Assembly: GCA_026874595.1 (NCBI GenBank)
Contig: CM049307.1
Location: 75,928,643 to 75,992,642 of the forward strand
Length of the DNA: 64,000 nt
Reading direction: 5' to 3'
Origin: Sipunculus nudus
Lineage: Eukaryota > Annelida > Sipuncula > Golfingiida > Sipunculidae
Both the position numbers and the translations under genes were made by a program. Below, one piece after another: positions 1 to 64,000 of this stretch. How positions within the stretch are numbered: the first letter of the stretch is position 1; the number at the start of each line of letters is the position of its first letter. The notes below the pieces were generated by a model that saw only the letters and a program-made list of their open reading frames with translations, searched no databases and had not been told where the DNA came from.

Positions 1-200
1 ACCCCACCAATGTAAAACCCTTCCTACTCCATGACAAACTGTAAATCACTCAACATAACTACACAAACCCCACCAATGTAAAACCCTTCCTACTCCATGA
101 CAAACTGTAAATCACTCAACATAACTACACAAACCCCACCCAGAATAAACACTTCCTACCACAAGGCAAACATTATGTCACTTAACATATATGTATGAAA
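1..200. repeat. 66-bp tandem minisatellite
   Basis: A unit beginning ACCCCACCAATGTAAAACCC starts at 1, 67 and, degenerate, at 133. The spacing is 66 bases. The first two copies are almost identical. No coding content is seen. Confidence 0.85.
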
Positions 201-377
201 GTAATGATTGACTGTGTGCTTTTAGATGTAGTGAACAATGATATTTGTGGGCTCTCTCCACAAAATTATCTATATGCATTGGACAAAGTGTTATTCCATT
301 TTATTCTATTCTGATGACGTCAAACACTTGACTTCCTACCAAAGGCATCAATAAGTCACACAATGTAACATGTAATT

Positions 378-2130
378 GTATCCGCCAAAACGAAGTTTTG
401 CGGATACTATGTTTTTGACCGGGTTCCGCCGCCGATGTTTTTGACCGGGTTCCGCCGCCGCCGCCACCGCCGCCGCCGCCGCGTTCGTTTCCGGAGAACT
501 CCTCTGAGACTACTGGACAGATTTTTCCGAAACTTACACAAATTATCGGGTCACATGTGAACTGGTGCCTAACCAAGTGACCTTGACCTCTGACCTTTCG
601 TCTCTGCCCAGCGTCCGTTTGTGCGTCTGTTTCCACACATAAACCCATATATCTCGGGAACCGTTTGACCGATCCGGGAAAAAATTTTACACAAATGTAG
701 CCCTGGGAAAGCTTTATAACATACACAACAAAAGGTGGCGCCACCTGCAACCATGTTTGCACAGTGTCCATCTGTTCATCTGCCTGGGGTTAAAATCACT
801 CATATCTCTGCAGTGATTTGACTAATTCACCTAAAATTTGGCATGCATATACATCCTAGATAGCTTTCTCGATTTTGTGACAGGTGGCGCCACCTACATT
901 CACGTTAACGCTCCACACATAATCCCATATATCTCGGGAACCGTTTGACCGATCCGGAAAAAAATTTTACACAAATGTAGCCCTGGGATAGCTTTATAAC
1001 ATACACAACAAAAGGTGGCGCCACCTGCAACCATGTTTGCACAGTGTCCATCTGTTCATCTGCCTGGGGTTAAAATCACTCATATCTCTGCAGTGGTTTG
1101 ACTAATTCACCTAAAATTTGGCATGCATATACATCCTAGATAGCTTTCTCGATTTTGTGACAGGTGGCGCCACCTGCATTCACGTTTACGCTCCACACAT
1201 AAACCCATATATCTCGGAAACTGTTTGACCGATCCGGAAAAAAATTTTACACTAATGTAGCCCTGGGATAGCTTTATAACATACACAACAAGAGGTGGCG
1301 CCACCTGCAACCATGTTTGCACAGTGTCCATTTGTTCATCTGCCTGGGGTTAAAATCACTCATATCTCTGCAGTGGTTTGACTAATTCACCTAAAAATCA
1401 GCATGCATCTACATCCTAGATAGCTTTCTTGATTTAATGACAGGTGGCGCCACCTACATTCACATTAACACTCCACACATAAACCCATATATCTAAGGAA
1501 CCATTTGACCGATCCGGAAAATTTTTATACACAAATGTAGCCCTGGGATAGCTTTATAATATACACAACAAAAGGTGGTGCCATCTGCAACCATGTTTGC
1601 ACAGTGTCCATTTGTTAATCTGCCTGGGGTTAAAATCACTCATATCTTTGCAGTGGTTTGACTAATTCACCTAAAATTAGGCATGTGTATACATCCTAGA
1701 TAGCTTTCTTGATTTTATGACAGGTGGCGCCACCTACATTCACGTTTATGCTGCAGACATCCAAGCTCATATCTCGGGAACCGTTTGACCAATCAGGAAA
1801 AAAAATTTACACAAATGTAGCCCTTGGATAGCTTTATAACATGAACAAAAATGGTGGCGCCACCTGCAGCCATTTTTGCACAGCGTCCATCTGTTTGTCT
1901 GCTGTGGGATAAAATCACTCATATTTCTGCAGTGGTTTGACTTTTCCACATGAAATTTTGCATGTGTATATATCTTGGATAGTTTCTCGTTCAAATAACA
2001 GGTGGCGCCACCTACAATCATGTTTATGTGGCAGAGATCCATTCTAATATTTAACACATGTAACTCTGTATCCCCTTGCCACTCAATCCATGCCTCACTT
2101 CACCCGTCCTTCTCTGATTTTGGCGGATAC
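378..2130. mobile_element. Repeat-bearing non-autonomous element with inverted ends
   Basis: The outer ends are inverted copies of each other: TATCCGCCAAAA at 379-390 and TTTTGGCGGATA at 2118-2129. The left end also folds on itself (378-407). A GCC-repeat stretch follows at 425-482. The interior from about 631 is a tandem array with a 280-base period (unit starts near 631, 911, 1191, 1471, 1751). Each unit carries the palindrome GGTGGCGCCACC twice, so it is a dimer of roughly 140-base half units. Open frames here are by-products of the repeat. ACATGTA occurs at 368-374 and 2129-2135, but four bases separate the left copy from the inverted end, so a target duplication is uncertain. Confidence 0.7.
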
Positions 2131-2848
2131 ATGTAGTCACTTGTCGACTACCCGTATTCTAGTTTGCTGTCACAGATTTTGTAATGATAGCTTAGGCCAC
2201 TGGAGAACCAGGGAAATGAACAGAATATGTTTTACTTCTATATAGTAGTGCAGAATCATCGTTTCTTCAATATTATCATCAGCATATCTCAGTAGTTTCA
2301 GAATTTCCACCTGATGGTGGTGGTATCATTAGTTGAAGTGACTTCCTAACTGCTGGCAGACAGATGTACAAATAAACAAAAACTAACGTTACCTTGGAAA
2401 ATTTGCTAGAATTCAGTGACGCCACTTTATACTTTTTTGTCAGCAAATACAATCTTTTTAAACTTTTTTATATTCCTTTGGAGTAAATACTTTATCTTTA
2501 CTATAATTTTCAGCCTTTCACACTTTGTGTGATCAAGAGGTATTCTCTGTTGAAAAAAAGTGATGTGTATTTTAATGAGCACATTTTGCTGCAAACTCTT
2601 TGATTATTAATAAAATGGTATATGCAATTAACAGGACTTTTTAACTCCAATTCCTCACATCACTTCAATTATAATATATGAAGCTGTTTAAAAGCTTTAT
2701 TTAGTTAAATTTTTGGAAAAGCAACACTTTCTTTCATCTGACTATATTTTTCCTACATTTGTTAAAATTTTTAAAAATTTCAATTATTTTTTTGTCTAGT
2801 TTTTGCATAGAAACTTTGAGTTTGAATTTTCATTTAAATCATTTTCAG
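2131..2848. other. Noncoding, AT-rich; probably intron
   Basis: No coding feature is seen. The 3' end is T-rich and runs into a splice-acceptor-like TTTTCAG at 2842-2848, so this is probably an intron of the gene whose last exon follows. Confidence 0.4.
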
Positions 2849-3068
2849 ATTGCTAGAACGACTGACAGGACTTCAGAGCCACATGTTGCTAGCGCTGCGA
2901 GAGATATTTTATGATGACGCAGTGGACGAATGGCTGGAAGTCAATGTCAATCCCAAGGTCAATAAAATAGCCAGCATTGTACAGTCAGCTGAGCAACAAA
3001 TCAAAATAGGGGCCAGGGTCAAGGACTATGGTGTCAAGGTCAAATCAGAAGACTCACCAATGACTTAA
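2849..3068 (+). CDS. Putative terminal exon of an unrecognised protein
   Basis: An open frame of about 72 codons follows a good acceptor (CATTTTCAG, exon from 2849, entering at codon position 3) and ends at TAA 3066-3068. The peptide reads as a normal soluble protein tail: an amphipathic leucine-rich start (LLERLTGLQSHMLLALREIF), then an acidic stretch with DEWLEV, then a Lys/Val-rich end (ARVKDYGVKVKSEDS). I do not recognise the family. Codon choice looks more gene-like than the AT-rich flanks. Earlier exons would have to lie upstream of the repeat element at 378-2130 or outside the window. It could be a chance ORF beside a chance acceptor. No function is assigned. Confidence 0.45.
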
Positions 3069-3450
3069 ATTGTTTACAAATGATATGTTAATTGTTATGT
3101 TTTTCATGATACATTGTTAATTGTTAAAATCATTCAAGATATATTGCTGAGTGTATACATTTTAAACTCAAGATCCCAAGGATGAAAAATAATGTTTTTA
3201 AGAACATTTGATGTAATATAGGTTGTGCATTTTTGGCAGTAGAATTTAGTGCAAGGCAGTTTGATGTGATAATATTACAGGTAGTCACTTGCTGGTAGAC
3301 TTTGCTTCAGATGGTCCCAAGCCTGCTACTAATTATCAATAAGGCAATTGATCAAATCAGATGACCCACATAAGCTCTTTGTACTCCCAGCAATGGATCT
3401 AGTAAAACAATTTTTTTGCTGTTTTTAGATACATGCAGGGTGAGGTATTA

Positions 3451-6090
3451 TTAGCTCAGCTGACTATAAGTCATCTGAGCTATAGTCGTGGTCCATTGTC
3501 CGTCGTCTGTCCGTCTGTCTGTCCGTCCGTCCGTCCGTAGATGTGGCACATTTTGAAACCATAAGACCTAGGAATCCCTAATTCGGCATAGTGTTAGATG
3601 TCCCCAAGATCTCCTACCAAGCCGAAAACTGGGTCTTTGCGACTTTGTTCCTTTGAGAAATTAAGGAAAAACCTCAATTTTTTATTAAAAACCTATTTTC
3701 ACACTTCAGGGCTGCCTAATATCTAAACCACTCATCTGTTTTTCCTAATATTTACCGTTAATATTCCTCTATATAGTTCCTATGTACATGCTTGAAATTA
3801 TGTCTGTATTATATAATTTAAAAAAGTTATGGGCCAGAACATAATGCATTTTGTAAAAAATCAGGAAGGATATTTGATCACTTAACACAAAACATGTTAA
3901 AGATATGGACTTTTTTTCAAGTAATATAACTTGAATTAATCAAAATTAAATTGTATACCCAAAATTAGATCAAAATTTTTAAAATTTTTTAAAATATTAA
4001 CAAAAATAAAAAATTGGTACCTTAAATTCTGCCTAACTTTGACCATGGCACGTTTTTTTCCTGTAAGTACTGTGGAATTAATTTTCTCCGCATGTTTTTG
4101 TTAGCATTTTGTCTGTTAACACCAAAAATTTGAAACCAGTTGATCAAAAACTGTAGATTTTATTCAAGTTTTCAAGCACCATGTAACATATTGTTTACAT
4201 CAGGCTAGTGTTATGCAGTTTGCAAGAGCTCTGCTCCCCAGCTTCAGCTCTCGTTCCTAAAATTTGGCATACAATTAGATGTCTCTAAAATCCCCTACCA
4301 AGCCAAGAATTTGGTCACTTGGACTTAATACCTTTGAGATATTAATGAAAAACTTCATTTTTCAATTAAAAACCCATTGTTACACTTCAATACTGCCTAA
4401 TATCAAAACCACTGATCTATCTTTAATCATATATAATATACATGCTTTTCTATATATTCTCTGTGCACATGCCAGAAATGATGTCAGTATTGCGTAATTG
4501 TTTTAAGTTATGGGCCCAAACATAATGCACTTTGTAAAAAATCAAGAAATATATTTACTCCCTTAACAAGGGGCTTGCTGAAGCTTGAGATTTTTTGTCA
4601 GGGATGTAACATTATTTAATCAAGATTCAATTGAATACCCAAAATTAGTTCTGAATTTTTTTAAATTTTATAAGTTATTAGTATAAATATAAAATTAGTA
4701 CCTTAAATTTTGCCCAACTTTGACCATTTCACGTTTGTTTCTTGTGAGCTCTGTTTATATAATTTTCATATCATGCACACATAAGGTTTTCAGCTTTTTA
4801 GTTTAGAAAGCTGAAAGAAATTGGCCAAAAATTGTAGCTTTTATTAATGTTTTTATGAGACCATATCAGACCTTGGCTCTCTCCAGCCTCTCTTGAGTCA
4901 CCTGTATGTTGACCTTGTTGAACTTTCAGCAAATTATGCACGCTTGGTTCGAGGCATATACTGGGGCAGCCAGGCAGCTTATGGCCAGCCACAGTTGATC
5001 CAGGTGTCCAACCCAACTCATCTAGTAGTTTTAACCAACAACATAACAATAAACAATAAATTAATCAATTTTTATTGGTTTTTAATAACAAATCAAAGAA
5101 AAATAGAAAAGGAATTTGTCAGTTTATAATGATAGGGAATTAACTTGCAGTTACTGATGATGTAAGAATCTTGTATCGATGGATAGAATGTCACGTATTC
5201 CAAATAACACCATGCAGTCACCTATGGCATTTTTCAGTTCAATTTTAATAATAAAAAAGTAAATCATATTATTCATTACTAATCATTAGGGATCATATGA
5301 AGGAAATTATTGATAGACAAAGATGCAGTTGATATTATTAATCTAGATTCCTACTGTGTCTAGTGTGTACATTGATGTGAAATTAGTCCAAAATGAATAT
5401 ATTACATTAATTTTTTTTAATATTAATAAAAGCCATAAAACCAGGTACTTATGATCATTATTTAAATGTGTAAATTTTGTACATTCTGGATTCTCAACAC
5501 CATTGTTTGGTGAAAACTGAATAAATACCAGACATGGTGGGAATTCTTTGCAATTGTATTTAAATACGAATATGAATATGTACTCCATTATAAAATTTCT
5601 TGCATATAGAATGGGAATTCAGGTAAAAATGAAAGTATATGAATACCAGTGCAGATACTTTGCAAATGTATTCATGAATGCATTCATGAATATATTCTTT
5701 AATATTATTTTAATAATCATTTCAGTTATATTTCATTTTAAAAATCATACGATTCTCTTATTATTTTTAATAAAAATTATATCTGGGACAATATTTGTAA
5801 TTTTTTTAATAAATAGTAAAAACACTTATATTATATGTCCTGCTTATAAGTTATATGGCCAAGTCAAAATCTGTGTGACAATAGTACACCATTTGTTAAT
5901 AAAATAAATGAAATTAATCCTCTTCCCGGTCTCCAAAGGTACTATCAAAATCATACATAAGTTAAACAACAACAACTCATAATACAGCTTATACTTATTA
6001 CCACACAAAACCAGCATGTGCCTCATTTCTAAATCATATTTTTTATCATATATAACAGCTGAGTGCCGTGACCCAAAGGTCCCTTGTTTT
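3451..6090 (+). mobile_element. Helitron/HINE-like non-autonomous element, copy I
   Basis: The head TTAGCTCAGCTGACTATAAG with a following CATCTGAGCTATAG forms a hairpin (3451-3485). It is followed by an array of TCCGT words. The tail is CAGCTGAGTGCCGTGACCC with a hairpin and CCCTTGTTTT (about 6057-6090). The interior has two diverged halves, each with a version of 'TTACACTTCAAGACTGCCTAATAT' and 'TGACCATGGCACGTTT'. The same head and tail recur at 10201-12110 and 12414-14322. No transposase ORF is present. Assignment to a Helentron-associated type rests on the hairpin ends and internal repeats, not on a database match. Confidence 0.55.
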
Positions 6091-9000
6091 AGAAATATGA
6101 CCAATCAAATAAAGGCTTGTAAACCTATCCAGTTTCTGGTGCACATGTTGTTTTGATTTTTGAACTGTTTATTAATTGTGTTACATTGAATTTGATGGGC
6201 TGTTATGACATCAGTCCTTCAAGTGTGAAGTTATTCAAAATTTATGATAAAGCAGGCAGGGGGCCTGCTGAAACAAGGTCTGCATGATCACAGGTGAGTA
6301 AGAGATCTGCTTTCAGGAAGATCAATAGGCTTGCAGTATATAGTCCTATGACAAAAACTTTATTCTTATATTCCATATATTGCATAAACTAGGATATGTC
6401 AGAAGTATAAAAGCATGACCGGATATTAATGTGTTCAGTATTATGTGATATACAACTAGAAGGGATAGGACTTAACCAAGGCTTTAGATTTCATTTTGGA
6501 AGGTCCCAAGTATGACCCATGTGCACTATTCAAAGGCAAAACTCTGTTATCTCAACAGATTAAAGTTTTGTAAAGACTTTTGGATTATTCTTTACCCCTT
6601 GATTATAAAACTTGAAATCCGGAAGGCTTAATAACATATGACTTCACTTGCAGTAGTATGCCATTCTTATTGAATGGTCACCTTCATCCATATATTATAA
6701 TACAGTGTCACCAGCGAGCCATGGACCTGTCCTTTTACAAAAAAATGGATTTGGAATTCTTGTTTAACACACCAAGCTGCCTTGTACAAGGTTTTCATGT
6801 TTGTCAGTATCTAGGTAGTGCCCTAATCATTTATCATTCAACATTCAATCGTTCTTAGCAACTTTTGTAACTAATTAACTAACCATGAGTACTATGCTCC
6901 TTACACAGCAGTTATCCACTGAAGTTGTCCCAGATCTCTTTTCGTTTAACTCTGCTTTGTATGGCAAGATTTCCTGGGTAAGAGCAATAAAGTGTTATCA
7001 GATCAGTGAGAGCAAGGTGTAACACTTTGGATCTAGCCAAGTTTTAAACGTGTAACTCCCTGCTCTCATTGGTCCGATAAGATAACAGCATTTCTGGCAC
7101 AGGGCCAAGAATCAGACCAAGAAGAGCAGGTGTCCTGGTTTAATCAGTCCAGCAAGAGCAGATGCTGTAGGTTTAAAATTTACCTGGATGCACAATCTGA
7201 TATGCTATCACCGGTCTGATAACAATTCTTTGCTTTGTGCACACCCTGGTGTTCTTACCCAGAAAATCTTGCTTTACAAAGCAGAAGTTACATGAAGAAA
7301 GATCTAGTACAACTGCAGTATATAATGGTTGCATGAAGTGCATGCACAAGCCCAAACCCTTGTATGTTCACCAGTCTAAAGACAGTAACAGCCATGACAA
7401 AATCTAACTGTGGTTATGATCAGGTGTCCTCTGAATAGGGTTGATATTTGTTTCAAACTTTACATTTTCCCAAATATTTCACATGAATATGTTAACATTG
7501 GAAAAATGACCAAGATTAAGATGAACATAAATTATCAATGTAAAAGCTAGAAATACCTTTATACACTTATCCATCTATTGTCAAGTTGATATGACATCAT
7601 CACACAGTTGTCAAGGTTACCAGTACATATGTGGCTACGTCTATGAATATTCATGAGACCAGCATCCAATCAGTATCTTTTTCAGGCAGTTGTGTAAGCA
7701 TCTACTCACTTTGACTGAACTCAACATGTCATGACAAATTGATCATTAGAAATTAATGTTATATACTTGTATATTCCTCAGAGGTACTTAAGGAGACCCT
7801 TTCTTAATTAGAATAAAGCCTCATTCTTATAGGCCACACCATATACATTGTTCAACAGAATGACTGTTCCTATTTTTTCCTAGGTCATTTTATTTCCAGA
7901 TAAGCAGCACCAAGTCCTTAGTAGTAGATAACACTTCCTGTTATCAGGAAGTGTTCCATAAAGTTAGATATGTTTACTCTGATTGACTATGATTGTGTAA
8001 TCAATGGGTGATCCAATAGCATATGCTTCTGTACCCGCCAATAGTATATAACGAGTTTTATTCAGAGAGCTCCTATTTATTCTGTACTTCCCATTAGGCA
8101 TTTCTGTCCTTCTTCACAGGAATACACACTTAGTGAATCCTGTCATGATAGTATTGATCAGTGATGCAGGACTCAAGTCCAGACTTGGACTCAAATCCAG
8201 ACTGGTATCCACTTATTCAGGGACTCGGACTTGTTGGTCATGGTCATAGACTTGCACTCAGGCTGTGGTCTCAAAATAATTATTAATATTTGTAATGATA
8301 TGTAATGGTCTCCTGACCTTGGCATTTACACATTTATAAGCACATATTCTAATAGCGACCTCGACTTTGGCATATTTTAAAAGTGCAAGGTCCTCATAGC
8401 AACCTTAAAATTACATGTTTTTCAGAGCAGATCCTTGACGACAAAACTATTTATTTTTACAAAAAACTTGTAATAAACATGGTATTGTTATTCAGAATAA
8501 TGTATTTCCTTATTCTAGGAATTGGACCTACATGTGTCCTGTGAATGATGTCACTTTGGAGAATTGTTACAGAAAGGATTCTAATTTTTTCTGTAATTAA
8601 TAAAGACAGCGCTTGTACCGCAAATCATTTTTGTTTTTGCGTATTTCATGTGGTCATTGACATTCAGAGACTTGCCTACAGCTTGCCTATGTTGAAGTCT
8701 TGAATTGTATGCAGATACAATGAAGTATGCTTTGATGCTTTATGTTATAAGGTTCTTAAACTGAGTTAAACGTACACTGAACTCCGTGTGTGTGTGTGTG
8801 TGTGTGTTGTAAAGAATGTATTTTGTGATGTGACACCCCTTTTCTGTATGATCCTCAAAGGATTTTTTTGTATAATTATGTGATGCACTGAAACTCGATT
8901 CAACTCATGAATGTGCTCTGTAGACTCGGTGAGACTGGACCTTTAAAAGATACTAACTTTATGTGTACTTGTGAACTGTCCATGGTTGTGACCATTCACT

Positions 9001-9840
9001 GAGGCTCTTTTATATAATATGATGAAATATGCGCGATCAGTGCATGAGGTTCTTATTTTCCCCCTTATTTATGGAGCAATTCCTATTTTTTTCTTTCAGG
9101 AAAAATTACTGTTTTTCCTACATTTATGGGTATGATGTGTTTTATCACATTTGATTACTGTATTTTGAAGAAGCAACCCTAACAGCATGGCCGTGTGGGA
9201 TTCAGTAGGAACCCATGTGGGAACACATGGGCTTACGTTGGATATTGATTGGCCATAATTTGCCACATGGGGCCCCACAGGGGATTGATATGGGCATTCC
9301 CGCGGGGTTGGCCCCTTGCTCGCTCCATGTAAGAAAAAGGAGATTAAATTTCGTACAAGCATACATTTTCTAATATCTGGTCACCAGTAATATCTTTCCA
9401 TCATTATAAACCTATTTATTTTCAAACCTAAAATTTAATAAAACATTCGAGTGTACAAAATTTGAAGTATCTGATGAGGCTAAGTTACTGATGGTGTCTA
9501 GAACATTGAATTGGAATAATGGATGACTCAAAACCTTAAAGTAAACATTTATGTAGTTCTTTCATATGTAACTGTTTCAATTCTGAATGATTAAATAATA
9601 TTTTGTTTTAAAAAAATCACCCCTGTGGTGTCAGTGCCCAGCGTTGGTGTTGTAGACCATGACTGGAAAGAAATCTGATGAAACTCTTGAAAAGAAAGGG
9701 GGGGGGGGATCCTAAGCATGGAAAAATGTACCATTTGATGCAGTTCTTTGTTAAATATTTTCTTAATAAATGAGAGGATTCAGTTTGTTTTAATAAATTA
9801 AGGACTTAAAATGCTTGTTCTTAATGTTAACGAAACATTT
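6091..9840. other. Noncoding spacer with diverged repeats
   Basis: No gene is recognised. It contains an inverted repeat near 6945-7290, GACTC-rich repeats near 8165-8265 that resemble 28300-28450, a (TG)n run at 8787-8807, a palindromic ATGTGGG/CCCACAT stretch near 9200-9300 and a G-run at 9699-9708. Confidence 0.5.
6945..7290. repeat. Imperfect long inverted repeat
   Basis: CTGCTTTGTATGGCAAGATT at about 6952, followed by CTGGGTAAGAGCAA and TGTTATCAGA, is mirrored by TCTGATAACA, TTCTTACCCAGAAAATCTTG and CTTTACAAAGCAG near 7214-7285. The arms are about 60-80 bases with mismatches and are separated by about 200 bases. This is consistent with a decayed MITE. Confidence 0.5.
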
Positions 9841-10200
9841 GAGGTCGGCTGATTAAAAGTAATCTGAGCTATAGCGATCACTCTTTGTCCGTCGTCAATT
9901 CGTCCAGTCGTCTGTAAACAGAACATAAATCGAAACCATTGGACCTAGAATCTTCATTCTTGACATCCTGAGAGGTCTTACAAAAATCTCCTTAGACACC
10001 TAAAATAAGGTCTCTGTTACCCATATCCTCCGAGCTATGGGGCTCGCGAGTACCCCCAGAATAATTACAAATTTGATACATAAGCTCCAGTATCTGAATA
10101 ACTAATGCATTGATCGCCATGTTTATTTGCATGCACACTAATCATGGATATTTCATCACTCCCTACAGACTAGTGGCGCCACCTGTATTTTTTTCGCGTT

Positions 10201-12110
10201 TTTAGCTCAGCTGACTATAAGTCATCTGAGCTATAGTCGTGGTCCTTTGTCCGTCGGCTGTCCGTCCGCCCGTCCGTACTGGCACGTTTTGAAACCGTTG
10301 GACCTGAAATTCGGCATACCTTTAGATCTCCTACCATACCGAAAATTGGGTCACTAGGACTTCGTTCCTTCGAATTATTAAGGAAAAACCTCCGTTTTCA
10401 ATTAAAAACTCATTGTTACACTTCAAGACTGCCTAATTTCAAAACCACTGACCTGATATTGACCATTTTTAAAATATATAAATTCCTCTATATATTTCCT
10501 ATGTACATACGATATATTAGTTTAATATTTTTTAAATTCTTGAAATAATTGGCCCAAATATAATGCAATTTGTTCAAACTCAGGAAATATATTTACTCCC
10601 TTTACTTGAGAATTGCTGAAGCTAGAGACTTTCTTTCAGATATTTAACTATATTTAGTCAAGATTCAATTTTATACCCAAAATTAGTTTTGAATTTTCTA
10701 AATTTTATAAGTAATTAGCATAAATATAAAATCAGTACCTTAAATTTTACCCAGATTTGACCATGGCACATTTTAGTCCTGTAACTGCTATGGATTTAAT
10801 TTTCATAGCATGTTACCATAAGCATTTCATCTCTAAACATCTGAAATTTGAAACCAGTTGATCAAAAACTGTTGATTTTATTCCAGTTTTCAAGCACCAT
10901 GTAAAGTATTGTTTAGATCAAGCAAGTGTTATGCAGTTTGCTTGAGCTCAGCTCCCCAGCTTCCCAGGCTAGCTCTCAGCTCCCAAATTAAGCATACAGT
11001 TAGATGTCCCCAAACCCCCCCTATCATACCAAAAGTTTGGTCACTAGAATTTCATTCCTTCGAGATTTTAAGAAAAACTTTAATTTTCAATTAAAAAGCC
11101 ATTGTTACACTTCAAGACTGCCTAATAACAAAACCGCCTAATAACAAAACCACAGATCTGACTGTGGTCATATAAAATATACATGTTCTATTCAACTCTA
11201 TGCACATGCCAGAAATGATGTGAGTATTGCGAAATTGTTTTAAGTTATGGGCCCGAACATAATGCATTTTGTAAACAAGAAATATGTTTACTCCCTTAAT
11301 ATGAAAATTGCTGAAGCTAGAGATTTTTTTTGTCAGGGATATAACATTTAATCAAGATTCATTTGTATACCCAAAATTAGTTCTAAATTTTTTCAAAGGT
11401 TATAAGTTATTAGCAAAAATATAAAATCAGTACCTTAAATTTTGATCATTGCATGTTTGTTTCCTGTAAGCACTGTTGATATAATTTTCATATCATGCAG
11501 AAATAAGGATTTCAGCTAGTTAGTTTTGAAAGTTGAAAGAAATTGGCCAAAAACTATCTTTTATTAAAGTTTTTATGAGACCATGTCAGACCCAGGCTCT
11601 TTCCAGCCCCTCTTCAGTCACCTGTATGCCCTCAAATTGACCTTTCAGGCCAATTATTCACGCTTGACGCAGGGCATATATACTTGCACCTAGGCAGCTT
11701 ATTGCTTTAAGCTTTATTTTGATAATATTATTTAAAAATCTTTGATGAAAAAGACATGATACTGTTATTATTTTTAATTTAAATTATATCTGATATTATA
11801 TTTGTTATTAATATTTAATAAATAGTTTAACTTTTCAAATAATTTTTGCTTCAAATTTTATGGCCAAGTCAAAACCTATGTGATTATAGCACACCATTTC
11901 CAACTGTAAATAATATTGATGACATTGATCCTCTTCCCTGTCTCCAAGGATATTATCAAAATCTTACATAACTTGAGTTAAACACCATCAACTCATAATA
12001 GAGCTTATACCTCACAAAACCAGCCTTTGCCTACCTCCTCTTCCAAATCATATTTTGTGATCAAATAAAACAGCTGAGCGCCGTGACCCATGGGTCCCTT
12101 GCTCTCTTTT
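10201..12110 (+). mobile_element. Helitron/HINE-like element, copy II (nested)
   Basis: The head TTTAGCTCAGCTGACTATAA (10200) carries the hairpin partner CATCTGAGCTATAG, then TCCGTC repeats. The tail CAGCTGAGCGCCGTGACCC and ATGGGTCCCTTG end at about 12102. The interior has the same two-half structure as 3451-6090. It was inserted into a T-rich point of an outer repeat unit. Confidence 0.6.
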
Positions 12111-12413
12111 ATTTTGAGACCTTCAAATTAAGAAGTCGTCCGTTTACAGGGAAGAAATCGTAACTGTAGGATCTAGAATCTCTTCTGTTGATATCCTGGG
12201 AGGTCCATGAAAAATCTCCATGAAAACCTAAATTTAGTTCTCTGTTACCCAAAATTTGAGCTATGTGGCTCGTAAGTACCCCCCCCCCCCCCCCAGAATT
12301 TGATACAAATGCTCCAGTATCTGATTAACTAAAGTATTGATCGTCATTATTCTTTGCATGCATATTGATCATGGGGTGTTTTATCATTTCCTGAAGACTG
12401 GTGGCGCATATTT

Positions 12414-14322
12414 AGCTCAGTTGACTATAATCATGTGAGCTATAGTCATGGTCCTTTGTCCGTCGTCCGTCCTTACATTAACAGGGCACGTTTTGAAGGT
12501 ACTCGGTAAAACCCGGAATATCCGCAAAATTTCCGAGAATATTCCGAGATTTCTCGGAGTAAAAGTTAGTGCAATTTCCCTCGGCGGAGGACCCATTATA
12601 CAGTAGGAAAAAGTACCCATACCTATATATTATATAATAATCTTCCCATCTCTTTAGAATTCCGTTCTAATCATCGAATTTTATACGGTATATTCTACGT
12701 TTTTCCGAGCCAGATCTGAGCGGTCCGGGACGACGGCCATGTTTATGGCGGATCTTTCCTAAATGCGGCGGTTTTAAAGGAATTCTTAATAGTGAAAATA
12801 GGTTCACTAGGACTTTATTCCTTCGAGGTATTAAGAAAAAAACCTAAATTTTCCTTTAAAATCCCACTGTTACCTTTCAAGATTCGTAATATAAAACCAC
12901 TGATCTGATTTTGATCATATTTCATATACTAATTACTCTATATATTTCCTATATACATACAAGAAATGATGTCAGTATTGTGTAATTTTTTTTAAGTTAT
13001 GGGCCGGAACATTATGTACTTTGTAAAAAAAAAAAATCAGGAAATATATTTACTCAATAAACATGCGAGCTGCTGAAGCTAGAGACTTTTTTTGTCAGGG
13101 ATATAACTTTATTTAATCAAGATTCAACTGTATAATAAAAATTAGATCAGAATTTTGATTTTTTAAAAGTTATTAGTATAAATATAAAATCAGTAACTTA
13201 AATTTTACCCAAGTTTCACAATGACACTTTTTTTTTCCTGTAACTGCTGTGGATTTAATTTTCCCCCAAATCCCCTACAATGCCAAAAATTTGGTCACTA
13301 GGACTTTATTCCTTTGAGATATTAAGGAAAACTTCAATTTCACATTAAAAACCCATTGTTACAATTCAAGGCTGCCTAATATCAAAACCACAGATCGGAC
13401 TTTGATCATATATAATATACACATTTTTCTATACATTCGCTATTCACATGCCAGAAATGATGTCAGTATCGCTTAATGGTACTAAGTCATGGGCCCAAAC
13501 ATAATACACTTCGTAAAAAATATATATATATATATTTATATATATTTACTCCCTTAACATAAGATTTGCTGAAGATTGAGTTTTTTTTTGGTTGGGATAT
13601 AACATTATTTAATCAAGATTCAACTATATACCTAAAATTAGTTCTGAATTTTTCAAATTTTATAAGTAATAAGCATAAATGTTAAATCAGTACCTTAAAT
13701 TTTGCCCAAATTTGACCATGGAACGGTTGTTTCCTGTAAGCACTGTTGATATAATTTTCATATCATGCACACCAAGCGCGGTTTTTTTGCAGGGAAGGGT
13801 CAATGGGTGTCTTGCATAAAAATCGTCTAAGAAAAGGTCGTTGGTTAAGAGCGGGGAGTGGGGTGGGGTTGGGGGGGTTAGGGGGGGAGGGGGGTAACGA
13901 TAAGATATGTCAAACAAAGGTCGTTGGTTGAGAGCAGAAGTTGGGGGGGGGGGGGTCATAAGGATTTAAGCTTGTTATTTTGAAAGCTGAAAGAAATTCA
14001 ACAAAAACTGTAGTTGATGGTACTCACTACTGTAGTTTTTATGAGACCATGTCAGACCCAGGCTCTACCCAGCCCTTGTTCGGTCACCTGTATGTTGACC
14101 TTTCACCTGTCAGGTGTGACAATAGCACTCGATTTGTAAATAATATAAATGACATCAATTCTCTTCCCTGTCTCCAAAGCTACTATCAAAACCTCACATA
14201 AGTCAAACACCAACAACTCATTATACAGCTTATATTACCACAAAAAAACATGTGCCTCATTTCCAAATCATATTTTGTTATCATTTTATAACAGCTGAGC
14301 GCCGTGACCCATGGGTTCCTTG
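12414..14322 (+). mobile_element. Helitron/HINE-like element, copy III (nested)
   Basis: The head TTAGCTCAGTTGACTATAAT lies at 12413. The tail CAGCTGAGCGCCGTGACCC and ATGGGTTCCTTG lie at 14292-14322. The interior resembles copies I and II but includes an unrelated stretch at 12495-12780 (TTCCGAGAATATTCCGAG) and a G-rich stretch at 13850-13950. No coding content. Confidence 0.55.
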
Positions 14323-14914
14323 CAGTTCGTCCGTTAACAAGGCACAAATCCTTTAGACCTAAAAACTTTTAACTGTATATCCAGGGAGGTCCTAGGCAAG
14401 GCTCTTCGGAAACCTGAAATTAGGTCAACTGAGGTCATGGTAACCTTTATTTTGCGAACTACATGACAAAAACATGATTTTGAGCATCCAGTCAATCAGA
14501 TAGGGCACAATTTGTATCCACTCGGCCTAGAATCTTCTAACATGACATTCAGGTAGGTTCCATTCTCCATGGAAACTTGAAATTAGGCAATAGTGACCTA
14601 TATTACTGGCCACAAACATTTTAAGCACCTAGACAGTCGCACACTGTACAATTAACACTTTACTGTTGACCTAAAATCTTCTATCATGACATCCAGGGAT
14701 GTCCTTAAAAAATGTGCATCGTCATTTAAGGTCAGCTGAGAGCATACAAAAAGGCTAGATTTCATGGGAATAGCTGGACATATTATCATGAAACTTTTTC
14801 CTCTGGTTGATTTTGAAGAACTTTGATTGCTACAGTTGAATGGGGATACCACCTACAAACTGTGGCATCAGATGAAAAAATTCGTTTTGTGAATCTCTTT
14901 CCAGTCAGCTGAGC

Positions 14915-16206
14915 GTCTACGCTCTTTACACAGCGCTTTACCTATACACCTGCTACCTATATCGTAAGCGCTTTTTGTTTTGACCTCGTATCCTGAATAG
15001 CTACACCAGAGGGGAGCACTGTATTTTGGTCCCATCAGATGAGACCCTGTGCCGGAAGACACGACCTCAGCAAAACGGTTTACAAGCCAAGCGAAGAATA
15101 AACGAGTCAATGTTGTTCATTTCCTTTTGAGTGACAGCTCATCGCCCCGGCAACCGTTTGAACAGGCTACCGGCTAGGAGAGAATGGCTCGACACGTGGT
15201 TTGTGCACATAGGATGCCCGGCCGGTGAGCTATAATTCAAACGAAGTGTAATAACATAGGCTCCGTGCAAACCTCACCGGCTTGGTTCAGTTTTGCAGAC
15301 AACGGATACATGGCTACGCTAACATAGTTGTAATGTCATAATCGAATCGGTCGATGATGCGAGAATGCTGAGGGAGCAATTCAAATTCGACTGTTCTTTA
15401 CTAATTGTAACCATATACTGTCATCATGCGGCGCTTGAAGCGCAACTCTGGGCGGAGCCATGATGCTTTTCGAGTGTTTGTTAATTGACATTAGGTTGGA
15501 AACTACTCACATCATACGCATACATCTTTTCAGCAGACAGACCCGACCACCACCTATTGTCAATATGTATCATAAACGGTCAAAATAGGCGGCCGGAACA
15601 TTACTAGTATCTTTAGAAGCGCAAGATTTCCGCTGCCATGACTCACTTGTAGTAATCACCCTGTCCGTCCGTCAGTCTGTTTTTTCTTTCTGTATGTTTT
15701 TTTTTTCAAATTTATTACAGGATGAAAACTCAAGATTTGGATTGACATACGGATTTCAAACTTGCCTTATATATGGCCCACCTGTAATTAAAAAAACTGA
15801 TTGATTTTGGGGTCAAAATCACAGGACCAACTTCTTTAGAAAGACTGTCGATGCATTTTAAGCAAAACCTTTCATTCTAAACCTTCCATCTTCCACATAT
15901 AGCTAACCTGCCAATAGGGGAAGAATCTGATTGGTTTTTGGGTCACAAGGTCAAAGGTCAAATTCATAGGAGCCATCTGTCAACAAATTTGTTTCCAGAT
16001 GATAACTACAGTTTGGATTCACATATTGTTTTCAAACTTGACATATAAATGACCCACCAATAAGGTAAGACCCCTTTTGTTTTTGGGGTCATGACGTCAA
16101 AGGACCCGCTTCTTTAAAATGATTGTGGATGCATTTTAAACCAAACTTTCATCCAAAACATTTTTTTAGATATATTCAGCTGAGCGTCGAGACCCATGGG
16201 TCCCTG
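14915..16206. mobile_element. Degraded repeat remnants ending in an element tail
   Basis: No gene is seen. From about 15660 there are CCGTCCGTC words and two diverged units containing 'GGTCAAAGGTCAAATTCATAGG'-like and 'GATTGTGGATGCATTTTAA' sequence. It ends in the recurrent tail CAGCTGAGCGTCGAGACCC, ATGGGTCCC at 16176-16206. Confidence 0.45.
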
Positions 16207-17066
16207 TTTACATATTTTAATTGGCCCCTCCCCCAACCAATATGAGACACCTCCTCCAAAGCCCTTCCCCATATATCACCATGTTGTCATATTGCTGGAA
16301 GCAAAAGAAAGCCCTGCAGCATATAAATTGATGTTACTGTTTGTTCGCCATTGGTGCATCAGAGATGTTTATGTATGGGACGAATTTCAGCTATGCATAT
16401 ACAAGAAAGATAATTGCTTATTTTTTCGTTACAATCAAAGGAAAAATCATTGCTGAGAAGAAAAACCATCAGCCCTTAGCCTCTGATTAGCTCCAAAGTG
16501 TGATGTTAAACAATAAAAGGATATTTTGGTTGACTAGAATGGCTGTGGTATAGTTCTTTATATTGACACAAAATAAAATCCAGGTACCACTCAAGCAACT
16601 GGCTATGAACTCCCTTCGGTAAGCCATTGGACCACACGATCACGTGATCTTTTAAGCAGGCTGGCGCGGAGATCTTTCACGAGTCCTACCACTTGATTTC
16701 GAGAATATATCTGTTGTAATTTATCGGCATGGCCATGCTGTAGCTTCAAAACTCTGCCCTGAGTCTAACCCTACAACAACAATATACTGTGTCTTCAAAT
16801 AACACTTGCATGGAATTTTATTTCTGAACGCCAAAAGTTCAAAGAAGTGTTTTTTTTCCTCGTAAATGCAGGACACTTGGTCGACTTGAACTCAGCATCG
16901 ATCTTACCATTGCAGTCCTGGCAAAGGTAAATGACCAAAAAAGTGTAGGTGCTCCGGAAAAAAAAGAGCAGACGTCTTTGAAAAAAAGATTAAAAAAAGA
17001 GTAAAATTAGCGTCAATTCCCCAATTTACATCACAGACTGAATAAAGATGTGCTTCGCATAGCACA

Positions 17067-17129
<63 letters not shown>

Positions 17130-19500
17130 TATCATTCCGAAAGTCAGAAATATACATGGCGCACATCCGAATTTATGAAGATAAGGACATTTTCCACATG
17201 ATGTGACACATGCTGGTTATTTGCACACACAAAAATGGGAAAATGTCCCATTCTTGTTCTAACTGAACTGTTAAAGCAGGAGAGAAACAGTAAACATCGG
17301 AATTCTTAAATGAAAAAAAAAGAGTAAACAAGAGGTAGCGACTTGTTTAACTGCTAAACTATCCCCGCCCTCGATATTACATGTGTACCATATAGTTGTG
17401 GGTATAATGTACGTCATACTTAAGCAATAACACTTTATGAAAAAAGCTGTCAATTACTTTATGGATACTTGAACAGTTTTGCGAAATGTAGGAATCTTAG
17501 TATGTAACACTTGCAAGTCTTTGAGGTGCTGGTACTGCCATGAAATCTACTGACTCGATAATCAAAATTTGACAGAAAAAATACCGAACAAATCCATGAT
17601 CGATAGAACAAACAGGAAATGCTGATTTTATTCTCATACCTTCATTCTCAGCAAAACACCAAACGAAAAAATTCCCCTTTACTGTTACATCAGTATCAAA
17701 TAAAGACGATCTCTATACGATAGTTAAACTTTTGGCAACTAACTTGTTACTCCTTTCTTTTCGAGCATTTCTTATCCTCCCGCCAGAGGAAATTTACACT
17801 CAAAACAAACACCTAGTAAGGCTTGTGGGGACGGCCAGGACATAACCGTCTCAACGATCAAACTTAAAATAAAAATTCATTAGAGTCCAAGAAAAAGTTC
17901 TACACTAACAACGCATGCTTACCAGAACGTACTTATTTCATTAAGCCTGTATCACAGAAACAAGATGGGAGGAATGATGTATTAAAATTTAGATTCCAAG
18001 AAAAAGTTCTGCACTGAACAAACGCATGCTTACCAGAATGTACTTATTTCATAGAGCCTGTATCACAAAAACAAGCTGGGAGGAATGATGTGAAAAAAAT
18101 TATATTTTCAAATAATTAGTTTCTTTTCCTCTGTAAATCGATAACCTCACCAACAGAACACGCCTGGTAGGAATGATGTATCCAAATTTTTATTTTCATA
18201 TATTTCGTTTCATTTCGTCTGTAAAATCAATAATCTCATAAACATCTTTGTATTTACTTTTTTTTTTCAAATAAAACATACAATTTTATATAAACATTTT
18301 ATCTAGAGCTCATTTGATGTGATGTAGCGTCCGTCCAAAATGTTAAAATGCCTCTCCTTTATTTTTTTACCTTTTTTTCTTTTGTTTATCTTAAGTTCTG
18401 ATTCATGTCTGATGGGGCTAGGTGTGGGCTGTGAAAATTCGACACAAAATTATAAAATTCATTATTTACTCAAATTAACTTTTTTTTAAATCACAAAAAT
18501 GGGCCAACATTAATTTTTTTTTATTTCCTCTGATGGGGCTAGATGCGGGCTTCTTAATTTCTACACAGAATTTTGAAAAATTACTTATGCATTTTTTTCA
18601 AAATCGCAATTTTTTTTCTTGGCCGATTTGTAATTTTTGTTTCATCGCATATTGAACATTGGACTCTTCTCTACGAGTTTGATGCATTGCTCATTTCCCC
18701 CCTAAAATTTGATACAAAGTTTGTTTCATTACCTCAGATCAGCTTGAAAACTCTTGACCTTGATCTTCAAGTTCTTCAAGTATCAGAAATAACATATTTT
18801 CCCCTTAGTTTTACGGATGGAGGCATATGGGTAGCGCCATACTGGCCCTCTGATAATAGAGATCCCCGACTAAGCCTTTTACATAATTCTTTTATGAAGG
18901 AATGCATTATAAGGAAGAACCCTGTCAACTGTGGTGTCAGAAGGTCGAGATAACATCTAAAGTTAATCTCAGTTTGACTGAATAATTCCTGTTGTGAATG
19001 TTAAGCTATATAGTCATGCTGTTCAGCTGAGCGTCATGACCAATTGGTCACATGCATGTTGATTTGTTACACCGTTTGAACAGTGAACAACTGTATGACA
19101 AAAGCACTTTCTAATGAGCGATTCTTATTACATGTTCATCAGTCTTGTATGTTCAGTTCCAATTATATTTCAATTCATGCTTTTTTCTTATATCCAATTT
19201 CCCCTCAATTTCCAATACAATATCAGTTAAATTCAGAATTTACTCCAGGTCTTGCCGCTTTGGAGGGAATATTTAGGTTTTTTTGCAAGTGGCATAAGTC
19301 AGAAGGTAAGAAACATTCAATCTTGGTAGACGATTTACAAAATATATTCAACACGCGAAGTACGTTAAAGAATTTAATTCTTATTGATAAATTTTAACTT
19401 CATCTATAATGATCGTCTGTCAGACAAATATGTCGGTTTTAACAGAATAATCATTTTACCTGAGATTAATTAAAAAAAAACATATATAACTGAAATATAT

Positions 19501-19558
<58 letters not shown>
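16207..19558. other. Noncoding spacer with local duplications
   Basis: No gene is recognised. It holds a (TA)n tract at 17071-17127, a two-copy 108-base tandem (starts 17881 and 17989, CCAAGAAAAAGTTCT to GGGAGGAATGATGT, with a partial third near 18150), a duplicated TCTGATGGGGCTAG segment at 18407 and about 18530, a solo element tail CAGCTGAGCGTCATGACCAA at 19024-19050 and a second (TA)n tract at 19494-19558. Confidence 0.5.
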
Positions 19559-20466
19559 CACTTTTAATATTGGTGTAAAATTTACGGTAATATTCCCGAA
19601 TAAAATACAGTGCCACCGTAATTTTCAAGTTGTACGGCAGTCCACTGTAAATGAGAGCTTCTACAGTAACCGTGAGATTACGGCCACGACTGTAAAGATC
19701 AGTGCCCGTTGCTGGCTTATCACGCATAGCCAGCCGAACGCGCCCTTTCTTCGTGTTACATACGGGCATCCAGACACGTGCAGCCCCTGGAGCAGCTATG
19801 TAACCAGCAACGTGACAGCAAATCACATCAACGGCCAGCTATTCTGCGGGAAATTTGAAAGCAATTCTAAGTGTAACCTTTCAAATATAATTTGTATAGC
19901 ATATACAGTATATAGCATTCATTTCCTTTATTTGCCTGATATATGCAATATTTTTTATCACAATTTAATGTATGGGATAATGTTGAATTAATCAATCTTT
20001 GTTTAAGTGAAATGTCTTTTATACTTTTATTTTTTACTGTTTGAAATATATATGAGCGTATGTGTTCGTGAGGTTGTGTTCGTGTGCGTAAGTATAATGC
20101 GTTGTGCAGGAGTGGAGTGTTTAACATAGAAGATTTGTATCCCAATGCTTTTTAAAGTGTGCCCTTGCTAAAAAAAGTTTTCTTTCCACGTGCATATATC
20201 ATTTAAGGACAGATAATATAGAGTTTAAGTACAGTAAAAAGCTTACAAACATTTATTTTTCTATATTATTATGGTAATTGACCCTATATTAATACAGCAA
20301 AAGCTGTGAATTTTACGGTCATGACTGTAAAAATTACGGCCGCGGCTGTGAAATTATGGTCATACTGTAAGAAAATACAGTAATGACTGTAAAAATTTAC
20401 AGTAAAAGGATGGAAGTCTCAGCTGCCGGTTTAATACCGTAAATTTTACGGTGATTGCTAAGAGTG
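19559..20466. mobile_element. MITE with about 32-bp TIRs and TA target duplication
   Basis: The left end CACTTTTAATATTGGTGTAA continues into AATTTACGGTA. The reverse complement of the right end is CACTCTTAGCAATCACCGTA followed by AAATTTACGGTA. Both are flanked by TA (19557-19558, 20467-20468). Internal GACTGTAAAAATTACGG motifs repeat near 20320-20400. There is no transposase, so it is non-autonomous. The TA duplication fits Tc1/mariner-like mobilisation. The left copy landed in a (TA)n tract. Confidence 0.65.
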
Positions 20467-20810
20467 TATATATATGCACGGCACGCAGAATAGCTGATCT
20501 AAAATCTGTAAGTAGTGCGACATGTGCTGGACTACAAATAAAGTGATGTTTTTAATGTCAATGTTGTATTTTAACTCCATTCCATCACATTATGTTGCAG
20601 AGACGAAAGGTATAAGACCGGTCTTGGACGACTTTTTACTATAACTTTCCGTTTAATTTCTATTACCATTTGACCTAATCAAATTTAAAGCAAATTTAAA
20701 CGCTGACACGTTCAGTTAAAATCTCGTTGTTCTCGCATAATTAGGTCACTGTATATGACCTGTATTTATGAGTGATGACCTTTTCAATGCACACTCAGAC
20801 GTCGCTCTTA

Positions 20811-20816
20811 TTTATT
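20811..20816 (-). terminator. Possible polyadenylation signal of gene A
   Basis: TTTATT on the plus strand reads AATAAA on the gene strand, about 130 bases past the gene A stop. It is the first canonical hexamer I noticed there. No transcript evidence is available. Confidence 0.35.
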
Positions 20817-20943
20817 CATTTTTTATCTGCAAATAATTCTACATTAACATGCGTATGTTTCTTTAATATGCCTTATCTATCACTTACTTACTAATACAAT
20901 AGTAATGTATCTTAATATTCGTCGCGCGGTTTGTCACGCAAGG

Positions 20944-21116
20944 TCATAGTTTACTGATGAGGGACGAGTCCAATTTGCCTGGGTTATCAGCTCCAAGTAG
21001 TACCATATTGCTGAAGAACTCTTGCTGTAAAATTTCAAGGATCATCTCCACCCCCTTCTGACCATTATAAGCGAGTCCGTACCATACGGGGCGTCCAATA
21101 AACACCGCCCGGGCTC
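20944..21116 (-). CDS. Gene A exon 5 (terminal)
   Basis: The acceptor TTCTTACAG leads into [19 protein letters not shown], the conserved C-terminal FMN phosphate loop and helix. It ends LDSSLISKL with TGA at 20944-20946. The paralogues continue for several more residues with a Cys-containing tail instead of SKL. I could not tell whether SKL functions as PTS1. Confidence 0.85.
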
Positions 21117-24100
21117 CTGTAAGAAAAAAATGATTTTATCACATATTTAAAATTATATGTTATTAAAGAAATATAATTTGACCAATAGTAATAGATATTT
21201 GTTTACTCGACAGGATGCGTTGAGGATAAATTTATGCGTTTTTCAATTATTCGTTAGTAAGTGCCAGAGCATGTTATTGAAATAAACGGCAGCACCACCC
21301 TTTCGACAGAGGTAATTTCTACTCAAAATCTCAACTGTCAGACTTTAAAAGCAAAATTTGTTACATTTCAATGAAATAACTTCTGTTTACATTTCACATG
21401 CACATGCTTACAAAATATTACCTTCTTTCTTGAAGTCCCTACAAAAAAAGCCCATGTTCGTGTAATTTGCTTTGAAACAATTCATATCTAATGTAAATAT
21501 TGACAAAACCATTATTATCATGTTTAATAATTCAGAAATTTCCAGTGTCCTAACTTATGCACTGGAGTGCTGGTTTTAAAATACAGTGAAACTCCTACTT
21601 GCGGACAACTCAGTAAGGCGGACAACTCAATAATGCGGACAATAAATCTCAGTCCCTTCAGTTTTGCCTCTATATTATGTTAAACGTAAACACAATAAAT
21701 CGGACAACTCGCTATCCCGGACAACGGACAAACTTTCCCGTCCCGCCAGCATATCCAGTACCTATTACGACCCTTTAAAGCGGACAGACATCGCGAGTTC
21801 TCTTTTGTTCATGTATTTCCGGGAGATGGCGCTCCGAGGTCATGACCTCTATGACCTGTTTTGGTCAAAGCGACAGCCCGGGGACAAGCGTAATTTGGTG
21901 AACCATTGGAAAGTTATATGTAAATATACAATATCGAAATTGTTGTGTACTTCTATAAATGTCTTGATAACACGTAAATAAAATTTATGTAGCCTATTTC
22001 AATTAGGCGCACATTAATGAAGGATATCAGAAACATTCAATGACGAATTGACGCAATATGCCAAACTCCTCTAAATAGGACAACTCACTATAGTCCGTTT
22101 CAGCACCCCTGTCCACCTTTTTTTTCGTGATTATTTTTTTATAATCAAGGAACGTCCAAACTTTTTTATCTAAGGGCAGAAAGAGGAGAAAGCGTAATTA
22201 ACTATTATAGAAATAATAGCGTACCTTATGTAATTTCCTTGTAAACAATTTAAAACCATTTTAGGAGTAACAAGTCTATTCTGTAGCGACATCGTGCCAC
22301 TAATCTGTGATGGTGCATATCAGGGATTAGTGATGACGTCATACTAGACGTGACGTAGTTGTACTAAAGAGGCGCCCAAATTCATTGGACCAATAATCAA
22401 GAGCTGCCGACCCCTGTAAACTTACAGCGAGAATTGTATTCTCCGCGTGCACGCGCTTCACTGTTACCTCACATTACTTTATCTCCATATCCAAGGAGGA
22501 TAAACAATGGCCACTTATTAGGGACGCCATGAACCACGGACACATATGAGATATATCAACCAGGCCGTAAAGTGAATAATATTTATATTTTGAGTAGGTA
22601 AGGTACCAAAAATTACGCTTTTGCCTCTTTATGCCATTGGTGCAAATTTTGTTTTGCAAGTTTGTCTGATGTAGAGATAATCGCGAAAAAACAGGTGGAC
22701 AGGGGTGCTGGAACGGACTATAATACGGACAAAATCATTCAGTCCCTTGAGTGTCCGGCCTCGGGGAGTTTCACTGTATATCTGATAAGTTAAAGAAACA
22801 GCTAAATAACACCATGAAGAGAATAGATAGAATAAATAGTATTTCTCTGGCCACACACCAGAAAATCTGTGAAACCAAATTAATGGCCTTCGTATCAAAG
22901 GTCATGAACGGCACTCTACATCCCCTACATTCAGAGTTCAGTTTTTTCCTTAAGGTTAATGCTTGGATGCAACATTCTGCGGGACAACTCGCTTGTACCC
23001 AACGGATATGGCCGAGGAGTTCCGAATGGGCACATGCCGAACCAGCATGACGGAGGAGTTCGGTTTAAACTGGCACAGGACTTGTTGAAATCAACAGTGA
23101 AATTGTCAAGCACTGCGTGATAATGAACCAGTGCTCCGGGAACAAAACAAGTCACGTTACCATTGTGACGTCATGGCGCCAACCTGGCTGTGATACAATA
23201 CGATTTGCACGGACCTTCTAATAGCGGAATATATTACAGGCCGCTAAAGTCTTGGATCAGGAAAAGATGAGCGAAAAAGGAGCATGATCTCGACAGCCTG
23301 ATGCAAGCTCTCACGGGACAGGATTTTGAAGTTAGAAGAAACTGCCGAAAATAATCAAATTTCAAGATTCCTTCGACTTGCTCGGTCAGTATTTTATATT
23401 TACATCTTATGAAGCATTTATGATTGGCATTGCCTTTAATAGCTTTATATTGGCCAAGGGTAGCCAGTATGAAGACCATACCAATAAAAATTGTAATAAT
23501 ATATTGTGACACGTACCAAGAGCGATGGCCTTTGCGACATCAATGCCCGTCCGTATCCCTCCGTCCATGTACACTTCCGCCCGTCCTTCTACCGCCTCAA
23601 CTATATCCTTCAGGGCGTCTATACTCGCCGGGAGCGAGTCGAGGTTCCTATGTTTAAAGAGGCAAATTTAACAATCAAAATATTTAATAAAACAGTTAGT
23701 GCTCCGGTTGTAGAAAAATTTCGGAACATTTAATGACATTAATCAGACGTGACTATATAGACTGATTTAGTTCATAATTTGCGCTACCGTTGTCCGTATG
23801 CTTCAGGAATAATCCACAATGCATCTGAAACATCCACTCTGTACGTTATTGTGCGTTCTATCGTGCAGCAATTTGTCAATAAGATGCCGATCAACAGGCT
23901 CCTGGCCAATTACATTTCAGTTTACATGCCTTTCATAGGGTTCCACGATTTCATGAAGCAATAAACGCCGAAAAAAATTTGCAAAGGGCTCGGTCATTAG
24001 CTAATTTTCGGGGAGGCCATTCTGACTAATTTTTGGCCATGAGCCAATAAAATGCAACCCAGCCCCCCTTGCCTTCGTGTATGGTAAAGGAGGCTTTTTT

Positions 24101-26107
24101 AACTGAGAGGAGTGGATGAGTGGTTTTTGTTTAAACGAATGAAATGTTACGACTGCGTAAGCATTTTTTAAGGCTAGCTGTAGATGACATTGAATACTTC
24201 TTACTAGAAGTATATATACACCTTACGAGCTGAACTAACATTCCTTGTATTGGTAGTTCAGTTCATGTTTATATGTATAGTTTTTATACAATGCACGATA
24301 TACCCAGTACAAAAAATAATGATCTCAAGAATCAAGTTTGAAATTCTAGGAGAAGAGTAACAGTTTAATTTATATAGCACAAGGGCGCCCCCTAGTGGCA
24401 GTTTTCATGCAAGCAGCCATGTTTGATTAGACGACGGGCTGTTTCTTAGCAGTCAGTTGGTTTCAGACCCAAAAATAAAAAAAAAAATTATAATGTTTCA
24501 GACAATTAATTATTATGTAAACTAGCTGTGGATATACCAATCAAACAGAATAAATGCATTTTCTAAGCAGAAATCATCAAGTCAGAGGGTGAGAAGCTGT
24601 CAGTTAATAAGTTAAAAATAAATTTTTTGTTTGGACATCGGAGTGTATGGATGCCGATGCCACTACACGGAATGTGAGTTCAGCTTGTATCATATATGTG
24701 TATACCGCTGAGTTCTTACAAGCCACCGTGATTGGAGACCCAGATAGCTCTAGCGCCGAGGTCAACTGCGGTCACAGCGTCCTCCGGTCGGAGAATACCT
24801 TTGACAACCACCGGTAGTGACGTCATGTTGATGACCCAGGCCAGATCATCCCAGCTTTGTCCTGGATTATTTGTACTGTATTTCTCCGGTAGAGGTCGTT
24901 CACTGGGAAAGTTAGCCAATTTCAAACCAGGGATCCTCTTGGGTTTATATTTTAATCTAGCGTACCTAACACTTAAACCATGATCATGGTCCACGGAAAC
25001 TACCAGAGCAGTAAACCCCTGTCGTTCTGCCCTCTGGATCAAATCTAACACAACCTCACGATCCTTTAACAAGTCTATTTGCTGCCACAGCATGCCAGAT
25101 GGCGCCGCTGTAGCGATCTCTTCCATACTGCATGATGAGGCTATACTGAAAGCGCCTATCACCTCTCTCTCAACTGCTGCTCTTGCTGTGGCGTTCTCTC
25201 CTTCTGGATGCACACGTCTATGGAATGGATACAGGAATATATGATATAAACGGTGGCTCATAAGTGCCACAGAGAATAGGTTAATTTTTCATCCCGTGCG
25301 CATACGGGTGGGTGTAGTTTCCTTATAGATAAATCCCTCTTTTAAGAGTAGACATCTTTTGTGTGTTTATCCAACCTAAGTTTTTTTGTTTGTATCTTGT
25401 TGTATTCATGTCGTTTTACACCAAATACTCCGGGATAATTTAAAAAAAAAAAGCATCTCAGCTGTTCTTGACCTAGAATTAATCGAATATGACGAATATG
25501 TATAACAACAAGTCCCTTTTTCTTAGGCTTGACATCAACAGTTTCAGGGTTTAGGATGAAGATTAGTTTTAGGGCTAGGGTGTAGGATTATAGATAATCC
25601 CAGGTGCATGCTGGAAAAAACTCTTTTGGAACAGACTATATAGAACATAATCTATTGGAACAGACTAAATAGAAACAAATCATTTGGAACAGACTATATG
25701 ATCAACAAAAACTCTTTTGAAACCGACTATATAGAAAAAGAACTCTTTTTGAACAGACAGTATACAAGAAAAATTGTTGGAACAGACTACATAGACGATA
25801 CTATGAAAGAAGATACAGACTATAGTAGAAGACATGTGCACAAGCAGTACCTTTGCATCCCTGTAGGGGCGATACCGATTGGACACGCGACTTCGCGACC
25901 TAGGATGGTGGTTCTAGTCGTGGCGTTGTTTACACCTCTGAGCACGCGAGGAAGAAATGTATAGCTTTTGAAAGCCGCCATGTTGTTGCGACGTGTTTGT
26001 CCTGTTCCTGCTCCTTCCTCAAGGTGAAGCCACTCTATTGGATCCATTTTCTTTTTAGCCTCATTCTGGATGTCGTTTACGCTCACAACGGGTATGTCAT
26101 CGTTTTC
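20944..26107 (-). CDS. Gene A: divergent 2-hydroxyacid oxidase paralogue (5' partial)
   Basis: Member of the FMN-dependent alpha-hydroxyacid oxidase family (glycolate oxidase/HAO), which oxidises 2-hydroxyacids to 2-oxoacids with O2, making H2O2. The visible coding exons (26107-25851, 25217-24720, 23647-23517, 21116-20944) join in frame with no stop and give 352 residues. FMN-site residues are kept: the Gln of WQQ, Lys of VVVKGIL, Ser/His of WVSNHG, DGGIR and IGRP. Three catalytic positions are not: Tyr24 is His (WLHLEEG), Tyr129 is Asp (QQIDLL) and Arg257 is Leu (HGGL across the exon 3/4 junction). The protein ends in SKL, a canonical peroxisomal signal. An upstream exon is required, because exon 2 opens with an acceptor and no usable ATG, but I could not find it. 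The reading frame looks maintained, so a non-catalytic or altered role is possible. Substrate unknown. Confidence 0.85.
21584..22776. mobile_element. pogo/Tigger-like non-autonomous element in gene A intron 4
   Basis: Perfect 12-base ends CAGTGAAACTCC (21584-21595) and GGAGTTTCACTG (22765-22776) are flanked by TA (21582-21583, 22777-22778). Near the left end GCGGACAACTC-type words repeat, and near the right end is GTGTCCGGCCTCGGGG, as in pogo-type elements. No intact transposase is present. A second element is inserted at 22091-22720. Confidence 0.75.
22091..22720. mobile_element. Second MITE nested inside the pogo-like element
   Basis: Inverted ends TAGTCCGTTTCAGCACCCCT plus GTCCACC (left) and the reverse complement of a right end reading AGGTGGACAGGGGTGCTGGA plus ACGGACTA differ by about one base over 27. 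TA flanks both sides (22089-22090, 22721-22722). It is about 630 bases with no ORF of note. It is younger than its host element. Confidence 0.7.
23517..23647 (-). CDS. Gene A exon 4
   Basis: 131 bases between AACATAG and the donor G|GTACGT. It encodes [19 protein letters not shown] and then [11 protein letters not shown], the phosphate-binding strand of the FMN barrel. It has the same length and phase as exon 4 of genes B and C. Confidence 0.85.
24720..25217 (-). CDS. Gene A exon 3
   Basis: 498 bases between the acceptor CCATAG and the donor TT|GTAAGA. It carries HPEGENATA (sequon), [11 protein letters not shown] (Asp in place of Tyr129), SVDHDHG (catalytic Asp157 kept), VVVKGILR (Lys230) and WVSNHGG (His254). 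The last two bases TT, joined to G of exon 4, make Leu where the family has the substrate-binding Arg257. Confidence 0.88.
25608..25835. repeat. Minisatellite in gene A intron 2
   Basis: About seven diverged copies of a 28-30-base unit of the type TTTGGAACAGACTATATAGA, lying directly beside the exon 2 donor. AT-rich and not coding. Confidence 0.7.
25851..26107 (-). CDS. Gene A exon 2
   Basis: The acceptor TTCTCTTTAG precedes 26107 and the donor AG|GTACTG follows 25851. 257 bases, entering in phase 0 and leaving in phase 2. It encodes the start of the barrel. His replaces the family's active-site Tyr24 in [20 protein letters not shown] matches the family PTAMQ segment. NNATT is an N-glycosylation sequon at the same region as NTTTT in the paralogues. 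Confidence 0.85.
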
Positions 26108-26947
26108 CTAAAGAGAATTTGATTTTGACAGTTAGGTTATGACAAACTAATTAATATGACGTGGTACTGCACTTGACAATAAAGACCCGTTTTATCGCAT
26201 AAATTGTGCATATCACTAAACTGATAGTTCTTGCTAATCACCTGCATCTGTTCTTTCAGAAATTTTGATTACCTTGTTCACTGAACATAGATTTCTCCCT
26301 TTATCTACGAAATTCTCTTCCGATGCGTGGCCCTGTCCATTCCTTTCCACGAAGCAAGGATTGACCAGTTCCTTAATTCTGCAGGGTTAAAACCATTCTA
26401 CACAGATAGGTATCGATCTCAACTGAACTGAATATTATTTTGAGTTTGGCATCCCAAGGATGTACCAAGTCACCCCGGAGCAAACGGCCATCACACCTGT
26501 ACCAAATAATCTGTACCCAGGTGACACTTGACACAGACTTCCATGTACCGATCATTGGAAATAGCTAATTTCAACATGCAAATTTATTTTACCCATCAAT
26601 CAGGAAGTTGAACTCAGGGACCAATGAAATTTCACGGACACATTTGAATAATATACATCTTTCAACACACCAATGAACAAACAACTTATTTGCATTATTT
26701 ATAAAATGATTAACTCCTAAAGTTTGGGATTTTTTTCTGAATCGTCCGATATATTTTTGTTGAATCACTAGTCGCATGTACAAGAGTGTCTCTCATTGGT
26801 TGTGTTAACGACAACCAGGAATGACTGAAATTACCATATGCATGCGGACGCGACTTATTACGTGCACAAAGAAATAAGAATGTCTGTAGCCATTTGTGCG
26901 GAGTGCGAGCCGGCGTTCGGATTTTTGCTAACCGTATCATGTAGCGG

Positions 26948-27155
26948 CAGGGGCGTTACCAGACCTGACCGTCCGGGGGGTCAAGACGTTTCTCGATTCG
27001 GTACTTCTCATTCATCTTCTCATTTTTCTTTTCCTTTTCTTTCCTTTTCTTCCCCTTTTCTTGTTCCTTTCCTTTCCCTTCTTCCCTCTCTCCTTCCTTT
27101 TTTCCCCTCCCGATTTTTTGCCCCCTTCCCGGCCACCCCACTGGTTACGCCCCCG
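26948..27155. mobile_element. hAT-like MITE with 8-bp target duplication
   Basis: TIRs CAGGGGCGTTACCAG (left) and CGGGGGCGTAACCAG (reverse complement of the right end) differ at two positions. They are flanked by a perfect 8-base duplication TGTAGCGG at 26940-26947 and 27156-27163. The 208-base interior is strongly strand-biased (CTTTTC/CCTTTC on plus). An 8-base duplication is typical of hAT elements. Confidence 0.8.
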
Positions 27156-27949
27156 TGTAGCGGCATGTACGGAAACGCACAATTGAACACACCATCTCGT
27201 CGAGTACGGGTATTTCCTCTCAGAACTGATGACATTAGCTCATTTTTAATTAAAGCTGATGTCATTACTTTAAAACAAAACACGTGGGCACCTGAGAGTT
27301 CATAATTCCAAGATATAGCCTAAGACTTTCTATCCATCAAACTGCAATTCCTGTACCAAAGTTGTTTGTATACCCCTGTAGCAATTATAATTTTACTTTC
27401 CTGATTGCGTAGAAGTTGTAATCTCGAGGTATTGACCGCCATTTTGCAGTTGAAAGACCTAAATACGCGCTGTTAAACGTATAAATTGATACACACACAC
27501 GTATCCGCATTGGTATACGAGCTGCGCCCGCTCAAGAGGACACGTAACTTTAGACTTTTGTACAATATTTTTGTATAAGTCATTCGCTCATAGCAAAATG
27601 TTACGGTTGTCGACTCAAAGTAGGTGATATTAGTCCAATGTAAATGTCTACCGAGTCGTGTATTAACAGGTTCAGTCCTTCCCCATCTAAATTTACTGGC
27701 CATACTTATTTATTGACCAATAAAGACGCCATTGATGCAGTCAGTGTATTTTGCGCCATTAAAATAAAACATTTTGCATCAAACGCACATATAACATTGT
27801 TAATTTGCGAGAAATGAAGAAAATTGGCCTGGCCAGTTCTTCGGAACTGATGCGGACACAACTGAAATTTTTTTTACATTTTCAGCTGTTGATGTATAAA
27901 ACATATGCTTTAGATAAAGAATCTCGGTAATGATTGCCTGAATCTTACT

Positions 27950-28245
27950 GGAATTCAGCAAGCTTATTGAACATTGCTAGTCCCCACAGCTATGGAAGAC
28001 TGGTAGCGCCATCTGCATTTTCTTTATTTCCATTCATTTTTATTGTATTATTTTGTACTCAGAAATCACGGCTGTCCATACGCTATCAAGACACAAATTG
28101 TAACCGTTTGACCACCCAGAGATCTTTTACCTAAAATCCAGGTAGATCCCTGGAAAGTTTCCTTGCATACAGAAGATAAGGTCACTGTGACCTATATTTT
28201 GCGGTTTATGACCCATTTTGCGTCATGACCAATGGGTCACTTGTT
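27950..28245 (+). mobile_element. Single-unit remnant with element tail
   Basis: One diverged copy of the unit seen in the 31-34 kb array (GGAAGACTGGTAGCGCCATC near 27996, AATTGTAACCGTTTGACC near 28095), ending in GCGTCATGACCAATGGGTCA at about 28220-28240. Confidence 0.5.
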
Positions 28246-28765
28246 TTGTAATATTCTGATAGTAATATAATATGATATGATTTGTAATAGAGCAGTCCAT
28301 CTGCTGGACTCGAGATGGAGTCGGCCTGATTTCTCGAGTCTTTACCTCCGAGTACGAATGCAAGTCTGAGTCCAGGACGCACGAGTCCAAGTCCGAGTCC
28401 GAGTTTCATGAAAAGTGGACTCGAGTCGAAGTCCGGACTCGAGTCTTCCATCACTTGAAGATGCGTCAGGGTTATATGACATTGATTGTTGGTATCATTA
28501 GATCGCATTTTTGGTCAGTGAGTTTGACATGCAATCAATTTATGAGTTTATACATAAGGAAAGGGAGAGTTATACAAGAATACTCCACCAATACAAATTT
28601 TAATGCTTATTATACTCATCAATTCGGCAAGTTGTTTTCGCCACCTTTATTTGTTTTTGCATCCATTTCGAGCCGCAAATATCTTCCGGAATTGATGCAT
28701 TTATGTTGTATATTTGGAGTTGTTACGGTAAAAGATATCGTTATAATGACCAACTATTGATCTGC

Positions 28766-29060
28766 ATTCCATGGAGTGCAAACATCCACAATCCGGGGGG
28801 GGGGGTTGTATTCACATATTCGGCCCCATATTCCCAGGTTCATCCGTGCATAAGTACCTCTACATTTTGTGAATATTCTTTTGTGAAGTTCCTGAATCTG
28901 GATCTTGTGCCGCTTCCACACCAAAATCTTATCATTCTTCACTGGCCCCTTCCCGAGAAAGCCTGAAAATTTCATGGGGTTCCGTTCATAATTGCGTTAG
29001 TTATATTGTAAACAAACACAAAAACACACACGTACGTGGACGAACGCATACCCTCCTTGC
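28766..29060 (+). repeat. Dispersed repeat, copy 1
   Basis: It shares ordered blocks with 36440-36735 and, inverted, with 45780-46000: GGAATGCAA-like start, TATTCCCAGGTTCATCCGTG, CCTGAATCTGGATCTTGTGC, then CATGGGGTTCCGTTC and an ACAAACACA-rich end. It looks like a SINE-sized family of unknown class. Confidence 0.55.
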
Positions 29061-30075
29061 GAAGGCAATAGTTTCTTCAGGGCCTCCAGTTGCTCTTCTG
29101 TTAGTAATGCATGTGACTTTCATGATAGCTACTGAAGAAACAAATAAAAGTTTTAGCAATGCTCTACCTTACTTGAATCCATCACTGGTTCTGTCCATGT
29201 GGCGGAGACGCCGAGGTATATAGGCCTAACTGTTTGAAGTGCCTGGGGTAACTTTGCATGATGGTAGAAAATATTCACAATCAGAGTTTCGAGTGCATTA
29301 AGGGAATAATCATTAATTAATTCACCTTTAATGACAAAGACCATGGTCTAAATCTACCTGATTTTTATCTGTGTGTTGCAAGGTCACAAAATGAACGTGG
29401 TTATGAATTACGATCCACACACAAATGAAGATGATTTTTTGACAAATTAGGTAATTAATATTCATGACACCCATTTTTTCTCAATGGTAGCATATAGATT
29501 TGTGCGCTGTTGTACCACTGCCTAAGCTTGTGAGGGTTCAATTAGTTTTTTTCATCTGAACATATCTCAGGGAAAAAAAGAATAAACAGTACACAACTAT
29601 AAAAAAATTTTTTTTTATGTAGTTTGGTAACCAGGTTGATAAACTCTGAATGACTGACATATTGTCTGATGATATATTAATCGGAAATACCACTTGTATT
29701 TTTATTTGTTTTATATGTTCATCTCCTGATGGAATTGACGTAAAAATATAAAAGTTCAGGTATATTGTCTGCGAACGGCCACAATCAAAACTATATTTAG
29801 TCTGAAAATACCTGAATTCTGCTGATGTAGGATCATTGGTGCTGATTGTAGACTGAGAAGTAGAAAAGTGTATATTAATTACGTGTACATGAGCTAAGCT
29901 CAGAGTGCTATTTTAGAGACACCCTTTTTACTACTAATTTTTATATCATCATATGTATGTATTATGTGCATTTTACGTTTTAACATTTATCTTTAAGACT
30001 TGTAATCTCTTGGAACTCAGGCGGGTCATTGGTTGTGGAATGGACTGGCAGAGCATTAAGGAGGGGTCTCCCGAA

Positions 30076-30151
30076 ACTGTTCTAAATCATATTAATTATA
30101 ATATTATATTAGGCCTATTTAATAAAAACTTTTCATTTCAATTTTGTATCA
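30076..30151 (+). repeat. 76-bp inverted repeat, left arm
   Basis: ACTGTTCTAAATCATATTAA to TTCAATTTTGTATCA is nearly identical to the reverse complement of 35026-35101. The pair encloses about 4.9 kb including the satellite element. Confidence 0.75.
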
Positions 30152-30689
30152 TAGATTTTATTTCATAGACACAAGATAACATATATACATAGCAACAATT
30201 AATCATCATTGATAATTAATAATAAACTGATACAGGATACTAGACATGTAATACTGAAGAAGAGTTCTTGCAAGATTTGGGTGATAGCTTTAAATATGTA
30301 CGGTTCAAATCGGGTATATTTCATTTTTATGGAGTGACAGAGGACTTTTTTCAATACTATTTGAACCACATCAGGCCCTACAATAAAATGTATACACCAG
30401 TTCCAAGACTAGTATACTGATCAAAATGACAATATGTACCTATCACACACTATAAGTCCACTACATGTTTTTAACACGCACTACTGGAAAACCAACTGGA
30501 ACCGGTTGCTCTGTTTACCCAAATTGTTAAACCACCTTTATAATAAATTATATACATTATCACTGATTTTCTGTATCAGTAAGAAGTTTGCAAATTACTT
30601 TTTATACATTCTTAATGTAAAACCTATATGATACATAAACTGTCCATATATGCACAATATCCATATCCAGCTAGAAGGATTAACGCACA

Positions 30690-30902
30690 TTAAACCGGAG
30701 CGGTTCGTTCAGTTCTCACACGTTTACGCAGGCTGGGTTTTTTGGCAATTAACGCTACTTTCGGAATGAAGTAGTTTGCCTTTGTTGCCTTGATGGTATC
30801 CGTACTGGGGTTCGATGTGACTGAACGCAAAAATTGTCTGAAATGGCGCATTTTTTCCTCCTCCGACAGTCTGCGCCAGTTGTTCTCAGGTACGAAGAAC
30901 TT
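30690..30902 (-). CDS. Putative terminal exon of an unrecognised protein
   Basis: On the minus strand an acceptor CGCTTTCAG is followed in phase 0 by a 70-codon open frame ending at 30690. The peptide begins KFFVPENNWRRLSEEEKM, has an amphipathic basic helix (RHFRQFLRSV), and ends very basic (KKPSLRKRVRTERTAPV). The composition resembles a real protein tail rather than repeat shadow, and nucleotide composition is less AT-rich than the flanks. I do not recognise the family. The preceding exon was not found; a CT/GA microsatellite lies just upstream. A chance ORF cannot be excluded. Confidence 0.45.
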   Translation of the reverse strand, partial: KFFVPENNWRRLSEEEKMRHFRQFLRSVTSNPSTDTIKATKANYFIPKVALIAKKPSLRKRVRTERTAPV

Positions 30903-30954
30903 CTGAAAGCGTGGGCATAACACGAAGTCTCCGAGTCCGTGCAGACAGCGTCTC

Positions 30955-30988
<34 letters not shown>
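30955..30988. repeat. (CT)n microsatellite
   Basis: About 15 uninterrupted CT units on the plus strand, upstream of the putative exon on the minus strand. Confidence 0.9.
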
Positions 30989-31052
30989 CTTATAATTAGA
31001 AATTTCGTCATTACCATGGCATATAACTTTGATTTATATTTGCTGCTTTTTT

Positions 31053-34000
31053 TTAGCTCAGCTGACTGTAAGTCATCTGAGCTATAGCGATCACTCTTTG
31101 TCCGTCGTCCGTCCGGCCATCCGACCGTCTGTCCGTTAACAAGGCACAAATCGTAACCGCTGGACCTGGAATCTTCTTACTATACATCCAGAGAGGTCCA
31201 TGAAAAATCTCCTTAGAAACCTGGAATTAGGTCTCTGTTACCCATATCCTTCAAGCTACGGGGCCACAAAGTACTCCCCCAGAATAGTCAAAAATTTCAT
31301 ACAAAAACTTCAATATCTCATTTACTACATCACTGATGGTCATGATTTTTGGCATACATATTGATCATGAGATGTTCCATCAGTTCTTGCAGACTGGTGG
31401 CGCCATCTGTATTTTTTTTTATTTTTTTACGATTCTTTTTCATTTTTTTGAGACCTTTAAAAATGTGGACATCTGTTAACAGGGCACATATCGTAAAGAC
31501 TGGACCTAGAATCTTCATTCTTGTCATATTGTGAGAGCTATGAAAAGTCTCCATGTGACCAGAAATTAGGTTTCTGTTACCCATATCCTTTGAGCTATGG
31601 GGCCCCAAAGTACCCCCCAGAATAGTGACAAATTTCATACAAAAACTTTAATATCTCATTAACTACATCACTGATGGTCATGATTTTTGACATACATATT
31701 GAACATGAGATGTTTCTTCAGTTTCTGCAGACTGTTGGCGCCACCTGTATTTTTCGATTTTTTACGAATTGTTTTCTCTATTTTTGAGACCTTTAAAAAT
31801 GTGCTCATCTGTTTATAGGGCACAAATTGTAAAGACTGGACATAGAATCTTCATTCTTGACATTCTGAGAGACCTATGAAAAGTCTCCATGGAAACCAGA
31901 AATTAGGTCTCTGTTACCAATATCCTTCGAGCTATGGGGCCCCAAAGTACCCCCCCAGAATAGTAAAAAAATTCATAAAAAAACTTCAATAACTGATTAA
32001 CTACATCACTGATGGTCATGATTTTGGCATACATATTGATCATGAGTTGTTTCTTCAGTTTCTGTAGACTTGTGGCGCCACCTGTATTTTTCCAAATTTT
32101 AACAATTTTTTTTCTCTATTTTTGAGACCTTTAAGGATTTAGTTATCTGTCAATAGGGTTCAGATGGTAACGACTGGACCTAGAATCTTCATTCTTGACA
32201 CACAGGGTGACCCATGAAAAGTCTCCATGGAAACCTGAAATTAGGTCTCTGTTACCCATATCCTTTGAGCTGTGGCACTCCAAAGTACAGCTCAGAATAA
32301 TGGAATATTTGATACAAAAGCTGAAGTATCTGAACAACTAATGCAGAGATCACCATAATTGTTTGCATGGATATTGATCATGGAGTGTTTCATCAGTTTC
32401 TGCAGCCTGGGTGCGCAACCTCTATTTTTTTTAAATTTTTTACGATTTTTTTCTCTATTTTGGAGATCTTTAAAAATGTGGACATCTGTTAACAGGGCAC
32501 AAATCGTAAAGACTGGGTCTAGAATCTTCATTCTTGACATTCTGAGAGGCCTATGAAAAGTCTCCATAGAAACCAGAAATAAGGTCTCTGTTACCCATAT
32601 CCTTTGAGCTATTGGGCCCCAAAGTACCCCCAAGAATAGTAAAAAATTTCATACAAAAACTTCAATATCTCATTAACTACATCACTGATGGTCATGATTT
32701 TAGGCATACATATCGAACATGAGATGTTTCATCAGTTTCTCTAGACTGGTGGCGCCACCTGTATTTTTCGATCTTTTTACAAATTGTTTTCTCTATTTTT
32801 GAGACCTTAAAAAATGTGAACATCTGTTAACAGGGCACAAATCGTAACAACTGGACCTAGAATCTTCATTCTTTACACACAGGGAGACCCATGAAAAGTC
32901 TCCATGGAAACCAGAAATTAGGTCTCTGTTACCCATATCCTTCGAGCTATTGGGCCCCAAAGTACCCCCAAGAATAGTCAAAAATTTCATAAAAAAAACT
33001 TCAATATCTCATTAACTACATCACTGATGGTCATGATTTTTGGCATACATATTAATCATGAGATGTTTTTTCAGTTTCTGCAGACTGGATGCACCACCTG
33101 TATTTTTCAAATTTTTACAATTTTTTTCTCTATTTTTGAGACCTTTAAGGATGTAGTTATCTGTCAACAGGGTTGACTGGACCTAGAATCTTCATTCTTG
33201 ACACACAGGGTGACCCATAGAAGTCTCCATGGAAACCTGAAATTAGGTCTCTGTTACCCATTTCCTTTGAGCTGTGGCACTCCAAAGTACAGCTCAGAAT
33301 AATGGAATATTTGATACAAAAGCTGAAGTATCTGAACAACTAATGCAGAGATCACCATAATTGTTTGCATGGATATTGATCATGGAGTGTTTCATCAGTT
33401 TCTGCAGCCTGAGTGTGCCACCTCTATTTTTTTTATTTACGAATTTTTTTCTCTATTTTTTGAGACCTTTAAAATTGTGGACATCTTTTAACATGGCACA
33501 AATCGTAAAGACTGGACCTAGAATCTTCATTCTTGACATTCTGAGGGGCCTATGAAAAGTCTCCATGGAAACCAGAACTAGGTCCTCAGTTAGCCATATC
33601 CTTTAAGCTATTGGGCAAAGTACCCCCCCAGAATAGTAAAAAATTTCATACAAAACTTCAATATCTCATTAACTACATCACTGATGGTCATGATTTTTGG
33701 CATACATATGGATCATGACATGTTCCCTCAGTGTCAGCAGAATGGGTGCGCCACCTCTATTTTTTCAAATTTTTACGATATATTTTCTCTATTTTTTAGA
33801 CCTTTAAAGATGTGGTTATCTGTCAACAGGGTACAAATTGTAACAACTGGACCTAGAATCTTCATTCTTGTCATGCAAGGAGGCCCATGAAAAGTGACTG
33901 TGGAATCCTGAAATTAAGTGTCTGTTAACCATATCCTTCAAGCTATAGGACTCCAAAGTATCCCTCAGAACAATGGAAAATTTGATACAAAAGCTGAAGT

Positions 34001-34286
34001 ATCTGAACAACTAATCCAGAGTCATCCATGCTTCTTTGCATGGATATTGAGCATTAAGTGTTTTTATTAGTTTCTGCAGACTGGTGGAGCCACCTGTATT
34101 TTTTTAAAGTTTACGCATTTTTTTTCTATTTTTGAGATATATTAATACAGACACAATTTCAGCCTGTTGGTTAATCTGTTTGATGCTTCAGTTGAATGGT
34201 TATATACTACCATTTAGATGATAAAATTTCCTTTTGCAAATCTCTTCCCAGTCAGCTGAGCGTCATGACCCATGGGTCACTTGTTT
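31053..34286 (+). mobile_element. Satellite-bearing Helitron/HINE-like element with nine units
   Basis: The head TTAGCTCAGCTGACTGTAAG with CATCTGAGCTATAGCGATC lies at 31053-31090. The tail AGTCAGCTGAGCGTCATGAC, CCATGGGTCACTTGTT lies at 34250-34286. Between them about nine units with a period near 335 bases are marked by GACCTAGAATCTTCATTCTT at about 31507, 31845, 32180, 32525, 32857, 33181, 33519 and 33852, with a diverged first copy near 31163. Each unit also has CTGGTGGCGCCACCTGTATT and ATCACTGATGGTCATGATTT. Open frames inside are repeat shadows that recur each period. Class assignment is by structure only. Confidence 0.65.
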
Positions 34287-34785
34287 AGCATTGGGATGTG
34301 GTCTTTGTTAATGTGCGTACTGCTCAACGAATTATGTCTTGCAAATAAAGTGACACTGTATAATGATAACGATTAGGCTGAGCACACGACACGCAACAGT
34401 GGACATCATAGATCACCTGCGAGAAGGTAACGGCTCAGCGTATTGCGTAACAACTCCTGATCTCATTACTCAACTAATTAATTATGTCACAAAGGCAGGG
34501 CTGCAGTGCAGCAAGTGTCAGGTGGTGGGTGATCAAAGGGTCGGTTTTCCCCGACTTTCGACCTCTTTCAGCTGAGAAGGTTCTGATGGTAATCAAAATA
34601 CGGTGTAAAATACACTTAAAATGAGTTTAACATTGCATTTCAAAATTGTATTTTCGTGCCCGTTTATTTTGTAATAATTAAATTCATAATGCATATAATT
34701 AATAATAATAATAATAATAATCATTATCATATTATTAACATGATCTTTACCAAGGTATGACACTAAAATGTTCATATTGAAATTG

Positions 34786-34822
<37 letters not shown>

Positions 34823-35025
34823 TATATATATATATTCCTATTAAAAATATAATAATCGCTACGGTTGGAATATAAGTGCATGATCTTTTGAGTGTCAACA
34901 TTTTAATTTGTAGTATATTTTATATTTATATTTATATAGTATATTTTTATTTATTGATTTGTAGTATATTTTATATTTATATTTATATAGTATATTTTTA
35001 TTTATTGCTTGAGGTGCAATGCGCC
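34287..35025. other. Noncoding, with (TA)n and (AAT)n tracts
   Basis: No supported gene; a 70-codon open frame at 34363-34575 has no recognisable domain. (AAT)n lies at 34698-34722, (TA)n at 34788-34836 and a two-copy 53-base tandem of GTAGTATATTTTATATTTAT at about 34911-35010. Confidence 0.5.
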
Positions 35026-35101
35026 TGATACAAAATTGAAATGAAAAGTTTTTATTAAATAGGCCTAATATAATAATATAATTAATATGATTTAGAACAG
35101 T
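35026..35101 (-). repeat. 76-bp inverted repeat, right arm
   Basis: TGATACAAAATTGAAATGAA to GATTTAGAACAGT is the reverse complement of 30076-30151 with only one or two differences. Confidence 0.75.
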
Positions 35102-35482
35102 AGGCATGATAGTATGATTTGCATGGGAATATAATTATTATTATTGGCTCTCATATTCTCTGTGTCAAATGTTTGATTATTCCTTCAAACGTATGTACAC
35201 CGCAGTGTTTCGTCACTGCACCCAAAACACCCTGGCTGAGTATGATTCCCCTTAGTGCCACCAGGTGGCAGCAACCACGCTATCAAAATGGCGACCTCCT
35301 TCACCGTCTGAACCGACATCAACACGAATCACTCGCGTACGACTTTAAAATAGATAATTACGCATCCATATTTCATGAAAAGATTCCCCAAATGATTATT
35401 TATCGAATGGAATGAATATTCAGTTTCGCTGTTGAGGTTAAGTAGGTCTTTCGTGGTGTTTCGTCAAAAATTACCCAAAACA

Positions 35483-35950
35483 CCGGTGTTTTTGGTGTTT
35501 CGGGAGACCGTTATGGAGGGGCTGCAGCAGGACTCTGGCGTATAAGAGAAGGGGCCCCACTTCACCACTTGGAACTGAAACCAACGAGATGTTAGGTCTA
35601 CCGGTGTTTTTGGTATTTCGGGAGACCGTTATGGAGGGGCTGCAGCAGGACTCTGGCGTATAAGAGAAGGGGCCCCACTTCACCACTTGGAACTGAAACC
35701 AACGAGATGTTAGGTCTACCGGTGTTTTTGGTATTTCGGGAGACCGTTATGGAGGGGCTGCAGCAGGACTCTGGCGTATAAGAGAAGGGGCCCCACTTCA
35801 CCACTTGGAACTGAAACCAACGAGATGTTAGGTCTACCGGTGTTTTTGGTATTTCGGGAGACCGTTATGGAGGGGCTGCAGCAGGACTCTGGCGTATAAG
35901 AGAAGGGGCCCCACTTCACCACTTGGAACTAAAACCAACGAGATGTTAGA
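35483..35950. repeat. 118-bp tandem array, four copies
   Basis: Units start CCGGTGTTTTTGGT at 35483, 35601, 35719 and 35837. Copies 2-4 are almost base-identical. 118 is not a multiple of three, so the recurring open frames are not a repeat protein. Confidence 0.9.
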
Positions 35951-36439
35951 CTCCTCCTTAAATTTTTAAATGTAACGAGAATAATAGAGAAGTCAGTCCG
36001 CAAAGAGGAGAATGTGAAAATGTCTTTAAAAATTCTGTTAATCCACGTTTTGTACGGAATAATAAAAGCGACCTTAAGCGCCTCAGCCAAAATAACAGAC
36101 TCGTCAGACTAGCGATTGACAATATAAGCTTCCAGGTGTAGAGGAACGAAAGACCCACTAGCATGCACTTATAGTTATATTTTCAGAATATATCTGGAAA
36201 AGAACAAATGAATAATTATCCGGGATGACGAACCTTTCCTTAAAGCTTAATAGAGGGGAAACAAACGTATACAAAACCCGATTACTCAATATACATGCCG
36301 TGCCCATTTCCCTACAGAAAAAAAAAATCCTTTTCTTTTTGTTGTAAAAAGTTCGTTTGTGTTACGTAGCTGTCAGCACTCCCTTTGCCCCTTCCTCCTC
36401 TAATGTGACAAGACATCTTACATCTTAACTAAAAATCTG

Positions 36440-36735
36440 CATTCTACGGAATGCAAGGCTCTTGAGTCCCTATTGTGGGATACGCCCAAAACCATATTTG
36501 TATTCACCTATTCTTCCAATATTCCCAGGTTCTTCCGTGCATAAGTGATCTTACATTTGTGACTATTCCTGACTTGATGACTTTCCTGAATCCGGATCAT
36601 GTGCCGGATCCACATTCAGTTACCTATTCTAGAAATGTTTTGAAAATCTCATGAGATTCCGTTCTCGACTGCGTGAACACTGTTGTGAACAAAGACACAC
36701 AAAGACAAACACGAACGGTGATGAGCGGAGGCAAT
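36440..36735 (+). repeat. Dispersed repeat, copy 2
   Basis: Same block order as 28766-29060: GCATTCTACGGAATGCAAGG, TATTCCCAGGTTCTTCCGTG, CCTGAATCCGGATCATGTGC, CATGAGATTCCGTTCTC and an AAAGACACACAAAG end. Confidence 0.55.
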
Positions 36736-36764
36736 AATGGCATTGTGTAGGTGTATTAATCATC

Positions 36765-37450
36765 AGTTGTCCCACATGCGGCGTATTTTCCTTTGTTTTA
36801 ACTGTACGTTCAAATCTGCTTGCATCACAGGGTCATGAAAAGTGACCATGCAAGTGAAGTTGCATGGCGACTTTCCAAATATGGAAAAGAACTGGTGCGT
36901 AGCCATAAAAAAATGACACGCGTGACCTTCGACCAAGGAGGCGGGGTACGTGGTAAAAATTAGTTATAGCCCAATGAAATGTAAAGCAAGCCATGAGATT
37001 TGCTTGGCTTGTGTCAATCATGGCAGGCGAGCCTCGCCTGCCATGACACGCAAGCCTCGCAAACCTCACGGCTTGCATTACATTTCATTGGGCTATAACC
37101 AATACTTGTTCCACATGCGGCGTATTTCCCTTTGTTCTGTCTGTACGTTCAAATCTGCTTGCATCACAGGGTCAACTCATGAAAAGTGACCATGCAAGTG
37201 AAGTTGCATGGCGACTTTCCAAATATGGCAAAGAACTGGCGCGTAGCCATAAAAAAAATGACACGCGTGACCTTCGACCAAGGAGGCGGGGTAAGTGGTA
37301 AAAATTAGTTATAGCCCAATGAAATGTAAAGCAAGCCATGAGATTTGCTTGGTTTGTGTCAATCATGGCAGGCCTAAACGGCTCGCCTGCCATGTGACAC
37401 AAGCCTCGCAAACCTCACGTCTTGCATTACATTTCACTGGGCTATAACCA
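36765..37450. repeat. Tandem duplication of a hairpin-bearing unit (339 bp)
   Basis: CACATGCGGCGTATTT starts at 36773 and 37112. Each unit ends in a near-perfect inverted repeat whose arms begin TAGTTATAGCCCAATGAAAT and end ATTTCATTGGGCTATAACCA (36961-37100 and 37306-37450). The arms are about 67 bases around a short CGAGCCTCG loop. Confidence 0.8.
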
Positions 37451-37627
37451 ATACTTGACTGACGTATTGTTCAATTAAGAACGCATATTGAATCGGAAAG
37501 CTCAGGATTTTATATGTAATGTATCCACAACCCCCCCCCCCCTCCCATACAGTGTCACAAGATCAACTGACAGTAACATCAACCATGTAATAGTAAAAAT
37601 AGTATGAACATCTTCCTAACCTAAACT

Positions 37628-37987
37628 AAGGCCCCTTTTCCATGCGCGCGGAAACGCGCGCGTTTCCGCGCGCGAAAAAAATCGCGCAAGTGTAAATCAG
37701 GTATACCTTTTCCATGCAGGCGGAAACGCGCGCGTTTCCGCGCGCGTGTGAAATGAACATCGTGCGATGCGCGATTTTTCAGCGCGCGTTTCCGCGCGCG
37801 GAAAAATCGCACCAGTGTAAATCATGTGTCCCTTTTCCATGTACGCGGAAACGCGCGCGGGTGAGCCTGCTTGTGGAGGTCAAGGACGCGAATGCAGTCT
37901 GATTGAGGACGCCCCAGCATAGGCCTCTATCATGCATGGCGACAAGTCATACTTTACTGCTGTTCTGCTTGTCTACTTTAATGCATG

Positions 37988-38036
<49 letters not shown>

Positions 38037-38401
38037 AACATATATATGTGCGGCGAGGGTTTTAAATATCTTATTACCGACTGCGGTAGTTAGTAATCTC
38101 ATATATAGCCTATATACGACCCCCGCCCTCCTGTCAATAGCACACTACCGTAATAAAAACTATACGTTCCTGCAAATATAATGAAATTTTAAATGTATAC
38201 ATGCATAAACTGAACAGACACATGCTTGACATGATGCCGGGAAGGCTGTAGGACGGTTAATACCTTTTGAAAACAGGTCACGCGAAGGGGGAATTCTGCG
38301 AAAACGCGCGCGTTTCCGCGCAAATGGAAAAGCTCAATTCAGCGCGATTTTTTCAGCGCGCGGAAACGCGCGCGTTTCCGCGCGCATAGAAAAGGGGCCT
38401 T
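37628..38401. mobile_element. MITE with long CGCG-palindromic inverted ends
   Basis: The left end AAGGCCCCTTTTCCATGCGC runs into GCGGAAACGCGCGCGTTTCC. The right end is its inverse, finishing GCGCATAGAAAAGGGGCCTT. ACT flanks both ends (37625-37627, 38402-38404). The GCGGAAACGCGCGCGTTTCC motif recurs internally near 37728 and 38302. A (TA)n tract sits at 37990-38036. There is no transposase ORF. A three-base duplication would fit a PIF/Harbinger-type mobiliser. Confidence 0.75.
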
Positions 38402-38576
38402 ACTCTCATCATGCGACAAGTTGGCATAATTCTCATAATTGATATATATGTTACATAAAAAAAGGTTATCAATAACGAATGCATCATATTTTACTGATGA
38501 GTTAATATCGCATATACAATTGTTGTGTACTTTAACAATGAAGAGACACCGAAGTTATATCTCGTTTTTTTTTTTC

Positions 38577-38782
38577 TTAAGAAAGCTGGCACGTTTCCCC
38601 AACACATGATGGTGGAGTGAGAACGACGGACGGGTCCAGTTTGTAGGGGCGGTCAGCTCCAAGGAGTTGCATGGCGTTTAGGAATTCTCTCTGAAAGATA
38701 TCGAGGATCTTCTCCACCCCCTCCTGACCGCTGTGGGCGAGTCCGTACCAGACGGGACGACCGATAAACACTGCCCGCGCAC
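38577..38782 (-). CDS. Gene B exon 5 (terminal)
   Basis: Acceptor TTGGCAG, then [20 protein letters not shown] to [13 protein letters not shown] and a tail [12 protein letters not shown]. The CVGxxC motif is shared with C and D. No PTS1. Confidence 0.88.
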
Positions 38783-41700
38783 CTGCCAATGAAGCCTGCA
38801 TTATAGTTACAAGTTATAGCGACCGTCGCTAATACATATTTTTATCTTGTTAAAATATATGATTATTTTCACAGTGGGTTGCAGAGGAAGGACCTCCCAC
38901 ATAGCGAAGTACCACACTCGGACGTGTACTCACACAAAATGGGGTGGATATTCCCGCGCAATATGTCAAAGGGATCATACATTAAGATCAGATCAAAGAG
39001 TTAGAAACAATCGACAGTCAAAAACCTGACATTTAAAACACTTTGAATAGACCAAAAACAGCCTATCACAGAGCGTGTTAGGAAATATACAACACTTCGT
39101 CCATGAAGCCAAAACAAACAACGCCTGAGAACACAAAGTGTATATTCAAAGCGATGGATAATAATAAAAATAATAACAACAATAATAATAATAAACTAAT
39201 AGCAGTGCTGCCATACGGCAATGTCGATACATTGTAGTTTAGAAGAGTATTTAACGTCAAAGCTATTCCACTTACATCCTTGTACACTTTAAAGGAAGCC
39301 TACCAAGAGCGATGGCTCTAGCAACGTCCATGCCTGTCCGTATCCCTCCGTCCATGTACACCTCCACACTTCCGTTAACCGCCGCCACCACCTCACTCAG
39401 AACGTCAATGGTCGCAGGAACACCGTCTAGGACTCTACAAATATATTTTGCATGTTTATTTCAGTGTGTTAATTTTATGTTAAACATTTCCGACATTTAA
39501 AAAAGTAGGCTCGGGAAAATAATCTTATCTATATTTGGATCCTGATACCGTAATAAAAAGAATTACATGAACGCTTGGTGTTAACTGTGCAACTTTACAA
39601 GCTTAGCTTGTAAAACAGATGACTTTATGTACACCCATATATGCTGAGAAACCTAAACTGTCGAATTATAACCTAACATCATTCAATTTAAATGTTAATA
39701 TTTGCTGATTTTTAAATGACATTAATATTATCATTCACATATCATTAATTCATATCATTTACAGCATGGAACAAAAATGTAACGGATTGTTTTACATGTA
39801 CATCAATTAGGATATGCTAATGTGAGATATATATTACATTTATCTTATGTATGTATACCTATGGTGTTGTCATCCAGCTTGAAATAATGTTTGTAAGGTT
39901 TGCTTGTGATTGGAGATGTCATAAATAATGAGATGCGTATGGATCGTCCCAATGCATCCGTACTGCTTTGATCTGTTGTTTATATATAGGAATGGCACTC
40001 TCCAGACATGGTGTCGCCATGTTTTTAGTTTCTCATTTTCTCATTTGAACGGGAGTTCAATGATTTTGGCGGGGTTCAGAGTGATATCAGAAATGCATTT
40101 TACGAAGCTGTTATCATTTATCCTTACCGAGCGCCGTGATTTGAAACCATTATTGCGTCCACACCGGCTTGGACCGCCATCTTTGCATCTTCGCCCCGCA
40201 GGATACCTTTAGCGATGATTGGTAGCGTAGTCTGACTCCGTAACCATGACAACTCGGCCCAGTCCTGTCCTGGGTTTACTAACCTTCTCTCAAAGTCCCA
40301 GGTATTATTTGGAAAATTTGGACTCGTTATCTCTTTTGGCCGTCTGGCTAGTCCTTTCATTGATGTGTATCTCACACCCGGCATAGGACGATCGACTGTT
40401 ACAACCAAACCTGTGAAGCCGAGCTCCTCTGCCCTCCGAACGAAATTCAGCGTCATCTCGCGGACTCCAAATAAGTAAATCTGCTGCCAGTGTTTACCAC
40501 CAGGTGCCGCTGCTGCGATGTCCTCCATTTTAATTGAAGCATAAGCACTGTATGTGGCGATCACATTCTTTTCCCTGGCTGCCAATGCTGTGGCGTTTTC
40601 TCCGGCTGGATTTGCCCATCTGGAACATACATTGGCTTGTGTTGCAACAACTATTAAAAAGACGATGCGACTTAGGCTGTTCGGCAATCCGCTGAGACCA
40701 CAGACCGACACCAACGGCATGAAGTTTATTATTTAGAAAGCAACCAAAAAACTTGATCTACATTTCTTTCTCGTGCAATACCTTTCGTGGATAATTCACT
40801 GAACTTCACCGAAACGTTTTTGATATGCATGAACATATCATACTATCCACTCATAAATTATGGTAACTTGTGCAAACATGTCAAAATCTCTGTGTATCAG
40901 TCTGACCAGACAATTTACTTAAGCAAACACGACAAACCTGTGTGTATCAGTCTGACCAGACAATTTACTTGTGCAAACATGTCAAAATTTCTGTGTATCA
41001 GTCTGACCAGACAATTAACTTATGCAAACATGACAAACCCGCGTGTATCATTCAGACCAGACAAATAACTTATTCAACTTGTGTATCAGTCTGACCAGAC
41101 AATTTACTTATGCAAACATGTCAAAATCTCTGTGTATCAGTCTGACCAGACAATTAACTTATGCAAACATGACAAACCCGAGTGTATCATTCAGACCAGA
41201 CAAATAACTTATGCAACTTGTGTATCAGTCTGACCAGACAATTTACTTATGCAAACATGTCAAAATCTCTGTGTATCAGTCTGACCAGACAATTAACTTA
41301 TGCAAACAGGACAAACCTGTGTGTATCATTCAGACCAGACAAATAATTTATGCAAACATGACAAACCTGTGTCTATCAGTCTGACCAGACAATTAACTTA
41401 TGCAAACATGACAAACCCGCGTGTATCATTCAGACCAGACAAATAACTTATTCAACTTGTGTATCAGTCTGACCAGACAATTTACTTATGCAAACATGTC
41501 AAAATCTCTGTGTATCAGTCTGACCAGACAATTAACTTAAGCAAACATTTCAAAATCTCTTAGTATCAGTCTGACCAGACGATTCCCTTATATTAACATG
41601 ACAAACCTGCCTGGCTGTGTGTATCAGTCTGACTAGACCATTCCCTTATGTTAACATGACAAACCTGCCTGGCTGTGTGTGTCAACATGACAAACCTGCC

Positions 41701-44700
41701 TGGCTGTGTGTATCAGTTTGACCAGAACACTCAACTTATGTAAACATGTCATGTATTGATACAGGAGACTCAAGTTTATGACATCATATTGTGTTTCTAA
41801 ATACGTACTTGTGGAAAGCCGTTGGAGAAATGCCGATTGGGCATGAGACCACGTGACCGAGTATGGTTGTGGTGGTGTTGGCGTCCGCCACACCTCGGAG
41901 CATGTGCGGCAGCAGACGATACCTGGAGAACGCCGCCACGTTGTCTCTGAGCGTGTTCTCCGTGGTGGCACCTTGTTCCACGTAGTTCCAGGCATTTCTA
42001 CTCAGGGTTCGTTTCGCAGAATCTCTGAAGTCGAACACGTTCACAATTCGAGTTTGCTGCTCTTCTGTCCCTGGTGACTGCAAGAAGATAGAATGCATTG
42101 GATATAATCTAAAAGGACATCTTTGCTGTTTGTATATCACAATAAGATATTTGATCCGCACTGAAGTTCATTCCAGTCAGGGCTACTTGATCCTGTGGAT
42201 CAATTATGTTAAATGGGTAAAGGTATATCAATTAAGAAAATTATGTAAATGTAAAAACATATTTCACGCCATGTGTATCACCTCAGCCAAGGAGGTCATA
42301 GTTTCACCCATTTTTTTATGACTGGATCCTGGAATAATTACTGAGCATTCCCTTGAAATTTTGTGAAGGAATGAATGGGTTAGAGAAGACCCACCATCAA
42401 ATTCTAATGAGATCCGGATAAAGGGGTGCATCTAGTGTGATCATTTCGTATTGGCGGAGGTAACGCAATTATTAACGGCCTTTCTACCTTTTTCTTGTCA
42501 ACAAAAGTCTTGGATTATTTCCTCACGTGTAGTTGCCAGGAAAACTCAAACACAAAACAACTGACGCCCTTGTTACTCAGTATGCATATACCACGGCGGA
42601 ATGCGCAGCATAAAAATCTCCTTAGAAGATATTTTCGTCCGAAGAATGAACAACAGATGACTCTGATAAGATATATTGTACATATCCACACCTGTAACTT
42701 AAATATCCTACTGAGTCTTCTTTTCTATTAACCAGAATAACGACTGCGCGTTGGTCAGTTGTTTTGTTCCTGGTTTTATCCAATCTTTTTACACATGCAC
42801 TGATGATTATTATAAAGGAGATAAATGAGAGATATATGATTTTTTTTATTTATATTTGTACATGTACATCAACAGGAGGATAATTAAGTTCGGTCATGTT
42901 AATTTGCTTTGTTTGGATTTGTTCCCATGCACCCTTGCGAGGATGCACAAACACTTTATGATCTTTTGAATTGCTATTAATTGGGTTCATGTAGAGGCAA
43001 CGGTCAGACCCGATTTTATCGTATAAGAAGATAACTAGTTATAGGCAAAACAATTTTTTTTATAAATCTAGTGATTTGGGCGCAGGCCTGCGTGTATTGT
43101 GAACTTGTCGAGAGAATAGCCTCTTGGAACGGAAAGGACATAATGTATTGTAGTAGCATCTACATGAAACTGATTCTTTCATGTTTATTGAGTGGGCGGT
43201 CAGTTCAGGAATGACTGTTCACTAATGAAAGTGTTAAGCTGCCCCGTGAATATGATGAATGTGTATCTTTTCAACATCGAAATGTATGAGGATGTCAACA
43301 TACTGTTCTTGGGTGCTCGGTGTTATGCAGTGGTTACATGGTTCTGTCAATGCTATTTGGAGGGACAGGGACAATCATTTTAAAAATCTGTTAACCTGTC
43401 ACAAGAGGTTATCTTGGCCTGATGTGATCAGTAGTGGCTGTATATCCTTTTTTTCAGTAGTGACATAAAATCCTCAGAGCGAGCGCCAAACCTGTAAACG
43501 AGAACTGACAACCATTTGGATTTATGACCGTCTCCTGTGGGACTTGACCTCGGTGTAGTTATGAACCTTCTGGAACTGACATTTGGACTATGTACCAGAG
43601 GCGGTTGTGTAAGAATTTGTTCTTCTGAACTATGAATATTTGTTGAACATGTTTGCAAAGGTTCCTTGTTATTCTGCGGGAAGTAACATATAAATAGTGT
43701 CACGGAATGTCCATATGTGCTGCGTTTTTCTACACAAAGTGAAGGGGAACGGTTAACAAAATTCTTTTGTTTAGGCCAAAAATAAAATCTATGGTTCTCA
43801 GGGACCGCCCGGGTCGATTTTAATCCCCCGCATCAAAAATTTTTATTTTTATTTTCATCTTTCAAGAAGAAAATATTATACAGTTTTGATAAGATTTCCT
43901 GCGGTATGTGGTGCATTTACCCGTTTAGCAAAAAAATCTATTATTTTCATGCTTTGCCCTGATCATATGACATTTTTATTGAAACATACAAAAAAGGTAA
44001 AAATAAACTATCGCCCGCCCGCACGGATTTCTGAAAAAAAGGGCCTGAGAACCATACCTTTTTTTGGCCTTTGTCCATTGTGAAAAGACAAATCATTGGT
44101 ATTTTCTCATTACTGATATGTTTTAAGGGGATCCTCTTCAATCACACTGAAGAGTACTGTAGCATGATTATGTGATGATGTAATGCATGCACCGCGCTAG
44201 CTGGCCCGTGTAACCAGTGGCCAAGACCGGCCCCCAATACCCGTGATAACATAAGTGATGCAAATTAGCCACAAGTGGTTCTAGCATGTATAATGCACCT
44301 GGCGGGGGAGATTCGGGTAACGGTCATGCAGCGTGATGAGGGACAGAAGTGGGCGATAATGGAAAAAAAGCTATTTTGTGTAGGGCCTGGATGTGAGGTC
44401 AAGGTAAAAAAAATATTAGGTGCAAATCTTTCACCTAGGACTGATGTCTCCAAAGGTCAGTTTTTGATAAATCAGCCATATTTTATCTTGCGAAAACACG
44501 GAGAAAGGGAAGAAAAAATTTAAGGGGGGGGGGGAAGAAAAAACTTGTAATCAATGGGGAGGAGGGGGACTGAGAAAGTTCACCCAAAATATTTTGACCC
44601 ATATATTAATGTAGAAATGAACTCATCAATCCTAAAAGGCCCCCCCCCCCCCGTAGTGGCGGCTTTATAAAATACTGGAGTAAAAACTGTAAAATCCATC

Positions 44701-45037
44701 TCTCGCAAATCTAGGCAACCGGTTTTCTATAGGTGAAGGTAAACCCTGGCCTTGTTACACAGTGGCCACAAATCATGTGGTATTTAATGCCATGAATTCC
44801 ATATCATAACATGTGAGAACTCCGAGGACTCTGTTGTCTCTTCAGTGATAGATGATACCAATAATAGATATTCCTTACGTCTTAAACGACGAAATATATC
44901 AAATATAATTAGTATTTTATTATAAGTATAGTGATATAAAATATAAGTACAGTTATTATTTTGGCACCAACAGAGAAATTTTCCCCTTTCAAACTCGGCC
45001 TTTACTAAAACTTAATAAACCACTCAGATCAATAGTT

Positions 45038-45090
<53 letters not shown>

Positions 45091-45298
45091 ATAATAATAA
45101 TAATAATAATAATAATTCAATCTACACAGAACAGATGTATGTATATATTTGAACGCGGGTGTGAATGTACATAGGCCCTACCGGCTGGCTGCTAGAATGG
45201 TTCGTCCTGACCAGCAACACAACAACTGAGACCAGATTGGTGACCAGGAGAACACATGACAGAACGGCGAGGAACACAAGTAGCCGTGTTACATCCAT
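38577..45298 (-). CDS. Gene B: membrane-anchored 2-hydroxyacid oxidase, canonical active site
   Basis: Five exons (45298-45182, 42077-41809, 40619-40128, 39434-39304, 38782-38577) join in frame to 404 codons. Human HAO1 is about 370, so there is an N-terminal extension and a short tail. Exon 1 encodes [15 protein letters not shown] and a following hydrophobic stretch, a single membrane segment at residues about 5-30. The FMN-dependent oxidase barrel follows. All six catalytic positions of spinach glycolate oxidase are present: Tyr24 (WNYVEQG), Tyr129 (QQIYLF), Asp157 (TVDRP), Lys230 (IIAKGIL), His254 and Arg257 (SNHGAR). It is the paralogue most likely to be active, making a 2-oxoacid and H2O2; substrate unknown. 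Sequons NTT, NAT and NNT fit a lumenal or outside location. The tail [10 protein letters not shown] is not a peroxisomal signal. Start chosen to match gene C; an upstream in-frame Met lies ten codons earlier. Confidence 0.88.
39304..39434 (-). CDS. Gene B exon 4
   Basis: 131 bases, acceptor TTGTAG and donor [19 protein letters not shown] then a [13 protein letters not shown]-type FMN phosphate strand. The first base completes Arg257 with exon 3. Confidence 0.88.
40128..40619 (-). CDS. Gene B exon 3
   Basis: 492 bases, acceptor TGTTCCAG and donor CG|GTAAGG. It carries [23 protein letters not shown] (Tyr129 kept), [12 protein letters not shown] (Asp157), [12 protein letters not shown] (Lys230) and VSNHGA(R). 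Confidence 0.9.
40865..41750. repeat. Compound minisatellite in gene B intron 2
   Basis: About 15 copies of TATCAGTCTGACCAGACAAT, spaced by 30-40 variable bases with TTATGCAAACATGTCAAAAT or ATGACAAACC. A higher-order pattern of about 120-180 bases is visible. It lies wholly between exons 2 and 3. Confidence 0.85.
41809..42077 (-). CDS. Gene B exon 2
   Basis: 269 bases, acceptor TTCTTGCAG and donor AA|GTACGT. It starts [17 protein letters not shown], then [17 protein letters not shown] (Tyr24 kept), then [18 protein letters not shown]. Confidence 0.88.
42277..42470 (+). repeat. Dispersed repeat remnant in gene B intron 1
   Basis: CACCTCAGCCAAGGAGGTCA to GTATTGGCGGAGGTAACG with a GATCCGGATAAAGG core. 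I have the impression that similar short repeats occur in other marine invertebrates; that is recollection, not a search. Confidence 0.4.
43774..44068. mobile_element. About 300-bp MITE-like inverted-end element
   Basis: GGCCAAAAATAAAATCTATG then GTTCTCAGGGA at the left is mirrored by GGGCCTGAGAACCATACC then TTTTTTTGGCC at 44041-44069. It contains GACCGCCCGGGTCGATTTTA. No clear target duplication. It lies in gene B intron 1. Confidence 0.6.
45038..45116. repeat. (TA)n followed by (AAT)n microsatellite
   Basis: An alternating TA tract at 45038-45086 passes directly into about nine AAT units, just beyond the exon 1 donor of gene B (inside intron 1). Confidence 0.9.
45182..45298 (-). CDS. Gene B exon 1 (membrane anchor)
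   Basis: 39 codons ending CAG CCG|GTAGGG in phase 0. Arg at position 5, then about 24 hydrophobic residues including [15 protein letters not shown], then Arg-Thr-Asn-His and serines. The core VLLVTNL.SV.VLL is shared with gene C exon 1, which supports it as homologous coding sequence rather than a chance ORF. The intron to exon 2 is about 3.1 kb. Confidence 0.75.
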
Positions 45299-48200
45299 CT
45301 TACCATGCAGAGTCAATAAATGTAACAACGCACAGCGCTGTGGAAAGTTTCCGTGTATAAGATTAAGACGACACCCCGAGATCCGTTTACAGAGATAAGC
45401 GGGACATTGATGAGATAACCAGATGCCTGGTATGTCATTTTCAGATCATCCTTTATATTGTATTAACATTCTGAGTGGCACATGTCTAAGGCTGATGGAC
45501 ATGAATGGCCTTATTATCAGTTGTATGCGCTTTTTAGTTCACAGGGCTTATCATGATTTTTGAGCCCGAGTTAAGACATTAACCGTTTAAATGTTTACAT
45601 GTTAATGCGAATATTAGACATAGACCCAAGTGCTATTACATACAGTATGACAATGGCACCGTTACATCGTTTTAAGCATTCCTTATTATGTGATAAGAAC
45701 TTTTCCAAATTAAAAAAAAATAATGCTCAGTTCAAATGTAGGTTAGGCCTCACTAAACGAGTGGGTGTTTGCGTTAAACCAGGCGGGTATGCGTTCATCC
45801 CGTCTGTGTGTTTGTGTGTTTGTTCACAATATTACTCACCCAATCATGAATAGAATTTAATGACACTTTCAGAGTATTTCGGGAATGGAGCATTGAAGAA
45901 AATATTTGATTTTGGTGTGGATTCGGTACATGATCCGGACCCAGAAACGCCATAAAGGAATGGTCACAATATACAATCACTTATGGACAAATGAACCTGG
46001 GAACATGGGTCGAATAAGTGAATGGCAGAGGCTTGCTTTTATTAGAATAATCATTCATAAGAATACAGATTTCTGGTTCTGATTATCTCTTTATCAGATT
46101 TTAAGAACTTGTCCCATGGGTCATGACGCTCAGCTGATGGAAGTCCTGATCTGTACCACCGCTTATTTGCTTTCATTGTCACAGTAACCTTGAGTCATTC
46201 GTGTGTTTACATGTGCGAGTGAAGCATTGGTATTAATTTACATATCATATATAGATATTTATGCATATCAAAAAGTGTAAATTTTCAGAGCATGTTTGCA
46301 CAGTCGGTGTTACTAATTTGTTTATTTCTTAAAGTATGACTTTTCGAGACAAAGGAAATGTCCAGACAACCTGATGTAGTGAAGTATTTTCACTTTATTT
46401 CTGGTCGTCAAGTACAGCATGACTTGGTCAATTTGTCTATAATAAGTATTTTGTTTTTCGCAGAAGTTATCGATGTATCTGAACCATAGACTTTTTATCT
46501 TGGCCGGACATGGTTTTCTTTGTTATTCTACATTGTGTGAAGGTGCAATGGTTGAGAGCAATGGTTAAGCTCATTGTCGGGAGACACAGTAACTGGTGGA
46601 TTGCGCGTAACCAGAATTCTACTATGTATAATCCAGGTGGCCCGATATATTTTGCTTGCATTTCAGTGATGGTTTTATGGTCTGTAACCGATCATGAAAC
46701 CAAATGTATTCTGTGTGTGGCATGGTGAAGTTTATGCTAGCCTTATGGTAGTGTCATACACTAGGACTGATTTACCAATAGCTGTTCAAACTATAAGGTA
46801 CAGCAAAGGTCGAGCTAGGTGCAATTTATTCATCGAATCCGTAGTTTTATTGATACAGGTTTTGTGTAGATGGAGAACGAACAAATATAAACGAGACCAG
46901 GGATGTGCAATAGGTTGTGTGCGAATTCGTTGAAACATGGCCAGGATAAATAAATCTTCTATTTATGTATAATCTATATAAATCTACTAGTTGGACTTTA
47001 ACATTTGTATTACATTGAGAAAAACGTATTGCCAGGTCAGGATATGTCAGGTGGGAGCCCCATGCATAAGATAATGAAATGTGATCAGGGAGATTTAATA
47101 ATATTTAATGATGTTAGTTGTGTTGATCTGTGGATCGGTTTATGTATGGAACTTAGATCTAATAGATTGCGGTTCGTTATGAATCAGCAAACAGACGGTT
47201 CTAGATGCTTCCGGGATGATAGTCGGTAGTTTCCATGTAGAGAAGTGTCAGTAGTATGTAGATAAACCCAGAACATTCCTGTTGTTTCCACACTGTAGAA
47301 GTATGTAAAGACCGGTTTCAAGGCCGCCGGGGAGAGAGTTAGACTAGTCCTCTGATGCAGCCATGCAGACATGTCGGTAGAGTTGAGTTCAGGGGGTCAG
47401 TGAGATTTATCAGTCAAGACGTGTTGTTACCAACGAAGTGTTGTGTAGATTTGGACCAGACAGGGTGTGTTGTCAGGCACTGCTTTTAAGACAAGTATTG
47501 GTCCTGGGGTTTTACATTTAGCCAAACAGGGGATAGGAATACTTTGTGTGGGGAGAAGAATCGTAGATGCATAGAGTCAGTTAACGGCGGGCGAAAGCCA
47601 GAGAATTTTGTATTCTGGACTTACTGTTTGTACGACTGGAACCTGTCAACGGTGGGGAAAAGCCGTTTGTGACGTTTTGGAAATTAACTCGTTTTCGTTA
47701 AAACCCCTAAACATAGAGACATTTGCGAGAAAGTTCCCTGGATATATATGTCCCATGAGTGTGATTTGTGACATACGCATATTTGTGATCGTTGATAGGT
47801 ACCGTTCTGATTCAGAAATTTGTTTTATTCAACCAGTCACATTTTACGTCTTGCTTATGTTAACAGGAAGTTGTATGCCTGCTGTGACGCAGTTAGGGGA
47901 ACATATTACTTGTGAAACTTTGAGATACTTAGGCATTATGGAAACAAATAATGTTAGACATAACAAGTCCAGTCTCGCTAAATCAATAGAGACTATCATC
48001 TATGGGCAAATGGCTGCCTATGGTATCTTTTTTTCCATGACGTTTATATGTCATTGATAATGGTAAAGGTTATTGGTCATATTAACAAAAAAGGGCGTAT
48101 TTTATGCTAAATGTTGAAATGTTAAGGTCAAAGTTGGGTTGAACATTGGTGGGTTACTTAATTTCACCTTCCTGCAAGAGCCAGTAGAATTTTAAGAAGT

Positions 48201-48926
48201 ATAAAATTAAAAATATAAACGTTGGTGCTTGTAATTAAGTTTTCAATTTCACATTGCGCCTTGCTTACTCAGCAAAAGCTGTTAGACAACATTTCAGTGC
48301 GAGATTTTCAATTGGCACACTTGGTAGAATACACAACAGTCCAAGGTAGATAGTCTGCACAATGTTTCAAGATTGGGCATAAAAGATTTTAACTAGAGCA
48401 TCCCGACATGGACTTGACGGTCCTTACCATTGCGCAATCTATAAGGTAACATTTAACGTTATGAAAGATGAAAAGAATGGATATTTATTTTTTTCTCATA
48501 TAACCCATGTGCATTTCACATACGAGATGTCATAATGGGTCTACAAGTAATTTATATGAAGGGATACTATGACACTTTAATATGCGAGAACATCTACATT
48601 TATATTTACAAGAAAAAAAATAATATTTTCAGACATGTAAAATATCCACATTGGTAACAATTTTAATGTTAGAAATGTAGGCCTACATGAATATTCGAGT
48701 CTTGATTTCATTTATTGGAGTTATCGTTTAGAATTACTCGGGCTTCTTTCAGATCCGTCTGTAGATACAGGATTCGAAACAATGTTTGTGGGTCATTTCT
48801 TTGTATTTCTTGGATTTTTAGAGTTCAGCTTTCTAAGGGACCTCAGGAATATTTCAGTTATGGAATGCAATATTATTTATCAAACAGGAGATAACACCCG
48901 CTTCCTTCTTGAAGATATCTCTAAGT
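45299..48926. other. Spacer between genes B and C; no supported gene
   Basis: It should hold the gene B promoter near 45300-45600, but I see no distinctive element. An inverted copy of the dispersed repeat lies at 45780-46000 and a solo inverted element tail (CCCATGGGTCATGACGCTCA, GCTGA) at 46112-46137. Open frames at 46694-46933 and 47608-48057 have no recognisable domain. Confidence 0.45.
48711..48716 (-). terminator. Possible polyadenylation signal of gene C
   Basis: AATAAA on the gene strand about 215 bases past the stop. Weak evidence on its own. Confidence 0.25.
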
Positions 48927-49123
48927 TTAGCATGCTGGTCCAACACACGATGACGGTTTAATAACTACGGACGAGTCCAACTTGTGGGGGCGGTCAGCTC
49001 CAAGGAGTTGCATGGCATTCAGAAACTCTCTCTGTAAGATGTCCAGAATCTTCTCCACACCCTCATGACCGCTGTGGGCGAGTCCGTACCAGATTGGCCG
49101 TCCAACAAATACCGCACGAGCAC
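48927..49123 (-). CDS. Gene C exon 5 (terminal)
   Basis: Acceptor [26 protein letters not shown] to LDSSVVIKPSSCVGPAC and stop. Aligned to gene A, the residues IKP stand where A ends in SKL. Confidence 0.88.
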
Positions 49124-52100
49124 CTGTAGACGAATGTGGAGTAAAAGTGTCGTAAAATGAGGAAAATATTGTGCAGCCATAAGCGACTGGACTAATCGGG
49201 ACATTTAAATTCAATCGATTCAAATAGATCAAATGAAAATACAAATTCTAATGCGATATGATATTTTCAGAAGCAAATGCATCCAATATATATTTCCGAT
49301 GCAATAGTATTTGCCCTTAAATTATACTTTTTTTAACTGATATCAATGTTAGCACATTGTCATTTGTTGTAAATTCCCTGCAAAAATATGGGAAAGACAG
49401 GTCTCAATGGGTTGCTATGAGAATAAAAAAATGCTTCAAAGCAAACCCCGTCGCCTACATCTTTTAGAGTTCCGGAGATTTTACAGTCGTAAATTCCCTG
49501 CAGAATTCACAAAATGGGAAAAGCAGGTCTCAAAGGTTGGATAAGTACATCAGAATTAAGGGTTATGTTGCTTGAAGAAATTGTCGTTTCGCAATAACGT
49601 CTGTGAAGGAAACTGATGGAATTTTTGTATTTTATAAGCAAGCTGACAAATTGCAAATATTCCAAGTTTTTAAGTAATAAAATAAAATTCGCCCGCTCGC
49701 ACCATATAACTATATTTGTTGGCGTGCCCTTATTCATACCCATGGCGATTGCTTTTGCGACATCAGTTCCCGTCCGGATTCCGCCGTCCATGTACACTTC
49801 AGCGCTCCCGTTAACCGCCGCTACGACGTCACTCAGCACATCGAGGGTTGCCGGAACCCCGTCAATAGTTCTACAGACCATAGAAAAAATACCGGTTGCC
49901 ATTTGTTGCTACCGTTTAACCCGTCAAAAGACAAAGAGGACTAAGGTGCTGTTTTGGGTTCGTGAAATTTCTGTTATAGACCGTCACCGTCAAAAGTGTA
50001 TACTAAGACATTAGAATAAATCTAATCATTGTTGCCCTTTTTACTTAAAATATATTTGAACGTTTTTGACAAACAAACAAAAGGTATTCCTGTTATTACC
50101 GATAAAAGAAGGGATCATTTTAATATTATATACATTTTGCAGAACCCTGAACCCCTAAATCTAGGTCATCACACCGGCTGATTCTCAAGTATTTGGGTTA
50201 TATATGATACCTTACCGGACACGTGCATCTTGCGAGCATATTGCTTAAGTGTGTTTATAATTGACATGCGTACTGTTTTTTTCTTTCATGTTAAAAATGT
50301 TATTCTTCCATTTTTGTGGAAAATGTTTCATAAAGTATCACCACATATAGAGTCCCAAGTGACCACTTTTTTTTTATTTTTCTGACTGCATGAAAAGTCT
50401 TTTGGCGTACTGTGTGATTCTCTGATCAAGTTATTTGACTACAGGCATATTATCGTTGACATAAGAAAAAACATAGTGCCGATGAGAACCGCCTAACTGT
50501 TTACAGCTATGGGTTTATAACAACGACCCAAATATGGAAAAAGTCCAAATGTAACCTTAACATTTCATTAAATTGTTTATTATGGTTAAAATATTTTTGC
50601 GACTGGTGTCAATGAGGATTCGCTCAAGACCGAAGCAAAAACCGTTCCCTCGATTTGGGAATGAATGTGATGGTTGAACGTCAGGTAAATAATCTTTGTG
50701 CTTTCGGTTGATTAATTATTGTTCATTCCTCGGATCTAAAAAAATACCCAACAGACGCCAATTTTTCAACATTCTAAAAATCAATTTGTAAACAAGATTT
50801 TACCAGGGTTGTCAAAACGTAAGACTACAGTCAGATTTATTGCCGGGAAGACTGGTCCCCTTACCCTTTTCTTTCCTTATCATAGCCTCCTGTTTATATA
50901 TGGTTGCATTACAGCTAGATCTCAGGTACCGGTCTATATGTCACGAGATGTATACGTTCCCAAACCTTAAAGTACAAATATTTGTAGATTTTGCACATAT
51001 GTCAGCAAGCGATAAGAAAGGGGAGTTACGCAACAACTATACCCGAATTGATAGGTGTGGGTTTCTTTTGTAAAACATTAAACAGATTGCGGAATATTTA
51101 ACCCTGCGTCAATGGAGAAACGCACAACGGCCTGTAGACAAGCAGAAAAGACCACAGCTACAGAAGATGGACTCAATGTCATAAGTCCCTGGTCCATTTC
51201 ATCCCCTCATGTCCGTTTTTTGTTATGAACATTTGTACTAGTTATATTTCAAAGGAGAAAATGGTAGTGAAGGGTATAGAAGATTAAAGGGCCTAATTTA
51301 CAATGAGGTCGTTAAAACCTAAAATTATAATTTCTTTAAGAAAGAAAATTATATGGAAATACGAGAAATCAGTCTACATTTTACAATATATCAGATCCAC
51401 CTATGACAGGCAAAGTCATTGGTCACATGCAAAAAGCAGACCTCAATTGACAGCTGCTGATTGGATGATGTGATGGAAATACTCTAAAAATATGACCAGC
51501 TAAAACAAATATGGCTACTCATGCACGGACACACCTTTGTTAACTCATTGGAGTAACTCGAGAGAAACGAAAGTCGTGAGACATAAACTGGAGATTTAGT
51601 GCAAAGTTCTTTATTGTCACATTAGACTGTCACTTCCATATGCGTTTTTTAAAAGAAAATGATCAAAGAAGAACAAGTGGACACAGTTGATGCAACAAAG
51701 TATAATATGATGATGGAGACGAAACATCGTGCAAACCCTATAAAACCTATTGCCAGCCCTTCCGGCCAAAATCATCCGTTCAGCGTCCACCCACAATTTC
51801 AAAAATGTTTCTTCTCCTTTATATAATGACCGATTGTTCTACCTGATATTGCCAGGTGAGGGCTTTGGAACTTGTACAACGAGTGTTGATATTCATTTAA
51901 CATGCTAATTAATGCAAACATTTTTGTTCAAGGGTTTATCTTTCAAGGGAATATCGGAACTGGCTCCTTAATTTTTGCCAAAACTGTCTATATCTGTCAC
52001 GCATTTTTGGCTGCAATGACAAGGTCAAGGACAGACTTTGCCTGGCTGATTGGATTCTCCACATAGAAGATCTATCAGTGAATTTCAAAAGATCTTGCCC

Positions 52101-53246
52101 CTGCGTGGTTTGGTTGATGATAGTTGTTGGTACAATTAAAAAGGGCACCGCAAAACGGAACATCCCCTCGCACGGGACATAATTAGAATGGTTGTATTAC
52201 ATAGTGTGAACATGAGGAGGGCAGCTCTCTGGCCATGACCTTTGACTCGTGACCCCATAATCGATAGGGGTCTTAGTTTTTGTCAAACGGTTAAGCTTTA
52301 AATGGGACCACAATTTTTTTTTCAAGAAATGGGCCCTGTGGCCGTGACCTTGACCCCGTGATCTTAAAATCGGTAGGATTTTCATCTATGGGTTGCTAAG
52401 CCATATGTGCAAGATGAAAGGTTTTGGTCAAACGGTTTGGCTTGAAATCGATCCATAAGCCAATTCCGGTCGGGCAGACTGACAGATGAGCAGACGGAAG
52501 GACGCACGAACGGAGGCGTTAATATATCCCCTTCGCAACCTCCTTGAGAGACCAACTCTCTGTGATGAAAGTTACCTACACTTAGTGTAACTGCAATATC
52601 GTATTTTCTCAACGCCGCATAAACTCTACGTCACTAACGTTCTGGTTTGATAAGGGCATGAACCGATAAATATATATTTATGATATATATGAAATATATA
52701 GTTGTCTAGAAATATGTCATACTTACCTTGCTCCATGATTCGATACCCAAATAGCGTCAGCTCCAGTTTGGAGAGCTAATATGGCGTCTTCCCTGCGAAG
52801 AATACCTTTGGTGATGATAGGTAAACTGGTCTGGTTCCGTAACCTTTTCAACTCGTCCCAGTTTTGTCCTGGATTTGTCGATGTTTCAGAGGAACTGTCC
52901 GGAAAATTAGGGTACGGAAGGTCTGGCAGTTTTATTAACCCTTTCCGAGGGTTATAATAGTAACCATGCACTGGACGATCTATGGTTAGTACCAATCCGT
53001 TGTAGCCTGACTGCTCTGCCCGCCGGACGAAATGCAACGTCACCTGGCGGTCCCGAAAAAGTCTAAGCTGTTGCCATCTTATGCCACCGGGCGCCGCTGC
53101 AGCGACTTCCTCCATTTTGATATTGGCATATGAACTGATGGTCGCAATAACATTCATTGCCTTGGCGCCTCTTGCCGTAGCGTTCTCACCCTCAGGGTTT
53201 GCCCATCTGTGCAATAATACAAAACTGAATTATATAAAGTGAAATG

Positions 53247-53298
<52 letters not shown>

Positions 53299-53454
53299 GT
53301 GTGTGTGTGTGTGTGTAGATTTGTTCGTGCGTTTGTGGGTTTATTCACCAATAAACAACGTTTTGCGTATTAAATGACAGTTCTGGGTAGGAATTGTCTA
53401 CATGTACATTTGATTGGGACAATTTAGTTTTAGAGAATTTTCCATTAAAACTTC

Positions 53455-53513
<59 letters not shown>

Positions 53514-54522
53514 AGGAAGTGGATAATAAACATGCTTTTTTCTTATCTGTTTATAATTATTATAAGAAAGGGAAAAGAAGAGGTCAGGTGTACCTGTGCA
53601 TTGCAGTTGGAGAAATTCCAATTGGGCATGAGACCACGTGACCGAGTATGGTGGTGGTGGTGTTGGCGTCCGCCACACCTCTGAGCAGGTGAGGTCTTAG
53701 ACGATACCGGGAGAACGCGGCCTCGTTGTCTCTCAGCGTCTCCTCTTTAGTAGCGGCCAGCTGCACGTAGAGCCAAGCGCTCCTGTCCAACGTTCGTTTC
53801 GCATATTCTTGGTAATTGTACACATTGACAAGACGAGTTTCTTCTTCTTCTGGTGGCGCCGTCTGCAGGGGTGTTTGATAAATTGCATATTAATTATTAT
53901 TCATAATGTTATTTTATCTGTTCATTATTTATTTCAAATTTTTGAATGGTCGATGGATACTGCTCGATTTGGCGATAATTTTGCAATTTCAGCTTATTTT
54001 GGATTACCGAATCCGACACAAGGGAAAAATCAAACAAACGAGAACTATGTTTAAAATATGGGGCTGGATTCACAATGTGAAACCACGCTATCATCGGCGT
54101 GATGACTTTTCTTTGTCTGTGCCTATCCTGGTGGTGAAGCCCAGAGATCCTTGCTATACAAAGCAGCGGTCAAAACAAAAGAAGATATGGATGCGTTCAG
54201 TGTATAATCGATGCGCGAGGAGCGTACCCAGCCACCCGCATGCAGGCAGCTTGGCACTAGTCTAGAACCTTTATTTTGACTAAAGACAGAGCGATCTTGT
54301 TTTCTCTATAGCAGTTACTTCAGCAAATACCGCTTGACATGAATATTATATGGCTCAGTTCAAAATCCAAGTCAATGCACGGCCCAGTTTAAAATCCCAG
54401 TCAATGAACGCGGCTCATGTGCTACATCTTTTTTACTGTTCTTTTTCCATCTGTTACTGGTAATATTTTTATTCATCTTGCGACAAAAAAATGATAAAGA
54501 AATAATTAATTAATAAAAATAC

Positions 54523-54578
<56 letters not shown>

Positions 54579-54733
54579 ACGGTACTAGAATTGACGAAGT
54601 TGATACACTTCGTTCGGATTATGAAAGCGTAAACTATATTTTAATTTTCCTTCTATTTTTTTATTCTGTTTATTTGCGCCTTCATCGTGTCAGTAGCTTT
54701 TTATCATGCTGAATTTCAATGTGTATGCCACCA

Positions 54734-54791
<58 letters not shown>

Positions 54792-54995
54792 TCGATATGC
54801 TTTTTATTCTTGTGCTTCAATCTTTGATGTTACATAAATTAACAGCACAAGGAGACTAGCATGGTGAACAATACCTACCTGATTAGATCTTTGCTCTTTA
54901 CTTCTATGTAACAGAACAATGACCGAAATGAGGTTTGTGACGAGCAAAACGCAGGATATAACGCCAAGAATCAGCAGCACCCGAATAACACCCAT
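48927..54995 (-). CDS. Gene C: membrane-anchored 2-hydroxyacid oxidase, Tyr129 replaced by Arg
   Basis: Five exons (54995-54879, 53862-53594, 53206-52727, 49870-49740, 49123-48927) join in frame to 397 codons without a stop. The N terminus MGVIRVLLILGVISC begins a single hydrophobic segment (about residues 4-29), followed by a Ser/Lys/Glu linker and TAPPEEEETR. The oxidase barrel keeps Tyr24 (WLYVQLA), Asp157 (TIDRP), Lys230 (IITKGIL), His254 and Arg257 (SNHGAR), and the FMN phosphate site (DGGIRTG, VGRPIWYG). At the Tyr129 position it has Arg (QQLRLF), shared with D. Family knowledge says Tyr129 helps bind the substrate carboxylate, so specificity may differ. Sequons NTT, NAT, NQT fit lumenal exposure. 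It ends PSSCVGPAC, no PTS1. Closest relative in the window is D. Confidence 0.88.
49740..49870 (-). CDS. Gene C exon 4
   Basis: 131 bases, acceptor GTCTGTAG and donor G|GTATGA. TIDGVPATLDVLSDVVAAV then [18 protein letters not shown]. Confidence 0.88.
52727..53206 (-). CDS. Gene C exon 3
   Basis: 480 bases, acceptor TTGCACAG and donor [30 protein letters not shown] (Arg at the Tyr129 position), [33 protein letters not shown](R). Four codons shorter than gene B exon 3. Confidence 0.9.
53250..53314. repeat. (TA)n/(TG)n microsatellite in gene C intron 2
   Basis: An alternating AT tract passes into GT repeats, between exons 2 and 3. The matching intron of D lacks it. Confidence 0.9.
53458..53510. 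repeat. (GA)n microsatellite in gene C intron 2
   Basis: About 25 GA units. The homologous site in D intron 2 (near 62141) has only a short GAGAGA run, so the tract expanded or shrank after duplication. Confidence 0.9.
53594..53862 (-). CDS. Gene C exon 2
   Basis: 269 bases, acceptor CCCTGCAG and donor AG|GTACAC. TAPPEEEETRLVNVYNYQ, WLYVQLAATKEETLRDN, then [15 protein letters not shown]. Confidence 0.9.
54526..54575. repeat. (TA)n microsatellite in gene C intron 1
   Basis: Alternating TA tract; a second one lies at 54738-54786, both between exons 1 and 2. Confidence 0.9.
54879..54995 (-). CDS. Gene C exon 1 (membrane anchor)
   Basis: 39 codons, donor CAG|GTAGGT, phase 0. The hydrophobic run carries VLLVTNLISVIVLL, matching gene B exon 1 in length and core. 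Basic residues on both sides make topology uncertain by charge alone. Confidence 0.75.
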
Positions 54996-56338
54996 TATTA
55001 TTTTAATACTGGTTAATAATTACTCGGCAGAATGAGAGGTTATGCTGATCACGATACATACGGATATGCCTGTGGGGAGATAAGAAATGTCACGGGGCTG
55101 GTCGCTAAAGGTCCTTGAAGACATCGATTTATCATACTTAAAAGTACTTTAATGGGAACCATAAATTGGCGCAGGTGGACTTTGTTTGGGTGAGCCATTA
55201 CGGTACAGAAACCAGGACTGTGTGACAAATGCCAGTGACACAGCAGAAGCATATCAGCATAGTCCTTGGTCTGAGTCAGTATAGACACAAACATATACTA
55301 GTTTATCCCGTTTCACTGTACGCTTAGGATAAATAAAGTCCGTATTAGAACAAACGTGTTTATTCAGCATATCCTGCAAAACCACCAGAGCATAGCTCAT
55401 TCACGTAGTTCAGACTGACGCAATATTTATACTCTTTGTAATCACTTTAAACAAAAGTGTTTCATACACACCTGCCAAGATTTTGAGAGTTAAGCATATG
55501 GACAAAAAAGAATGGCTTAATCTCATTTACAAATGATGAGAAAGTGGCGCCTCGTGTATCTAAATTTGAGAATTATGAGTCAGTTTCTCCCCCGTCTCAC
55601 GATGGCATCATAAGACGCTGCACTTAAACTTCATCAATGTATAATTTTTTGACAATATCTCCGAAACTATACACCTGAATTACATAAACTATAGCTTAAT
55701 TTCATCCCCTGAGTCTTCTCCATAACTTGGTCAATTCATCTGGCCTCAGCTTTGTGTCACTCTAACAGTGTGTCTGTCTATCTGTCAGGTGTCATCAATT
55801 TCGCCTTCTTGCATTGTTCTTGTGTCTAACATATAGCATTCTACAGGCCACAGTTTTACAGGAATCCTTTTGAAACTGATACATCTTATGTCTTATACTA
55901 ATATCTCGAAAGTGATTTTTTAGTTTCGGAAAATAGCCGCTGTTGGGCGCTTCACATGAAACACTACAACATATCATTTTTGCCTAGATCTCTAAGACTT
56001 TAAACCTAAATTTCATAAACTGTAGCTTATTTTCTTCCTGTATCTTCTTCATTACATAGTTTAGTCTTTTTGTCTTTACTTTCTGCCGCTTTGTCAGTAT
56101 ATCGGTCACTTCAAAACACTTCAAAATGTTATTTTCCTTATAACTTTGTCCATTCTGGTCCTATCTTCACAAACTTTGGCTCATTTTTTTCACCTTCGTC
56201 TTTTACATAACTAAGTCTAGTCAACTGGTCTCAACCTTGTGTCACTTTGTCAATATGTCTGTCTGTTTGCAAGTTGTCCTAAATGTTGCCTTCTTGCTGG
56301 TTCTTTCCTCTGTTATAATAGCATTCTATAGGCCACAG

Positions 56339-57901
56339 CAGACATGGGTCGAATACAGGAGAAATGTACTCGAATACGAAAACGAATACAAATACTCCAA
56401 AACAGAAATGTATTTGAATACGAATACGAATACAAATACAAATGTATTCATGAATATATATATGAATACAATATACTTAAACAAAAAGAAACTATCAAGT
56501 ATCAATTTTGTTTAATACTATTAACTGCAATCATCATATATTCACACTTGCAAAATGTGTTTTAGTCCAAAATTCAAAATATTCATGTAATCCGCTGTGT
56601 TTGCATTAATTTCCAAACTGCATAATGATGGATTATTATTTATTATGGTGGTTTGTTACACAAAATATGTAAATGAATTTTCCTTTTAGGGTTGGGGCCT
56701 GGTACTTGTACCTGTGCCTGTACCTTTACCTATAGATACACAATTCAGAGTACCTGTACCTGGCTGTCATGAGTAGGAAGTACCTTGTACCTGTACCTGG
56801 AACTAAATTATCAGTACCTGGTACAAGGTACTCCAGGTACAAATTTATACTGGCACTTGAAAATGACACAAGGCTTGGCTCAATTGCATGTACAAAGCTG
56901 TCACCCCTGTCAGGGCAGTTAGCCATCTTAGGCAGGCGAAATTACAAAGCATTCATCCTTTCTGCCTTTGTAGCTAGCTACCTGGCTAGCAAGCTAGTCA
57001 ACCTCCAGCCTCTTAAACAGGAAGTGCATTGCAGCATTATAATCAGCACAAGTACACAGCTACCAACAAAGGATAGATACACGGGGTTGCCTACATGCCT
57101 CATGTCTAAAGTTGGCTTTAATATGTACACTGAGCAGGGTTGGGGCCAGTTACTTGTACCTGTATCTAGGTACACAGTTCACAGTTACGTGAATTACCGG
57201 TTTACCAAGATACTGGAATGGACATTAGGTTTGGTCAAGTAAGGTACTGAGCTGTCATCCCTGTCAGGGCTGTTAACTAGACCAGGCAGGGGTAATTACT
57301 AAGCTTTCAACCCTTTGAACTTGAATGGACTTGGCTATTAGCATGGCCAGTAGCATGCTGGCCTGGCTACCTTCAGCTTCAACACAGGAAGTTCATTGTG
57401 GCATTTTAAAAGGTAAAAAGCAAAGGATATGGACAGGGTTGCTTGCCCAATGAAGATACCTGTTGTCTTGTATGTATAAAGAACATTTGGTATAGCTGTA
57501 GGATAAATGTAGAAGTAAAGAGGGTCTGACTGATGGAGATGTACATACACATGACAGAATAAACACATTAATATTAATTTAATAAGAATAAAGTAAAAAA
57601 TGTCAAATGTGTAAATAAGATTATTAGTGTGCATGTGGTAAGTGGGTCTAAATCAATCGCTATGGAAATAATGGCACATTTTCCCAAATGGATAAAGGAC
57701 AAAAGGTAAACAACATTAATATTTACTGCGTGTATTCATGAAAAGTATTCATGAATGTGAATACTTCCGCAATTTATTTGAATACGAATACAAATACGTT
57801 TGTACTTTAAACAAATGTATTCGAATACGAATACGAATACTGAAAATACCTGTATTCTTATACAATGAATACGAATACTGAATACGAATACCCCATGTCT
57901 G
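56339..57901. mobile_element. hAT-like non-autonomous element, 1563 bp
   Basis: Ends CAGACATGGG (56339-56348) and CCCATGTCTG (57892-57901) are perfect inverses, with subterminal GAATACGAATACGAATAC repeats on both sides. Flanks are GGCCACAG (56331-56338) and GGCCACAC (57902-57909), a 7/8 target duplication. A paralogous uninterrupted site exists at about 55850 (GGCCACAGTTTTACAGGAAT), matching what follows the right flank. Inside, GTTGGGGCC..GGTACTTGTACCTGT blocks repeat at 56690 and 57139. No transposase ORF. Confidence 0.8.
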
Positions 57902-58581
57902 GGCCACACTTTACCAGGAATCACTTTGCAACTTTCACCTATTGTATATTGGTACGATTTCTTGAAGCTGTATATGTATTTTTAAATAGGTCAAAGTTCA
58001 AGGTCAAAGTCATGAAAACACGTCAGATTATTATTATCATCGTAACTTTGTCAGTATTGGTCCAGTCTTTACAAACAATGGCTCATTGTCTTCCTCTTTG
58101 TCTTCTTTATGACATGTTCAGGTTATCTGTCTTCCAATCTGGGTCAGAGTGTTTCCGGCAAGCGCGTGACCTCTGGTCGTCTTGTTTTTTTTTTTATTAT
58201 TTTGCCGGATATACTGCGGGCTCGAACCTTGAAACACATTGGCCGGGGAGGGTGCGGGCTGAAAGAAAATTTTGCGGGGCTAGTGAAGGCTGAAAGATTC
58301 TGCGGGCGGGCCGGGCTGAATTATTTTATTGCGGTGTGGGCTGACAGGGCGTGATGCGGGGCGGGTGCGTGTTCAGTTTTTCGGCCCGCGCAGGGCCCTA
58401 GTCCAAACTCCGACTTTAGCGCTTGTTACCATGGCGTTAACCTATGAGTGAACATTTGACTTAAACCATGATATAATGGGTATTTTAAGCGTTTCCCTCA
58501 TATTAAGCATGTGCATCTAACATAGGCCTAGAAGATGTTATAATTGTTTTAATCTGATAATATGCAAGAAAACCTTATTTT

Positions 58582-58587
58582 TTTATT
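58582..58587 (-). terminator. Possible polyadenylation signal of pseudogene D
   Basis: AATAAA on the gene strand about 200 bases past the old stop. Weak. Confidence 0.2.
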
Positions 58588-58785
58588 AACGAGAAAGATT
58601 GTATATACAGACATGCACGAGTATTCGAGTCTTGATCCAAGATTCGAAGCAACGTGTGGATGTCACAGTAATCTATTTCATGGATAAACAGTTTTCAAGA
58701 GGCTTTGTGACGATCAGCAACATTTAAGTTTTGGAATTTCTTATTATTTCTCAAGGGGGAGATAACATTTTGAATATCTCTAAGT

Positions 58786-58982
58786 TTAGCATGCACCTCC
58801 AACACATGATGACGGTTTGATAACTACAGACGAGTCCAACTTGTGGGGGCGGTCAGCTCCAAGGAGCTGCATGGCGTTCATAAACTCTCTCTGTAAGATG
58901 TCCAGAATCTTCTCCACACCCTCCTGACCGCTGTGGGCGAGTCCATACCAGATGGGCCGTCCAACAAATACCGCACGGGCAC
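58786..58982 (-). pseudogene. Pseudogene D exon 5 (still open)
   Basis: [19 protein letters not shown] to PSSCVGGAC and TAA at 58786-58788. Almost identical to gene C exon 5, so loss of function is recent. Confidence 0.85.
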
Positions 58983-59952
58983 CTGTGGACAAATGTGAAA
59001 TAAAATGGTCGCAATTTGGAGAAAGTCTATTGTGCAGCCATATGCCACAGGACTAATCGAGACATTTAGATTCAATCCTTTCAAATAAATCAAATTAAAA
59101 TTTAAAATACAATATCATATTTTAAGATGCACATATATCATATATATATTACCAATGCAAATGTATTTGCCCTTAAACTATATTTTGCCAACTGATATCA
59201 ATATAATATTATATAATATAATAAATGAGCACTGAGGACATTCTCATTTGTTGTAAATGCGCTGCAGAATTGATAATATTAGAAAGACATGTCTTAACGG
59301 TTTTCTATAAGAATAAAAAAGTTCTTCCACTTTTTGTTGATGTCCTCCAAATAGTGGTTTCAAATGCACTGAGAGGTGTTCCATAGAACAAAGCAACCCT
59401 GTCTATTTTAGAGTTGTGGAAAATTTACTGTTGTAAATTTCTTACAGAATTCATAATAAGGGAAAGACAAAACCTAGCCTCGAACATATATATCTGTTGG
59501 CAATTGCATCTGCGGTGAAAAAACAAGCACTGAGTCTTGTCTTATTTAGGATTAAATACAGATGAAGAAACCAACTGTACTCTAAAGGTCAGTAATCGTG
59601 AGGCTATACAAACAATCTATTATTCTACGGATTCGCCGCTTCTGTTTTTCGCGGATCATTGTTGTTCCGCTGTTTTTTTCCTGTTGAAAAATGAAGATTA
59701 GATCCTTGGTAATGTTGTTAATTCACTGTTTCACACCCCACCCCCAAAAAATAAAGAATCATAAAGCTATTGCAAATTGACAAATTTATTTGTTGATCAT
59801 GTATATACCATTTCAAGAACTGAAGCAAATCTTTGTATTTTCTTATCAAGCTGACAATTTTCAAATACTTTAACTCAAACAATTGACAGCTCGCACCTTT
59901 TTTGGCCAAAGCGTCCGTACAACAAATAATTTTTATGTAGCCTTTTACTTAC

Positions 59953-60082
59953 CCATGGCGATTGCTTTTGCGACATCGGTTCCTGTCCGGATGCCGCCGT
60001 CCATGTAAACCTCGGCGCTCCCGTTAACCGCCGCCACGACGTCACTCAGCACATCGATGGTAGCAGGGGCCCCGTCAAAGTT
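59953..60082 (-). pseudogene. Pseudogene D exon 4 with one-base deletion
   Basis: AACTTTGACGGGG here against AACTATTGACGGGG in gene C: one base is missing, shifting the frame after the first codon. The donor ATG G|GTAAGT is intact. Confidence 0.85.
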
Positions 60083-61459
60083 CTTTATAATAGAATTAAT
60101 ACTAGTTGTAATTTTTTTGTTATCGTCATCCCTCAGAAGACAAAAGGGTGAAGGTGTTGTTTTGGTTTCATGAGATTTAATTTATAAACCATCGCCATAG
60201 GGCTATAATCAAACTTAACCTTTATTAAATAAAATAGATGTGAACTTTTTGGACAAGCAAGCAAAAGATATTCTTGTTCCGACTAAAAAAATACGGCAGC
60301 AGTCTTATAATAAATAATCATTGTTTGGACCAATAAAGCGTGTTTATAATCTATATGACATCAGTTACAATCTTTCTTTGTCCGGACACGTGCATCTCGA
60401 CATTTACATTTCCTACTATTCGTATTCGTAACGCAAAGATAGGTATTTAAATTGCCATAATACTTTATAATTGACAAGCGAACTTTTTCCTTAAAAATGT
60501 TATTTTAATCATCCATTTGTGTGGAACAACATTCATGAGTCCCAAGTGACTATTGTCAACTTTTCTGACTGCATGAAAAATCTGTTAATATTTGCCGATT
60601 CCCAGGTCAACAACATGTACTCCGTTTGGTGAAACAGCGTATAATATGAGATGGGAAACGGAATATCGTGCAAGCGGAATAAAACCTATATTGTAAGCCC
60701 TCCCGATAAGGCGCCCGTACGGCGGCAGTCCACAATTTTCGAACATGTTCTTCTCCTTTTTTTCTTAACAGATTATTCTATCTGATATTGCCAGGTAAGG
60801 GCGTTGAAATTTCTTCACAGACTTTTGAAATTCAGTTATTATGCCAATTTACGTAGAGGTTTATTTAAACAAAACAGAAAAGAAATCTTCTCCATTTTTA
60901 TCTTAATTGAATAATAATATGTTTGTTTAATTTGATCAGGATAGGTACCACCTTCGAAACTTCTACACAGAATTCTGAACCTATACAGGCAGGGCCACTT
61001 GAGGTATATTTTTTTTGTGACGTTAAGTTCATTACATGCACTTAATGAAATTGCATTATGCATTACAGCCTGTGTGCGACGGGATTAGCGTTTTATGGCC
61101 TGTTTTCATAAAACGTTCAAGGGATTATATTAAGTTAACGGCTGTAGATATCGGAATAGGCCACTTTAATTTTTTTAGTTAAAAAAGTTTTATTTTTGTC
61201 ACTATATGTTGAATGCAGTGACAAAGTCAAAGGCACTTTATGACAGACATTGACTGAAGATAGTAGTTGATGGTACCATAAATAACTTGCAGGCAGGGCC
61301 ACCTAAGAAGCCAACTTCCTGTACTGAAAAATTATATGCACTAAATTGCATAATTCTACTTTTGGATGCCGGTTGAGCTTTACGTCATTGTCTTGCTGGT
61401 TTAATAAGGACATCGTGAACCGATAAGATGCAGGGAATAAAAATATATGTTATACTTAC

Positions 61460-61939
61460 CTTCCTCCATGATTAGATACCTAAATAGCGTCAGCTCAAGC
61501 TAGGAGAGCTAATATGGCGTCTTCCCCGCGAAGAATACCTTTGGCGATAATGGGTAAACTGGTCTGGTTCCGTAACCAATACAACTCGTCCCAGTTTTGT
61601 CCTGGATTTGTCGGTGATTCAGACAAATTGTCCGGAAAATTAGGTAACGGAAGGTCTGGCCGTTTTGTTAATCCTTTCAGATCGTTATAATAGTAACCAG
61701 ACACTGGACGATCCATGGTCAGTACCAAACCGTTGTAGCCTGACTGCTCTGCCCGCCGGACGAAATTCAAGGTCAACTTGCGGTCCCTAAAAAGTCGATG
61801 CTGTTGCCATCTAATGCCACCAGGCGCCGCTGCATCCACTTCCTCCATTTTCATATTGGAAAAGGAACTGATGGTAGCAAAAACATTCATTGCCTTGGCG
61901 CCTTTTGCCGTAGCGTTCTCACTCTCAGGGGTAGCCCAT
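61460..61939 (-). pseudogene. Pseudogene D exon 3 with two in-frame stops
   Basis: 480 bases with intact splice signals. The frame follows gene C from WATPESENATA to [14 protein letters not shown]. Then TGA (C has GGA) and, five codons on, TAG (C has TGG) interrupt it, followed by VSNHGG in frame. Confidence 0.9.
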
Positions 61940-62247
61940 CTGTGCAATTAATACAAAACTGATTTATATAAAGTGAACTCTCATTAATATGCTTATGTGT
62001 GTGAATTCGTGCGTGTGTATGTTAATTCATCAATGAACAAAGTTTTGCATATTAAATAACAGTTCTAGATGGGAATTGTGTACATGTACATTCGATTTGG
62101 ACAATTTAGTTTTAGAGAATTTTCCATTTATATATGTAATGGAGAGAGAGAGAGATAAGGGGGAGGGGGGGGGTAATAGACATGTCTTATGTTTTCTTAT
62201 ATGTATATTATATTCATAAGGAAGTTAAAATAAGAGGTCAGTTGTAC

Positions 62248-62516
62248 CTTTGCACTGCAGTTGGAGAAATTCCAATTGGGCATGAGACCACATGACCGAG
62301 TATGGTGGTTGTGGTATTGGCGTCCGCCACACCTCTTAGCAGGTGAGGTCTTAGACGATACCTGGAGAACGCGGCCTCGTTGTCTCTCAGCGTCTCCTCT
62401 TTAGTAGCGGCCATCTGCACGTAGAGCCAGGCACTCCTATCCAACGTTCGTTTCGCATATTCTTGGTAATCGTACACATTGACAAGACGAGTTTCTTCTT
62501 CTTCTGGTGGCGCCGT
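62248..62516 (-). pseudogene. Pseudogene D exon 2 (still open)
   Basis: 269 bases, acceptor CCTGCAG and donor AG|GTACAA. TAPPEEEETRLVNVYDYQ and WLYVQMAATKEETLRDN are nearly identical to gene C. Confidence 0.85.
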
Positions 62517-64000
62517 CTGCAGGGATATTGTATAAGTTATTCAATAATTACTATTAACAATGCTATTTAGCAGTTATTTAGTCCGATTATTGATTTCGAA
62601 TCTTTCTCCTACTATTATCCGATCCATCAACTAATGCCCATCGGTTTAGATATAATTTTTACACTCTCATCTTATTATGATCAAGTGGCCGATTGGCCAT
62701 GATGCTCAGCTGAGTGGCCGATGGGCCATGATGCTCAGCTGAATATTACATGTTTCTATACAATATAATATGTTACTGGGTGCAACTGTAACCAATCATG
62801 CAAATTTGTCTTTCACATATCTTGCAGAATATAAGTCATAGTGACCTCATTTCAGACGTGCAAGGAGACTCAAATGGGGTGCCAAAAACCTCCCTGGATG
62901 TTGCGTTAGATGATTCAAAATTTGAAGTTGATTCACTTGGTACTCAAACTATGGTTTTTTATACGGCAGAATATAGGTAACCATAACCTAATTCAAACTT
63001 TCCTAGAAAATTTGCCTAAGACCAACCAGGTTAGAAGGTCTAACGATTACGGCTTGTGTCCTATTTACATCCGGGTTGCTTCATTTAAAGGTCTAAAAAA
63101 TAGAAAAAAAGGTAAAAATTAAATAAAGCAAAGGTGGCGGCACCAGTCTCCCGGAAACGATTAACACTCCATGATCAATATACATGGAAAGAATCATGAC
63201 AATCAATGCTTTAGTTATTTAGAAACTGGAGATTTTGTATCAACTATTTGATTTTGCTTGGTTACAATAACATGCCTCGAAACTCAGGAAATATAGGTTG
63301 GTTGTAATGAATTAATTTCATGTGTCAAGAAGGTTTTTCATAGACACCTCCAGAATTCAAGTAAGAAGATTTTTAATGCAATAGTAAAGTGTTGTGAACT
63401 GCCTGACTGTCTTGGTGCTTAAAATTATAATTTTGACCAGTAACTCGCAGAAAATGGGTCACCTTGACCTAATTTCGGGTTTTCATGGATATTTGTTCAT
63501 GACTTCCCTGGATGTTACGTTTAGGGCTAGCGGATACAATTTGTGCACATCTGACTTTCAGGTTGCTCAAAAACATGGCCCGAAGTTCACAGAATATACT
63601 TCACAATTACCTAATTTCAGGTTTCCATGGAGATTTAACATGGACCTCCCTGAATTTCATATTGGAAGATTATAGGCCAATTGAGTACAAGTTGTTCCCC
63701 GTATGACTCTCTTAGTTCTCAAAATCTTGATGTTGGCCCTTAGTTTGCAAAATAAAGGTCAACATCACCAAAAGTGTGGTCGACCGGGGCAAGACGCCCA
63801 CCCTAAGGGAAAGTCTTTGTTGCCATTTTGTATATAGGTTTGAATTTTTTTTCTTCTTTCATAAAGAATAGTTTTCATGGTGAAAACATATCATAACTGA
63901 AATTTTTGCGACACTAAAGAAAACATTTAAATAAATTGGAAAAGAACAATCTGCTAATATGGACGTTTTACCCCCGTCCTGGGGCAAGACGCCCATGGGC
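62517..64000. mobile_element. Element-type repeats in inverse orientation, running off the window
   Basis: A duplicated inverted tail (GTGGCCGATGGGCCATGATG, CTCAGCTGA) lies at 62685-62742. Diverged units follow, with CCTCCCTGGATGTTG, TGATCAATATACATGGAAAG and CTAATTTCAGGTTTCCATGG, the complement of motifs in the 31-34 kb array. GGGGCAAGACGCCCA at 63788 and 63982 is a separate short repeat. No gene D exon 1 is recognised. Confidence 0.5.

Follow-up and report, generated by a model that had tools for sequence, protein, structure and literature searches.

A branch of the 2-hydroxyacid oxidase family with a probable signal anchor in Sipunculus nudus

Four paralogous genes for FMN-dependent 2-hydroxyacid oxidases (A, B, C and D) lie on the minus strand between positions 20944 and 62516 of the window, by which we mean the whole stretch of 64,000 nucleotides of Sipunculus nudus DNA that was analysed. 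They belong to a well-supported anchored branch of the 2-hydroxyacid oxidase family, in which a separate first exon encodes a hydrophobic segment ahead of the barrel domain. We consider it fairly probable that this is an expanded, signal-anchored clade with the barrel in the lumen or outside the cell, and that B is active, C altered, A perhaps peroxisomal and D dead. Topology, localisation, activity and role are the parts of this reading that we infer. Membrane anchoring is its strongest step, confidence in the orientation is moderate, and activity is predicted from the residues that line the active site.

Results

Gene structures in the window

The earlier note on this DNA described four same-strand paralogues with common intron positions and phases, and a separate hydrophobic first exon in B and C, and both descriptions are borne out (Table 1). 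The introns of A, B and C are in phase 2 between exons 2 and 3, phase 2 between exons 3 and 4 and phase 1 between exons 4 and 5, and in B and C a phase-0 intron separates exon 1, with its 25-residue segment, from exon 2. When A, B and C were scanned against Pfam, each matched FMN_dh (PF01070) end to end (A 3.4e-107, B 9.1e-114, C 3.3e-109), covering positions 1–348 or 1–349 of the 350 in the profile. With canonical splice sites the predicted products are 352 residues for A (counted from its first recognised exon), 404 for B and 397 for C. The four copies are not a uniform set, and that view of them was rejected: D is a pseudogene, whose exon 3 is interrupted by two in-frame stops and whose exon 4 is one base short, and A has a different tail and no anchor exon that could be found. 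Six other open reading frames in the window matched no Pfam family, and neither the Rfam nor the tRNA scan found anything there. The window also contains tandem repeat arrays at 632–2024, 31135–34137 and 35482–35949, with units of 280, 338 and 118 bases, and intron 2 of gene B holds a 50-base minisatellite of ∼15 copies (40864–41684).

Table 1. Exons of the four oxidase genes in the window, and the adjoining region that contains genes E and F
Feature	Position	Strand	Remarks
Gene A, first recognised exon	25851..26107	-	Counterpart of exon 2 in B and C; Y26H
Gene A, exon 3	24720..25217	-	Y132D; Arg263 codon split across the intron, reads Leu
Gene A, exon 4	23517..23647	-	
Gene A, exon 5	20944..21116	-	Ends SLISKL (PTS1-type tripeptide), then stop
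Gene B, exon 1	45182..45298	-	Putative signal-anchor exon; 39 codons from the initial Met, with a hydrophobic segment of 25 residues
Gene B, exon 2	41809..42077	-	Start of barrel domain; Tyr26 equivalent
Gene B, exon 3	40128..40619	-	Tyr132, Asp160, Arg167, Lys236 and His260 kept
Gene B, exon 4	39304..39434	-	
Gene B, exon 5	38577..38782	-	Tail of 12 residues (letters not shown), then stop
Gene C, exon 1	54879..54995	-	Putative signal-anchor exon; 39 codons
Gene C, exon 2	53594..53862	-	First Met at residue 88; the frame upstream of the acceptor has no Met
Gene C, exon 3	52727..53206	-	Y132R and R167Y relative to human HAO1
Gene C, exon 4	49740..49870	-	
Gene C, exon 5	48927..49123	-	Tail PSSCVGPAC, then stop
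Pseudogene D, exon 2	62248..62516	-	
Pseudogene D, exon 3	61460..61939	-	Two in-frame stops
Pseudogene D, exon 4	59953..60082	-	130 bases (131 in A, B and C)
Pseudogene D, exon 5	58786..58982	-	Tail PSSCVGGAC
Region of genes E and F	C2:75992643-76020642		Loci L009-L011

An expanded family in the genome

The genome contains at least 135 exon matches to PF01070. To the right of the window the cluster continues with two intact anchored genes, E (locus L009) and F (L010, with its exon 1 in L011). A second cluster, 16.7–18.1 Mb away at C2:92.67–94.07 Mb (L015–L028), carries intact genes of the anchored family together with many broken copies on both strands, and a single copy on C5 (L014) also has an anchor. 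Eleven models are intact (A, B, C, E, F, G14, G15, G19, G21, G22 and G24). The intact counts leave out D, G16, G17, G18, G20, G25, G27 and G28, as well as a minus-strand fragment in L016 and the pieces in L026, all of which have stops, frameshifts or missing exons. In a tree built from the barrel part all 11 intact models form one clade (100/99), to which L013 (C13:25074000–25083000) is sister on a long branch. The clade is under purifying selection: of 15 pairs compared, 14 are unsaturated, and in these pairwise omega is 0.12–0.38, with 0.17 for exons 2–5 of B and C.

Two further sets of sequences were seen in the assembly. A third group of hydroxyacid oxidases at C2:57.43–58.67 Mb is arranged differently in its exons and, at the positions that were read, carries the usual catalytic residues. 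One of its copies is L029, for which no C-terminal exon or PTS1 was found in the stretch examined; the other copies of this group (C2:57.4–58.7 Mb) stand outside the intact-model counts. In addition, nine near-identical intronless frames of 765 amino acids with an FMN_dh match occur one per small contig (C61, C62, C72, C74, C75, C77, C82, C83 and C89). They look bacterial, and perhaps come from associated bacteria that were assembled with the animal.

A hydrophobic first exon that belongs to the oxidase genes

The exon 1 peptides of B and C (of each, the first 31 residues were recorded; letters not shown) are 59% identical over 37 amino acids (E 2e-10 in the window). A search of the complete 1.43-Gb genome with the peptide of C (E up to 10) gave 12 matching places, and all 12 lie on the same strand as a family exon-2 copy and ∼0.5–3.1 kb upstream of it. 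Exon 1 thus belongs to these oxidase genes. A profile made from nine anchors found two further anchor exons, those of G16 and G24. Exon-2 copies were counted in the window and loci L009–L028, where the upstream flanks of L025 and L028 are short. Of these 20 copies, 14 have an anchor exon upstream, as do 10 of the 11 intact models, the exception being A. An ab initio scan, which looked through 509,016 strand-bases for a Met, a hydrophobic 19-mer and a phase-0 donor with thresholds chosen after the exons had been seen, gave 13 hits representing 10 exons, every one of them an anchor of this oxidase family. Within the window it returned exactly the anchors of B and C, and it missed those of F, G18, G21 and G27.

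Exon 1 is itself constrained where synonymous sites are unsaturated. Between C and E, 5 of 67 nonsynonymous sites differ versus 11 of 26 synonymous sites, and between G15 and G19 the figures are 2.5 of 67.5 versus 5.5 of 25.5. The corresponding omega values are 0.13 (C–E) and 0.15 (G15–G19), with 0.18 for E–F and 0.26 for G15–G20. An exception is G19–G20 (omega 1.37, with few changes), and for B–C the synonymous sites of this exon are saturated.

These results bear on whether the main transcript includes exon 1 at all. In 3 of the 12 copies examined (B, F and G15) the reading frame has a Met just upstream of exon 2, ahead of its acceptor, and these three may have an unanchored form. Such a Met would also allow exon 1 to be absent from the main transcript and the products to be ordinary soluble enzymes. 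We consider this last reading highly improbable: exon 1 is constrained, its 12 genome-wide matches all go with these genes, and neither C nor E has another Met to start from. Exon 2 of C in particular offers its earliest Met at residue 88, with no other in the frame upstream, and hence a coding exon further upstream is required. The start inside exon 2 that the earlier note named among the findings that would refute its proposal is therefore unlikely for C, and possible for B, which has the upstream Met. We infer that exon 1 is spliced to exon 2 in both genes.

Membrane topology and C-terminal tails

The hydrophobic segment is 25 residues long in all eight anchors scored, with a mean hydropathy of 2.2–2.9, and in B and C the next-best 19-mer of the protein is far weaker. 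The products thus have a single long N-terminal hydrophobic segment, as in type II (signal-anchor) proteins. A negative charge difference between the C-terminal and N-terminal flanks of such a segment predicts that the C-terminal side is lumenal or exterior. Taken over 15 residues the difference is negative in 8 of 8 (−1 to −5), and over the first five flanking residues it is 0 or −1. The topology of the joined proteins, which the earlier note had taken to be lumenal or at the cell surface, is accordingly favoured by the wider measure in every case, and the narrower one gives 0 or −1.

The tails differ between the two subtypes. All seven intact B-type models have a C-X4-C tail and no PTS1; B, C and D share SCVGxxC, with B ending CQLS and C ending GPAC. 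A-type tails end in ISKS (G22), RKMSST (G24) or SKL (A), and A alone among the 11 intact models ends in a PTS1-type tripeptide. Enzymes of the peroxisomal HAO1/HAO2 type carry a PTS1, which B and C lack, and are free of an N-terminal membrane segment, which 10 of the 11 intact models possess, A again being the exception. The conserved C-X4-C tail would suit an oxidising compartment and, with the 15-residue charge difference, favours a barrel that is predicted to be lumenal or exterior.

Two other fates for the segment were weighed. The anchor could be reversed, or sit in another membrane (that of the ER or the peroxisome), with the N-terminus lumenal and the barrel cytosolic, so that H2O2 would be released into the cytosol or peroxisome. 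A basic residue directly after the hydrophobic segment in 8 of 8 anchors and the five-residue charge difference point that way, as does the peroxisomal location of the rest of the family; for zebrafish, Hao1 and Hao2 are described with PTS1 in an excerpt of one paper (PMC8919083). We nevertheless think a reversed anchor unlikely in view of the 15-residue difference in all eight, the C-X4-C tail of the seven B-type models and the retention of a sequon in one loop (below). Alternatively, exon 1 could encode a cleaved signal peptide and the enzymes could be secreted and soluble, a possibility that fits the same exon and the same charge pattern and would equally explain H2O2 outside the cell. The core of a usual signal peptide is shorter than 25 residues, however, and the stretch has this length in all eight; moreover, no good cleavage site was seen at its end when judged by eye. 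Cleavage is for these reasons quite unlikely in our estimation, and a retained signal anchor with the barrel lumenal or exterior is preferred.

Potential N-glycosylation sites

Sequons were said in the earlier note to recur at the same places in the four genes. The NAT of GENATA or SENATA does so in A, B, C and D, but the other sites are not all at the same places: NTTTT is found in B, C and D and the NNATT of A stands two residues earlier in the alignment, and NQTS or NMTS occurs in A, C and D where B has SQTT instead. A further sequon, NGS, is common to B, C and D. Across the 11 intact models, whose rows are mutually related, there are 39 sequons where 20.1 are expected from composition. In 10 of 11 the loop at HAO1 positions 59–61 contains one, located at one of two alternative positions, and this is the retention that speaks against a reversed anchor; positions 92, 227 and 283 have one in 7 of 11 each. 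Such sites were rejected as proof of a lumenal domain: the paralogue L013, whose first Met immediately follows an in-frame stop and which lacks a signal segment, has as many (5 versus 2.0 expected), a point that counts in favour of the reversed orientation, and anchored G19 has 2 versus 2.1 expected. The rows for L013, L012 and L029 are joined pieces with some junctions made by eye, that for L029 being incomplete.

Active-site residues and predicted activity

We compared seven residues, Tyr26, Tyr132, Asp160, Arg167, Lys236, His260 and Arg263 in human HAO1 numbering, which we take to be the catalytic set; the list is drawn in part from passages of PMC9675741 and PMC4908395. All seven are present in B, G15, G21 and G24 (4 of 11 intact models). 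All 11 models retain Lys236, His260 and Asp160, and 10 of the 11 retain Arg263. Tyr132 is changed in seven and Arg167 in four, and those four (C, E, F and G19) have lost both. In C the two positions read Arg and Tyr, and in E and F Gln or Arg and Tyr; position 132 is Asp in A and G22 and His in G14, and A in addition has His at 26 and Leu at 263. Trp110 is replaced in all 11. The stretch between HAO1 168 and 214 is 28–34 residues in the 11 models versus 47 in HAO1, which means a shorter lid over the active site. The position of HAO1 Thr161 is occupied by Arg in the seven B-type models and by His or Phe in the four A-type ones. This Arg lies next to the lost or kept Arg167 and could possibly supply a substitute charge in the pocket.

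The substitutions raise the question of whether most anchored members (C, E, F and G19), together with A, are usual oxidases or are instead binding proteins or enzymes for another substrate. The residues matching Tyr26, Tyr132 and Arg263 form the substrate-positioning Tyr/Tyr/Arg triad of lactate oxidase, as described in part of PMC4908395, and modelling of human glycolate oxidase in PMC9675741 names Tyr26, Arg167 and Arg263 as the main ligand contacts. The divergent genes also remain constrained (omega 0.21 for C–F and 0.22 for A–G22). Set against a general departure from oxidase chemistry are the retention of Lys236, His260, Asp160 and, in all but one model, Arg263, and the four models with complete sets, so that we regard it as doubtful.

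Within the window, the catalytic set is incomplete in C and A, and D is a pseudogene; H2O2 production is therefore plausible only for B. B is likewise the only one of the three readable genes here that we would put forward with confidence as a candidate oxidase. The lumenal or cell-surface H2O2-producing branch proposed in the earlier note is thus retained in part: anchoring of the branch is well supported and the lumenal or exterior side is favoured, but peroxide would be expected from B alone, and A ends in SKL.

Gene A, for which no anchor was found, and pseudogene D

No anchor exon was found between the first recognised exon of A and gene B. A candidate at 29474–29358 was rejected, having no similarity to the anchor profile and falling below the threshold of the ab initio scan. 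In the barrel tree A is sister to the anchored G22 (100/99), and because it is nested there the absence of an anchor represents either loss or a failure to find the exon. Its SKL end, together with the lack of a found anchor, counts against a uniformly lumenal cluster, and A, its active site now altered, may have returned to the peroxisome. The anchor-profile search likewise found no exon 1 for D upstream of it, before gene E.

Discussion

We propose that the 25-residue segment would insert at the ER membrane so that the N-terminus is cytosolic and the barrel enters the lumen, and that the enzyme would then reach the secretory pathway or the cell surface as a type II membrane protein. There B, with its full catalytic set, should use O2 to convert an L-2-hydroxy acid into the 2-oxo acid, releasing H2O2 on the lumenal or exterior side. 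C, E and F keep the fold and the base His260, and with Tyr132 and Arg167 lost their substrate or activity would be changed; A would possibly be back in the peroxisome with its altered active site. As a history of the family we offer, tentatively, that an anchor exon moved a peroxisomal enzyme to the secretory pathway, that this gave rise to at least 10 intact anchored genes, that these split into a branch with the full catalytic set and one without Tyr132 and Arg167, and that A shed its anchor and acquired a peroxisomal SKL end.

The vertebrate enzymes HAO1 and HAO2 share the FMN_dh barrel, and over the domain A, B and C are 41.2%, 43.8% and 46.4% identical to human HAO1. B has all seven of the compared active-site residues of HAO1. 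Unlike HAO1 and HAO2, B and C have an N-terminal anchor exon and no PTS1, and between positions 168 and 214 A, B and C have 28–33 residues whereas HAO1 has 47. The L-lactate oxidase of Aerococcus viridans, a soluble bacterial enzyme, is of the same family, and the highest-scoring PDB chains were two-copy L-lactate oxidase constructs (7f20 and 7f22). Its substrate Tyr/Tyr/Arg triad is kept in B, whereas C lacks the second Tyr and A all three residues.

Escapin of Aplysia is a secreted L-amino-acid oxidase that makes H2O2 outside cells and is linked to defence. The mammalian IL4I1 is another secreted L-amino-acid oxidase for which extracellular H2O2 and a link to defence are described in excerpts of two papers (PMC6149928, PMC4699246). 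The comparison is one of working principle: these enzymes belong to another flavin-enzyme family with another substrate, and no homology is claimed. Among the matches listed in a literature search of limited coverage, no title or abstract opening mentioned an anchored 2-hydroxyacid oxidase from an animal. The present genes would hence appear to be a signal-anchored variant of a known enzyme family for which that limited literature gave no earlier report.

Because 2-hydroxyacid oxidases produce H2O2, they are confined to peroxisomes, where catalase is at hand. If the proposed reading is true, an animal lineage makes peroxide, or clears or senses 2-hydroxy acids such as lactate or glycolate, outside the cytosol. 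On the tentative history given above, targeting would have been switched out of the peroxisome and then back into it within one gene family. The family would in this way provide a natural experiment on the change of protein targeting during gene duplication, and a second one on the joint loss of a substrate Tyr and a lid Arg from a well-studied active site.
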